From: Glaciozyma antarctica PI12 | Taxonomy: Eukaryota > Basidiomycota > Microbotryomycetes > Kriegeriales > Camptobasidiaceae | Length of the DNA: 64,000 nucleotides | Assembly (NCBI GenBank): GCA_002917775.1 | Contig: KZ627150.1 | Location: 1,248,307 to 1,312,306 of the forward strand | Reading direction: 5' to 3' | Shown here: in pieces, positions 1 to 64,000 of the stretch | Layout: every line of letters begins with the position of its first letter | Numbering within the stretch: position 1 is the stretch's first letter | Translations under genes and position numbers: made by a program | The notes under the pieces: model-generated | What the model saw: only the letters and a program-made list of their open reading frames with translations | What the model was told of the DNA's origin: nothing | Database searches by the model: none

Positions 1-3000
1 GGCCGACGCACGACGCTCAGCAGAGCTACTCTCTCTCGACCGCGCGAAGAGCTCGTTCTTCCAGAACGTCAGCCATGAGCTACGGACGCCTTTGACGCTG
101 ATCCTGGGGCCGCTCGCGGACGTGCTCGCCCACCAAGAGCTGCTCTCAGGCGTGAACCGAAATCGACTGCTTACGGTTCAACGGCACGCGAATCGGTGAG
201 TCCTGCTCTGGGGCTTTGGCGGAGACCAGGAGCTGACTTCAGCGGCAGGCTGTTAACGATGGTGAACAAGGTGCGTCCCTTCGCTCGAGCTTAGCAATCT
301 CGCTGACACGCCTGCCCTCCAGCTTCTGGATTTCTCCTCGCTCGATGGAGGACGGATGCGGGCTCAGTTCAGGCCCGTCAACCTGGTGCGTTCTGGCACT
401 CTGCCACATGCGCGCCAGGTGCTCACGATTCATCCAGGGAGCACTCACGCGCGACCTCGCAACTTTGTTCCGGGACGCAATCGAGCGAGGCAAGATCAAC
501 TACATCATCTCGTGCGACGAGGATCCTCCAGACAGCTTGCCTATCTACCTGGCGTGAGTCCTATTGTCCCTGCGCAAGGAATATCGGAACTGAGGCTGAT
601 GTTATCTCGCAGACCGGAGCTCTGGGAGAAGGTCGTGTTCAATGTGAGCTTTCTCGTCCGCCTCACTCGCACTATATCTGACGAATGTCGCCCAGCTCGT
701 TGGGAACAGCTTCAAGTACTGCCTCTACGGCGAGATCGAAGTCTCAGTGCGGTCGACCCTGGCGGAGGCCGTCGTATCCGTTCGCGACACCGGCGTCGGG
801 ATTCCTCAAGAGGAGCTCGGCCACATCTTCGAACGGTACGTCCACGCCTTTCCTAGCTACGTCTCAGTTGCTGACATCATCTCGCTCGTCAGATTCCATC
901 GTGTCGAGGGCACCTCTCGCACAGCCACCGGGACCGGTATCGGTGCGTGCTGTCGCGTATCTTGAATTACCGAGCTGACCTTTCCTCGCTTCAGGACTGG
1001 CGCTCACGCTCGAGATCGTCAAGCTTCTTGGAGGCGAACTGGAAGTGCAGAGCGAAGTCGGCAAGGGCTCGACGTTCTCGTGAGTCAACGCCCATCTGTC
1101 GCAGCGTCTCCTGCTGATTCCACCTCGCCAGCGTCCGCTTCCCTCGCGGATTCACGCATCTGCCCATCGAACAAGTCGAGCACGAAGCTGCAGTCGAGAT
1201 CGTCAAGCCCCCGGCGCAGCGGAACCTCTCGATGTGCGTTCTCTTCGCGCTTTGAAGCTTGCTCGTCGCTGACCCTCCCATGCGCCACAGCATCGAAGAA
1301 GCTGCTTCATGGCGGCACGATATGGCGCTGGACCGCGATACGCTCCACTCATCGGCATCCAGTTCGGGCGGGTCGGTGAGCGGCTCCGCAGACCGCTCCT
1401 CTCACGAGGACTACATCGTCTCGACGGGTCTGTCCTTCCATTCTCGTGAGCCCGCTTTCGGAATCTGACTCTTCGGTCGCAGAGCTTCTCAACCTCAAGG
1501 ACTGCACGGTCTTGCTCGCGGACGACGCGAACGACATTCGCAGCTACGTCGCGAGCATCCTCTCCAAGTCGTTCCACGTCGTGCAAGTCGCCGACGGCCA
1601 AGCCGCCCTCGAATACGCTCTTCAAAGCCCTCCTTCTCTGATCGTGACGGACGTGATGATGCCTCGGCTGGGTACGTCGTCCCTATGACGAGCTCGGTTT
1701 GTCAATGCTCATTTGAGTTTGTTCCTGCAGACGGTCGTGGACTTCTCGCTGCCCTGCGCGCCAATCCCACGACGGCGTTGACGCCTGTGCTCTTTCTTTC
1801 GGCTCAGGCGGGAGCAGAGGCTCGCGCAGAGGCGCTGGAAGCAGGCGCCGACGACTACCTCGTCAAGGTAGCTCGATTTCTGCTCACTTTCGACCCCGAC
1901 TGATCGTATCGCTTGTCAGCCCTTCCAAGCTCGAGAGCTTGTCGCACGCGTCAACACTCATTTACAGCTCGCAAGGATGCGCGCCGAACTGGAGAAGCGA
2001 GGTGAGAACGGCCTCTCGCATCCGATGCCGTGCCTTAGCTAACGCCTTCGCTCCAAAGTCCAGGAGCGGACTAGCGCTCTGATCGTGAGCGAGGCGCGAT
2101 ACCGTGGATTGGCCGACCGCTACGCGACTCTCACCATCCTCTCGCCTGTGGGCATCTTCTTGAGCGACGACAAGGGCAACCTCAGCTGTGAGTTTTCATC
2201 TTGGCTCGTCCACCTGGGGACTCACTCTTTTCTGCAGACGCGAATCCTCGGTGGCATGAGATTTCTGGACATCCTCTCGAAAAGCCTCTCGCGGAGTGGC
2301 GCGACAGCATCCTTCCCAGCGACCTGGAACGCACCGAGGCGTCTTGGAACGCTGCGATCAACGGGTCTCTGGTCGAGCATTGCGAGTTTCGCTTTCAGAA
2401 GGGCAACTGGGTTACGCTGGAGGTGAGTGTCTGACTCGCCCGCTCGCTGAACAGGATGCTAACCTTGCGGTGCAGCTTCGAGCCTTCCACGACGTCTCAT
2501 CCAGTAACGGCTTCGTCGGCGCAGGTGGGCCTCGTCCCGTTCTTCCTGGTGATGCAAAACTGACGTCTCCTAGTCACCGACATTACCATCATCAAGAAAG
2601 CGGAAGCGATCACCCTTCAAATCGTTGAGCAGCGCGCGCTGGATGCCGAGGAGAATCGTCGGAATCAAGAGCACTTTATCGACATGGCTTCGCACGAGCT
2701 TCGAAATCGTGCGTCTTTCCTTCCTTCTCGCGACAGACTCGTCCTAATGTAACTGGCAACGCAGCTCTCAGCGGCGTCTGGCAGAATGCCGAGGTTGGTG
2801 TTGTTTTCGCATCTTCTCCCGAACGCAAGCTCATCATCCGACTCCAGATTCTGTCAAGCAGCCTCCAGCATATCTCTACGCTCGTCGAGGGGATGCGCGA
2901 AGGACACGTTCTCGATCGCGGTACGCTCGAAACGCTCAGCCGCGAGCTGGAGGAGAACTTGGAAGCGGCGGGAGCTATCATTCTGTGCGCGACGCACCAA

Positions 3001-4646
3001 GGACGTATCGCCGATGGTTCGTGCTCCGTTCCTGCTTGAAGTACGGCTGCTAACCTCGCATGCAGACATTTTGAACGTCTCGAAAGTTCAGATGGGGCTC
3101 CTGACCATCAATCCGCTACCTCTCGACCTCACGGCCAAAGTCAAGGAGAAAGTCAGAATGTTTGAAGTGTGAGCGCAGACCGGGATTACGAAAGGGATCT
3201 CTCACTGATGGTAAGGTGCCTTCAGCGAGTGCGTTCAGAAGGATATCGCCCTCTCGCTCGCAGTGGACGACTCGATCGCCGCCCTCAACGCGGAATGGAT
3301 CTTCGGCGACGGCGCTCGTATCTCTCAAATCCTCATCAACATGCTCTCCAACGCCGTGCGCTATACGGCGGAAGCTCAGCATCGCACGATTGTCGTGCAC
3401 GTCGCGGCTTACGCGGGTCGACCAACGACCAACGAGCGTTCGCTTAGGGTGGCGGAGCCACAGTTTATGGAGGTTCCGACGGAGAACGTTTGGATTGTGG
3501 TCGGGTGCGTCGGTCCTGCGCTCTACTCAAAGATTGCGAGCTCATTGAGTGATTATGCAGCGTCGAGGATTCGGGCAAGGGACTCAGCTCTGCGGAGCTC
3601 GATCGGCTGTTCGAACGCTTCGCGCAGGCGAATCCCAAGAGCGACCAGTACGGTGGCAGCGGACTCGGTCTCTTCGTCTCGAAGAAGCTCGTCGAGCTTC
3701 ACTCTGGCTTCATCGAGGTCGAATCCGCTCCCGGTCAAGCGGGTCTTCCGCTGCGTCAAGTCGAACCGAGAGCTGAGTCTCGCTCTGCAGGGGAGCATCT
3801 TCCGTTTCGCCATTCCTGCCGCTCGTGCGCCCTCCGAGCCGACTATCGCCACCGCCTCACCACCACCGTCGGGGGAACCTTCGCACGTCGGCCGAACCAA
3901 CAAGCGACCCGCGAGTAACTTGGGCCGGACTAGATTCAGTTCGAAGAGCGCCAAGACGGGTGCGGAGTCCCACTCGACGCAAGAAGAACCCGCGTCGCCA
4001 CCACCTGCTCCTTTGCACGTCCTCGTCGTCGAGGTGCGCAACTTTTTCCCTACCTCACTCGCGTGATCACTCACCCCTGTCTCGCAGGACAACCTCATCA
4101 ACCAAAAGGTCATGGTGCGCCAGCTCAAGCTCGCCGACTTTCTCGTAACGGTCGCGAGCAACGGGCAAGAAGCTCTCGACCTCCTCCTCTCGCCAAAATC
4201 TACGACCATCGGACCTACGAAGATCGATGTAGTGCTCATGGATATCGAGGTGCGTCTCTCCAGATTCGCTCCAGCGCACGTACTGACTCGCCTCCACTGA
4301 AGATGCCAGTGATGGATGGCCTCACGGCGATTCGAAAGCTTCGCAAACTCGAAGCTGACGGGGTCGTTCCGGTCCACTTCGTCAGTCTCCTTCCTCCTCC
4401 CTCCTTCTCCCATCCTTACGTTCTTTCAGGGTGTTATCGGTGTCACTGGCAACGCTCGTCAAGGTCAGATTGACGCGTGTCGAGAAGCAGGGTTCGACGA
4501 CGTGAGTTCCTCCCTCTCTCTCGTTGTTTAGGAAGGGGCTGACCCGAGGGAGGAAGGTGGCGATCAAGCCTTATCGAATGGCGGAACTGCTGGTACAGAT
4601 CCGGAAGCTGTTGGAGAAGCTGTTGGAGAAGGAGGAGCGAGCGTAG
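1..4646 (+). CDS. Double hybrid histidine kinase (two HK modules, two receivers), 5' end outside window
   Basis: Two-component signalling protein read through about 18 short introns; the N-terminus lies before base 1. Domain order: first H-box at 60-110 (core [13 protein letters not shown]), first HATPase near 700-1080 (DTGVGIP then TGTGIGLAL), receiver 1 near 1500-1980 (acidic pair ADD, phospho-acceptor Asp in VTDVMMP, Lys in YLVKPF). A PAS domain follows near 2100-2600, then a second H-box near 2690 ([12 protein letters not shown]), a second HATPase near 3250-3830 ([14 protein letters not shown]) and receiver 2 near 4020-4640 (VVEDN, MDIEMPVMDG, AIKPYRM). Both H-boxes keep His and both receivers keep Asp, so both phosphorelay modules look competent. 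It should feed an Ypd1-type phosphotransfer protein. Stop TAG at 4644-4646. The ligand and the upstream sensor domain cannot be seen. The last codons hold a 12-bp tandem repeat (KLLEKLLEK). Confidence 0.93.
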
Positions 4647-4840
4647 GAACTGTTTGTTGCAGGAATGTATCGCGCACTTGATGATCCTCCCTCGCACGAC
4701 GTGAACTCGCCAATCCTTCCTCGCACACCGCAGGACATCACGACGAGCGAAGCTTCTCCCAACTCACTCCCGACGCCGGAATCATATCACAAAACAGTCG
4801 TTCGTTCGCAAATCAAAGTCTCCCATCCTCACATCAACGC
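4647..4840. other. Convergent 3' intergenic spacer
   Basis: About 190 bases between the stop codons of the histidine kinase (+) and the fumarate reductase (-). It presumably holds both 3' UTRs and polyadenylation signals. No open frame of interest is seen. Confidence 0.6.
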
Positions 4841-7522
4841 CTACGCCTTCACAGAGCCAATCACGGTCGAGGCGGCGTACTTCGAGATAACGTTGGCCTC
4901 TACAACCCCAAACACACATCAGTATCCGCTCTCAACAACGAAGGAAGGGAGAGGAGGAACGTACCGTGAACCATGAGGAACTCCTCCGTCGCATCGCGTC
5001 CAGCGTAAAGTAGGATCGCGTCCAGCGTACCTCGCAGGGTCTACATCACACTCATCAGCGTCGCTTACGAAAGAAGGGAGGGAGAGAGGAACGCACGGTC
5101 TGGCAGGAAGTTCGTCACGTCCAGGACTGTGAGCGAGGTCAGCACCGGTGCAGAAAATCGAAAAGCGAGGGGGACGCACCCTGTCCCGAAATGACGACCC
5201 AGCAGTCGTCCTTAGTCGTATGCTTCGCCACCTCCTCCATCGTGTACTGCTTCATCACCGTGTACTGCTTCATCACCCACCTTCTCCACCTTCTTACCTG
5301 CTGCGTCTCAGCGACCTTGACGCTAGGCGCTCCAGCCTCGTCCCACGAGAATTCGAGATGAACCTTTTTCGACTCGGGGTCGATACGAATCGTCGTTGCC
5401 ATTCCGAGGTGGCCGCCGACTTGGCCGAGACGAGAAGCGGCGGTCTGGGAGGAGGTGATGGACTTGAGGAGGTAGGACGCGGCCTCGTCTCCTGCGACAC
5501 GACCAAAGACGACGCAGCCGCTGCGAAAGCGTGTAAGCATGCGCGTGCGGGGGTGGGGGAGGAAGCGAGGAATGAGGGAGAAACGTACAGGAGGGAAGAG
5601 CCACCGAGACGGTTCGCACCGTGAACTCGTGAAGGCGATTTCTCCAGAGGCGAAGAGGCCGGGAATAGGCTTGCCAGCGGTGTCGATAACGCGCGAGTGG
5701 TCGTCGATCTCGAGTCCTCCCATCGTGTCTGCGAATGCGACGTTAGGAACGGCTGCGGGGAGGAAGCGGGGGACGGACAGTGGAGGACGGGAGTCATGAC
5801 GGCGACGTTGAAGGGACCGCTGTTGAGGCTCCAGTCGGTGTTGTGGAAGCTGTCGTCGTCATCGTCATCGTCAGCCTATACTCCTGGGACACACGCTCGA
5901 GGGAGAGGAACGCACAACTTCTTGCCAAAGGGATCCGTCTTGGGGTCCTTGGTCACCTTGACGTAGTCGGCAAAGACCTGAGCGAGCTTCTCCTCGGGCA
6001 GTCCCATCTCCTTAGCGAGCTCCGCGCCCGTCTCGAAGCGCTTCATAAGTCCACGACCGCAGTAGTGCTATCCGTGCGAAAAAGCGAGTCAGTTTCACTC
6101 GCCAAAGTCGCGCAAAAAGGAAACGCACCTTGCAGTGCCACTCGATCTCCTTGCTCGCCTGTCCGTTGAGGACCAAGCGAATAGGGAACTTGCCATTCTT
6201 CCACATCTCGCCGGTAACGTAATCGCGGTGACCGAGCTCGTCGGCGAACCGGTTCCCCTCGTTGTCAAGGAGGAGTCCTCCGACTCCACGAAGCGCTTCG
6301 GCGGCGAGGAACTTGACCTTGGCGTCGGGGTCCTTGGGGTCGACGAGACCTGTTTGTGGAGAGAGGTCAGCTTTGCGACGGGCGGCGATCGAGGGGATCG
6401 GGAGGGTTAGACGTACCGGTAGGGTGAACCTGGACCTTGTCGAGGTCGATGCCCTTGCCTCCGATGTCGATAACCATCTTCTGTCCGTCTCCAGTGCTGC
6501 GATCGAGGAGGGCGAAGTCAGTTTCGCAAAACTTGGAAGAGCGAGGAGGAACGCACCAGTGGTCTCCGTTCGTGGTAGGGAGGTGCATGAGATCAGGGCG
6601 GTACCTGTTGAGGAGTCCATCCTTGGAGAAGTCCGCAGCGTAACCACCTGCGCGTCGTCGTCGTCGTCGTCAGCCCCTATTTCTCCTTCCCGATCTCGGC
6701 CAAGTCGCGGCGAAACAAGAACGCACCAGTAGCGAGAACGACGGGACCGTACTCCTTAAACGTCTTGCCATCGTGCGTGTACTCAACACCGATAACGACG
6801 TCACCATCCTTGATGAGCTTGGTCGCGGCAGCCTTCTTGATAATCTGAACGCGGTTGGGCTCCTTCTCAGCGAGTTCCTCGAGCGCCTCCATCTGGGCGT
6901 ACTGCGCGCGTTCATCCGAGTCAGCTGCTGAAGCCGCGTAAAGCGAAGGAGGAACGCACAGTGATGGTCATGCCGGGGAACGAAGTTCCGCCGCGGTGAG
7001 TGCGCTCGTACGAGTGTCCTCCCAAACGCGAGACCTTGCTGAGATCGAGGCCGAACCTGCAAACGCGCTCGTCAGCTCCCTCGTCCTCCTTCAACTGCAG
7101 GGCAAGCGCCTCACTTGTCCACGAGCCAGTTGACGGCGTCTCCCGACTTGCCGGTGAGGACCTCGATGAGGTCGTCGCGCGCGAGTTCACGAGCCTGCGG
7201 TCATCTACAGCTACTCCCTCGAATCCAACACGGAAAGGGGACGACTCACCGACTTCTTCGTGTCATCAAAGAAGGCCTTGGGGGTATCAGGAATGCCAAG
7301 CGCCGCCTGCGCCTTGGTTCCAGCACCGTTGATACCAGAGGTAGCCTTGGTCGAGTTTCCACCAAAGAAGGGGTTCTGGCCAGCTGGTCAGCTGGGGGGG
7401 ACTCGCGGGGGAATGAAGGGGCGAACCTTGTCGAGAACGAGGACGTTGGCTCCGCGCTCGTGGAGGGTGTGGGCGGCGCTGAGGCCGGAAAGACCACCGC
7501 CGACGACGATGACTCGGGACAT
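4841..7522 (-). CDS. Soluble fumarate reductase (FRD1/OSM1 type) fused to a C-terminal cytochrome b5 domain
   Basis: FAD-dependent fumarate reductase. Starts MSRVIVVGGGLSGLSAAHTL (Rossmann GxGxxG) at 7522. Conserved flavocytochrome c elements follow: GGNSTKATSGINGA, VQVHPTG (catalytic-region His), GNRFADELGHRDYV, PVLHYTMGG and GGVHGANRLGGSSLL (Arg). A b5 domain follows (YTMEEVAKHTTKDDCWVV, VLDVTNFLPD, AGRDATEEFLMVH, then ISKYAASTVIGSVKA and stop at 4841). Family knowledge: these enzymes reoxidise FADH2/NADH by reducing fumarate to succinate; the b5 fusion occurs in several fungi. Roughly a dozen introns. Oddities: the HPGG heme-ligand loop near 5028-5042 is only read with one base fewer, and an exact 18-bp tandem duplication sits at 5241-5276. 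Two introns carry triplet microsatellites next to the branch point. Whether the encoded b5 domain is functional is uncertain. Confidence 0.92.
5241..5276. repeat. Exact 18-bp tandem duplication in the fumarate reductase gene
   Basis: Unit CGTGTACTGCTTCATCAC occurs at 5241-5258 and again at 5259-5276. On the minus strand it duplicates six residues (VMKQYT) just before the cytochrome b5 domain. Confidence 0.95.
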
Positions 7523-8599
7523 GCTGTACGTGGTTTGGGCTGTTGAGTAGGGGGTCTGTTGGAAGGGGCCGAGTCAGCGAACCCCCCGACTGCTAGTTCG
7601 ACCGGTGGCAAAGGGGTGGCTCCTGGATGGGCGAGGTTCGGTACTTACGGGAAGGGTGTGTAGGACTGTAGGAGAGTGTACGAGAGTCAGCCAGGTTGCC
7701 TCGCTGAACAGGAGGACCAAAGGCGGGGAAGTGATTGGACCGGCGAGCTTCTGGCGCGTGTTTGTGGGGGGGCGAAGCTGGAACGCGGGGTTGGATCGAG
7801 GTACTCACCTGAGTGACTGGCTGAGTGCTGGGCTGGGACTGTAGTGAGTCCTGCTGGTGGTTGCTGTAGCGAGTCTCTGTCGAGGAGAGGAAGAGGAGGA
7901 CAAGAGTCGCCTCGCCAGCTGAAATCCTCTAGTCCTCCGCCCACGCCAGAGTCGGCTCGCTCAGCCGGGTCAACTTCCTGCAGGAATCTGGAGCCGCCAT
8001 TCCTACTCCTTCTCCCTCTGGAGTCTTCAGGCCCTGCTCCAAGACTGCACACACTGCTCTACTGCTCTCCCCTCCCCCAGGTACCAGCTCGCTCACCGGC
8101 GGAACTCACGCCGAGCAAGCGAGTCCGCCCGAACGCCCTCGGCGCTTACTGCTGCTTCTTCAGAGCTCTCTGGGGGCCAACTGCTCCCTCTGGATCGTCC
8201 TTGAGTATCTACGGGACCGAACCCACTTCAACCGACGCTCGCTGAACGTGAGGAGCCAATCCTGCGTCTATTCTTCGCACGAGCGAGTTGCGACGCGACG
8301 CGGAGTGATTCGGGCACGAGGGTACTGTTGAAGCCTACTGGGTCCTGCTGGGGAGTACGTTTACCGTTTCGAGCAAGCAGAAGACGCTGGAGCAGCTGGA
8401 GGTCGGGCGAAGGACGCAGCGAGGACGCGCAGTCGTCCGGCGAGGAACCAGCGAGGATCGCAGCGAGGATGGTGGCTTGGGCTACAATATGATTTGCAGA
8501 AAAAGATGGGATGGGATGGCTACAAGCGAGTGGATCTCGTGTGGAGGAGGAGGGCAGAGCGGGAAATACAAAGAGGGTGATCTCGTGCGGAGGGTACGT
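7523..8599 (-). promoter_or_regulatory. Upstream region and likely spliced 5' leader of the fumarate reductase gene
   Basis: About 1.08 kb between the fumarate reductase start and the CAP gene stop, both on the minus strand. Read on the minus strand it holds good donor sites, GTAAGT near 7648 and GTGAGT near 7810, with no matching coding potential. I infer 5' UTR introns. Several chance open frames overlap each other and none has a recognisable domain. Confidence 0.4.
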
Positions 8600-9575
8600 T
8601 TAAGGCTGGACGTTGGCAGCTGCGTTCTCCGAATCAGCGAGAGCCACCGTGCGGAAAGAGGGAGAGACGTACCGAAGTTGGAAGCGGGGTAGACGTTTCC
8701 AGGAGGGTTGTACTGCCGCACGAAGCGTCAGCGAGAGCGAGGTAGCCGGAGAGGAGAGGGACGCACCTCGCAGACATAATAGTTCGCAGGCCCGTACGAA
8801 GCAGGGAAGATCCCACTACAGCTCGCCACCGCGCACCCAAGCTGAGTCGTCGCCTTCCACACCACTTGGGTGAAATGACTGCTCCCTCATCATCAGCAAG
8901 GCGCGCAAGGGAGGAAGGGGAGGGACGGACCTGTAGTTAGGCGTAGCAGGAGTGTAGTCCACTGATTCGTCGGTCCACATCTTGATTCCCTGCGCGATCG
9001 TGTTCGACCCCGTCATCGCCTGCCCCGCACACCATCAGCTCCTTCCCCTTCCCCAACACGCAAAACAGGAACTCACAGCCAAGTTCTCACCCCAAGGTCC
9101 CACAGCCCCTTGCGAATGCTGGAAGACACACTTGTTCGCCCAAGTCTGTGCGGCGGAAGCGAGAGTGTTGTTCCATACCAGGGCATTGGCGCCGTGCTGG
9201 GCCCGGAAGGTGTTGTGGGACGATAGGGCGAGTTGCTGGAGAGAGCCGGCGGTGGGGGGAGGCGACGGCGGTGGTGGTGGCGCGAGTGGTGGTAGCGCGC
9301 GTGGTGGTGCTGGGCTTCGTGGTGGTGCTAGCGCGAGTAGTGGTGGTGGAAGCGCGGGAGGTGGTCGAGACCTTGACCGTAGTACTGACTGCTCGGGTAG
9401 AGGTGGTGGTGGCGCGGGTGGAGGAGACGGGGTAGGTCTGGACGCCGCGTTGGCGCTTGATGAGGAGGTTGGGAGAGCTGCCGATGAGGGCTAGGTCGAC
9501 GAGGGGGGCCGGAAAGGCTGAGGCGAGAGTAGCGGCGAGAAGAGCTCCGAGAGGAAGGACGGCGGAGAAATGCAT
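8600..9575 (-). CDS. Secreted CAP/SCP-domain protein (Pry1/PR-1 like) with Ser/Thr-rich stalk
   Basis: Starts MHFSAVLPLGALLAATLASA at 9575, a clear signal peptide. A roughly 60-residue Thr/Ser/Arg-rich stalk (TTTRASTTT-type repeats, probably O-glycosylated) leads to a CAP domain: SHNTFRAQHGANALVWN, WANKCVFQHSQG, GPWGENLA, MWTDES, SHFTQVVWKATTQLGC, NYYVCEYNPPGNV, then a short tail and stop at 8600. The CAP cavity His/Glu/Glu/His set is present. Fungal Pry proteins bind sterols and fatty acids outside the cell; that role is inferred here. Three or four introns lie in the 3' half. The stalk and the CAP domain are in different frames, joined at a run of six G (plus strand 9254-9259). Five bases there would give one continuous protein. 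Confidence 0.88.
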
Positions 9576-9753
9576 GGTGTGCGTCGTGTCGTCTATGAAT
9601 AAGAGTCCAAGGGAGTGGCGGGGGGATGGGGTAGAAGGAAGGAAGGAAAGAGGACAAAGGAAGATTTCGATCTGGCCCAGCGTCTGCCCGGACTCCGCCC
9701 ACTCCCGTCAATTTACAGAGCCGAGGCAGCAAGCGACCTCCTCCCCGTCCTTA

Positions 9754-9834
9754 CAATGAAAAGAAAAGTGTCGAGACACTCCTCCCTAAAGTAGCTTCAT
9801 CCAGAGCCTCTTCTCCCTCATCATCGAAACCTTG
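9754..9834. repeat. Direct repeat copy A (pair with 10171-10260)
   Basis: Begins CAATGAAAAGAAAAGTGTC and ends ATCGAAACCTTG. Estimated by eye at roughly three-quarters identical to copy B, same orientation, 417 bases upstream. Confidence 0.7.
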
Positions 9835-10170
9835 CCGCTCGCTGACCTCACCGAACCCCGTCCCTCCGCTGGCTTGTACGAGGCTCAAGCGACGCCACCA
9901 TCCAGCTCTCATCGGCTTCTTGCCCATCGTCGTTTCCGTCGAAACGAGACTGTGGAGAGCCTTGCTTTCAAACTTGCGCCGGAGTCCGTGCGATGGACTG
10001 CCGCTGGAATCCGCCCAATCAAAACGAAAGAGCGAGAGAGATTGAACAGACTTCGCAGACGTAGTAGCTCGCTGGAAAGCCTTGGAGGTGGTCCTGGACT
10101 CCGGACGCGTATTATCCTTAAAAACCCGAGAGAGCCAGTTATCGTTCTCCAGCCTCCCGTCCCGTTCCTT

Positions 10171-10260
10171 CAATGAAAAGGAAAGCGTCAAGACACCTCT
10201 CCCGAAGCAGCTCCACTCCCGAAGCCCAACGATCTCTCATTCCTCACCATCGAAACCTTG
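10171..10260. repeat. Direct repeat copy B (pair with 9754-9834)
   Basis: Begins CAATGAAAAGGAAAGCGTC and ends ATCGAAACCTTG, in the 3' flank of the F-box gene. It suggests duplication of a 3' UTR segment. Confidence 0.7.
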
Positions 10261-10287
10261 CTCGCATTCAATCCCTCATTCGGCGCA

Positions 10288-11910
10288 CTACCCCACCATC
10301 TTCCGCCCCGTCATCGCGCCGACCCGCTGCAGCATCTCATGCCACCCGACACCCGCGCTATCCCCCTCCATCCCGCCCGTGGGCCAGAGCTCCCCTCCGC
10401 ACGCCTCGACGACCACCTGGGCGACTTCAATGATCTGCGTTTTTCCCTGTGGGCGATGTTAGTTCATGGATTGAAGAGAAGGGAGAGAGGACGAACGATG
10501 TAGACGAAGACGGTGACGGTCGGAATGGAAGTGCCGGTGCTGTCGTCGATGGTCGGAGGAGCATGGGAGGGGAAGACGTGGACCCCAACGTAAAAAATAG
10601 GATGCGAAGGCGGGAGAGCGAGGAAAGTGCTGAAAAAATCGGGAGTGATGTGATCTGCGCGTAGCTCGAGGCAGCGGAGGTGAGGAGCCGTCTGCGAGAG
10701 GTCAGCGGTGCGGAGGAGAGGCGGTAGGACCTACGAGGAGGATGGAATCGAGGTTGCCTGAGCGGGTGATGGAGCTGGAGAAGGAGGGGGCGAAACTGAG
10801 CTCCGTGAGGTGGGAAAAGCGTTGGGCGAGCGAGGAGAGGGAGAAGGTGTGCGAGAGAGGGTCGTAGAAGGAGGTCTTGCGCTGGCTGGTCGCGATGAAG
10901 CTCCAAACGTCCAGGTGCAAACTGCACAAGCTTATCAGCATCCCAGGTCTTCTCCCGCGCGATTCAAACGAGGAAGACGCACCATCGCAGCTCAGGCAGC
11001 GCGTCCAGCAGCTCCGAGAACCCCCCAACTCCCATCGCCGTATTCTGCCACATGAACAGCTTCTCGACTCCCGCGCTTCCGCCACTACCGCCGAGCTTCA
11101 GCGCCCCCAAAAACCGCTCCAGTACGCTGTCCCTCGCATCGAGCGCCGGAACGTCGTCCATCCCCGAATCCCTCGCATGCGCATGATTCTCCTCGAGGAG
11201 GTTCATGCCCGACAGGGAGATGGAGCGGAGGGATGGCGCGCGGGAGATGAGGGAGATGACTGCATCCTGGCGTGCTCTCGCGTCGGGATCTGGTTCGGCG
11301 TAAAGGTCAAGCATGGAGAGGCTCTCGAGGTTGTTGTGCAGCGGGAGGGCGGAGACGAAAGCGTGGAGCGCTGTAGAGGGTATAGTGCGGGCCGCTACGC
11401 CTAAAGAGAGAGTGGAGAGGCGTGTGCAGTGGGCGAGGAGGGTAGGGAGGTGCTGCAGCCAGGCTTGGAGGATGACTGGAGATGGAGTTGTCGTGAGGGG
11501 TTGGATCGAGAGAGCGGTGGTGAGGGATCCAAACGTGCTTTGCGAGTGGCTAGGCGAGATGCTGGGGAATTGAGAGGCGAGGGATGTGAAGGCTTCGATG
11601 GAAGAGGGCGTGAGGAGGAGCGGGGAGTCGTAGAGCTTCGGCAGGAGGTGGCGATAGAAGGTCCTGCAGACCAGGAGCAGGTCGAGCAGCTGACGGTGGT
11701 ACGCGGTCGTCCTCCTATAATCCCAGTCAGCACCTTGCCTCGCTCTCAGCAAGTCCGGACTCACGTCGCCAGCGTGCTCGCCTTGACCGGGCTCCTCCAC
11801 CCGTGGCTCCTCGGGTCCTCCAGCTGTTCCCTCGCTGGCTCCTCCTCCTCGGGATGAATCATCGTGGCGTCCAAGATCTGAGTGACGAGCTCGAGAGGAA
11901 GGCCGAGCAT
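10288..11910 (-). CDS. F-box-like protein with leucine-rich C-terminal region
   Basis: Starts MLGLPLELVTQILDATM at 11910, matching the LPxELxxxIL opening of an F-box. The typical second half follows after an intron (LLLVCRTFYRHLLPKLYDSP). The rest is leucine-rich with LRR-like spacing (LSTLSLG, NLESLSMLDL, SLRSISLSGMNLLEEN, VEKLFMWQNTAMGVGGFSELLDALPELRW, LTELSF). The final exon ends GAMTGRKMVG with the stop at 10288. Four introns. By family it is probably an SCF ubiquitin-ligase adaptor; the substrate is unknown. It is divergent from the BTB gene at 12269. Upstream in-frame Met codons exist (for example MPDVGTC) but the F-box consensus favours 11910. Confidence 0.72.
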
Positions 11911-12268
11911 GGAGGGCGCGCGAGGGGTTGGTGATTTGTGGGCGTCGAGGAGCTCGACGTGGCGTTTGAGCAGGCGTGGTGAGGTACAGGTCCCAACGTC
12001 TGGCATGCCTGAGCCAAGAAAAGCCGCACAGAGCTGGTCCAGGTGCGAAGGAAGATGGCAGGAGACGGACCACAGCGCGAGGCACGGTCTACGCTCCTCT
12101 CCTTCCTCCCCTCTCTCGCTCAGTCCACGAGTTGTAAGGGACTTGTTCATTTCTGCGCGACCGTCGACCCGAGGGTCTTCTCGAGGAGGCCGTGGAGCGC
12201 CTGCACGCGGTCGTGGTGCTCGTACGTTCCTGCCGCTTGCCACATCAACCGCGCTCACGTATTCTCAG

Positions 12269-13245
12269 ATGCTGTCGCTCCACGACCGCGAGGCGCAGTT
12301 GATACCTTTTCCCCCTTTGGGAGGAAGCTACCGGTACGAGCTGGATCCCCGAGGAATCTGTTGCGGAAGCGGTCGATACAGGCCTTCATGCTGCCCGATG
12401 CGCAGGTTGGTCGAGGGCGCTCTGGAGGGAAAGAGGGGAGCTAACACGTCCGCACGCAGCCCTACTTCGCTCCCAAGCTCCGAACGACCTGCGCCTAGTC
12501 TTTCCTCGAGCGTCGGGCCCTTCCCTCGAGCTCTGGACGAACGCCGACATGCTCTCCACCGCCTCTCCCTACTTCTTCACTCTCCTAAACTCTTCCTTCG
12601 CCGAATCCACCGTCGTAGGGCCTTCTGAACGCCGACGATCCGATCCTCCCCCAGCCGCAACGCTCGAAGCTCCCGGCTCTCTCGAGTTCGACGACTCGGA
12701 CGACGAAGGCGACGAGCTCACCGCCGAGACGCTCTCCTCCCTTCGTATTCCCTCAGCGCGAAGTCGTTGTCGCCGGAACCTCCTACACGACATACGAAGC
12801 TCTCCTCTGCTACCTCCTCACCTCGCACCTCACCTTCGCGCCTCTCCGCCGCTCCCACCTCCCCGATTCCTCGCACCAGAATCCCGCCACCGAGTCACCT
12901 CACAAAGCTTACCTCGCCGCTCAACGCTCTGCTAATCCCCTCCTCCCCCTCCCGACCTCTCCAAAGTCCCTCTACCGCCTCGCCCACCTCCTCGACCTCC
13001 CCGCCCTCCAGCAACTCGCTCTCACCGCCCTCGGTCGCAGTCTTGGGACCCAATTTGTAGCGTGGGAAGTCTTTGGGAATGAGCGTGGTGTGTACGAGGA
13101 AGTGAGGAAGGTGGAGCTCGAGTTTGCGAGGAGGAATTGGGCGGAGGTCAAGGGGAGTGAGGCGTACAAGGAGGTCAAGGAGAGGAGGGAAGAGTTGCCG
13201 TACTTTACGGAGGTGCTGATGGAGTTGAATGAGATGTTTCTTTGA
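12269..13245 (+). CDS. BTB/POZ-domain protein, paralogue 1 (frame broken)
   Basis: First of four paralogues in the window. A 5' exon ending HAARCA is joined by a phase-1 intron (about 12404-12457) to APNDLRLVFPRASG, LELWTNADMLSTASPYFFTLL, an acidic DDSDDEGDELTAETL linker, REVVVAGTSYTTYEALLCYLL and TSHLTFAPLRRSHLPD. The conserved C-terminal region is SPKSLYRLAHLLDLPALQQLAL, VAWEVFGNERGVYEEVRKVEL and ELPYFTEVLMELNEMFL, stop at 13243-13245. BTB domains mediate dimerisation and often recruit Cullin3; that role is inferred. The linker and the REVVV segment lie in different frames, with a +1 shift somewhere in 12731-12765. The start at 12269 is tentative: its frame does not match the frame that aligns with the other paralogues. 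Either a damaged gene or a sequence error. Confidence 0.7.
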
Positions 13246-13581
13246 GGGTGGTGCGAGGGTGGCAATATCAGTGCTTGCTTCGAGGCTTTCTTTCACGCTT
13301 CGCGTACGTGAGAGCGAGATGGGACGAGAGAAGCTGCACTGCTCGCAGCTGTGTGCGCTGTAGTTAGCACAGAAGTTGGCAAAGCGACGTCTGAAGAAGG
13401 AGGACAGGACTGGTGGCCCAAAGCGCCGTCTCGAGCGAGTCCTCTCTCCGGCGTCCAGATCGTCGCACTCCATGAAATACGAATGAGATTGACCAAGCCA
13501 TGAATAAGCAATGACGGGGGGGAATAGCCAAAGCACGGGGGTGGGATAACTACACAACAAACGAACTGCCAACTCCAGAAC
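13246..13581. other. Convergent spacer
   Basis: About 335 bases between the stops of the BTB gene (+) and the dioxygenase (-). No supported feature seen. Confidence 0.5.
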
Positions 13582-15143
13582 CCTACGCCTTGAGCGCCTT
13601 CTCCCTCCTCCCGGTACTCTTAGGATCAAGGTACGGCTTCTCCCCCACGCACACGACACGATCTCCAACGCGAAGTTCATCGTAATCGAACGTCGCGACG
13701 TGCGAGGTCGAACGGTTGTCCCAGATGGCGAGGTCGTTGGGAGACCAGCGGAAACGGACTTGGGAGTCTGGAGAGGGGTTAGCGCGTGGAGAAAGGGGAG
13801 AGGGGAGAGGACGGACTGTGTGATTGGTGCTGGAGGGTGAAGAGGTAGCTGAGGAGAGCCTTGCTTTCGTCGAACGAGAGCTCGTTGATCCGCCTGCGAA
13901 GGGATGTCAGCTTTTCTTCACTCCTCCGACACCGGAACTCACGAAGTAAACGTCGCATTGACGAACAGGCCCTTCATACCCGTCACAGGGTTCGTCCTGA
14001 TAACCGGGTGACTGGCCCTGAACAAATCTCCCGAGTTCTCTGGCGATCCGCGCGGGAGGGTGCGAAGCGCGAATCCATGTCGCCGACTTTGTTCGCGGAA
14101 CATCTCGGCGTGGTGCGTTGCGGTGAGGCCTTCGAGGAAGGTGGCCATGGCGGGGGAGAGGGCGTCGTAGTGCGCGTATGCGGAGGCAAAGAGGGTATCT
14201 CCACCAGTGGGGGGCAGGGTGTGCTGCGAGCGTCGTTAGTGGGAGCAAAGATGAACAGATGGGAAGGGACTCACCATGCGGAGGAGAGTGTAGTTCGCCG
14301 GGACGGGCTCGAAGCTCACGTCGGTGTGCCAGCTGCGTTCGTGCGGAGGTTAGCTGGGGTCGCAGCGTGATTTAAAAAGGACAACGCACCCAGCGGACGC
14401 CAACGACGACCCTTCCTCCATGAACGAAATCTGCCGTCCGTCCTTGTCCGCAACGTTCGTGATCTGCCCGATTGGCAGCCCATTCTCTCCCAGCTCTTGC
14501 GTCGGGTGAATATGGAGCGTCGAGGTCGCCGGCTTTCCCGCGAGCGTTCCTAGTGCGAGACCAAGGACAGCGAGGTCGGCAGGAGTGAGGTCGTCTTGTG
14601 CTGAGAAGACGGCAAGGCCGTGGGTCGAGACTGTCAGAGGAGCAGAGATCAGCACGGGCTCGAGGAGAGTCCAGACCTTGGAGGAACAGGCTGCGCGCGC
14701 CGGAGCAGCACAGCACACAGCAAACAGCAGCGTACAGCTGTCTCCATAGCTCTGCTGGTGAGCTGCCACTCCCCTCCTCCATCGCTCCCCTCCCGTTCAC
14801 GCGTGGCCCCTCCTTCCGCAGCTCGAAAAAAATAAACAAAAGACTCGAACTCACTCTCGAGCGCCAGATCCTTCAAGACGGCGTCCCTCTGCGCCACGGG
14901 CAGCTGAAGAACTTTCTTCAACTGCGTCTCCTTGCCAAACTGGATCCCAATCGCGGGCGTAAGCTGAAGGCGGGGGTAGTCGGTCGCGTTAAGCGCGCCG
15001 GAGTGGACGAGCGGCTCGACGAGCAGGCCTGAGGAAGGAGGCGGAGTGGCGCGGCCGGTGAGGGGGAGGGTGTAGGTCGCGTCGGAGGCGGCGGGGGCGG
15101 TGTGGGTCGTGGAGAGGGAGAAGAGGGAGACCAGGGAGACCAT
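13582..15143 (-). CDS. TauD/TfdA-family Fe(II)/2-oxoglutarate dioxygenase
   Basis: Starts MVSLVSLFSLSTTHTAPAAS at 15143. The jelly-roll dioxygenase follows: LTPAIGIQFGKETQLKKVLQL, THGLAVFSAQDDLTPADL, GWHTDVSFEPVPANYTLLRM (HxD iron ligands), PPTGGDTLFASAYAHYDAL, HPVIRTNPVTGMKGLFVN, and WDNRSTSHVATFDYDELRVG (distal His, then the Arg for 2-oxoglutarate). It ends KSTGRREKALKA with the stop at 13582. All expected catalytic residues are visible. Relatives cleave taurine, alkyl sulfonates or other acids (yeast Jlp1), so sulfur scavenging is a reasonable inference but the substrate is not fixed by sequence. About five short introns. The first intron, in the 14640-14860 area, is longer than the rest. 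Confidence 0.88.
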
Positions 15144-15224
15144 GTCGTGTGCGGGTGGTTTGAGGAGAGGATCGGGCGAGGGCGGCTCTATTGGGGGCGA
15201 TGAGGTCTAGTTCTAAGGTATTTT

Positions 15225-15851
15225 ATGCTGAGGAAGGAGAGTACTGAGATGCGGGATGTGGAGGAAAGGAAGAGGAGAAAGGAAAAGGGGAAGAGGGCCC
15301 AGAGGATAAATCCTCAAGGCGTGATTCGGCTGAGCGTTCGCGAGCTGGTCGGCCTGGCTCCTTTCGTCGCGTCGCTGCTGAGCGTTCAAGCTGCTCACTC
15401 AGTCCAGCAGCAATGTCTTTGGATCCTGAGTTCTGAACCGAGCGCGTCGGAGGGGTGGGAAGCACCATATCGCGTTCAAGTGGAGGTCTGCTCGGCCGGC
15501 GCCTCGCCGAACGAAAAGAATTTGGAGATGTGGCCCAGCGAGCGCAATGAAGACGCAGATACGTTGAACGGGATCAAATGGTCGTTATTAGAGTCAACCT
15601 ACAATGGAGGCGAGACGCCTTTGGTCGTTCAAACGCTCGGAATGCAATTGGTGTTGTGTACCGAGTTAGGCGACGAAGGCCTTTGCAAAGCAGCGTTTGG
15701 AAACGATGTAGATGGAACGGAGAGCCAGCTGAAGACTCTGTCGTCGATAACGCGAGAACAGAATGCAGATGAAGCAGAACTTCGGCGAGCGAGCAGGTTT
15801 AGTGCGAGCACAATCCCTTCTCTGCAGCCTGAGCAGGCCATGCCCAACTAA
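15225..15851 (+). CDS. Hypothetical 208-residue ORF, low support
   Basis: Uninterrupted ATG-to-TAA frame starting MLRKESTEMRDVEERKRRKE and ending LQPEQAMPN. It lies in the divergent space upstream of the dioxygenase. No domain is recognised, and it is basic at the start and mixed later. It has no introns, unlike almost every gene here, so it may be chance. Listed because nothing else occupies 15150-15980. Confidence 0.2.
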   Translation: MLRKESTEMRDVEERKRRKEKGKRAQRINPQGVIRLSVRELVGLAPFVASLLSVQAAHSVQQQCLWILSSEPSASEGWEAPYRVQVEVCSAGASPNEKNLEMWPSERNEDADTLNGIKWSLLESTYNGGETPLVVQTLGMQLVLCTELGDEGLCKAAFGNDVDGTESQLKTLSSITREQNADEAELRRASRFSASTIPSLQPEQAMPN

Positions 15852-15987
15852 AAGTGAGAGTAGAGAACTTATCAACCTGCGCGCGAGAAGACGTAGGTGA
15901 AACGGAAGCAGGATCGCGAAGAGCAGCTTCTCTCGCAGGTCGACATCGCGCTTTGCCCCCAAGGATACATTTCGTTCCTCCCGTCTC

Positions 15988-17272
15988 CTAATCCAGCTTC
16001 CTGACGTAGCGCTTCCCCGTCGCCGGAGGACTCGTAGGCCTCGATGAAGGTCCCGGCGCCACCTTGACCGGGAGCGACTTCTTCTCGACCCCCGAGACGA
16101 CCTCGACCTTCTCGAGCCCAATCCTCTCCCCCGTCGTCAAACGCTCCTTTTCATCCTTCCCCTCCTTCTCCTTCCAGTACAGCGCCATCTGGAGCGCCAA
16201 AACTCCGTTCAAAGCCGCAGCGAGGACGAATCCCCACCAGAGGACTTTGTCCCCCGTCTCCGTCGCCGTCGTGAAGACCCTCGCGAGGCATCCGGCGAGG
16301 GAGTTGAAGACGAGGAAAGCGGAGAGCTGGCCCGTCGAGCCTAGGCGCATGTTGGAGATGATTTGGGGGAGCTTGGAGGAGAGGGCGAGAGGGATGCACG
16401 AGGCGGCGAGGATGCGGAGGGTGGAGAGAGTGACGAGAGGGGAGGAGAGAAGGATGGCGGCGGTGATGAGGGTGAAGCCGAGGGTGGTGAGGAGGGGAGC
16501 GCGGTTGGGGGAGGAGGAGAAGTAGATGATAAGGAAGGTGATGATCACCTGCGCTCATCATCAGCCCTTAGTAAGTGAGGATGGAGAGGAAGGTACGCAC
16601 GTTTTGAATGAGGAGGAAGACGTTCTCTCCGTACGTGCTCCAGGGGAACTCGTGGCGAATGTTGTACGCGACCGTGATCGCGAGGCTGGCCGTGTCGAGG
16701 ACGTAGCTGCTCAAGCTGAGTCCGCGCGCACTCTGGCCTCGCACGATCTTGACAATCTGCGGCACCTTGACGATGCTCCCGCCGAGGACGATCCCGAAGC
16801 CTAGGATCTTGGAGACGGAGTGGCGGATGCAGTAGGTCGAATCGAAGTCTGTGTTCCAGACGAGCGTCGTGTAGCATTCCTGGGGCAAGAAACGTCAGCG
16901 CTGCCTAGACGGGAGCGGTACTCGCTGCGATGGCTGGAAGCAGGCGCCCAGCGCTCCAGGGCAGGTGCAGGTCGCGAAGCAAGCGTTCGCACTGGGGCAG
17001 CCTGCCTCTCCAAGAGGTGACTTCACCAGACGGTCTCGCTCCTGGTCGTGGCGCCCGTCATAAGCTCTCCGTCCTGGTCAGTCCTTGCGTGCAGCCAGCG
17101 CAGCCCAGCTCACGGAGCCGCGGCGCTCCACGCGACGTGTTCACGCCTCCCTCCCTCATCCTCCCCCAGGCGCCTTCCCGCTTGACCTCCCACTCACCTT
17201 CCCAATAAGCGCCATCAGAGGCTCCCTAATCACGCCCGGCAGGCGGTGGGTGATAGCTTGTAGCGGACTCAT
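15988..17272 (-). CDS. MPDU1: MPDU1/Lec35-like PQ-loop membrane protein
   Basis: Starts MSPLQAITHRLPGVIREP at 17272, then ECYTTLVWNTDFDSTYCIRHSVSKILGFG. The first PQ-loop is GGSIVKVPQIVKIVRGQSARGLSLSSYVLD and the second is SSKLPQIISNMRLGSTGQLSAF. SLAGCLARVFTTATETGD and ALNGVLALQMALYWKEKEG follow, with a charged cytosolic tail ending GKRYVRKLD, stop at 15988. Length and motif order match mannose-P-dolichol utilisation defect 1 proteins, which are needed for use of dolichol-P-mannose and -glucose in the ER for N-glycan and GPI synthesis. Two introns are inferred; the first (about 16880-17199) is unusually long for this locus, so the N-terminal exon is less certain. Confidence 0.88.
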
Positions 17273-17612
17273 GAGGGCGGAGAACCAAACGAGGATGGGG
17301 AACGACGGGTGGGGGTTGCTGGAGGGTTGCGTGTAGAGGAACGCGGGGAGACTGGTGGCTGTGGCTGAAGGTAAGGGGAGGATCGAGATGGGCGCCAGTG
17401 CGAGATGGTTGAAGGGAGAAGGACGGAGGCCAGCGACGGGCTGAAGACAAAGAGCGCCGGCGTTCCCAGCGAGGGTTGGTCCTCAACACTCACGGGGGCG
17501 GTTGAAGAACTGCTGCCTAGAGACTCGTTGTAGCTGCTCACCGCGACCTAGAGCGCAGAAGGAGGCCACATCCACCCCGTCACGAACATGCACAAGTACT
17601 CTCTTCGCAAGC

Positions 17613-19498
17613 TCATCTACGATCCGCCTCCCAAACCCCCTGCACCTCATCCGCCTCCACTCCCAACACCCTACTCGCCTTAACGCCCTTCCTCCCCCTC
17701 CTCTCCTCCCCCTCCTCCTCCGAATCATCACCTCCAATCCCAAACCTCTCCCCAGCAGGCCTCCCATTCGCCCCCTGTCCCTCCTCGTACCTCTCCTCCT
17801 CATCATCCACATATAGCGGATCCCTCTCCTCGTGCTCGTGCTCCAGCAGCGCCTCGTCGTCGATCGCAGCTTCGTCGAGGTCCTTCTTAAAGTGTCGGCG
17901 GAGGAAGACGGGGATGAGGACGGCGACGATGATACCTCCTAGTCCTAGACCGTTTTGCCACTGTGAAGGCGTTAGCGGGGAAAGAGGCGGGAGGGGAGGG
18001 ACGAACGGAGATGAGATGAAAGTCGCTTGACGAGGTCATTTGGTCAAGCGTCGTCCCGATTTGAGTGTGAATGTACGAGACGCCCGAAATTCCTACGTCG
18101 AGCTCGAGTTAGGTGGGTGGAGGCGAGGAAGGCGACGGAAGGGACGGACCGAAGAACGTCGAGATCCAGAACGTCCAGACGCTGATTCCGAGATGAGGGG
18201 CGACGACGTTGACGACCCAGTGCGGTGGAAGTGGTGCGATCCTGCAATTCCCATCAGCTCCTCCTCCGTCGAAGTCGGAACGAGCGAAACGCACCTCAGC
18301 ACGATGAGGTACGAGATCAGGTTGTCCCCGTGTCCTGCGATTCGCGTCGTCCAGGCATCGACTCGGTGTTGCCACTTGACGCTGTTGAGGAGGAGCGCAG
18401 GACCGAGTGCGGCAGAGATGAAGTAGCATAGGAGGGCGCCGGTGGAGACGCACTGCGCGAGTTGCGTCGGGGTTAGCTGTGATTGCAGATGGGACGAAGG
18501 AGGGATGCACGAAGCAGACGAGAGGTAGGGCCATGAGAACGCCATACATTGCTCCGCCGAGGACTGCACAGTACGAGCGTTAGTGCGGTCTTGGGGAGGT
18601 GCGAGAGTCGAGGACGTACTGGAAAGGTACATCGACCCTGGGATTGAGAACGCCTGGAGGAAGAGATACACCGTGGTATAGCAACCCAGCACTCGCCAGT
18701 AGTGCCGGTCCTTGTACACCTGCACGCCTCACACGTCAGCTCGCCTTCCCTCCCTCTCCCAGCCGTCGCACGCACCTGAAGGACCCCGTTTAACGCCTTG
18801 AGATCGTCAAAGCTCTTCGGGATCTTGACAAACTCGCGATCCTTTTCGTCGATCGGAGGAAGCAAGCCCTTGAGCAGGACATACAGCCCCAGCAGCGACA
18901 GCCCAAACAACGCAGCCGCCTTGATGCCGGCCAACAACTTCGGTCTCCTTTCCCCGAACGATCCTCCGCCCAGTTGTAGTGATGAAGAGAGAGAGGATGT
19001 CGAGCCGGATCGGGAGCGGTTGAGAGGGAGGTCGGAGAGGTGGGCTGTTGGGGTTAGGAGAGGCGGGAGGGGAGAGGGGGGAAGGGGGACGCCTCCAAAG
19101 GTCGAGGCGCGTGAACGAGGTTCGCCCTCGACGAGTAAAGGGAGTTTAATCGGGGCTGAGGGGTCGTCTGCTGGCTCGTTGATCACGAACTGGGGGTTGG
19201 AGGGTTGGAGGGAGGAGCTGGACTGGGAGGATGACGACGAGGCGGACGACGAGGAACGGTGAGGGCGGACTGTGGCGAGAGAGTGAGCGCTTTGAAAGCT
19301 CTGTGATACTGCCGTGTTGGTGCTGCTCCAGCCTGAGCTGCTCGTCGTCGTCTCCGGGAGGCTCGAGATCGGGATGGAGGGCGACAGGAGGACTTGAGGG
19401 TTCGTAGCGTAGTAATCGCGGGATGAGTCTGATCTGAGCGAGGTCGTCGTGGATGACCTGCTTCTTGAGCTCGTGCTGGGGGACTGGCGACCTGACAT
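17613..19498 (-). CDS. TMEM41/VTT-domain (SNARE-associated) membrane protein
   Basis: Starts MSGRQSPSTSSRSRSSTTTS at 19498. A Ser-rich disordered N-terminus of about 190 residues precedes a TM helix (ALFGLSLLGLYVLLKGLLP) and the VTT domain: FVKIPKSFDDLKALNGVLQ, YKDRHYWRVLGCYTTVYLFL, QAFSIPGSMYLSILGGAMYG, STGALLCYFISAALG, HGDNLISYLIVLRIAPLPPHWVVNVVAPHLG and STFFGISGVSYIHTQIG. A last TM helix is followed by an acidic tail (ERDPLYVDDEEERYEE) and the stop at 17613. Family knowledge: TMEM41B/VMP1-type proteins are ER scramblases acting in autophagy and lipid mobilisation. All splice phases fit. The N-terminal extension is longer than in animal homologues. Introns are about 50 bases. Confidence 0.9.
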
Positions 19499-20536
19499 CT
19501 CGAGGAGGGAGTGGTGGTGGGAGCCAGGAAGCGACGCACGCGCGCCAGTTCATTTGAGCGAGCCGACCGGGCCAAACTCGGTCTCAAATGCTGGCCTGGA
19601 GGTGGAATCTGGATGCATTACAGCAGTGTAAGAAGTCTGTAAAGGTGGTCTCCGTGTCGAGAGGTTGTCGCGAGCTGCTCTACCCTCTCCTCCTCCCCCG
19701 ACCTCCTTCAGCTCCTCCACCGTTCCAAATGATCCACCCCAATCCTTCCCGCCATCCTAACTTCAGCCTGAGCCGTTAGTGTGTCCTGAGCCGCGTGGAT
19801 GCTCCGGAAAGCGGTCCTGCGAGCTGAGAGGAGTGCTGGAGGAAGTCGCCAGACGGAAAGCGATGGCTGGCCTGATTTGGCTCCCGCTTTCGCTCAGGTC
19901 TAGCCTGCTCCTTCAGCAGCTCCTGGCCGACTTTTGAGCACGTTCGAGTGGCGAGGTGGTGGCACGCGGAAAGAGCTCTCCTCGCCTGCGCCGCTCCGCC
20001 TCGATCGTTTTCGCCGCGAGCGCGAAGTTGACACCCCTCGCGTCTTTGGCGCCCTCCCCCTCCCTCTTGCACAGGTTTCCTACGCTCCAGATTGCGCATA
20101 AGGCACCAGCGTGGCCTGCTGAGCGGGTCCTGCGACTCGTGCGAGCTCTTCTGCTCTACTCGTCGGGGAGCCGTTCCGCTTCGCCAGCTGCCTCTCTCTC
20201 GACCTTGCATTCTGCATCTGTCGACTCCCTCTTCGGCTGAACCTGCTGGTCTCCTGCAGAGTCGCTCGACTGGACAGCATACACTCACCCTGCCTTCTCC
20301 TGCGCCTGTTCCTCTCCCCCGTCGCCTGTCTACTTCGATTCCCCTCCTACGGAACAACCTCTGCCTTTCCACCTTACGCAACCTCGTTACGACTTGCCAA
20401 ACGCACTAAATCGTCTTCAAATCGACCCACGCGGTTCTTCCGCCCTCCTCCGAAACCGCCAAGGGCCACGCCCGCTCTCTCCCTCCTCCCCTCCCCTTCT
20501 CGCCACGTCCTCACACCCCAACCTCAACCAGCAGCG
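19499..20536. promoter_or_regulatory. Divergent promoter region between the VTT gene and copper transporter A
   Basis: About 1.04 kb, pyrimidine-rich toward the copper transporter start, which is common for 5' UTRs here. I saw no clear TATA box and no coding exon with a recognisable domain. Several overlapping open frames are judged to be chance. Confidence 0.4.
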
Positions 20537-21477
20537 ATGAATCACTCAAACCACGGCTCCACTGCCGCAGCAGGCACGACGGGCGCCTGCAACGTCTCCA
20601 TGATGTGGAACTGGACTGTCGTGGACTCGTGTTTCATCTCGGAGCAGTGGCACGTCCGCTCAAAAGCTGGCTTCGTAGGGACCGTCATCGGGGTACGCAC
20701 TCCTCTCCTCCCCTCTTCCTCCTCTCCACCGATCTCTGCGGAGGGCCTCCATCACGCGTGCGCGCGCTAATCACGCCAGCAGGTCTTCCTAATCGCCGTT
20801 GCTCTCGAGGCTTTCCGCCGCATCGGGAGGGAGTACGATCTCTCGATCCGTCGGGCCTACTACGCTTCTGACATCGCGGCGCTCGAGATGCTCGGGCAGG
20901 GAGGGAGCGTCAGGCCGTTCCGGTGAGTCCGTTACTGCGCGCCAGAGGACGTGGGCTGACGTGATCGAGCAGGCCGACGTTCGAGCAGCACGCCGTTAGG
21001 AGCACGTTTTATGCGGTGCAGTTTGGAAGTGCTTGTGAGTGGGCTGCGCGAGCGGAGGACCAGAAGGGCGAGGCTGATGGCGATACGCAGATATGCTGAT
21101 GCTGATCGGGATGTACGCTCGTCGTTCCTTCTCTCCTCTACGCGGCTGACAGTCCCCTCAGGTCGTTCAACGGAACTGTCATCCTTGCGATCTTCGTACG
21201 TCCTCACTCCTGCTCCAGCGAGCTTCTCGCTGACGGCTTTCGCGTCGACAGGCTGGCGCTTTTATCGGACACCTGATCTCGGCGGTGCGTTGACTCCCTC
21301 TCCTGATGAAGCACATGCTGATTGGCTTTCGAACAGAGGGACACGTTGAAGGGAGAAGAGGTGGTGGACGTGCCGGCGAGGAGTGCTGCCGTTGATCTTC
21401 GCCCGGTCTTGTTGAAGGTACGGCTCCCCTCTCCAGTTCTCTCTGCGTTGGCTTACTGACCACTCTTATAGTTTTAG
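20537..21477 (+). CDS. Ctr-family copper transporter, paralogue A
   Basis: Starts MNHSNHGSTAAAGTTGACN, then MMWNWTVVDSCFISEQWHVRSK and TM1 (GTVIGVFLIAVALEAFRRIGREYDLSI). Next come STFYAVQFGSAYMLMLIGM (TM2, with the Ctr MxxxM motif as MLIGM), SFNGTVILAIFAGAFIGHLIS (TM3 with GxxxG-type packing) and tail RDTLKGEEVVDVPARSAAVDLRPVLLKF, stop at 21475-21477. Trimeric Ctr proteins carry Cu(I) across the plasma or vacuolar membrane. The short N-terminus with His/Asn but few Met motifs resembles the Ctr2/low-affinity type. Five introns. Its paralogue lies at 39436-40321 on the other strand. Copper-responsive regulation is likely by family but I could not identify a site. Confidence 0.93.
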
Positions 21478-21956
21478 TGAAGTTACGCCAATGTGTAGGC
21501 TCGAAGAGGAGAGGCGAGGGCTGGCGAGGGTCGCCTGGCGCGGTTCGTTGTGTAAATATTGTCAACGAAGGGGTTTTCGTACCAGATCTCCCTTTGTGCG
21601 CTTGTGCACAGCTATTCTTCCTTTCTGAACACATTCTTCAGCGGCAACCCACCTCCAGGACGGGAAAGTTTTTGAGAAAAGCTGTCAACCCAACGTGCAA
21701 GAACAAAAGGACCCGGCCGGCGCGTTGAATCTCTCCCTGTTCCTCCTACCACGTCCTCGCCCACTGCTCTTCTCCACGCCGTCGCCGTACGTGCTCCACT
21801 GCTTCTCTTCCTCTCTCGCCACTCACACCAGGCTCTCCCAGGTTGTCGGCTCCCGCTCATCGTCTTCCCCGCCGCCTCAGCCTCAAAGGTGTGGCCTGCG
21901 TGGTTAGACTTCCGAGGTGTTGAAAGCTCACCAAGCACCAAACCAGGATCTCGAAC
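21478..21956. other. Spacer between copper transporter A and BTB paralogue 2
   Basis: About 480 bases, both neighbours on the plus strand. Contains the transporter 3' UTR and presumably the promoter of the BTB copy. Nothing else supported. Confidence 0.4.
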
Positions 21957-23030
21957 ATGCAGCGCAATGGCTCTCTACTCTACGACGAAGGTCCATCCTG
22001 TGCGAGCGAGCAGGCTGACCGCCACAAACCTATCGTGGAGCAGTACCGTGTCGCACTCGACCGGGTGAAGACTGAGAACCGGAAGCGGAGGGAGCAACTG
22101 GAGTTGTCGAAGCTGGTGCCCGTCGGAAACGTTCCAGCGGCTGATCGTGCACAACGGGTTATAGGTGAGCTTAGTCCAGGACGTACCTCTGCTGCTGAGC
22201 AGCGCTGATTCTTCCTGCAGGGATGTTTCTCACGAGGCACGTGAGCGACGTACGCCTCTAATTACCCCGCAAAGGTCGCGCGGATCTGGAACTCTGGGCA
22301 AACTCCGACACGCTCAAGGACTCGTCGCCGTGGTTCAAGACGCTGCTCGAATCGGACTTTGCGGAGAGCGTTACCGCCAGCAGCTCGAAGCGTCGTCGCA
22401 TCGAGCCTATCTCAAGCACTATCAAGCGCGAGGACGTCGCCGCCGACTTTGAGGACTCGGACGACGAGGGAGACGAACTCACCGCGAGCCTCCTCTCTCC
22501 CTCGGCGACGGAGGAGTCGTGCGACATCCCGTTCCGCGAAATCACACTCCCTCAAACCGCCTACACGACGTACGCCGCCTTCCTGACCTGGCTCCACACC
22601 TCGCACCTCGACTTCGCGCGCCTCAAGAGCAATTTCACCTTCTCCTCCCTCCCCTCTGCCCCCGACTCGACTCCCCAAGACCGTCACCGCGCCGAGCCCT
22701 CCGCTTTTCGCCAAAAGAACCCTCATATCACCCTCCCCGCCTCGCCGAAATCCATCTACTGCCTCGCACACCTCCTCGAGATCCCCTCGCTCAAAGCTCT
22801 CGCCCTCATCGCGCTCAAAGGGGAACTTTTCTCAGCCAATTATTGCGGTGGAGTTGTTTGGAGATGTCAGTGGGTGTTATGAGGAGGTGAGGAGGGCCGA
22901 GTTGGGGTATGCGAAGGCGCATTGGGCGGCGGTGGTGTCGGACGGGATGAAGAAGGTCAAGGAGATGGCGGGGAATGGGGAGCTTCCATATTACGTTCCG
23001 ACGATTGGGGAGCTGGTGGATCAGCTGTAG
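21957..23030 (+). pseudogene. BTB/POZ-domain paralogue 2, disrupted
   Basis: Starts MQRNGSLLYDEGPSCASEQ at 21957. The 5' exon ends VPAADRAQRVIG and joins by a phase-1 intron, at the same position as in paralogues 1 and 3, to MFLTRHVSDVRL. The same frame then meets TAA (22259-22261) and continues LPRKGRADLELWANSDTLKD, SPWFKTLLESDFAESV, the acidic linker, FREITLPQTAYTTYAAFL, SPKSIYCLAHLLEIPSLKAL. After a G4 run (22820-22823) the conserved frame shifts by one base to FSQPIIAVELFGDVSGCYEE and ELPYYVPTIGELVDQL, stop at 23030. One stop plus one shift in otherwise conserved sequence suggests recent loss of function. The shift alone could be a consensus error; the stop is harder to dismiss. Confidence 0.72.
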
Positions 23031-23152
23031 CTGCGGGTGGGCAGGTGGGAACACGAAGGTTTCGGTGGCGACCGTGCGAAGTGAATTGGGTTCTCGTCGC
23101 TGCTTCGCTTTCTCTACCAACACCAACACCTGCTTCACGACCGACTGTTTGA

Positions 23153-24240
23153 TCAATCTAGTAAGTCGACCAGCTCCCTAGTGACCATCGCACAGTATGG
23201 CATCTCGCCCCGTTCCTCAGCCTCCCGCACCGCCTTGTACGCCGGCGTCAGCTTGACCGTCGGCCACCACCTCCGAGTAAGGCTCAACTCGGCATATCTC
23301 ACATCCTCAAAGCATCCGCTCAAGCTCCCAAAAACCTCCCACGCGATAAACCACGGCATCAGGCTGTTTGCGATGCGATCGACCGAGATACGCTGGAGGT
23401 CTGGCAGGCCGAGGAGGTGGGCGAGTCGATAGACTGATTTGGGGGAGGAAGGGAGAGGAAGATGCGGCTTGATCGCAAGCTCTGCTCGGAGGTAGAATTG
23501 TTGCGTTGGATGAGGAGTGGCCGTACAAGGAGGAGGGGCGTCTTTGCCGCGGTAGTGGAGGAAGATTTCCCGGTTGCGCGCCGACACAGGGTCGTGTCCT
23601 CGTCGGAGAGGAGCGAAGGTAATGTAGGAGGTAATGATGTAGGTGAGGACGGCGTCGTAGGTCGTGTAAGCCGTTTGGGTGACCTTTACTTCGCGAAATG
23701 GCGACGATGATGGCGAATCGCGCGCGACAAAGGATTCGGCGGTGATGCTGTCGCCCTCCTCGTCCGAGTCCTCGAAATTCAGCGTCGTCTCCTGCTCCTG
23801 TGCGGTCTGGTGAGGGGAAGCAACGACCTTGCGCTTCTTGGACGAGCTCGTAACCGTCGCTTCTGCAAATTCGGATTCGAAAAGCGTCTTGAAGTAAGGG
23901 GAAGCCTCCGAGAGGAGCTCCACATTCGGCCATTGCTCAAGCTCGACGCCATCGTTGCGAAGGAAGTAGAAGCGGACGTCGTTGGGGTTGCGCTGGCGAA
24001 GGAAGGCTGCGGGGGCAGTTTCAGCGCTCGCACCTGGCTAGCTTGCGGAGGAAAACTGACTGGCACACCGCTGTGCGCGAACCTCTGCCTGGGTCATCAC
24101 GGGAGTCCTGCCGGTCACGTCGATGTTGTCAAAGGTCGCGCGCGGGAGTGGGAGGTGAACGGTTGGAGCTGGAGAAGTACGGAAGGGTCAGCTCGGCGCG
24201 CAAGAGCAGGAGAGAGTCTTGTCCTACCAGGGGAAGCCAT
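23153..24240 (-). CDS. BTB/POZ-domain protein, paralogue 3 (intact)
   Basis: The only fully intact member here. Exon 1 is MASP (24238-24240 start), then APTVHLPLPRATFDNIDVTG and MTQAEVRAQRCA. A 54-base intron in phase 1 leads to TFLRQRNPNDVRFYFLRNDG, VELEQWPNVELLSEASPYF and KTLFESEFAEATVTSSSKKR (a basic, NLS-like patch). The acidic linker (NFEDSDEEGDSI), FREVKVTQTAYTTYDAVLTY and ITFAPLRRGHDPVSARN come next. The C-terminal half is SPKSVYRLAHLLGLPDLQRI, FIAWEVFGSLSGCFEDVRYAEL and EMPYCAMVTRELVDLLD, stop at 23153. It serves as the reference for the other copies. BTB folds dimerise and may recruit Cullin3. The KKRK patch hints at a nuclear role, but no partner can be read from sequence. Confidence 0.85.
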
Positions 24241-24482
24241 TGGGTGCAGTGCTGAGCGCTGGGTGCCGGTGGGTCGGTCGAACGCGTGGCCCTGCTTGCA
24301 AGAGCGCGCAAGGAGCGCGAGAGTGAGTCCCGACTGCAAATCTAAACGAATACGCTCGGCTAACCTTTGTAGTCTGGGACGAGCAGAGAGGGAAGGAGCA
24401 GGACGCGGGCGGGGGAAGAGAGGCGCGCGCACTGGTCGGAGGAGACGGCTCTTCCTCTTCCCCCCAACGCCGACTCACGAGC

Positions 24483-25067
24483 ATGCCGTCAGAAGCAACG
24501 AACCGTGCCCGCATTTTCGCTGCGCTCTCGGACAGTGCGTCTTGCTGCCCACCACCTTCGGCAGAATCCTCCTGACGCGCTGCGCTCTTCTTGACAGGCG
24601 ACAGTACCGACAGTGAGGAAGTCTCACCTCACACATCTCCTTCGCACATCTCCTTCGCTCCTTCGGGCCGTCGCGGCGTCCCCGTAGACAATCCGAATGG
24701 CGCAGGCGTAACGACAACGTCACCCCACGCAGCCTACCTCGCCTCTCAGCGCACTCAGAATCCCCTCCTCCCCCTTCCTACCTCTCCCAAATCGATATAC
24801 CGACTCGCGCACCTCCTCGAACTTCCCGAACTTCGGCAGGTCGCTCTCAAGGCTATCGAGGAACGCCTCAATGCGAGGACTGTTGCATGGGAGGTCTTTG
24901 GGAACGAGAGCGGGGCGTACGACGAGGTGCGGAAGATCGAGGTGGAGTTTGCGGAGAAAAATTGGAAGGAGATGAAGGGGAGTAAGGCGTTCAAGGAGGT
25001 GAAGGAGAGGAGGGAGGAATTTCCGTATTTCGCGGACATCCTGGTTGAGTTGGTGGAGAAGCTGTAG
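24483..25067 (+). CDS. BTB-family paralogue 4 lacking the BTB core
   Basis: A two-exon model fits: MPSEATNRARIFAALSDS, a phase-1 intron with donor GTGCGT and acceptor TTGACAG (about 24534-24598), then DSTDSEEVSPHTSPSHISFA, PSGRRGVPVDNPNGAGVTTT and the family C-terminal region SPKSIYRLAHLLELPELRQV, VAWEVFGNESGAYDEVRKIEV and EFPYFADILVELVEKL, stop at 25065-25067. The BTB core present in copies 1-3 (from NDVRLxF to the YTTY segment) is absent. The frame stays open, so this may be a truncated but expressed product. A 13-bp tandem duplication (24633-24658) lies where the sequence resumes homology. It is divergent from paralogue 3, with 242 bases between the starts. It may also be a decaying fragment. 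Confidence 0.6.
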
Positions 25068-25302
25068 GGCGATGCGAGGTCAGGAGTGGATGGGGAAACT
25101 GTGAGGGGCGGGAACGAGCTGGGATGGATGGCTTGATTGGTGTAGGCGGGCTCGAGAATGGGAGACAGCAACTGCGCACGCTTGACCTCTTCAGCTCTTC
25201 AGCTTCTGCTCCTCTCGCGCTCCCTGCTTTCTGCTTCCACCGTCGTTGCTGGAGCTACGCAGAGCCGCTGAAAATGCAGTGCATTCTACCTGCTTCTTGC
25301 TT

Positions 25303-27392
25303 CTAGGTCGCAAACACGATCGCCGCACAAAGCCTCGACACCTCCGTCCACAACCTCTTCAACTCCATCGGCTCTCCCGCCCTCTTCCACAGCACCACAT
25401 CCCACCCCTCAACCCCCTCCATCCCTCTCTCACTCGGCAACACACTCGCCGAAACTGTTATCCTCCCACTCAGTTCCTGCTGCCTCTTATCGGCCATCTT
25501 GAAGCTGATACTAACGACGTAGGCCTGCTCTGCTGAACCGGGTTTGAGATGCACTTGCGTGATACCGAGGGAGCGGAGAGCGCGCTCGAGAGTCGTGCTG
25601 ATGAGGGGCACGGAGGAGGTGGAGAAGAAGCGAGTGAGGTTGGGGTTCGTGCGTTGGGAGGGGGCCATGGAGAGGGTTGACTGCGGGGGGAGGGTTAGTG
25701 GGGAAGGAGGCGGGAAAGGAGGGTCGTACGTAGAGGCGGAGAGAAGATTGGAAAGAGGCGGTGGGGTCGAGGCCGTGTTGCGAGAGGATGGCTTGAGAGG
25801 CGGTGAGGCCACCGCAGGAGTTGGCTGGGTTTTGCGAGGCGGATATACTGCGGTCAATGGTTAGCTTGAGGCGATTGAGAGAGCGAAGGAAGTAGAGATA
25901 ACGTACACCTCTTCGAAAGCGGGAGTAGGCGCTTGAAGTAGGCCGTGTTTGCGAAGCGAGTCGACGAGTCGGGAGTCGTGAGCATGCGCCGTCGGTACAC
26001 TGCCCGTCTGGCCCAATCAAAGGATTTGATCTGAGGTCCAGATTCTTCAGCTTTCAGCTACACGAATCGAAAGGGAGAGGACGTACTGCCGGTACCAGTC
26101 GATCGATTCTACCTGCTTGATGGCCACTCGCTTCGCTGGATCCACCTCAAGGATCGCCAGCAACAGTTCTACGTGAGACGTCAGCACAAGCACTGTTCGG
26201 TGGGGTGATGAGGCTCACGCATAGCTGAAGGGTCAATTCGGTTCCAAGGATCTTTCCGCACCAGTGCTCCAGCGATGTAGTCGGCGAATTCTGGCGAATT
26301 CTGTGTGGGTTCGTCCCATGGTGTATCTGTCGTCAAAAGAGTGAGCTTGAAGACGAAACTGCTAGCCCAGGGAGGAGAGGCGACGTACTTCCGCAGAGCA
26401 GTGCGAAGAGGAGAATGCCAGCGCTCCAGACGTCGACGGGTTCGCCAGCGTAGGGCGCGACTTTTGCGAGCTGCGAAAGACATCAGAATAACGATTTTCT
26501 CAGCAAGCGAGCGACCTACTTCAGGTGCAGCTGGGTAGAGGAGAGGCGTCAGCGGTGGCGAGGCAGAGTGAACGCGCAACGAACCATATGGAGGACTCCC
26601 GCAGCGGTCGCTCAGCAAACGAGTCCTGCCATTAAACTTGAAGACCGTCGCCAACCCGAAGTCAGAGATCTTGAGGTTGCCTGCGCGAGAGTTTGAGCTG
26701 GGAGACGATGGGAGAGAGGGTCAACGCACCTCCGCCGTCGAGAAGGCAGTTCTCGGGCTTGATGTCCCGATGGCAGATTCCCTTCTTCCCTAGATATCGC
26801 TACATGCAGATCATTAGCTGGGAGCAAGTACACAGCCTGGAGGAGCTTACGAGGCCGTCGATGAGCTGGCGAAAGTAGAGGTGCGCGATGTCGGGGTCGA
26901 CTCCCCAGTCCGGCGCTGAAGGCCTGCATCAGCTGCCTGTTCTCCCAACAGCGTAACAGCACTTACCGATCTTGTCAAAGAGGTCTCCTCCCACCGCTGC
27001 ACCGCTCATCAGCTCCCGCAGGCTCCCCACACTCGACGCGACTCACCCAGGTCCAGCACGATGTATAGCCCACTCCCCCAGATCCCATTCCGTTCCCTGT
27101 ACTCCCCCCCAAACAGCTTGAGGATATTCGGGTGCTCGAGCGTCTCGTGGATCCTCATCTCGCGCATCATCTTCTTCCCCTTCTCCTTCGCGTCGGGCGA
27201 GTTGGCATCGAGCGGGACGATCTTGATAGCTGCGAACAGGCCATTCGGGGAACGCGCGCGGTAGACGGAGGCGATTCCTCCTTGGCCTATTAGCTCGCGG
27301 ACGGTGTAGTTGAGGACGGTGGGGTTGTTCGAGCTGAGAGGACCTCGTCAGCGCGTGAGGTGGAGAGACCGCGAGCGCGTTTCTCACCTCAT
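25303..27392 (-). CDS. CHK1: DNA-damage checkpoint kinase Chk1
   Basis: Starts at 27392 with ATGAG split by an intron: [30 protein letters not shown]. Kinase features: AAIKIVPLD (ATP-site Lys), [17 protein letters not shown] (acidic hinge region), [15 protein letters not shown] (catalytic loop), [38 protein letters not shown], and [26 protein letters not shown]. The C-terminal part ([56 protein letters not shown]) matches the KA1-like autoinhibitory region of Chk1, stop at 25303. By family it is a nuclear effector of ATR/Rad3 that inhibits Cdc25. At least ten introns, all with compatible phase. No SQ cluster stands out in the linker; FQSSL occurs at its end. Confidence 0.92.
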
Positions 27393-27429
27393 GGCGACAG
27401 CGTTCCTTCAGAGCTAGACTTGCTGACGA

Positions 27430-27590
27430 GGGCTGGGAAGAAGGGGGGGGGGCTGAAAAGGCTAGACGGGTGTTGAACGNNNNNNNNNNNNNNNNNNNNN
27501 NNNNNNNNNNNNNNNNNNNNNNNNNNNNNNNNNNNNNNNGGGCTGGCGAGCAGGGCGGGGGGCTGGACAGGCTGAGACGGGTGTTGAACG
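27430..27590. repeat. Minisatellite interrupted by a 60-base assembly gap
   Basis: Bases 27480-27539 are N. The flanks 27430-27479 and 27540-27590 are two diverged copies of the same roughly 50-base G-rich unit: both begin GGGCTGG and end GACGGGTGTTGAACG. The gap therefore sits inside a tandem repeat whose true copy number is unknown. It lies just upstream of CHK1 on the minus strand. Confidence 0.88.
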
Positions 27591-28027
27591 TTGACTGACC
27601 AAGCGTCGAGTCGCGCCGACAACAGGGCGCTCTTCCTCCCGCCATTCACCTCGTCGGCGAGTTCCTTCGAGATCGCAACCTGCGCACCTCCTTCAAGTCC
27701 TACTCCTCGCGCGGAGAGGACTCTCGAACTTGGCATTCGCGGGAGTACTGCTGGCGCAAAAACTCCTCTTCGAGGTCGCGTCTTGCTCTCTCGGACGATG
27801 GACACCGACCGGATCTGCTTCGCTCTCGGCGCAAGCTTCGCCAGCGCCTCCTGCTTCTCTTCGACGCTCTGCTCGTCTCGATGATCCCAGCCTTCGATCG
27901 CGCCGCACCTGGGTTCTCAAGCCAACCCGAGTGGTATTTCCGATCACGGTGGTGGCGAGGTGTGTATGGGTGGATAAGGCAAGAGGGAATAGTATAAAAA
28001 AGGATCTAACAACAACAGAAACCGCCT
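27591..28027. other. CHK1 upstream region and HMG gene 3' flank
   Basis: About 435 bases between the minisatellite and the HMG-box stop. A long plus-strand frame runs through it and into the HMG gene antisense, but shows no domain; I treat it as a shadow. Confidence 0.4.
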
Positions 28028-29911
28028 CTATCGCCTCGACGGAAACTCGTACCCCGCCGACTCGACTCGGACCTCCACCGGAATCTCGTAGCTCTCCTTC
28101 TCCTCGTACTCTCCCTCGTTCGGCACCTCGTGCGGAACCTCCAAACCCGCCTCGTACGGAACCTCGACATACGCCTCTCCTCCCTCGACGTACGGCACCA
28201 ATCCCGCGGTCCATTGAGGACTGGCGGGTTCGTACGAAGTCTCGGGCGAGAAGCCGAAGAGCGAATCGGGGGAAGTGGCGTATTCGGAGATGTTGGGGTA
28301 GGCGTAGATGCTTGATGAGGGAGGGGCGAAGGAGAATTGGGCCGAGGCGGCGGGGGCGGACATGGGTGGGAGGTGAGGGTAGTGATCGTGGTGGGGCGAG
28401 AGGTGGGGAGGTAAAGCTTCGTGCGAGTGGAGAGGAGTCGTGTGAGGGGGGGCGGAGAGGGGGGAGGCCCAATTTGACGCGTCGAACGCCGGGAGGGGGA
28501 GGGAGTGGTAGTCGGAATGGAGGGGGTACCCGTACTCAGACGTAAGAGGGGGCGAGGGGATCTGCTGCGTGTCGTAGTACGGCATCGAGGAGAACGCTTG
28601 AGGGTACTGCTCGATAGGGTACTGCTGGAGGGGTTGGGAAGCGAGCGACGGGTCGAAGACGAATTGGGGAGCGAATTGGGGAGCGAATTGGACTGCGTCC
28701 CGCAGGTGCGCGTTCGCGTCGAGGATCGGCTGGCGCGACAAAGTCTCGAGGTGGGAGGTGGTGTGGGCTCGTCGACGACGGGAGGACGAGACGGGGATGG
28801 GGATGCGAGAGGGTGGTGGGTAGGGGCGACTGGGGCTGGCGCGGGTGGGCGAGGGGAGGGAGGCGGTGATGGACGGCTTGGGGGATTTCAATCGCTTCGG
28901 CTTGTCCTTGCGTACGGGACAGAAGCGGTAGTCTGTGCGAGCGAAGATGGCGTCAGCGAGCGAGCGATCGGGCGACGAAATTGGACGACGGACCTGGGTA
29001 CTTGATCGCGTGCTCGAGCTTCTTCTCCTCCGCCAAAGCGTCGTACCAGCTCCTCACTTCGGGAGATTCGTCCCTCCACATGTAGCCGATCAGCTTGGCT
29101 GCGACGATTCAAAACCGTCAGCCTCGGTCATCTCCCCATCCCCACCGAAAAACGACGACTCACAAATGTCGCTCTGCGGCTTGCCCGACGTCTCCTTGTC
29201 GCTCTTGAGGATCCTAATCTGCTCGCTCCGGTACAAGATCCACGCGTTCGGAGGTCGCGGCGTGTACCCCTCCGGCTTCGTCCCCGACCTCCTCGGAGCA
29301 GCTCTCTGCTCGCCAGCAGGAGACGGCGCCTTCTTCGCCTTGCGAAGAAGCTTCTTCCCTTTCCCGGCACCTTGCTCCCCGGGCCCCTCGCGCGATACGA
29401 CCGACATCAACGCCAATCCCGTCGCCACGCCCGCCGACACCTCCGATCCCACTTCGCTCCCGATTCTCGACGGCGCTCCTCGTCGAGGACGAAGGTGTGG
29501 CGGCATGACGGAGGAGAATCCAGCGAGGGTGGTAGCGGTGGCGAAATCTGCGAGGGTGAAAGGGATGGGAGAGGGAAGGGGGGCGTAGGCTGAGGAGGGG
29601 GTTGGGTAGGCGGAATGCGGGAGGGAGGAAGGGCTGTAGGGAGTGTCGGGGCTGGGAGTCTCGACGAAGGGAGCGAGGGACCCGTGCTCGAGCTTGTCGA
29701 GGCCTCGTCCAAAGGCATAGTCCCCCAGCAGCTGACCCCAATCTTCTTTGGCGACCATTGGGTCGTGAACGAGCAAGTCCTCCTCCCCCGTCGAGCGTTC
29801 AAAGTAGTCGTTCCACTCGGAAGGCGCAGGGCGAGGGTTTAGCGAAGTGGGCGGAATGGGAAGGAGGAGGTCGGGTGAATGGCGTGAAATCGGTGGGTGG
29901 GCTGAATCCAT
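28028..29911 (-). CDS. HMG-box (MATA_HMG type) transcription factor
   Basis: Starts MDSAHPPISRHSPDLLLPIP at 29911. A disordered N-terminal region of about 200 residues precedes a basic patch (KGKKLLRKAKKAPS) and the HMG box: RPPNAWILYRSEQIRILKSD, GKPQSDISKLIGYMWRDESP, EVRSWYDALAEEKKLEHAIK and YPDYRFCPVRKDKPKRLK. A long Pro/Ser/Tyr/Gln-rich C-terminus (FAPQFAPQFVF repeat, then acidic EYEEKESYEIPVEVRVES) ends at 28028. RPPNAxILYR is typical of fungal sex-determination and Rox1/Prf1/Ste11-like factors, which bind DNA in the minor groove. Which regulon it controls cannot be told. Three introns, all within or near the box. It has a 2.1 kb upstream region, consistent with heavily regulated transcription. 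Confidence 0.9.
28661..28692. repeat. 12-bp tandem repeat, about 2.5 copies
   Basis: Unit GAATTGGGGAGC at 28661-28672 and 28673-28684 followed by a partial copy. In frame within the HMG gene, it encodes the repeated FAPQ. Confidence 0.9.
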
Positions 29912-32012
29912 CGGAGTCGACGAGGCGGCGGGCTGGGGGAGAGGGAGGGAGGAGGAGCGAAGGGAAGATTGGCGTCGCCCCACGTGGAAGTGTGACAGGG
30001 GAGTTCTGATAAGCCTTGGAGGTCAATGGGCGCTCGGGAAAGGCTCCGATGGGGGACGGAGCTCACCTTTGTCCTCCGAGTTCTTGGGCAGCGACGAGCG
30101 CCTGCGAAGGGCGGCGCCGAGTCAACATGGTGGGCGCGAACGGGATCTTGGTAGAAGGGCAAGCCTCCTCTGTCCAATTCCTGTTGGGAATATGGCGGCT
30201 GATAGAAGTAGAACTGCGGGTGCTCGGGATGGAAGCGTGTAGAGGAGGGCCTCGCGTTCCCTTTGTTCCTTTCGATGGGAATGCTTCAATCGGTTTGGCT
30301 TCAGGTACTATTGTTGCCCTGCTCTGTGCTTGCCACTTGGTAACTCATAACGAGCTGCCTTGGCTTACACAGGACTCAGGATGGCGTGAACAGCCAGATC
30401 AAAAGCCAGAGAAGTCGAAGCCCAAGTCAATCGCTCTCCTCGCTCGATTCCCCAACGGCCCCGAACGATTATTAGCAGCGCTTGTCAGGGATCCAGGAAC
30501 TCCGGATTCCTGGGGTAGAGCACCCTCGCCAGGCACGCTCGCCAGTCCTGGACCCGAACAGAAAGCACTGGAAGGACAAGATCGTCGACGCACTCGAGCC
30601 TAACCCCGCCCTCCAATCAGGATCTTCGTCGAGACTTTCCTTCGAGCCGGGAGCTGCCGAGACAGGTCGAACGGGCAGCGACCGCTGTTGGGTATCCCCA
30701 GGGCCCAGTTCCCAGTTCCCAGCGGACGACCGTCGAGCGAGATAGGGAAATACCAACTCCGGCCTTCGTACTAGCATGAAAAGCAGCACTCGGAACTCCA
30801 GGACAAGGAACGACCACGCGCCTCGCGACGAGCTAGTTCCCGCGTTCGACGTGCTTCTCCCCCGTACCCTCTCGCCGACCCCGCGGTTTCGTTCAGGCGT
30901 AGCGGCAGGTTTACCCCAACTTACGTACAGTGCAGCAAAGGGACGCAATACAGCGCAGAGGGAGAGCCAATATCGCGCTGGTGCAAAGGCCGGCGTGTCT
31001 CAGTTTCTCGGACGCGATCGAGCTCTCTCCTCTCCTGTTCGCTCCTTCTCGTCTCGGGAGAAGGAACGACGTCCGGATGAGGACTCAAAGTAATTAATGA
31101 GAACAAGGAGGTGTTCACAAGAGGGAGAACGCGGGAGAAGAGGGCTGTTGCCGCAAAGTTGGTGGCGAGAGCGACACTCGAACGCGGTTGGCAGGTGCCA
31201 ATCGAACGCCCTAGTTTGACACTCGCCATCCGCGTAGGCTTTTTCAGCTGCCAAGGCCAGATTTTTTATCGACCCGTTCGGCGTAGCGAGACGACCTAGA
31301 ATAAAAGGCGAAGCCCGGCAGAGCGCTCAGGTCGCCCTTCGCACGACGCAGAGCAGATGGGTGTGCCCTGGAGAGCGCTACCAGCCAAATGTGCCGCTTC
31401 CCGCGCCTCTCTCAATTTCCAGCCCGCCCTCCTCAAAATTCCCGTGCGGTGGCGCGAAATCTGGTGAAGGTGTGACGAAGCAGTTCCTCGCCCAGTTATT
31501 CGTTCGCAGCGTTCAGCCAGTAGGGTCCAAGCTGTTGATTGCGAGATTCCATAACGAAAACAACGATTGAGGTGGACTTCCAGAGCAGAAGCGGTTCGGT
31601 GGTCCCCTCGCCCGCAGTGTTAAAAAGCGCTCGCTGCCCAGCGTGACTCGCCCTGGCGACCTAATCCAGAGCGAACTTCGGCTGCAGTGTGCGGGGAAGC
31701 AAGGAGGAAGACCGCAGCTGCGAATCACGGATGGAGAGCCGCCGCGAAAGCTCGAGCGAGGCGCTGGCGGGAGGGCGACGGTTCGGGAGAAGAGTAGGCT
31801 TAAAACAGTGGTCGAAGCGGTGTAAAAATCGCGGCTTTGCGCCGTTGTAAGCTGCAGGTCGGTGCGGCGCGGAAAGAGAGAAAAGCGCCCACCATCGCTC
31901 CGCTGCGCCATCCAAAATAGTAAAGAAATTGCTCCACGCCCCCTGCGCAAAAATCAATTAAATCAGCAGAGCTGGACAGCGAAGACGAGCTCGAGCTTCC
32001 CTCCAACCAAAC
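29912..32012. promoter_or_regulatory. 2.1 kb divergent intergenic region (HMG factor / NAP chaperone)
   Basis: No exon with a recognisable domain was found on either strand. Open frames of 60-200 codons overlap in several frames and are treated as chance. A short direct repeat (CCCAGTT repeats at about 30704-30720) is present. It likely contains long 5' leaders for both flanking genes. Confidence 0.5.
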
Positions 32013-33289
32013 CATGTCTCCCCCTACTCAAGACCTTCACGCTCTTCGCACTGCAGCTCTCACCGAGGCGTTCGGCGCTCAGGCTAGCGGATTCGCTGAC
32101 TTGCTTGACGAGACCGCCAAAGTTGCTTTCGATTCTTGTGAGTAGGGCGCTGGGACGCGGTGTGGGAGAGACTTTAGGAGGGCTGTGGAGCTAGGGAGAG
32201 GCGGGGAGGAAGTTTGGAAGGACTTGGAGCGGTGGGAGAGGAGGGGGAGCTCATACGGCCTGCCTCCTCATCCCCACGTTCCACTTTTCGTGCTGGCTTT
32301 GGCGGCGCGTTGGAGGTCCTTGGGTGGGTCCAACTGGTGTGGTGGCTCTGGGAAGACACGCAGCGTTGAGTACACGAGGGTACTGGACCTGCGCGCGCAA
32401 GCCAGCCCCTCTCCACCTCTCCCCTGCTCAAACGCGTCTTCACCAACGCCAAAGTGCCACGCTAGGACGTCGCTGACCCCCCTCTCCCTCATGCAGACAA
32501 GTACAAGGTGACCGCCAACAAGCCCATCCACACCAAGCGCGCCGCTCTCGCCAAGCACGTCCCCAAGTTCTGGCTCAACGCGCTCTCAAACAACATGTCG
32601 TTCGTCCCCTTCATCGATCCCGTCGACAAGGAGGCCCTCGAGTTCCTCGAGGACGTCTGGATCGAGCACAACGAGGAAGATCCTCGTGATTTCGAGATCC
32701 GTTTCGTGCGTCTCCTTCCTCCTGCGAGCGAACGAGGAGCTAATGCGCGTTTGCTAGACCTTCTCCGCCAAGAACCCTTTCTTCAAGGATACCGTCCTGG
32801 CGAAGAAGGTCACTTCTACCCCTCCTTCGACCTCCGACGCCCCCGGTCCAGAGCCTTACGACCCCGACGCTCCTTCCTACACCTCTTCCACTCCTATCGC
32901 GTGGACGTCCCCGGATCACGATCTTACGAAGAAGGCGCCTAAGGTTAATGTGGCTGAGTTGGAGGGGTACGATGAGTTTGAGGGACATGGATCGTTCTTC
33001 AACTGGTTCGGAGCTAGTGGGGTCGACGAGAGCGGGCTCGCGGACGATCTGCTCGACTGGTGGTCGAACGCTATGGAGTGAGTCCTTCTCCTCCTTTACG
33101 CAGCGCGAGAAGAGGAGCTGATCCCGACTTCGCAGGTACGCCGCTGGAATGGTCCTCCCTGAGGATAGCGATGATGGCGAGGGAGGACTCTCGGGCGATG
33201 ATGATGAGGACGAGGACTCGGAGGATGGAGCGAAGGAGATCGACCTCGAGAGTGAGGACGAGCGACCCAAGAAGAAGTCGAAGAAGTGA
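32013..33289 (+). CDS. NAP/SET-family histone chaperone
   Basis: Starts MSPPTQDLHALRTAALTEAF. After a 359-base first intron (32138-32496) the fold continues: YKYKVTANKPIHTKRAALAK, HVPKFWLNALSNNMSFVPFI, DPVDKEALEFLEDVWIEHNE, EDPRDFEIRFTFSAKNPFFK, a Pro/Ser-rich loop, GHGSFFNWFGASGVDESG, LADDLLDWWSNAMEYAAGM. An acidic tail (SGDDDEDEDSEDGAKEID) ends RPKKKSKK with TGA at 33287-33289. The FWLNAL, PFxxFIxxxD and acidic-tail pattern is that of SET/Vps75/NAP proteins, which bind H2A-H2B or H3-H4 and shuttle to the nucleus. It is closer to SET than to long NAP1. The long first intron is the largest well-supported intron in the window. Confidence 0.88.
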
Positions 33290-33625
33290 GCGAGGCGAGG
33301 CGGAGGTGTAGCTAGGAACTATTTAGGCGTCGAGAGCCATTTATTTCGTCGTCCTCTTGGATTCAGCTGTGTAGATTACTGAGAGAGCTGTAGCGCAACA
33401 GCTGTGTGTATCGCTGAGAAGACGATGCGACCGCCCTTGGAACGCACGACGCCTTGAGCCTGAGCGAGGTTCGTCGGGTCAGTCTCCTCCCCCTCCCTCT
33501 CCCTCCCCGCCAACTCGTTCCTCAGCCCAACGTTCCCCCTCCCCTCTCTCTCTCTCCTGCAGCACTCCGCCCTCGCCGCGTTCGAGCTCAGCTGCTCAGT
33601 CCCGCTCTCTCTCCGGCCGCGCGGA

Positions 33626-34789
33626 ATGGCGTCCACTTCTCGCGCCGTGCGCTCCTCGCCGCTGCCTACGACGCCTGTGGGGGTCTTCTGGGACTACGAG
33701 GTGCGTACGCCGTTGTGCGCGCGGAGCTGGGGGAGGTGGAGGTGTGGAGGGGGTGTTATTTGAGTGCGTTTGGCGTCAAACGCGGAGCGGATGGGCAGCC
33801 TGGTTAAGGGAACGACCAGGAGAGGGGAACGCTGACCACCTTGTACGCACGCTGAACTGCCGACTGCCCACCAAGCTCTCTGGCTTCACCGCCGTCTCCC
33901 TCATCCGCGCCGTAGCGCATTCGTACGGCCATGTCCAGGCTATCAAAGCGTACATGGAAACCTCCCTCGAGCGCGGTAGCAAAGCCTCCAACATCCGTTC
34001 GGAGCTCCAGAGCTCAGGAGTCAGTATCATCGATACGCCGCATTGTGGGAGCAAGGATGGTGAGTTCGTTCGAGGTGGGAGAGTGCGGAGAGCTCATGCG
34101 CGTGGCAGTGGCGGACAAGATGATCTTGGTAGACATGCTCGTCTTCGCGCTCGATACGAAGGCGCCTGCGACGGTGGTCCTCATCAGCGGCGACAAGGAC
34201 TTCAACTGTTCGTTCCCTCCCTCCTTCTCCTCTCCGAGCCTAACGCCATACGCAGATGTTCTCAGCACCCTCCGCAACAGGCGCTACAAAGTTATTGTCA
34301 TCGCGCCCGAGAACGCGGCGACCTCGCTTAGGTCTCAGGCGGATGCGGTCCTGGATTGGAGGCACGGAGTCCTCGAGCTTCCGCGGTTGAGCACGGAGGA
34401 GAAAGCTGAGAAGCAGGTTTCTAAGAAGCGAGGAGTGGAGCGACAAGAAGCGTCCGTCCTTTCACCTCTCGGTGCGAATCGAACTGAACGACGCTCGCAG
34501 TGCGAGACCTAAACGCGCGCCTGTAGTCCTGCAACAACCCAGCGGGCGGTACAAGCCCTACTCGCTCCCGCATTGTGCTGTGCGAGTGGAGATTCCGGAG
34601 GCGGGAGGGAGGCGAGCGAAGGGCGTGGGACTGGAGGAAGTGTCGGAGAAGCACTGGAGGGAGAGCTGGGAGGAGAGCGCGAGGGCTGTGGTGAGTGCTA
34701 GGATGCAGGGGAGCTTGAAAGGGGTGGAGGAGAAGGGGAGAGGGGAGGAGAAGGGGAAGGGGAAGGGGGAGGAAGATGGAGGTGATTGA
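33626..34789 (+). CDS. NYN-domain (MARF1/LabA-like, PIN-fold) putative RNA-binding nuclease
   Basis: Starts MASTSRAVRSSPLPTTPVGV at 33626 and enters the NYN fold: VFWDYE, then NCRLPTKLSGFTAVSLIRAV, VQAIKAYMETSLERGSKASN, IRSELQSSGVSIIDTPHCGS, KDVADKMILVDMLVFALDTK (conserved Asp), PATVVLISGDKDFNYVLSTL (conserved Asp pair), RRYKVIVIAPENAATSLRSQ and ADAVLDW. A basic/acidic region follows (VVLQQPSGRYKPYSLPHCAV, then a KG/EE-rich end), stop at 34789. NYN proteins act in RNA cleavage or repression. The acidic residues expected for metal binding are visible. The intron after DYE lacks an AG exactly before the conserved NCRLP: the usable AG upstream adds ten residues. The C-terminus may continue to 35368. 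Confidence 0.75.
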
Positions 34790-35368
34790 GTTGTCGGATA
34801 CGGATGAGGAGGAGGAGATGGAGGAGGAAGGCTGAGGGGGAGGAGGGAGAGAAGGAGGGAGAGGAAGGTACTGAGGAGGGCTGCGCGTGAGTTGGCAGTT
34901 ATGGAGGGGATAGTGGAGGGAGAGGTGGAGGGGAAAGGGAAAGGGAAGGCGAGTCAGAGGAACGCGATTATCATCATCGGATCATCGGTTCTCCTTCGCC
35001 TCCGCCTGAGAACTCTAACGTAATGAAGGTGAGCTCTTCCTCGATTCTCGATTCGTCAGTCGAAAAAGAGCAGAGCTGATCGCGTTCATCTCGCCCAGGA
35101 CGACGGCCCTACCACCTTCGCACGACAACTACCCACTCTTCCTCTCCCCGATCAGCGACCTCCTTCTCCAGCCCCTTCACCTGGCGCCGACGACCGAGGA
35201 TACAGCTCGTCGATGGATACGAGCCTCACGATGGATACGTCCAAGTCGTCGACGCTCTCGCCGCACCGACAAGGGGTAGATCAGGACGGCGACGAGGAGG
35301 ATGAGGACGAGGAAGAGGAAGAGGACGTAGCACTTCTCTTCTCGCGGGAACTGGGGATGGATGGATAG
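34776..35368 (+). other. Probable continuation of the NYN protein tail (acidic, SIM-like motif), frames unclear
   Basis: Coding-like pieces on the plus strand, in differing frames. 34776-34835 gives MEVIELSDTDEEEEMEEEG, where VIELSDTDEE resembles a SUMO-interacting motif. Then come RRAARELAVMEGIVEG and a poly-Ile stretch AIIIIG. An apparent intron (donor GTGAGC after VMK, acceptor CTCGCCCAG near 35098) leads to DDGPTTFARQLPTLPLPDQR, many Ser/Asp residues and LLFSRELGMDG, stop at 35366-35368. I infer a disordered tail whose frame is confused by slips in purine-rich DNA (an ATCATCGG direct duplication is visible near 34975). It could instead be UTR sequence. Confidence 0.35.
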
Positions 35369-35618
35369 GTCCGGAGGGAGAGTGGGAGGGGAGGACGGAA
35401 GAGAAGGAGCTGGGGTCGCCGGAGGAGGAGCGAAGGAGGTTCTACAAGGAGGCCGCTGTGGCTTTACCCGCACTTGCATTGTCATTCATACTTCTATAGC
35501 AAAGCCAGGGGAACGCAGCCGGTCTCCCCGTCGCCCAGCTCCCAACCAGCTCACGCCGAAGACACTTGCGCCCTTTCGCGTTCGCCGCCCCTCTTCTTCC
35601 TCCTTTCCTCCTCCTCAA

Positions 35619-35977
35619 ATGTCAGGCCGCATCCCCGTCGCCAAAGCTATCGGCCTCATCACCTTTGTCACCGGCCTAGGGTTCGCCACCATGCATCGTC
35701 CGTCCCCTCCCTCCTCCTCGATCCTCAGCTCACCTCCTCCACAGTGACCACCCCGACTGACGAGGAGTTCTACAACTCTCTCGCGCCTGATCTCAAGCGT
35801 AAAGTGGACGAGAGCAGGGCGGCGCAGAAGGCTGCGAGGGACAAGTACGATGCGATCCGCGCGCTTAACGTGCGTCCTTCCTTTGCCCTTCCTCCGAGTG
35901 GGCGGGAGCTGATGAGGGTACAGGCGTCGGCGGAGAGTGATACGCCAGTTTGGGCAGAGTCGCTACCGAAGAAGTAG
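35619..35977 (+). CDS. CBP4: CBP4-like cytochrome bc1 assembly factor
   Basis: Small three-exon gene: MSGRIPVAKAIGLITFVTGL with one TM segment, then LTTPTDEEFYNSLAPDLKRK, VDESRAAQKAARDKYDAIRA and ASAESDTPVWAESLPKK, stop at 35975-35977. About 85 residues. A single N-terminal TM helix followed by TPTDEExxxxLxPxLKRK and a charged helix is the arrangement of fungal Cbp4, an inner-membrane factor stabilising newly made cytochrome b for complex III. The family is short and weakly conserved, so another small mitochondrial assembly protein remains possible. Both introns are canonical and in phase. Confidence 0.6.
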
Positions 35978-36690
35978 GAGCTGGGAAGGAGGTGAGTGCC
36001 GTTGCTGCTGGGATGGAGGAGCGGGAGCTGATGAGGATGCGCCGCAGATCGGGGAGCTGTGTACCATCAGTGCATTCCTTGTAACGCCTACGCCTTGGAA
36101 GTTTTCACCCGTCTCAAGTGCAGGAGCTGGCGCCTCGACAGAGGCAGCTGCTGTGGGCCTGCTCGAGGAGCTCAAGACGAGGATCTGCTCCTTTCAGCTC
36201 CCCAACGCTCGCAAGCTCGCAGGCTACGCTTCCACTGCCCTTGCTCGACGTTCGCACCAGCTTGGCCCGTCTTAGGCACCCCCGATCCTACTCAGCTACC
36301 TACAGCTCCTTCCTTGACTTCCTCCAGCCTCACCGCACCTCAGCTCACCCTTCAACACAATCTCCGCTATCCCTCCACCTCTCTACATTCTCCCTACAAA
36401 CGTATCACTCGACAGCGCTTCGCTCGCCCCCAAAGCACCCCCACTAGCTCCGAGCTGCTTCTCGGGATCGGGTCAGAACTGGGTTGGACCAGGCGCTGGC
36501 GGAGTTCAAGGAATTCGGGAGGCGGGCGAGATAGGCGTGAGGAGAACGGGAGAGGGGGGGGTCCTGGAGGTCGTTCAGAAGGGAGGTGCCGATGGGGGTG
36601 GTTCAGAGGTGACGGCGTAGGGGATACGTGAAGAGAGACTGGTGACAACGCCATATAAGGATAGCAATACAGCTGCGACATGGTCTAGAG
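35978..36690. other. Convergent intergenic region, no supported gene
   Basis: About 710 bases between the CBP4-like stop (+) and the RBR ligase stop (-). A donor-acceptor pair (about 35992-36048) right after the CBP4-like stop suggests a spliced 3' UTR. Several overlapping frames of 90-190 codons show no domain. Confidence 0.4.
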
Positions 36691-38939
36691 TCATGCGTCC
36701 TCGCCAATGATATCTGCGATCCAATCCGCCATCGCAGGTTCTTGCCCCGGTGCGAAATCGAACAACCGATTGTCTGCGACGGGGAGGTGAGTCCCTAGCC
36801 CAACAGTGAAACCGAGAAACGTACAGCAGGGGGTTCCCAGAGCCGAGAAATGTATGTACCTGCGCTCGTTCGTCACCCCGCGAGGAGAGAAGGGTGGAAG
36901 GACTCACGGTTCTGCCGGCTTCAACTTCTCCCCACATCGAAAACAGAAGTGCGTCGAACACCTCGAGCCTGTTCCTCATCAGCTCCCTCCCATCACACAG
37001 AAAAAGGACGGACGGACTCACACTGCATATGATTACACCCCGCACTCTTCTCAACCTGCACCGCACACACCGGACAAGGCGTAGCGTGCTCCTCCATCCA
37101 CTCCCTATTCACTCGCTCCTCCTCTACGACCGCTACGAGTCGACGGATATTGGCGGAGCCGTAGCGGAGTTCTAGGGCCGCTTGTTCGGAGGGAGTGCCG
37201 GTGAGGAAGCGCGAGACGATGGCGGAGGATTGGGGGAGGGAACAGGGGTTGCGGGTGCCGTGCCCTGTGAGGACGTTAGTTGTAGTGTAGGAGAGGAGAG
37301 GAGAGCGTACAGCCTCGGCGACAGAAGACGCAGTAGGAGTAGCCCTGTGCGGTGGATTAGCGACGTGAGGTTGCAGAGGAGAGAGCGACGCACGCAAGAT
37401 CCGCAGATACGTAGCTTCTCGTCGTCTGCCGCCTTCGGTACCGCAGCTTGACACGCATCGCGGGGGCAGAACGACATGGACGGATCTATGTACTGCCATC
37501 AGCTCCCTCCAATCGCCCCCCAGGAAGAGGAAACGAACTCACCACTCTCCACCCTCATCTTCTCCTTCAACCTCTCCCACCTCTCCCCCAGCTCAACCCC
37601 GACGATCCCATCCAGTTCCTCCCTCCCAACTTCGCCAATCCGAGGTCCTGCGATCCCGCTCTTCGCCATCTCCGACCGCGCCTGAACGCACGCGACCGAG
37701 GGGCAATGAACGGAGAGAACGAGGCCTTCGGTGATGAGGAGGGTGAAGTAGGAGACGAGGCATGGGAGGCAGAATCTGCGTTTTTAAGGGGGTCAGCTGC
37801 GGGTGGAGGAGGAGAGGAAGGACGTACACGTCGGAACAGAAGAGGCGAATGCACCGGAGACCTTTTTTGGCGTCGAGGCAGATTCCGCAGATGAAATTGG
37901 AGGCGTGGAAGGCGGTTGAGCGGGAGAGACGGTCGTGCGAAGCGAGGATGGGCGAGAGTGGCGCCGAGGTGCCTGAGTGGTCGTTAGGAGTTGTGCGCAC
38001 GTCTGGGTTGGAACGTAACGCACGGTGAGAGAGTACGAGAGGGAACTGGAGGTCGAGCAGCTGGATGAGCGACTCCCCTCGCAGCATCTCAACCATGAGC
38101 CAGAGGCATTCCTCGCCCGTCCACACTGCGATCCTATCAGCTCTTCCTCCAAGCAACCACGCAGACAACGTACCTCCTCTCAACCCCTTCAGAAGCTTCT
38201 CCACCCACTCAGGCCTCAACCACCCACTCTCATCCCTCAGCTCAACCTCAGGCGCCCTCCCTCCCCCGGACTACCCCCTCCCTAAGCAACAGCACCAACT
38301 CCAGCGGGCGGGAGGTACCGCAGCATCATCTTCCTCTCCTTCTTTTCCTCCCGAAGTGGCAGGGGAGACGGTAGTGGCGGAGGAGTAGGGGTCGGGAGAG
38401 GGGCGAGGAGGGGGGGAGTGTGGGGGGTTGAAGAGAGGGTGAGGACGCCGGCGGGGGGTCGGGAGGGTACAGGATGGCGTGTAGGCTTTGGTCGAGGGAC
38501 GGCGGGCGGGGTGGTAGGAAGAAGGGAGGGGGGAGGAGGAGCGATGGTCTTGCCGCCACGGCGACGGCGAGGCTTGCTGGGCGGTGGTGTAGTGGCGGAG
38601 AGTGGGGTAGCCGTAGTTGTAAGGACTTGAGTACGGCGTGCAGTATCGTGCGCCGGTGGTGGTGCGCTCGATAGTCCTCGATCCTGCTCAGCGGTAAGCT
38701 TGCTCCCGCTCGCCACTGCCGGCGCTTCCTCCTCCCAGTCCCATATCTCGACCGCCCGATCTTCGTTCCAGTCCAAGTCGACCCGGATGCGTACGTGTCG
38801 GCCGGTGGGAGTGAGAGAGGAGGAGACGATATCGGGGTAAATGGCCTGCGTCCTCGGTGGTAAGGCAAGGAGAGGATGGGGTGGGACAAAGACGTACGGA
38901 TAGGGCGAGCAGCTCTTCCTCTTGGAGCTCAGCGTTCAT
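36691..38939 (-). CDS. RWD-RBR E3 ubiquitin ligase (RNF14/ARA54 type)
   Basis: Starts MNAELQEEELLALS then AIYPDIVSSSLTPTGRHVRI (RWD opening) at 38939. The RWD domain is split by an inserted Pro/Ser/Thr-rich stretch of about 140 residues before LRYLPP and APEVELRDESGWLRPEWVEK. RING1 follows (FICGICLDAKKGLRCIRLF, then VFCLPCL), an IBR part (FCPRDACQAAVPKAADDEK, LRICGSCGYSYCVFCRRLWHG), and RING2 (TPCPVCAVQVEKSAGCNHMQ with the catalytic-type Cys next to NHM, then HFCFRCGEKL). It ends WIADIIGEDA at 36691. RBR ligases form a ubiquitin thioester on RING2; RNF14 acts on stalled ribosomes and crosslinked proteins. Between LRYLPP and APEVELR (38240-38310) at least two frame changes interrupt the RWD strand and helix. 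The rest is intact. Confidence 0.83.
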
Positions 38940-39435
38940 ACCGAAGTTGGCCTGCGTTGAAGGAGGGGAGAGGAGGAGAAAGAGGAGCCAACCCGAAGCA
39001 GAGGCGATTCGGCTTCGGTTTGTTTACTTTTGTGCGGGTTGTCTGCGCTGTTCGTCCTCTTGCCACCCATAAAGAGGAGTCTGCTAAGCACGAGTCAGTA
39101 CCCCGATAGCGCACATGCTCGAGGGTACAGCCGTCGAGGAGGGCTCTCTCGAGGCTCCGACTAAAGTCCAGGCAGGTCGTCGACTCTCTCGCAGCAGCAG
39201 GATAGTGTGGAAGCAACCACCAGCCCTGACTTCGGCCAAAGCAGTGAGGAGTAGACGGAGAAGCTGATTCGAAAGTCACAATTCCCTCCACGCAAACAAA
39301 GCGAAGGGTGCGCAAATGTCGTTGGCCTCGTTCAATGCCTCTCGTCACAATCTGCACCGACGATGAAAGAGTCAGGTCAGGAACAAAGCCCTCCGCAAGC
39401 TGCAGCGAGACTCGCCTCAAGCCACAAAGTCCGAA
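38940..39435. other. RBR ligase upstream region
   Basis: About 495 bases between the RBR start and the stop of copper transporter B, both on the minus strand. No supported exon or element. Confidence 0.4.
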
Positions 39436-40321
39436 TCAGCAGCAGCACTCTCCCCGACTCGCTGGGGTATCGCCGCCAGCGTTGATCGTATCCCTCTGCT
39501 CAGGAGAAGCACATCAGCTACCGCGATGAGAAGCTTAAAGGGAGAACGTACCGCCGTAATCAGGTATCCAACGAAAGCGCCAGCCTGAGGAGGGAGAAGT
39601 CAGCGACCGAGTCGGAGAAGCGGTGGGAGGAGAACGCACGAAGATTGCGAGAATGATAGCACCGTTGTAGTACCTGCAATCGACAGGTTTTAGCTAGCAC
39701 GCAGAGACGCAGAGAGGAGAGCAGACAAACATGGCGAGCAGCATGAGCATATCTGCGAAAAAAGCGTCAGCGCGCTCCCCACCGACTTCAGCTACAAACC
39801 TACAAGAAGTCCCGAACTGCACACCGTAGAAGACGCTCCTGATCAAGTGCTGGGTAAAGGTCGTCCTGCTCTCACCATCAGCGAGGACGACTCGGAAGAA
39901 GCAGGAACAGCCGCACCTGAACGGCCTAACCACCTCGTCCTTCCCCACGCGCGCTCGCCGCAGCCGTCTCGGAGAGGTAGTAGGACTTCTTGATACTCGC
40001 ATCGTACTCCCTGCTCAAGCGGCGGAATGCCTCGAGCGCGACGACGATAAGGAACACCTGCGAGAAGGGTCTTCTTAGCGCAGGGCAGAAAAAGTTTGAG
40101 AGGCCGTACGCCGATGACGGTGCCGACGAAGCCTCCGATAGAGCGGATGTGCCATTGCTTGGAGATGAAACAGGCGTCGATGGTGGTCCAGTTCCACATC
40201 TGGAGGAGAGGAGTCAGAGTCTTGACGACGAGGACCCTTTGAGAAGGTCGTGACTGACCATAGATATCTTGCAGGCGTGCTCAGTGGCGCTGGAAGCGGA
40301 GGAGTGCGAGCTGTGGTCCAT
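39436..40321 (-). CDS. Ctr-family copper transporter, paralogue B
   Basis: Starts MDHSSHSSASSATEHACKIS, then MMWNWTTIDACFISKQWHIR, TM1 (GTVIGVFLIVVALEAFRRLSREYDASI), a variable loop, RSVFYGVQFG and YMLMLLAMYY (TM2, MxxxM as MLLAM), NGAIILAIF and AGAFVGYLITA (TM3). The tail is RDTINAGGDTPASRGECCC, stop at 39436. It is clearly paralogous to the gene at 20537, with the same N-terminal block and similar intron positions, but it ends in three cysteines. C-terminal Cys/His clusters in Ctr proteins can bind copper at the cytosolic exit, so the CCC end may be functional. A one-base frame change would give a different, longer tail, so the end is less sure than the core. Confidence 0.9.
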
Positions 40322-41344
40322 CTTGCTGAGTTCGAGAGCTTGAAGTTCGAAGGTCGAGCGTGGTGTTGAAGAACAAGAGGCGTTGGCGGCTACGGGGGGT
40401 TCGAAGCGCCGCCAAGCGGCTCGGGAAGATGCGGGTAACCAAGGTACGTTCTTTTTGAGGACGTCTGGTCGGTCGTAGCGAGGTTAGCAGGGGCGAGTGG
40501 GTCAGAGGGAGGGGTCCGCAGGGAGTGGTCGAGGGTATAGAGCTGCCGTCGCTGTGCCGCCAGGGGAGAGGAAACAGCGAGAGGAGATAGTTGAGGTGGG
40601 ATCGCTGGAATGGCGCTGAGGTGGAAGCAGCGTTGAGAGAGCTCAGCAGAATCAACAAACCGCACAAAAGTCCAGTCGGGCGTTCGAGAGGACTGAGGCA
40701 GCGAGGAGGAAGGAGAGCTCGATAAGGTGCGTGTATGCAGTCTTGGTACCCGCCGTGGGCGTCCTTTGTGATCGAGAGGGCGGGAGGAGGGCGTCCAGGA
40801 GTCGAGAAAGGTCGAAGGAGAAGTCGCGGAAAGGCAGGCGGCGCCTCGACGAGGACAGCACGAGCGGTCGCACAAATCGCGCATCCTCTGGCCGGACTCC
40901 TTACGATCCTTGTGGAAGAGGCTCGGGTGCAACGGAGTCGTGAGAGGGCAGGGGGGAGAGGACGACGAGGGCAGAAGCGGAACTTCCACCCCGCGCGCAA
41001 ATCTCGCCGAGTCGGAACCTCGGGAGCGCTCTCGTCGATGAGCTCTTTCTGCGTACGAAGCTCTCGCCACTCTCAGGGGGCTTAGAGCTGGGAAACAGCT
41101 TCTATGAGCGTAGGTTCCACCTCAGCGAAATCCTGGCTCGATCCGTCCACTCAATCGCCAGATTCGCTACGCCTTCGCCAGCAGCTCCTTCCGGCGCACC
41201 TCTCTCGCTTTCGCACCTGCGACGACGCGTTTTGAGTAGCTGGCACCGCGGCTTCTTCACCGTCGCACGTACACACGAGATCCGACGAACAAAAACTGCT
41301 GTTGCGTGTGTACTGAATTCCGATTCTCAAGCTCGCTCCGCCGC
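40322..41344. promoter_or_regulatory. Upstream region of copper transporter B
   Basis: About 1.02 kb between the transporter start and the anoctamin stop. Two long minus-strand frames (up to 239 codons) cross it but contain no domain and lack introns; I treat them as leader or chance. No recognisable copper-responsive site was found by eye. Confidence 0.4.
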
Positions 41345-44106
41345 TCACTCGACCTTGAAATCCCACCTCCTCCTCAACTCCTCCGCCCCCTTCTCCCTCC
41401 TCCAAAACACCCCGAACTCCTCCTCCTTCACCTCCCCACTCCTCTCCGCCAGCACTTTCGGACTCTCCTTCATCCCGACCTGCACCCCCATCAGCTCCTT
41501 TCCTCCGCACGAAGAAGGCGACTCACCTCGGTCAGGAAAGCGCGCTTGACGCTCATGTTACCCCTCCTAACGACATTCAACGACATTCTCCTCTCTTTCC
41601 AGTAGATCCTCTCGAGGACGTACCGCACTCCACCCCTGAGGACGAAATACGCATGCTCCGCAACCAATCCCACCAGGAGAGCGACGAACAACGCGTTCCT
41701 AATCGACGCCACGGCATTCGTGTCCTCGGCCGTCGGGGAGAGAGAAGCGAGAGAGAGGTGCGTCGTGCAGAGCATCGTTGGAGCGGTGGAGAGGGTCGTG
41801 TTGAGTGCGTTTGAGACGGTGGTGTTGGACAGGAATGAGGCGGGGCAGGGGTAGGGTTGGTAGAGGTAGACGAGAGAAGCGTTGGTGAGAGCGGCAAACC
41901 AGGTGATGAAGCCCTGCGGATGGTGGAGTTAGCGCGGAAGAGCGAGGGACGGAGCGACGGACAAGGACTTCGAGCCAGGGACCGATGGTGGCTTCGCGCG
42001 AGGGGATCGGACGGCGAGATTGAGTCGTGAGCTTGAATGCGTCTGACCTTAGCTCGAACTGCGGCGATCAAATCAGTCAGCTCCTCCCGCGGACAACGGA
42101 GACGACGCACAAAGTTGTTGATGAACGACCAGAGTGGGGCGATAGGCCAGATGACGCTGAACAACGTCGCGTAGCCAAACTGTACCGCCATCTCCGAATA
42201 ATCGGCAAACAGCGAGTACTCGGGCAACGTCGCCTCGAACCTCATCCGCTCCAAAAACGTCTTCTCGTCCTCCTCGTCCTCAACCTCTTTCTCCCCGTTC
42301 GTTCCCTTGCGCTTCTCCTGCACCTGGGTTCTCGCATCAGCTTCTCCCTACCCGTCGAACGAGCGAAAACGAACCTTCGCGACCTCCTTGTTCAGCAAAT
42401 GCATAATGATGGGGAGTCCGATTTCGAGGAAGGCTCCGATGATCTGGTTTGTGAGAGTGTAGGCGAGGATCTGGGTGTGGAGCTTCGAGGCGTTGATCGA
42501 GAATGAAGGCTTCTTGGTGCTTGAGGTAGGGACGAGCGGGTGGGAGGGAAGGAGGGAGAGGATGTGCGGAATGAGGACGGATCCGAAAGGGATCTGCGAA
42601 GGATGAGCGGGCGAAAGTGGGAGAGAGAGGCCATGGCTCACGTAGATGTAGGAGGTGAGTAGGAGCGAGCCGTACGCCACGAAGAAGTTGAGCGCAAAGA
42701 CCTTCAGCGTCAGCGAGTTGTCGTGCTGCGTTTGGTGTGCGTGGTTCTCCCAGCCGGTGAGTTGACGGGCAGTACGTTCCCAGCTGCGACGTGACTTCAG
42801 CGGACAAAATCGGGGGTGGGAAGCGGAGAGCGCACAGCTTGGTGACTTGAGGAACGAGGCCAGCGAAAAGGATCGTCGGGACAAGCGTCTGCGAGAATCG
42901 TCAGCTTCAGCCTCGCTCGTCGAACCAAAGAGAACAACACACCATGTAACGCTTCCCAGGTCCATCGTACACCTCGCCCACAAGCGTCTCAATCACATAA
43001 ATCCCCGAGATGAGCGTCGCCAACGTCGCCACAAACCCGAGGAGTACCGGAATGCTCGCCATCTGCCTCCCCGTCGTCCTCCACCACGGGAACACTTCCC
43101 TCTCCACCCCACTAACCGGATCCACCTCCCTCTTCTCCCCCTTGAATTCCGCCCTGCAAACCTCGACGTTGTGCGCGCCGTGCGTTCCCCAGGCGACAGC
43201 GAGGACGCGCTCCTTAAGCCTCCAACTCTCGACGAAGACGACCGACCAGCCGACGACGAGGAAGCCGTAGACGGGGGAGTAGTTCCTTCCCGCGAGCCAG
43301 AAGAGTGCTCCGATGAAGGCGGGGAAGGCGAGCGACGTCCAGTAGAATCGGAGGAAGGCGAAATAGAGCGCGATACCTTCGCCGAGGTGGTCCTTGATCC
43401 AGCTGAGCTCCTCGTGCGATCCAGCACGAAGGATATGACTCCCCGCACTCCACCGCCCGAGCCACTCCCTGTTGAACGCCATGTCGTGAGGCGGGAAGAG
43501 GGAGACGACGTGCGGGAACGCCGGGTTGTGGGGGAGGAGCGTGAGGCCGCAGGTCTTGCCAGCGGAGGACGAGGTGGTAATGGAGGAGGAAAGGGGAGCG
43601 GGAGGGGAGGTGAGGATGCTGTGAATGAGGCGGAGGCGTTCGGTAGGGGTAACAGGCGAGGAGGAGAGGTCGCGAGGGGTCATAGGGGAGGGACGAGGGG
43701 AGACGACGCCGTGTAGCCAGTCGGAGAGCCTGCGTTCGGTGGGGGAGGGTTAGCTGTGTCCACGCCGTGAGGAGGACAGCTCGGCGCACCTCTCGCGTTG
43801 GACCTCGGCGGCCACTCGTGCAGCCGTAGCTCGAACGAAGACCAGGATCGTGTTGCTGCCCTTGCCGCCGCTCCTCCCGGTCGCCTCGAGTCCAGCAGCC
43901 TTGAGCACGCCGAGCAAGCGATCATACTCCTCGCGAATCGCTTCGTGCGCCTTGACGTCCTTGGAGGTGCCGTTCGTCGAGGCGTCCGCCGTCTTGAAGA
44001 CTAGCACGAAGTCGGGCTTGGGATCAGTAGCCACCGCTGTTGGCACCGAAGGTAGGGCCTTGGTCGGTGCTTCCATCGTCGTCGTCGGCGTTTGGTGTGA
44101 GGGCAT
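41345..44106 (-). CDS. Anoctamin/TMEM16-family protein (Ist2-like)
   Basis: Starts MPSHQTPTTTMEAPTKALPS at 44106 (an in-frame Met at 44151 is an alternative). The N-terminal alpha/beta domain (PDFVLVFKTADASTNG, EEYDRLLGVLKAAGLEATGR, TILVFVRATAARVAAEVQRE, PHDMAFNREWLGRWSAGSHI) is followed by the TM bundle: GIALYFAFLRFYWTSLAFPA, NYSPVYGFLVVGWSVVFVESW, MASIPVLLGFVATLATLISG, KVFALNFFVAYGSLLLTSYIY, LTNQIIGAFLEIGLPIIMHL, FADYSEMAVQFGYATLFSVI, LEVLGFITWFAALTNASLVY, ASIRNALFVALLVGLVAEHA. The tail is RRRWDFKVE, stop at 41345. Fungal anoctamins (Ist2) scramble lipids and tether ER to plasma membrane. The tail is short, without the long basic cortical-sorting sequence of budding yeast Ist2. About nine introns with consistent phase. 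Confidence 0.9.
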
Positions 44107-44314
44107 AGTCGAAGCCGACGACGAATCGTGACGAGGTGCTCGAGAATGCATACATTCCGTTCTGCGTCTTGCCCTGCTCAAAAAATGGCGCTTGAGTTGA
44201 TCTAGCAGCAGCACAAGAAGGAGCAGAATAAGGTCGTCGAACGGCGTCCACGACGATATCGCAACAAAATCAGCTTCCAAAAACTACCAAAGCCCTCCTC
44301 GGTGATGAGCTCGC

Positions 44315-45287
44315 TCAGAAGAACTCCTCAAGCCCCAACAACCCCAGCACCTCCCTCCCCTCCCATTCTCTCGTACTGAGAGCCCACGCCACGAGTGCTA
44401 CCATAGCTCCCACTCCCACTCCCCCCCAAAATTCCTCCAGCCTCCACCTCTGCTTGACCCGCGGACGTCCCTTCATCCCCAGCTCCAACCCTGGCAGCCC
44501 ATCCATGCTCTCCGCATTTTTCTTGACCCAGTACGCTTTGAGACCGTTCGGGATGCGAGAGGGGTCGGAGGATTCGTCGTCCTCGATGCGCTTTTTGAAG
44601 AAATTGAGGAGAGTTGGCCTGCGATGCGGGATCAGCTCTTTGTTCAGAGTGCGGAGAGAGGCAAAAGTCTCACCGATCTTCTTTGTAGTCGTAGAGGGGG
44701 ACAGAGTAGCCGCAGGAGGTACCGACTTTGTGAATGTCAACCCAGATGATAGATCGAACGCCTGGGAGTCGACGAGCGTCGCCTGGTGGAACGAGAGCGT
44801 TGAATTCCGGCGTATCGACTTCATATACCTTGCCTGCGATTCAATCTCAGCTATGCATTGGCAGGAGTAAGGAAGAACAACGCACCTTTCCCGAATAGCC
44901 GCACGACCCGAATAGCCGCACGATGTGAACGCCATGAAGAGGATCGTGATCCGGCCGTTCTCCTTCAGGTGAGACACGGTCTCGTTCCCTGACCCTGTAA
45001 GCTCGAGGTACCAGCATGCCTTGGGCCCAACGAGGTGGAACGTATCGTGCCCTGTCGCGTGGCGAGTTAATGCGCGTCGAGACACTCAGCAGGGAAGCTC
45101 ACCTTTCGGGCTCGTGTTGACGTGGTGCTCCTTGGAGAGTGGCGCGGTAGCTACGAAAAAGATCTTTTGTTCCCTGAGTACGGAAGTGGTGAGCGGACGG
45201 GAATGGCGGGGTAGAGCAGCAAGCGCACTCGACCCATTCTGCAAGGTTAGGATTCTCCTGAGGGATCTCGTCGTAGAAGGCTCCCAT
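44315..45287 (-). CDS. PNPOx-like FMN-binding split-barrel protein with C-terminal membrane anchor
   Basis: Starts MGAFYDEIPQENPNLAEWV at 45287, then REQKIFFVATAPLSKEHHVN, TSPKGHDTFHLVGPKACWYL, ELTGSGNETVSHLKENGRIT, ILFMAF, KVYEVDTPEFNALVPPGDAR, RSIIWVDIHKVGTSCGYSVP, LYDYKEDRPTLLNFFKKRI. A linker and one predicted TM helix (GVGVGAMVALVAWALS) precede the end LGLLGLEEFF, stop at 44315. The order matches fungal pyridoxamine-phosphate-oxidase-like proteins of unknown substrate (yeast YLR456W/YPR172W group). Between LFMAF and KVYEVD the conserved segment (GPPRIVRLFGKG in relatives) is replaced by a perfect 17-bp tandem duplication (44890-44923) that puts IVRLFG out of frame. The TM anchor is an unusual addition. 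Confidence 0.82.
44890..44923. repeat. Exact 17-bp tandem duplication inside the PNPOx-like gene
   Basis: Unit CCCGAATAGCCGCACGA at 44890-44906 and 44907-44923. The length is not a multiple of three and it disrupts the conserved coding frame. Confidence 0.95.
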
Positions 45288-45712
45288 TTCTGAGTCTCGC
45301 ACGAAGCAGTAGAGCCGTCTGGAGAGGTAGAAGAGCAGAGAGTGGTGTGGCAGGAGGCAAGGTTGCGGCCGTCAAAGCTCCTTTCCTCCGACCAACCGCC
45401 CTCTGAACTCGGCACAAACCACAGGACGACTCATATGGGAGGAGGACCAGCAAGCGATACCATCTCAGACCGATCCGTACGCCCCACTTGCTCTCCCGCC
45501 GCCCCCTCTCTCCTGACCTTCTCTCCCAGTCGGATGACGCCGTCGAAGTTATCAAGCGCCTCAGCCCTCGCCGGATGGAGGGAGAGCAGCTAGCACCTAC
45601 GGCCACAGGGAGGACGGAACGAGCGAACGAGGGGCAGAGTACTTGGGGCGAACGGGCTTCATCAGTCGAGGGAGGGGAGGAGGGGCCGGAGCGGGACGAG
45701 GGGGGAGTGGAG
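45288..45712. promoter_or_regulatory. Divergent promoter, PNPOx-like gene and GYP7
   Basis: 425 bases between two outward-facing start codons. No specific motif is identified. Confidence 0.5.
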
Positions 45713-48564
45713 ATGGCTAGGCTGCTGTACGTCTCTCTGGCTATACACGGTGAAGTGGAGGGATAGCTAACCCGGGCTGCTGTAGCTACTCCAAGTCCAA
45801 GGTGTACCTCGTGAGCGACCTTCCCTCTCGGCCAGCAACAGGACATAGCTGACCCTCGCACAGCACCCCAGCTCGTACCTCCGCGATAACATCCCCGGCT
45901 TCATCTCCATCGTCCAGGTGCAAAAGGGCTCGTCACCAGAGTACCTGCTGGCCTGGATCCCCGAGGCCTCTATCGAAGGAACGCCCGACTTTGAGTCCTA
46001 CGTCCTCGTCGAGCTCGAGTCCCCCTCCTCCAGTACGTTCCTCCTACGCTCCTCCACCCCGCTAACCCCTAGCGCAGACCCAACTCTCGTCACCCTTCCC
46101 CCTTGCAACACTCACGCCTTCTCCATTCCCATTCGCACCCTCTACTCCCTCGTCGTCCAGCCCCCAACCCTCTCCTCCTGGTTCGGCAGCGCGACTCTCA
46201 ACCTATTCGGCGGCGACTCCCTTCCCCCTCTTTACTTCCACGACGAGGAATCCCGCTCTACCGTCCTCGACCGCGATCGTCGTGCAGCCGCTCTCGGAGC
46301 CCTAGGATCCTCCGCTGGCGCACCTGCCTCCATCCCTCCCAGTTGGGGCGGAGAAGCTCTCCTCTCTCAACTCCGGCTATACGCGCACGTCGTTCGCTCT
46401 CGCCTCGAACCCCACTTGTTCCTCGTCAATCCCAGTCGGATGGATATCGAAGTCCATTCGACGGCGTTGTTCGAGGACGAGGCGGTGCCGGAGGAGGCGA
46501 TGGCGAGATTGGGAGTCGAGGGGCAGGCGGGTAGGAGAAGGGAAAGAGAGGGGGAAGAGGAATTCGATACTGCATCAGAGTATGAATGGCGAGTATCCGG
46601 ACGAGGTGGGACCTGCGATGGACAACTTTACGTTCTCGGTCCTCAACTCTTTCTCTAGGATCACGAGGGGGTGAGTTCCCTCTTCTTCGCGAGTGGAGGC
46701 GGGGCTGATGAAGGACGCAGAGCTCGTTCCGCAGCGCAGAAGACGGCTCAATCCGTCCTCTCTCACCCCCTCGCCAAACCCATTATCAAGAACATCCCCG
46801 AGCCCATCGCGCACTTCGCCAACGCTCCCGGGGAGCTCACACGTCTTCAAGAGACCGCAGGCGTCGGGGTTTGTCCCTCCTCTCGCTCGCGTTCGAGCAT
46901 GACTGACGAGAGATGCAGTCGTACGATGCTGCGAGGGTGTATCTCGCTAAATGGGCGCGCATCGTGGCGGAGGAGGGAGAGAGGGCGAGGCGCGCAGAGG
47001 TCCATTTCTTAGGGCCGGGAGGGAGGGACGAGGATTCTGAAGTAGGGGCGTTCGAGGTCCTCGCTGTGCGTTCGTTCTCTCTTCTCCTGGGCGCGTGTGA
47101 AGCTGATGGGGACGCAGAGCACGTACAGTATTACGAGACCGAAATCGACGCGCGCGTATGGGACGCCGATCGTCGTTACGGAGTGGGCGGCGTGGTTTGA
47201 TGATGCGGGCAAGTTGATGCTGGGGGAGGACGAGGCGAAGAAGAGGATCTTTCAGCGGGTGCGTTCTTCCTTGGTTGGCATCGACTGTGAGAGTTAACGA
47301 GGAGGTTAGGGACTTGCGGAGGACGTGAGGAAGGACGTGTGGCCGTTTTTGCTCGACGTGTTTCCGTGGACTTCGTCGACGCAGGAACGCGTGGCGATCA
47401 AGGAGGAGAAGACGTGCGTTCTTTCTCGCTTCGATGAGGGAAGCGCAGCTGATGCGGGAGATGCAGGATCGAGTACGAGCGGCTCAAGATGATTTGGTAC
47501 AAGAACCCGACGGTGACTTCATCGGACGTCTACGCCGAAGAGTCACACCGTATCGGTTCGTTCCTATCCTCCCCTTCTCAGCAGCGACTAAGACTGACGG
47601 TCTCGCTACGCGCAGAGATCGACTGCCGCCGAACGGATCGCACCCACCCCATGTTCATGTCTCCCGAACTCGATCCCTCCGAACCCGCCGACTCCGCGCA
47701 TCCTCCCTCCAACATCCACGTCAAGAAGTGCGCCGACATCCTAACGACGTACGTCTTCGCCGCCGAAGACCGGGACTACGTGCAAGGGATGTCGGACGTC
47801 GGATTCGCCGCTGTATGTTGTTGCCGAGGCGGATGAGGTGATGGCGTTTTGGTGCTTTGGGACGTTGATGGAGAGGCAGAAGGGGAACTTTTTGAGGGAT
47901 CAGAGTGGGATGAAGAGGCAGTTGAGCGAGCTGCAGGCTCTCATCGCGCTCATGGATCCACAGCTGCACAAGCATCTCGGTACGTCTTTCCTCCCTTCCT
48001 TACGTTGAGTAACGCTAATTGACGAGCGATGCAGAGGATACCGGCTCGCTCAACCTCTTCTTCTGCTTCCGCTGGATCCTCTGCAGCTTCAAGCGCGAAC
48101 TCTCTTTCGACGCGACCCTCACACTCTGGGAGATCCTATGGACCGACCACCTCGGCACGCACTTTCACCTCTTCGTCGCGCTCGCCATCATCGAGGCGCA
48201 TAGGGATGTCATCATTCGGTACTTGCGCGAATTCGACGAGGTGCGCTCGCTTCCTTCCCTGGCTCTGCGACCAAAGCTGATCTTCGCACGGCAGGTACTC
48301 AAATACGTCAACGAGCTCTCGCAAACGCTCGGTATCGACGAGATCCTCACGGACGCCGAGGTGTTGTGCCTCACGTTCCGGCGAGTGGTGGACGTTGCCG
48401 ATCGACGGAAGGCGGAGGAGGAGGGAAAGAAGGCTGTCTCGGCTGGAGATTTGAGTAGAACGGACAAGGGGAAGGGCAAGGAGGGGGAGGAGGAGAGCGA
48501 GAGCGGGAGGGCAGTCGTCGAGGGGATGGAGGTTGACCCCGTCGTGCGAGCGTTGTTGGTTTAG
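45713..48564 (+). CDS. GYP7: Rab GTPase-activating protein Gyp7 (TBC1D15 family)
   Basis: Exon 1 MARLL joins YSKSKVYLHPSSYLRDNIPG FISIVQVQKG, the typical Gyp7 N-terminus. The N-terminal Rab-binding region (about 350 residues) includes HAFSIPIRTLYSLVVQPPTL, LPPLYFHDEESRSTVLDR, DNFTFSVLNSFSRITRGARS and IIKNIPEPIAHFANAPGEL. The TBC domain has WAAWFDDAGKLML, KRIFQRGLAEDVRKDVWPFL, HRIEIDCRRTDRTHP (IxxDxxR Arg finger), DYVQGMSDVGF (YxQ Gln finger), MAFWCFGTLMERQKGNFLRD, SLNLFFCFRWILCSFKREL and LWEILWTDHLGTHFHLFVAL. The charged tail ends PVVRALLV at 48564. Gyp7 stimulates GTP hydrolysis by Ypt7/Rab7 at the vacuole. Conserved sequence changes frame by +1 twice: near 46573-46598 and at 47811-47826 inside the TBC domain (YVVAEADEV). 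Confidence 0.88.
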
Positions 48565-48638
48565 ATTTCGCCTTTCGTGTAGTTTTGCGTTGGACATTGT
48601 TTACTACTGCTAGACACGCCCTGTTAGTGCACTGTTTT

Positions 48639-48672
48639 TCGTCGTCGTCGTCGTCGTTTCGTCGTCGTCGCC
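48639..48672. repeat. TCG trinucleotide microsatellite
   Basis: Two runs of TCG separated by TTTCG in the GYP7 3' flank. Confidence 0.9.
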
Positions 48673-48798
48673 GTTCAAAAGGCTGAAAGAACGAGCGCGG
48701 CGTCCAGCCGGTGCGAATACCCGAGGCAACTTCGCCCCGACTTGGGAAGTTTGACCTCTTCACCGTCGCTCACCCCCACCAGACACTCAACACACACC

Positions 48799-51700
48799 AT
48801 GACTGTGAGTACAGCATGCTCTGGCTAATGTGGAGGACGGGCGGAGAGCTGGACAACAGCGGGGAGCTCAGGCGACCGAGTCGGTGTTGCCGTCGTCGAG
48901 GTTCTTGGGCGAGTGTTGAGCTGTAGGAGGACCGCCGGGGAGTTAGAGGGACGTTGCTGGGAAGTTCTAAGCTACAGGGGAAGCAACCGGGAGCAGGGCG
49001 CGCTGCTGCTCGTCCTCACGGGAGGGACCACCTGGGCTCTTTCAACTGCCACGCTGCTCAACTCGCCTCCTCGTACTCAGCACAGCTCGCTGACCTACCT
49101 CCCTACGCACAGCTTCAATTCACCGACAAGGTTGTGGTCATCACCGGTGCAGGAGGAGGACTCGGCAAAGCCTGTTCGTCGTACCCCGCGCCCCCCGCTC
49201 TACCCCGCTGACCCTCCTCTCAAACAGACTCGACCTTCTTCGCCTCGCGTGGTGCCAACGTCCTCATCAACGACTTGTCGCGCGCTTCGGCCGATGCGGC
49301 GGTCAAGGAGATTAATGACAAGAGTGGAGGACGGGCCATCGCCAACTACGACTCTGTGACCGAGGGAGGCAAGATCGTGCAGCAGGCTTTGGACAAGTGG
49401 GGAAGGATTGATGTGAGCTTGTGCAACTGGGTTTGGAAAGGAAGGAGCTGACGATGGAGAGCGCAGATCCTCATCAACAACGCCGGTATCCTGAGGGACA
49501 AGTCCTTCAAGGCCATGACCGACGCGGAGTGGAGCATTATCGAGCAGGTCCACGTCAAGGGAGCTTACGCCTGCACCAAGGCTGCCTGGCCCGTCATGCG
49601 CAAGCAGAAGTTTGGTCGCATCATTAACGTGCGTCCTAGTCCTCGTCGCTTCGACCTTCGCTCACGCCTTGCACAACCAGACTGCCTCCGCCGCCGGAAT
49701 CTACGGCAACTTCGGTCAGGCCAACTACAGCGCTGCCAAGCTCGCTCTCGTCGCCTTCTCCAAGACTCTTGCTCGCGAGGGAGCCAAGGTGCGTCTTTCG
49801 CTGCTCGTCCTCCCCACTCCGATACTCACGAAACGCGCAGTACAACATTCACGCCAACGCCATCGCCCCCGTCGCTGCCTCACAAATGACCGAGACCGTG
49901 ATGCCTCCCGAGATGCTCGCCTCGTTGAAGCCCGAGATGATCGTCCCTCTCGTCGCCTACCTCTGCCACGACACGACCACCGACAACGGTCTCCTCTTCG
50001 AAGCCGGCGCAGGATGGTTCGGAAAGCTCAGGTGGGAGCGAACGAAGGGCGCCGTCTTCAAGAGTGATGACAGCTTCACCCCTGCTGCCGTCAAGGCGCG
50101 TTGGGACGAGGTCAACGACTTTACGGGATCCGAGTTCCCTGAGAACATCACCGATGCCAACTACCTCGTTCGTCCTGCCTCTACCTCTCCCAGTTTCCCG
50201 CTGACTTCTGTCCACGCGCGCAGGAGTACCTCGAGCGAGCGAAGAAGATCGCGTCCAACCCCCAGCCCGAGGCAGTTCGCTTCGACGGCCAGACCGCCCT
50301 CATCACTGGCGCCGGAGCAGGTCTCGGTCGCGCGTACGCACTCATGTACGCCAAGTTTGGAGCCAACGTCGTCGTCAACGATATGAGCAAGGAGGCTGCC
50401 GATGGCGTCGTCGCTGAGATCCAGAAGGGTGCGTTTTGCGCTTTTGCCCGGCGGCACGCGAGCTGACGCGGGATTTGCAGCGGGTGGAAAGGCTGTTGCG
50501 GCTGTCGGATCGTGCGAGAACGGAGAGGCGCTCGTCAAGGTTGCTGTCGATACGTTCGGGTCGATCCACAGTGCGTGATAATTTCGCTCGCGTGAACTCT
50601 AACGCTGCTGACCCCTTCGCTGCAGTCGTCGTTTGCAATGCTGGTATCCTCCGCGACAAGTCCTTCCTTGCGCTCACCGATGCCGAGTGGGACCTCGTCT
50701 GGAACGTGCGTTCGCTATCTCTCAGTTGACTGAGCGAAGCTGATCGACGCGAGAACAGGTGCACGTCCGAGGAACGTACTCGGTCTGCCACGCCGCGTGG
50801 CCTATCTTCCAAAAGCAGAAGTACGGTCGTATCGTCAACACCGCGTCCGCCGTCGGACTCTACGGGAACTTTGGGTGCGTCCTTTGCTTCGGTTTCATCG
50901 AAGAGCAGGCGACTGACTAATCTCGTGCCGGCGCAGACAAGCCAACTACTCGACCGCCAAGTCTGCCATCCTCGGACTCACCAAGACGCTCGCGATCGAG
51001 GGTAAGAAGTACAACATCCTCGCCAACTGCATCGCTCCCAACGCTGGAACCGCCATGACTCGCACCATCGTTCGTCCCCATATCGCTCCCCGCTGAAGAG
51101 CAGTAGCTGATGACCGCGTAGTGGCCCGAGGAGATGGTCAAGGCTTTCTCGCCCGACTTTGTCGCTCCCGTCATCGGATTCCTCACCTCCTCCGCCAACG
51201 AGACCACTCAGGGCCTCTACGAGATCTCGGGAGGATGGGTCGCTGCTGTCAGGTGGCAGAGGACGTACGGATACGCTGTAAGTTTCGTTCGCGGGCGTTC
51301 GTGAGGGGTTAGGACTCACGAAAGCGTTCGCAGTTCCCCGTCAACAAGCACGTTACGCCCGAGGACGTCAAGGCCAAGTGGGACATCATCACCCGCTTCG
51401 ATGAGAAGGCTACCAACCCTAACTCTGCCTCCGACTCGCTCCAATCCGTTAGTCCCTCGCCTTCGCTTCTCCTAGATCCGCGCTAACCCAGTCGCTCGCA
51501 CCAGATCATCGAGAACTTCTCCAACGAGGGTGGCGACGCTTCCTCCGACCCCCACGCCGACCCCGCCGACCCCGAGATCGTCGCCAAGGCTAAGGAGACC
51601 TCCGTCGAGACCGGTGAGTACACCTACACGGAGCGCGACGTCGCTCTCTACAACCTCGGAATCGGCGCGACCGAGAAGGAGCTCGACTTGATCTTCGAGG

Positions 51701-52680
51701 GCGATATCGATTTCCAGGCCGTACCGACTTTCGGTGTCATCCCCCAGTTCGCCGTCAGCTCTGGACTCCCTCGTGCGTTCTTCCTCCCTCGTACGCTCGG
51801 CAGAAACTGACGAGCGATGCAGTCGACTGGCTCCCCAACTTTGATCCTCGTCAGCTCCTTCACGGAGAGCAGTACCTCGCTATCAAGGGTCCCATCCCTA
51901 CCGAGGGAACGCTCGTCAGCGAGGCCCGCTACATGGAGGTCCTTGATAAGGGCAAGGCGGCGGCCGTGACGAGCATCACGACGACCAAGGATAAGCAGAC
52001 GGGCGAAGTCGTGTTCGAGAACCAGTCGACCGTCTTCATTCGCAAGGCTGGTGGGTTCGGAGGCAAGAAGAGTGGAATGGGTGAGTTCCGTTTTAGCGTG
52101 CGAAGGAGGATGGGGCTGATGAGGTGGTGCAGATCGTGGACCTGCGACGGCGGCGAACAAGCCTCCGGCGCGCAAGCCCGATGCTGTCGTCGAGGAGAAG
52201 ACTCTCCCGATCCAGGCTGCTCTCTACCGCCTTTCTGGAGACTACAAGTGCGTCCTTTCGATCTCGCATCTTCGGCGACGAGCTGACGACGTCGTGCAGC
52301 CCTCTTCACGTCGACCCTGCTTTCGCTGCCGTCGGCGGCTTCGAGCAGCCCATTCTCCACGGTTCGTCCCTCTTACGTCTCCTGCGAACACCTTTGCTGA
52401 TCGAGCTTCGTCGACGCAGGACTGTGCTTCTTCGGCATCTCGGGCAAGCACATCTTCAGGACGTACGGTGCTTACAAGGACATCAAGGTTCGCTTCACCG
52501 GTTCGCTCTACCCCGGCGAGACGGTCGTTACCGAGATGTGGAAGGAGGGCAACAAGGTCATCTTTGGTACGTTATTTCCGTTGGCGTCGAGAGGGACTAG
52601 GGCTGATGATCGACGCAGTTTCCAAGTGCAAGGAGAGGGACACGGTCATCCTTGGGGCTGCGGCGGCGACGCTTGTTTGA
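48799..52680 (+). CDS. FOX2: Peroxisomal multifunctional beta-oxidation enzyme type 2 (Fox2/MFE-2)
   Basis: Exon 1 is only ATGACT; a 308-base intron (48805-49112) follows, then [20 protein letters not shown]. Two SDR dehydrogenase domains: the first with [19 protein letters not shown] and [21 protein letters not shown]; the second with [39 protein letters not shown] and [20 protein letters not shown] (catalytic Ser, YxxxK). After a linker comes the hotdog enoyl-CoA hydratase 2: [78 protein letters not shown]. It ends [13 protein letters not shown], stop at 52680. About 900 residues, the normal fungal Fox2 size without an SCP2 domain. It performs hydration and (R)-3-hydroxyacyl-CoA dehydrogenation of fatty acids. 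The C-terminus is not a recognisable PTS1. Confidence 0.96.
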
Positions 52681-52932
52681 GGGATCGAGTTTGCGAATGT
52701 AGTGAATTGAAGGTCTTCGTGCTGTCGCTGTTCTGCTCGTTACTCCTCTGCTCTCGGTGATCTCGAGGTCTTTGAGGGCCTTCGAGCTCGCCACGTCAGC
52801 GCCAGGTTGGCTCGCTCCCGAGGTACTTGCTCTGTCGAAGCTCGCGTGCGCGGAAGGAGGAGTGGGAAGCACCGTCAAGCGAATGAAGGGAGCAGAAGCG
52901 AGGGCAACGAGCATAAAGAACTCCTCGATTCC
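52681..52932. other. Convergent spacer
   Basis: About 250 bases between the FOX2 stop and the TPR-DUF4470 gene stop. Nothing else is seen. Confidence 0.5.
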
Positions 52933-55900
52933 TCAATCTACGTCCTCCCCCACAGTCCCGTAAGCTCCCAAGCACTTGACCGACCGCTCAGTGCACACGA
53001 TCGGGGTCCTCGTCGTCACCGCCGGAATGGTCGTGTCGAACAGAGTTGCCGACCACCTCTCGCGAATCATTCGCTCGACCGTCGTGCGCGGCATTTGGAA
53101 CTCGAGGGTACGTTTCTACGCCGATTGGGGTTAGCGAGGGGAGAAGAGAGGAAAGGAAAGCGTACGCTGGTGCTGTACAGGGCTTCGTCGCCTTGCGTGA
53201 CTTTCGCGCCGGAGAGGAGGATACTGTCCTTGACCGGCGAGGTGTTAATGTCGCGCAGACGCAAGAACCCAACTGCGAGGAGCGAATCAGCGACCGAACG
53301 AGAGCGTGAAGGAGGAACGGCGCACGGTCGGGAGACGCGCTGAAGAGGAGTGCGAGCGCTGGCGCCGTAGCGAAGGTGAACGTGCTCCCAGTCGAGTAGT
53401 CCTGCGCAAACGGAACGTCAGCATCGCATCGGAGAAGAGAACGGGAGAACGCACCTGGAACTGAATCCTGTACCAGCCGATCTCGTGCGTCGCCAGCAGG
53501 TGCTTCGAGGTGATCTGGAAGGGAAGAGCCGGGGCCCAGAGACTCGCTGCGACGAGTAATTCGGGAAGAAAGGGGGCGACGGAGACGCGTGCGTTTGGCG
53601 CGAGGGCGGGGAGGGAGGTGAGAGGGAGGGTGTGACCTGGGGCGGGTCGAGCGCGTGTGACGAGGGTGTCGGAGAGGAGAGGTTCGAGAGCTTCGGAGAG
53701 CCAGTGCCCTGGATAGCCGACTTCGTGCAGGCGGGTGAGGACGCGGAAGAGGGAGGCGATGGTGAGGGGTTCGCGAATCGTTTGAGGTAGGTGGGAAGAT
53801 TTGTTGGGGACGGGGAGGGCGAGGCGGAAGAAGGAGGAGTGGATGAAGTGGATGAGGTCAGGCTTGCTGAAGCGTTGAGCTGGTGTGGGGAGGGGCGAGG
53901 GGATGTAGAGGGCGTAGTGCATAAAGGTGAGATCGGCGCCGTTGCTGAGCTTGTAATAGCTCGTGGCGAAGACATTGCGCGCTTGAGCGACGGTACAGCC
54001 GAGGTAGCTGCGGTAGACGTGGCTTCAGAGGCGGGCAAAGCGAAAGAGAAGGAAGAACGCACGTGAGGAATGCATGCTCCATCGTCTCCTCCTGCTTCAT
54101 GAACAAGAGGAACGCCTTGGAGTTGAGCAGGTTGTAGTAGGTAGTAAAGGACGTCGGCAACGGCTTGAGCAGGCCGATCTGGGTCGTCGGGAGGAACTGG
54201 CCTCTGCGGACGCGGGATCGTCAGTCTCGCCTCGCGCGTGGCGAAGAAGTCGAGGTACCCAATGTAGTCGGGACAGTTGGAGAGCCAGATATGATCGAAG
54301 CTTCTCGGAAACGACGCAGGCCGCTCCGAAATCCCAAGGCGAATGCGCTCCATAACGTCGAAGGCGTCGCCGAGGATAAACTCGATCTTGAAGTGGCGCG
54401 GGAACGCGCGCATGAGGCAGGCGATCCCCTCAAAGTGGGTGTCGGTGTAGTCGGAGAGCCGGGTAATGTCCAGGTCAGGCCGGCCGAAGCTGTACTTGTG
54501 GTTGAGCTCCAGGAGGATCGCAAAAGGGTTGTAGATTGCCTGAGCAGGGCGAGGGTCGTTGGGCGTTGGCTTTGGATCGGCAGGGTTGATGAACGTTGGC
54601 TGCGAGAGAAAGCGTCAGGGAGGTTCTGGAGATAAGAGAGCGGAACGAGAAGAGACGCACGTTAACGAGCCAGGTAGCCGCGACCTCGTCCTTGAGCAGC
54701 TTCCCGTCCCGCTTCGTTGGCTTCTTCATGTACCTGGCCATCGCCGCTCTCCACTCGTTCGACCCGCAGATGAACATCACGTCTTCCGACGGCACGAGGA
54801 ACTTGAGGTTGCCGAAAACGTCGTACTGCGCGCTCTCGCATCCAGGAAGCCCGTTCTTCTCCTTCTCCAGCTGCGTCCTGTGCGTGTTCCCGCCGAAAGT
54901 AAAGTCGAAAGAGGTGTCCATCCAGTGCCGCGCCGAGTGCGCCTTCCAAGTCGACGGCTTGCACCACAGGTCGAGGACGGCGACGATTTCGGGGAGGTGG
55001 GCGGGGTTGAACGAAAAGAAGGAGGGGGCGTCGTCGAGGCAAGTCCAGTCGCCAAGCTCGGTGAATTCAAGTTCGCCCAAGGAGGGAAGGGGAGGCTTTT
55101 TGGACGTGAACTTGTTGGGGTTGGATGTCGAGGCGAAGCGAGTGGCGGTAGTTTTGGAAGGAGAGAGTCGTTCGCGCGTTTCGGCGATGCACTTGATGAG
55201 GGCCTTGTACAGGGCGGGAGGCACGACCATTCCGAAGCTGCGATCAAGGGAGGAAATCAACTAACCTCGCAGAAAAAACGAAACGCACTAGAAATAGTGG
55301 AGCACCGCAAGGCAGTAAGCCTTCCCTAATCGTCTCTCGGGGTCGTTTGAAAAGGAGGCCACAGCGTTCCAGAGGAGAGAGAAAGTGACGAGCAGTCGCG
55401 CCATCGAGGGAGGCGAGATGTCGACCTGTAGAGGAGAAGCGTGAGCGACGGCTCGTGGTTCAGCCAGAGCATACGCACAGCGGTAATGTGCATGTTCTCG
55501 CTCCCAGAGTTTTCGCTTTGCGCTAGCTCATCGAGCTGCAGTCCAAAGTCGATGATGGTCGAGAAGAGGTGCCGTCCATCCCCAACGCCGCCGATAAACA
55601 GGTCGACCGGCGTCTTGAAAGGGACCTTGATATCGAACAGCTCTGCCACGCCAGGCTCAGGCTTGACCTCGACCGGTACGCGGAGAGCAGACATGGCGAC
55701 GTCGTGACCTGTGCAGAGCTGGCGTCAGTCCTCGCGGCTCCTTTGACGGCGAGCGCATGCAGACTTATAGCGCGTAGTAATCCATCTTTGCCGAATGCGT
55801 AGGCTTACTAAACGGCAGCGACAGCACGTCCTCCTTCGCGACCTCGAGCAGAACCTTGGGCAGCTCCAAGAGCGCCTCCGCCGTCTCCCTCAGCCCCCGC

Positions 55901-56247
55901 AGCTCAACCGTAAGCTCTCCCGCGCCTTCTTCCGTCTCCTTAAGCACCGCTGCGAATTCCTTGAGCTGCAGGAGCGCCTTGATCTTCCTCACGCGCAGCT
56001 TGCCCGCCAGCGCAGGTGACCTGGGATCCGCCCTCTGCTCCAGCGCGATAGCCTTCTCCGTCTCCTCGAGCGCTTCCGAGTATCGCCCTAGTTCGAAGAG
56101 AGCTGCAGAGGCGTTCGAGAGGAAGATGGGAGAGGTGGGGTCGAGGGAGGAGGCGGAGGAGAAGAGCGTGAGAGCTTTGAGAAAGTCGCCCGTGGCGTAG
56201 GCGGCGTTCCCTTGCTCCTTGAGCGAGGTAACGGTAGGAGGCGCCAT
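52933..56247 (-). CDS. TPR and DUF4470 domain protein, function unknown
   Basis: Starts MAPPTVTSLKEQGNAAYATG at 56247. At least two TPRs are visible (GDFLKALTLFSSASSLDPTS, PIFLSNASAALFELGRYSEA, LEETEKAIALEQ). A DUF4470-like segment follows: TPVDLFIGGVGDGRHLFSTI and IDFGLQLDELAQSE, then NMHITAVDISPPSMARLLVT. The long remainder has LAVLHYFFGMVVPPALYKAL, SARHWMDTSFDFTFGGNTHR, GDAFDVMERIRLGISERPAS, FDHIWLSNCPDYIGYLDFF and ERMIRERWSATLFDTTIPAV, ending GTVGEDVD at 52933. The GGxGDGRH and DAFDVMERI/FDHIWLSN patterns resemble the fungal DUF4470 group, sometimes linked to MYND zinc fingers; no Cys cluster is present here. About eight introns with compatible phase. It may be methyltransferase-like (GDA...IWLSNCPDYIG), but that is speculative. 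Confidence 0.78.
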
Positions 56248-56548
56248 CTTGGAAGGTGCGGCAGCGACGGCGGGGCCGTGGAGGTGGGAGGAGTGAGGTG
56301 AGAGGTCGAGGGGAACAGGTGGAGAGCTGGTTGCTGCAGAAGGCGAGCGGTGAGCTATGGAGCTACCTGTGGGAGCTGCTGGGACTCCTTACTGTCCTCG
56401 CTTTGGCGATGTTACACAAGACAGGCGGGGCGGAGGGAAGGAAAGGAGCCAGCAGCAGCAGCAGCCAAATTTCGTGCTGAACGCCGAGCTGGCTTCGTCG
56501 ACGTCGCAGCTCGTAAATAGTCTCCCTCTTGCGATCTAAACAAGCTCC
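56248..56548. other. Spacer upstream of the TPR-DUF4470 gene
   Basis: About 300 bases containing a short CAG run (about 56450-56466). Both neighbours are on the minus strand. No gene is supported. Confidence 0.4.
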
Positions 56549-59296
56549 CTAAATATTGAGCGTATCCTCCAACGCACTCCGCAACCTCTTGTCGGGCTGC
56601 ACCTCGCTCAACTTCCTCTCCTTCGCACTCTGCTTCTCCCTCCAACCCTCGATCCCCTCGTGCTCAAAGAACTCTGCCACCTCAGGCGAGATGAACGCAT
56701 GATCATCGTCGTGGTGCGCGGCGTCCTCTTGCGCGATGAGGTGCGATTCGTAGAGGATGCGAAGCTCGTCGATTTTCGAATCCTTGTCGAGCTCGGGGTC
56801 GTAGTATCGATCGCGCTTGAGAACGACTCGCTCCCACCAGGAGAGGTGGCGAGGGTGAATAGCGATGCCGTGGTAGTCGCTCTCGCGACCGACGCGGACG
56901 CACTGCGTAGGAATGAGGGTCAGGAATGTCGCCTTCGGAAGAGAGGGAGGAGAGAAACGTACAGCCCAGTACCGTTCCTGCTCACGAAGATCGAGGCCCG
57001 TCGTGTCGGGTAGGAAGAGGAAAGTGATGATAAAGGCAACGAGGCCGAACCACGGGACGACCCAGAACTGTACCGCCCCTCATCAGCGAAGAGCGATGAG
57101 AGGAATGTGGACGTACCTTGGTCTGGTTGTCGATGTAGTTGTAGAGGATCGTGGGAGCAAGGGCTCCAAGCTTGCCTACGGCGGCACTGACTCCGTGTGC
57201 GGTGGCGCGAATCGACGTGGGGTATACTTCGGCAGCGACGAGGAACCTGGTGCGGATACGGGTAAGCGCTTCAGCATCGGCGAGAAAAAGAAGGGGGGAA
57301 CGCGCGTTGTGCAGTTAGGCCCAAATTGGTTGAAGAAACTGCTAAGGACTGAACGCGAAGACGTTAGGATGAGCGAGAGAGATGGGAAAGAAACCCGGTG
57401 AGCGAGATTGCGATGAAGGACATAACTCACAGTACATAGCCTGGAAGGCTTTAACTGGGGCTCCAGGCTGACGCAGTTTGTCAAAAAAGATGGCACCGAA
57501 TAGCTGCAACCAGGAGACAAGGTCAGGAACAAGGAAAGGTGAAGAAGTAGGTAGCGACGAACGTAGATGAGGAAGTCCATGACGAAGCCGACCTGCTGCA
57601 TACGCTTTCGCCCGTACATCTTGTGATCGATAAGTAGCGCAGCAAGCTATACGAGACGCGTTAGTTTAAGACCAGCGAGAGAGGAGCAAGTACGCACATA
57701 GTAGCCGACGAGCGAGACGGCGATGTTGAGCAGGTTAAACTCCCAGGTCACGAACAAGCTCGCTCCCGGCTTGATGACCTGGATGAATACGCTGGCGAAG
57801 ATCTTGTTACCGTAGAAGAAGAAGTCGTTCGCGAACCATCTGAAGAAAAAAGGTCAGTCCGCGGACCTGAAGTGGCGCGACGGCGCAGACGGCGCAGTGC
57901 GCGAGACTAACCCAAAAGCGGTAGCGACAAGCTGCGTAGGGTATTAGCCGCTATAGATCTACGAAAAGAGCGAGCAAAGGACGCACTCGGTGCCAATAAT
58001 GACCCCCAATAAGCTTGAGCGAATGAATGTCGTAGCCCGACGTGTTCTGCTTCTTCTTCGTCTGCTGAAGCGCTGCGTCCGCGTACTTGACCTTGAATAC
58101 GCGGTACCAGACGAGCCAAGCGTGGAGGATAGCGATGATGCCGAAGGAGACGCGGTAGGTGAGTTGAGCGGTCTTGACGCTGTAGGGAGGCTCGGTTCCG
58201 CCGTTGAAGGCGACGAGGAGGATCATGAGGACGACCTGGTTGAAGACTGCCGATGAAGGGTTAGTGAAGGAGCGCGAAGGAGCGAAGTAGGAGGAGAAGG
58301 ACGTACCCTGTCCCCAACCTTGCATGAGGAAGGCGAGAACGACGTTTCGCCCCCGATGCAGACGGTCGTCCGTCGTTCCCGCGGGTCCACGCTGACCAGA
58401 TTCGAGAGTCTTGGACGCCGTAAGTGGGTACTCTCCTCCGACGCCAATACCGTAGAAAAAGAGGGAGAGGGAGTAGCCGATGACCCAGCCTTGGAGAGTC
58501 GTTCCCCAGACCGAAGTGAGGAGGACGACACCGATGAGCATGACGACGGCGTCCTGGACGAGCCCGAACTTGCCTGCGGAGGAGAGGGGTCAGAACAACG
58601 CCGAGGGGAAGAGGGGAGGCGAGGAACGTACGGCCGATCCAATCCGACTCGATTCCAACGAGGACCTGCCCGATGATGATACCGCAAATCTCGAGGTACG
58701 TGACCGAGTCGATCCAGACTGGGAGGGAGGAGTCAGCTTGGGAGGAGACCGAGGGAGGAGGAGAAGACGCACGCTTGTCGCAACTCGTGTGAGCCTTGCC
58801 CCAGCACGAAGGCCATGCGGCAGCAAACAAGGGCATCAGGTTTCCGATACTGAAGAGCACGAATCCCTCGACAAAGAGTCCCTGGAAAGCGTCGCGTTAG
58901 CTCCTCCTCAAACTTGGCCGCAGCTTGCGAATCTCCTCACCATTCCGTCGGCGCTGAGGGTATCAAAGAGAAAGTTAGCTCCACCTAAAACGTGTTCAAC
59001 GACCAGTAGACTCACACGTATCGACTGAAGTAGGCAGCGATGGGTGAGAATGGGTTACTCTTCGCCATGCCGGCCACGGCCTTGAGCTCCCGCACAGTTT
59101 CCCGCTTATTCTGCTTGTGGATCCAGGTTCGCCGTTCCTTCGCCGGAAGATCCGCCCAGTAGACGCCATCGTGATAGCTGTCATTGGGGAGGAGAGCCGT
59201 GTCGAGGACTCGGTCGCGCGCTTCGTGCTGAGACTCGGTCGCCTTGCTGCTCGCTTCGGTGACGTCCTGCTGCTTCTCGACTTGGCACTCTGCCAT
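56549..59296 (-). CDS. MFS transporter of the phosphate:H+ symporter (Pho84/Git1) family
   Basis: Starts MAECQVEKQQDVTEASSKAT at 59296. A hydrophilic N-terminus (KQNKRETVRELKAVAGMAKS, NPFSPIAAYFSRYV) precedes TM segments: GLFVEGFVLFSIGNLMPLFA, TYLEICGIIIGQVLVGIESD WIGRR (the MFS loop 2-3 motif), GYSLSLFFYGIGVGGEYPLTAS, NVVLAFLMQGWGQ, VVLMILLVAFNGG, YRVSFGIIAILHAWLVWYRV, WFANDFFFYGNKIFASVFIQ, NLLNIAVSLVGYYLAALLID, VYPTSIRATAHGVSAAVGKLG and FWVVPWFGLVAFIITFLFLP. The tail of about 110 residues has acidic/His stretches (HHDDDHAFISPEVAEFFEHE) and ends ALEDTLNI at 56549. GVGGEYPLTAS is the PHS-family signature. The substrate may be inorganic phosphate or a glycerophosphodiester; sequence does not decide. 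Confidence 0.87.
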
Positions 59297-61245
59297 GTCA
59301 GAGTCGGTGAGGTGGTGGGTCGAGAGAGTGGGCAAGTCGTGTGAGCGCGCGTTTTTTCTTTCGGGGGGCGGAGCGCGCGGAGAGCGAGCCGCACGATCAA
59401 GAAAGACCGAAATAGGCCCAGAGGTTCAGAAACAACGTGCCCTTCGCCAGCTCGATACTGCACCTTGGAGTCTCTTGGACGTTGGTGGTAACGACAAAAA
59501 AGCGAGAACGGGGACCTCCAGCATTCCTGGCGCCGGAGTCCGACGACCCGCGGAGATCGAGCCAGATCCGAGCAAGGGCGAGATCTGCCGAGGCCTCCGG
59601 CTCTTCGAACACGACTTCGCTCCTCTATCTCAGTTGAACGACTCCAGAATCGAGCTTCCTGACGAAACTCCTGCTGTTCCAGCAAGACCCCCTCGCTGCA
59701 CCACCGTTTTGGTTCAGCCCCACCTTTAGCAGTGTCCTTGCTCGCTCTGCGAAGTGCGCGCACGTGCGCAAAACCTCACACTCCCTCTTGGAGTAAAAGA
59801 AGCTGGTATGATTCAGCGGCAGGACCGAGGAGACAAGAAATTTAGAATCCTGCACCAGCCCGCGCTTGAACGGCGTTGACGATCTTGGTTCCCCAGTCCC
59901 AGGTCGTGCCAAGCATCGCAAGAATTCCTCCGCTCCTCTCCAACACTCACCCAACGGCTTCAAAGGCTTCCCCGGCCGACTTGAGCAAGGTCGAACGACC
60001 TCTCGCTGGCCTCTCGCTGGACCAGCTTTTCTTTTGCTAGTCCGTCCTCATCTGTCTGCTCGCACGACAACGAGCGCAAGCAATAAGAGACCTCGTTCCT
60101 TCTCTCAAGACCCGTCTGGAGGCGGTACACCCCCTCCCTCGAATTCCCCCTCGCGCTCAGCCGGGCTACTCCCACCCACTCCTCCTCGATCCACGAAAGG
60201 TGGTGAAGGTCCTCGACTCGAAACAAGGGGTCTTGTTTGAGCGAGAAGTAGTTGTGCGGGTCGGAGGAGGCGAGGCGGAGTTTGAGGAGGGGAGAGCGCG
60301 GGAGGAGCGAGGAATGTAGTCGTCAGGAGAGGAGAAGCTGGGTTCGTGTGAGTCGTCGCAGTCGGTTGTTTAATTCTGGAGTGAAGGATTGTTGAGAGGC
60401 CTTAAAGGATGAGGGATCCGAGAGAAAGACTCCGTTCCTTCCAGGAAAGAGCGGTCACCGCGGACAGGCGAGTTCGGGGGAGCTCTATTCTTCACTATAC
60501 CCCGTCCTTGGCGTTCAACCGACAGCATAGCTATTTACACCAGATTACAGAGGATCACAGGAACGATGGGATGATTATTCTCGAGATGGAGGAGCAAAAA
60601 AGCCCTCAAAGTCCGCGGAAGTTTGCAACTCGACCAGGCTTCGCTTTCCCTCTCAAACTCCCATTCCCCTCCTCCGGCAACTCGAGTCTAGCAGCAGAAG
60701 CGTTCAAAGCGCACCAGCACTCTCCGCAACACGCAGAACCCGCACACCCACTGAATCAGCTCTGGAAAGCGCTCGCTCGGCAGCAAAACAACCCTCGTCG
60801 TCGTCGTCGCCTGGTTCTGCTCTCCTCCCTCGAGCGTCTGCCTCAGCTCCACCAGGTCCAGAGCTCTTTCCCCGTCACTCCTTTCGCCCTCAACACCGAC
60901 GCAGCGTCGGCGCTTTCGACGCGCTGCCCTCGTCGTCATCCCGTCGCGTCCTCGCAGTTTTTAGAGCCTCCGTTCTTTCTCGCTAAGCAGCTCCCTAACG
61001 TCGTCCTCCCGTTCTCCTTCTGTCTTATCCCACCGCATCACCAGGCTAACTTCCTCTCCTCTCCTCCCGTTCCACCGACCCACACAGTCCAGACCGACCA
61101 CGAAGCAGCACCTCCACACGAGAACCGAAACCCGCAACCTTCTTCACTCAACAACCCTCCTTTTTCGTCACAATCGACTTCGATCTCAACCTCCTCTTCG
61201 ACTCGCCTTAACCCCCCTTCCTCTCCGACCCGACCCTTTAACAAG
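59297..61245. promoter_or_regulatory. 1.95 kb divergent region, MFS transporter / double-DPBB secreted protein
   Basis: No exon with a recognisable domain. The last 840 bases form a plus-strand frame continuous with the DPBB gene start, but the signal peptide argues that translation begins at 61246. An 11-base tandem repeat lies at about 59999-60020. The 3' part is CT-rich, as expected for a strong promoter and leader. Confidence 0.5.
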
Positions 61246-63241
61246 ATGAAGTTCACCACTCTCGCCCTCTCGGCGACCCTCGTCGCCTCAGCTTTCGCAT
61301 CACAGGCAGCCGAACCTCGCGCCTTTGGACGCCGAGGCGATAGTGATGCCCCCCAGTGGATCAAGCGGTCAGTGCAGAACATGAAGCGTGAGTAGTCCGT
61401 CCTGTCTGCGAGGGAGGGAAGGGCCGCAGGACTCGAGGAATGCTGGAGCGTATCGAGGTCTTGCGGTCGACGAGCGGTCCGACACCTTGCTGACGAGTTT
61501 TCTCATTCTTCCCTGCTGTATAGGTCAAGGAGTCGTCCCTAACGGTGCCCGTGAGTCCTTCGAGAGTCTCTGGGGAGATGACGAAACTGCATCGAACGAC
61601 GAGCTGACGAGGTCATCCTTTCGCAGTCCTCCTCACAGTCGGTGCCAACGCCACCGCTGCCGACAACGGTACCGCCGCTGCCCTCGAGATCTCCTCCGAG
61701 GTTGAGATCCCCACCTACAACGGAACCGCTCTCTGGTACCGCGCCAACAACGAGACTGGAGCCTGCCGCGAGGTCTCGACGTGAGTTGACCTTTGCGCAG
61801 AATTTGGGGTTCAGCTCATTGACGTGTACCGTTCCAGCGACGAGGACCTTATCATCGGAATCCCTTCTGCGTTCTGGCCTTTCGCTGGCGTCGTCTCGGA
61901 TCTCTGCGGGGAGAAGGTCGTCCTCTACGCGGGCGAGAAGAAGTGCGTCCTTCCTCTCGGTCCCATTCTCTCCCCTCACAAACGCGTTCTCCTTCTAGCG
62001 TCACCGCCACTCTCCTCGATGCTTCCGGAGGAGAGTACGTCTCTCTCTCCGTCGGCGCTTTCCTCGCCCTCAGCCCCCTCACCGCCGGAATGATCTCGGT
62101 CCAATACCAATTCCTCAACCTCACTCTCGGCGCCTCCCTCAACGCCTCTCTCAACGCCACGATCCTCCAATCGACCCCTCTACTCGCCTCTAACGCCACT
62201 CTCGCCGACCCCTACCTCTCCCTTCAGGCCGACGTCTCGGCCGACGACACCCCCATCGCAGCCGTCTCCGCAGCTCTCAGCGTCGCCCTCCCCTCCGTCA
62301 CTCTCCCCACTCCTACCGTCGCTCCCACTGCCTCCTCCGTCGAGGCTGAGCCCACGACTTCGAGCGACAACGGAGCCTCCGCCTCACGCGCCTCTGCCCA
62401 ATCTGCCTCCTCCGCCTCCTCCGCTGCTGCCGCCCAGGCTGCCGCTTCGCAGGCCGCTGTCGAGCAAGCAAAGGCCCAGGCTCAGCAGGCTACCGAGCAG
62501 GCGGCTCACAAGGTCAAGGACGACGCGGCGCAGGCGGCGCAGAAGGCCAGGGACGACGCCGAGTGGGCGGCGTCGCAGGCGGCTTCGAGCTCGAGTGCTG
62601 CGGCTGCGGCTGCTAGCTCCAGCGCTGCTGCTTCGGCTCAGGATGTCAAGGATGCTGCTGCGTCCGCTGCGTCGGCGGCCGCTGCCGTTGTTACTCCTAT
62701 CGTCGAGGCTGCTTCCAGTGCGTCTTTTCTCGCTTTCGCGGTCGCTTCCCGTGCTGATACCTCGTTCCGCAGACGTCTTCACTGGTGGAAAGGGAACCTA
62801 CTTCTACGTGCGTTTATCTCCACTTCACGCGATGGTAGGAGCTGACGCTTTCCTTCGCAGCAAAACGGCGTCGCTGGAAACTGCGGCAAGGTCCACTCCG
62901 AGTCGTTCAAGGGCATCGCGATCGACCACGTCCGCTACGGCAGTGGCGAGAACTGCTGGAGGATGATTGAGGTCACTCGTACCGATACTGGAGCCAAGGT
63001 CGTCGCTCAGGTCGTCGACAACTGCCCTACGTGCCACAACAGCGAGTCTCTCGAGTGCGTATGATCCTCTCCAGATACTGGACCGTCACTGATGATCTTG
63101 CGCAGTCTTTCCGAGGGCGCTTTCCTCGAGATCGCGACCAAGGAGGAGGGCATGGTGCGTTTCCGTCCTTCTGCCTCGACGCGACGCTCGCTAATCTCCC
63201 GATTCGCGCAGGTCGACATCTCGTGGAAGTTCCTCGATTAG
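61246..63241 (+). CDS. Secreted protein with two double-psi beta-barrel (RlpA/expansin-like) domains
   Basis: Starts MKFTTLALSATLVASAFASQ, a signal peptide, followed by a dibasic WIKR site that could be Kex2-cut. Barrel 1: GTALWYRANNETGACREVS, DEDLIIGIPSAFWPFAGVVS, DLCGEKVVLYAGEKKVTATL, LDASGGEYVSLSVGAFLALS, with GMISVQYQFLNLT. A Ser/Ala/Gln-rich segment of about 150 residues follows (AQAAASQAAVEQAKAQAQQA, KVKDDAAQAAQKARDDAEWA), probably a helical spacer. Barrel 2: GKGTYFYQNGVAGNCGKVHS, ESFKGIAIDHVRYGSGENCW, VVAQVVDNCPTCHNSESLDL and SEGAFLEIATKEEGMVDISWKF, stop TAG at 63239-63241. Barrel 2 keeps the NCP/cysteine pattern; barrel 1 is more divergent. Relatives act at fungal or plant walls without known lytic activity. 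Several N-glycosylation sequons lie near the C-terminal end of barrel 1 (NLTLGASLNASLNATILQS). Confidence 0.85.
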
Positions 63242-63675
63242 CGGAACGGGTAGATATCTCCATAGAGTACTGCTCCCAGCAGGCCTGGTCGTCGTAGCAT
63301 CCCTCCCATCCTCGTGCCATGGACACTTGTTACCCCCTCGCCTCGCTCTCCCTACTTTTCTTTTCGTTCGCACCCCATCCCCTTTGCGTTCCGCCCTTGG
63401 AACGCGCTTTTGCGTAACTCTCTCTCTCTCTCTCTCTCGTAGTCGGCGATTGCTTCGACGGAGGACGTGTTCTGCTCGAGAGGATCGCGATTCAGGGAAG
63501 TGACGGCGACGAGTGCGAGACGCGAAGGCATTTCAGCGGGGGGTATCGAGAGCGGGGAATCCGGGGGAGTACAGCCAAAGGGGTGAACAGGGAGTAGCTA
63601 AAGGGGGTAAAAAGCGCAAACACAAAAAGGGAGTACTGCAAAATACGACGAAGATCAACACGCTCAAGAACCTCC
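63242..63675. other. Convergent spacer with a TC microsatellite
   Basis: About 430 bases between the DPBB gene stop (+) and the stop of the partial gene (-). It contains a TC run at 63419-63438. No gene is supported. Confidence 0.5.
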
Positions 63676-64000
63676 TCACCTCCCCTCTCCCTCCTCATAG
63701 ATACTCCACACCCCACGCGGCAACTCCCCCTCCCACGCGAACCCCCTCGGCAGCCCCTCGAGCCCCTCGACCCCCTGGAACCACTTCTCGTAATCCTCGA
63801 CCGCACCCCCAATCGGCCCCGTCTGCGCGCCAAAGTCCGTCTCCGCACCGCGGTACGCAGAAGACCGCGCGAGAGCGTCTTGCATGCCGGTGGATTCGTC
63901 GTCTGAGGGAGGAGAGGCTTCGTCCTTCGTCCCTCCGGCGCGAGGAGTAGGAGCGTCGAGGCCGGGCGTCTGGACGGGTGGGTCGTCGAAGCCCGCTGCG
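63676..64000 (-). CDS. C-terminal part of an unidentified protein, runs off the window
   Basis: Open minus-strand frame from base 64000 (AAGFDDPPVQTPGLDAPTPR) through DEASPPSDDESTGMQDALAR and GAETDFGAQTGPIGGAVEDY, EKWFQGVEGLEGLPRGFAWE to GVWSIYEEGEGR, stop at 63676. The last 50 residues are rich in Gly, Glu and Trp and look structured; the start is disordered and acidic. I do not recognise the family. Confidence 0.6.
   Translation of the reverse strand, partial: AAGFDDPPVQTPGLDAPTPRAGGTKDEASPPSDDESTGMQDALARSSAYRGAETDFGAQTGPIGGAVEDYEKWFQGVEGLEGLPRGFAWEGELPRGVWSIYEEGEGR

What the first reader, a model, noticed from the sequence alone, without database searches (positions are those of the whole stretch)
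1..64000. Recurrent +1 frame breaks in conserved genes across the window
In at least seven unrelated genes the conserved protein continues in a frame reached by dropping one base, or one base modulo three. They are fumarate reductase-b5 (about 5035), CAP (9254-9259), BTB copy 1 (12731-12765), BTB copy 2 (22820-22823), RWD-RBR (38240-38310, at least two), PNPOx (44890-44923) and GYP7 (46573-46598 and 47811-47826). The bias to excess bases, often at homopolymers or short duplications, is not what independent gene decay would give. Either the consensus has insertion errors or this genome undergoes frequent slippage. CHK1, FOX2, the MFS transporter, NAP and the anoctamin show no such break.
Basis: partly seen in the sequence, partly recalled or inferred. 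Interest (0 to 1): 0.72.

Follow-up and report, generated by a model that had tools for sequence, protein, structure and literature searches.

The report
Insertion errors in a fungal assembly

Summary
Most of the frame breaks are really in the sequence, but they are not special to this window and are best read as insertion errors of the assembly. The first GYP7 site is better explained by an intron; the RBR sites could not be established. One more break lies in fumarate reductase near 5626. A calibrated frameshift-aware gene finder gives the window (3 strong calls in 64 kb) the same rate as 26 other stretches of the genome (9 in 186.6 kb): about one break per 4.5-4.7 kb of coding DNA. Insertions outnumber deletions (10:2 strong calls) although both are detected equally well. 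Seven of ten strong insertions lie by a run of four or more equal bases. Breaks also hit mitochondrial HSP60, Hsp110, IPP isomerase and UTP13. Fifteen insertion sites share no recoding motif, the two BTB paralogues break at different places, and MutS-type genes are present. One point does not fit the commonest case: nanopore consensus errors are mostly deletions, so the technology stays open. Reads would settle it.

The parts
5020..5040 (-). frame break in the cytochrome b5 part of a fumarate reductase-b5 gene (HP-GG region)
   Evidence: INS 5025, survives to -10; both frames align to cytochrome b5 chains through the join, one-residue gap
   Evidence: INS 5626, survives to -7; aligned to urocanate and fumarate reductases through the join without a gap
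9250..9262 (-). frame break in a CAP-domain gene, in its Thr-rich linker, at a run of six C
   Evidence: INS 9256, survives to -14
12730..12765 (+). frame break in BTB copy 1
   Evidence: paralogue reads in one frame across this place; finder only at -5
22815..22825 (+). frame break in BTB copy 2, at a run of four G
   Evidence: INS 22818, survives to -14; paralogue reads in one frame across this place
44890..44923 (-). perfect 17-bp tandem repeat inside a PNPOx_N domain; the frame changes across it
   Evidence: (only at -5)
   Evidence: weak donor
47808..47826 (+). frame break in the TBC domain of GYP7
   Evidence: no gap at the join against TBC1D17; INS 47814 at -5
38240..38310 (-). RWD-RBR region claimed to hold two breaks; not established (low complexity, no homology across, no model spans it)

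Best explanation
The assembled sequence carries small indel errors, mostly single extra bases at or near base runs plus some short garbled patches, at about one per 4.5 kb of coding DNA across the genome. The true genes are very probably intact. Shown: the breaks, their genome-wide rate, the insertion bias, the base-run link, and their presence in genes that are indispensable in yeast (recalled). Inferred: that reads would not support the extra bases, and that they arose in a consensus made from noisy long reads or from two collapsed haplotypes.
For: Rate in the window equals the rest: strong in 64 kb versus 9 in 186.6 kb; weaker threshold 6 versus 19 (binomial p = 1.0 for both). Calibration: 148 of 300 simulated insertions and 148 of 300 deletions found with the right sign at penalty -10; 223 and 221 of 300 at -7; false (7 INS, 5 DEL) in 501 kb of error-free synthetic sequence. 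Insertions 10:2 (p 0.039) and 20:5 (p 0.004). 7 of 10 strong insertions have a run of 4 or more within 10 nt (16.9% of 4000 random coding positions), 3 of 10 a run of 6 (0.7%). Broken genes that align through the join to solved relatives: Hsp110/SSE1 with no gap over 179 residues, mitochondrial HSP60 at two places, IPP isomerase with no gap at the join, UTP13 with a 7-residue gap; NOP9-like by Pfam. The IPP isomerase and NOP9-like calls are weaker (survive to -8 and -7). The HSP60 patch also puts a stop in the first frame and replaces the PGGG-TAL/VAL letters seen in both aligned chains. Literature passages read: residual errors of long-read-only assemblies are mostly homopolymer indels that break frames (PMC8812927; PMC12007338); collapsing two alleles introduces indel errors (PMC8445201).
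Against: No reads were available and the technology is unknown. The excess is of insertions, while the passages read describe nanopore consensus errors (in one paper from simulated reads) as mainly homopolymer deletions. In 36,330 nt of profile-matched exons of five families one break showed as a sub-intron gap, fewer than the about eight that the finder's rate predicts, though that test misses breaks near exon ends or in unmatched stretches (it missed both in HSP60). Eight other PF00118 (CCT-like) loci carry no call. The first, less trained version of the finder made no call in the window at -10, and 6 in 18 other loci. Without the locus fetched on suspicion the strong tally is 9:2 (p about 0.065, by hand).
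Confidence: 0.88

Rival explanations
1. The extra bases are really in the genome and are by-passed in expression by +1 ribosomal frameshifting or by slippage on base runs, as in the ciliate Euplotes.
For: Breaks occur in genes that must work, many lie at base runs, and both flanking frames stay conserved.
Against: No known +1 site (nine motifs, recalled) within 30 nt of 15 insertion sites that I chose, and no shared heptamer beyond what random sets give (3 of 15; the best in 200 random sets was 2 to 4). The two BTB paralogues break at different places. The garbled HSP60 and fumarate reductase patches change conserved letters, which a frameshift would not undo. The review read in passages names Euplotes as the exception in frequent frameshifting (PMC5009743).
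Confidence: 0.03
2. The strain is a mutator or is losing genes: real frameshift mutations accumulated at base runs.
For: Link to base runs; some broken genes (BTB copies, CAP, PNPOx) may be dispensable. Ploidy is unknown, and a diploid could carry broken alleles.
Against: Breaks in HSP60, Hsp110, IPP isomerase and UTP13 would be lethal in a haploid (recalled from yeast); at least six MutS-family places are present (the MutL side was not tested).
Confidence: 0.04
3. The breaks are unrecognised introns or false homologies.
For: Probably true for the first GYP7 site; introns here are short, median 56 nt.
Against: At the sites tested by homology the joined frames align to relatives with a gap of at most 7 residues at the join, too little for an intron.
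Confidence: 0.03

Closest known systems
Residual homopolymer indels in long-read-only consensus assemblies (PMC8812927, PMC12007338; passages read)
   Same: small indels, enriched at base runs, breaking frames in many otherwise sound genes
   Different: insertions outnumber deletions about 5:1 here, whereas those passages stress deletions; some sites are short garbled patches or a 17-bp repeat
Indels from collapsing two haplotypes into one consensus (Trypanosoma brucei, PMC8445201; passages read)
   Same: apparent frameshifts and repeats of varying length inside intact genes
   Different: ploidy and heterozygosity of this strain are unknown
Euplotes-type frequent +1 ribosomal frameshifting (PMC5009743; passages read)
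   Same: many genes would need a frame change
   Different: no shared shift site; garbled conserved motifs; paralogues break at different places

Membership tests
Consensus indel errors | scattered over the genome at one rate | tested here: met
   3 strong calls in 64 kb in the window, 9 in 186.6 kb elsewhere; 6 and 19 at the weaker threshold
Consensus indel errors | hit indispensable genes too | tested here: met
   Hsp110, HSP60, IPP isomerase, UTP13; indispensability recalled from yeast
Consensus indel errors | enriched at base runs | tested here: met
   7 of 10 with a run of 4 or more versus 16.9%; 3 of 10 with a run of 6 versus 0.7%
Consensus indel errors | absent from accurate reads | not testable with these tools
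   no reads available
Nanopore-type consensus errors | deletions dominate (as in the passages) | tested here: not met
   10 insertions to 2 deletions with equal sensitivity
Programmed +1 frameshifting | a common slippery site | tested here: not met
   no known site at 15 of 15 insertion sites examined, no shared heptamer above chance
Programmed +1 frameshifting | site conserved between related genes | tested here: not met
   BTB1 and BTB2 break at different places, each whole where the other breaks
Mismatch-repair-deficient mutator | loss of MutS or MutL genes | tested here: inconclusive
   six MutS-family places present; MutL side not tested
Gene decay (pseudogenes) | confined to dispensable genes | tested here: not met
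Unrecognised introns | room for an intron and usable splice sites at the break | tested here: not met
   gap at the join at most 7 residues; met only at the first GYP7 site

The most novel reading that the evidence does not exclude
A fungus whose nuclear genes truly carry frequent +1 insertions that are corrected during transcription or translation without a fixed site.
Probability: 0.02. Interest if true: 0.92.

Novelty: not a real feature. Interest (0 to 1): 0.12.

Why it matters
If right, roughly one break per 4.5 kb of coding DNA means that a good part of the gene models of this assembly are cut or patched with false introns, and counts of pseudogenes, gene losses or odd introns from it should not be trusted. 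Other findings from the same genome that rest on a single frame break should be read with this in mind.

Tried and rejected
Adjacent-match test on five families (PF00118, PF00012, PF00227, PF00083, PF00004; 125 matches, 36,330 nt): mostly intron-sized gaps, one sub-intron break (Hsp110); a second candidate (estimated 34 nt) was an ordinary intron. TBC and SDR tables read by eye only: no sub-intron break seen. My first model of the fumarate reductase b5 site as a 22-bp duplication was dropped: the repeat is similarity within the exon. A first-model call in GYP7 at 47169 vanished with the retrained model. Tandem repeats of unit 6 or more lie within 25 nt of 6 of 25 calls against 8.8% of 1500 random coding positions: a mild excess, not pursued; the PNPOx repeat is not among those 25. 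The finder was trained on the same stretches that it scanned; gene models are often fused neighbours. Selection: locus L040 was fetched because a break was suspected there; without it the strong tally elsewhere is 6 insertions to 2 deletions, the whole tally 9:2 (two-sided p about 0.065, by hand) and 19:5 at the weaker threshold (p about 0.007, by hand). L031-L039 are PF00118 genes, not random; the 16 ten-kb stretches L041-L056 were placed without regard to content, two of them flank the window. The sign of the first HSP60 call is unsure (deletion, insertion). Two paper listings showed nothing that I could tie to this genome or its sequencing method; one search found no paper; some searches were used as listings to choose papers. 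PNPOx had no relative among solved structures.

Full report
What was tested. The window is a 64-kb stretch of contig C5 of a 20.0-Mb, 18-contig genome with about 60% G+C and many short introns (median 56 nt). It looks like a basidiomycete yeast; that is inference from memory, no tool named it. The finding says that conserved genes repeatedly continue in a frame reached by dropping a base.

The listed sites. I read the frames at each site, ran Pfam on single frames (no match for the BTB copies or PNPOx) and checked joins against solved structures. Fumarate reductase-b5: two breaks, the listed one in the cytochrome b5 part and another, unlisted, at the HGANRLGG motif; both sides of each align to relatives through the join. 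GYP7 second site: no gap at the join against TBC1D17. BTB copies: pieces 52%, 48% and 46% identical show that each copy is whole where the other breaks, so neither break is an intron. PNPOx: a perfect 17-bp tandem repeat lies between the two frames of one PNPOx_N domain. CAP: a run of six C in a Thr-rich linker, supported by codon statistics only. GYP7 first site: the gene finder uses a 52-nt GT-AG intron with a weak donor, whether or not frameshifts are allowed; I do not count it. RBR: no homology spans the claimed interval, no model spans it and no call was made there.

The genes said to be whole. The NAP-like model has one weak call at its first codons and the anoctamin region one just upstream of a plausible start. 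I judge these two false, but both are counted in the tallies below.

A yardstick. I wrote a spliced gene finder with explicit insertion and deletion states and trained it on the window and 26 other stretches of the same genome. Random single-base changes put into clean models were found equally for both signs: 148 of 300 and 148 of 300 at penalty -10, 223 and 221 of 300 at -7; error-free synthetic sequence gave 0 and 12 false calls in 501 kb. On the real sequence the window gave 3 insertions and no deletion at -10 (5 and 1 at -7); the other 186.6 kb gave 7 and 2 (15 and 4 at -7). The window is therefore average. Corrected for sensitivity and, at -7, for false calls this is one break per 4.7 or 4.5 kb of coding DNA. 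A first, less trained version had made no call in the window at -10 and six in 18 other loci. The finder alone sees GYP7 47814, BTB1 and PNPOx only at -5; these three rest on homology.

What the breaks look like. Insertions dominate, 10:2 and 20:5 (p 0.039 and 0.004). Seven of ten strong insertions have a run of four or more equal bases within 10 nt, against 16.9% of random coding positions, and three have a run of six, against 0.7%. Others are short garbled patches: in HSP60 the PGGG-TAL/VAL letters of both aligned chains are replaced and a stop appears in the first frame, while both sides align well.

Why errors. Hsp110 aligns to yeast SSE1 over 179 residues with no gap, through a break at a run of six C. 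HSP60 and IPP isomerase are broken as well, and so are UTP13, with a 7-residue gap at the join, and a NOP9-like gene. From yeast knowledge (recalled) a haploid cell could not live with most of these; the ploidy here is unknown. Recoding would need a signal: none of nine known sites (recalled) lies within 30 nt of 15 insertion sites examined, and no heptamer is shared above chance. A mutator would not spare the cell either, and at least six MutS-family places are there (MutL not tested). Residual homopolymer indels that break frames are a known weakness of long-read-only consensus (PMC8812927 and PMC12007338, passages read), frameshifts at long runs are known for one PacBio consensus method (PMC4853030, passages read), and collapsing two haplotypes adds indels (PMC8445201, passages read).

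What does not fit. The passages describe nanopore consensus errors as mainly deletions, while insertions prevail here, so the technology or the cause of the bias stays open. A simpler test by adjacent family matches found one break in 36,330 nt, fewer than the finder's rate predicts; it cannot see breaks near exon ends or between matches, and it missed both in HSP60. Eight other PF00118 loci had no call. Without the one locus that I fetched on suspicion the strong tally is 9:2.

Verdict. It is ordinary in kind; its use is as a warning for every gene-level claim from this genome.

Noticed in passing
   Followed up: partly
window 20537-21477 and 39436-40321: Two related small predicted membrane proteins with Met/His/Ser-rich starts, resembling Ctr-type copper transporters; the family name is recalled, not searched.
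   Followed up: no
window 259-4646: Large predicted hybrid histidine kinase (by eye) with no call at -7; a similar model with one strong deletion call lies in L047 6582-9349.
   Followed up: no
window: A short run of N is present; whether a scaffold gap or a withheld stretch is unknown.
   Followed up: no
L039 1560-1620 (mitochondrial HSP60): Patch where several letters of a conserved motif are changed and the frame shifts, so departures are not only single bases.
   Followed up: partly
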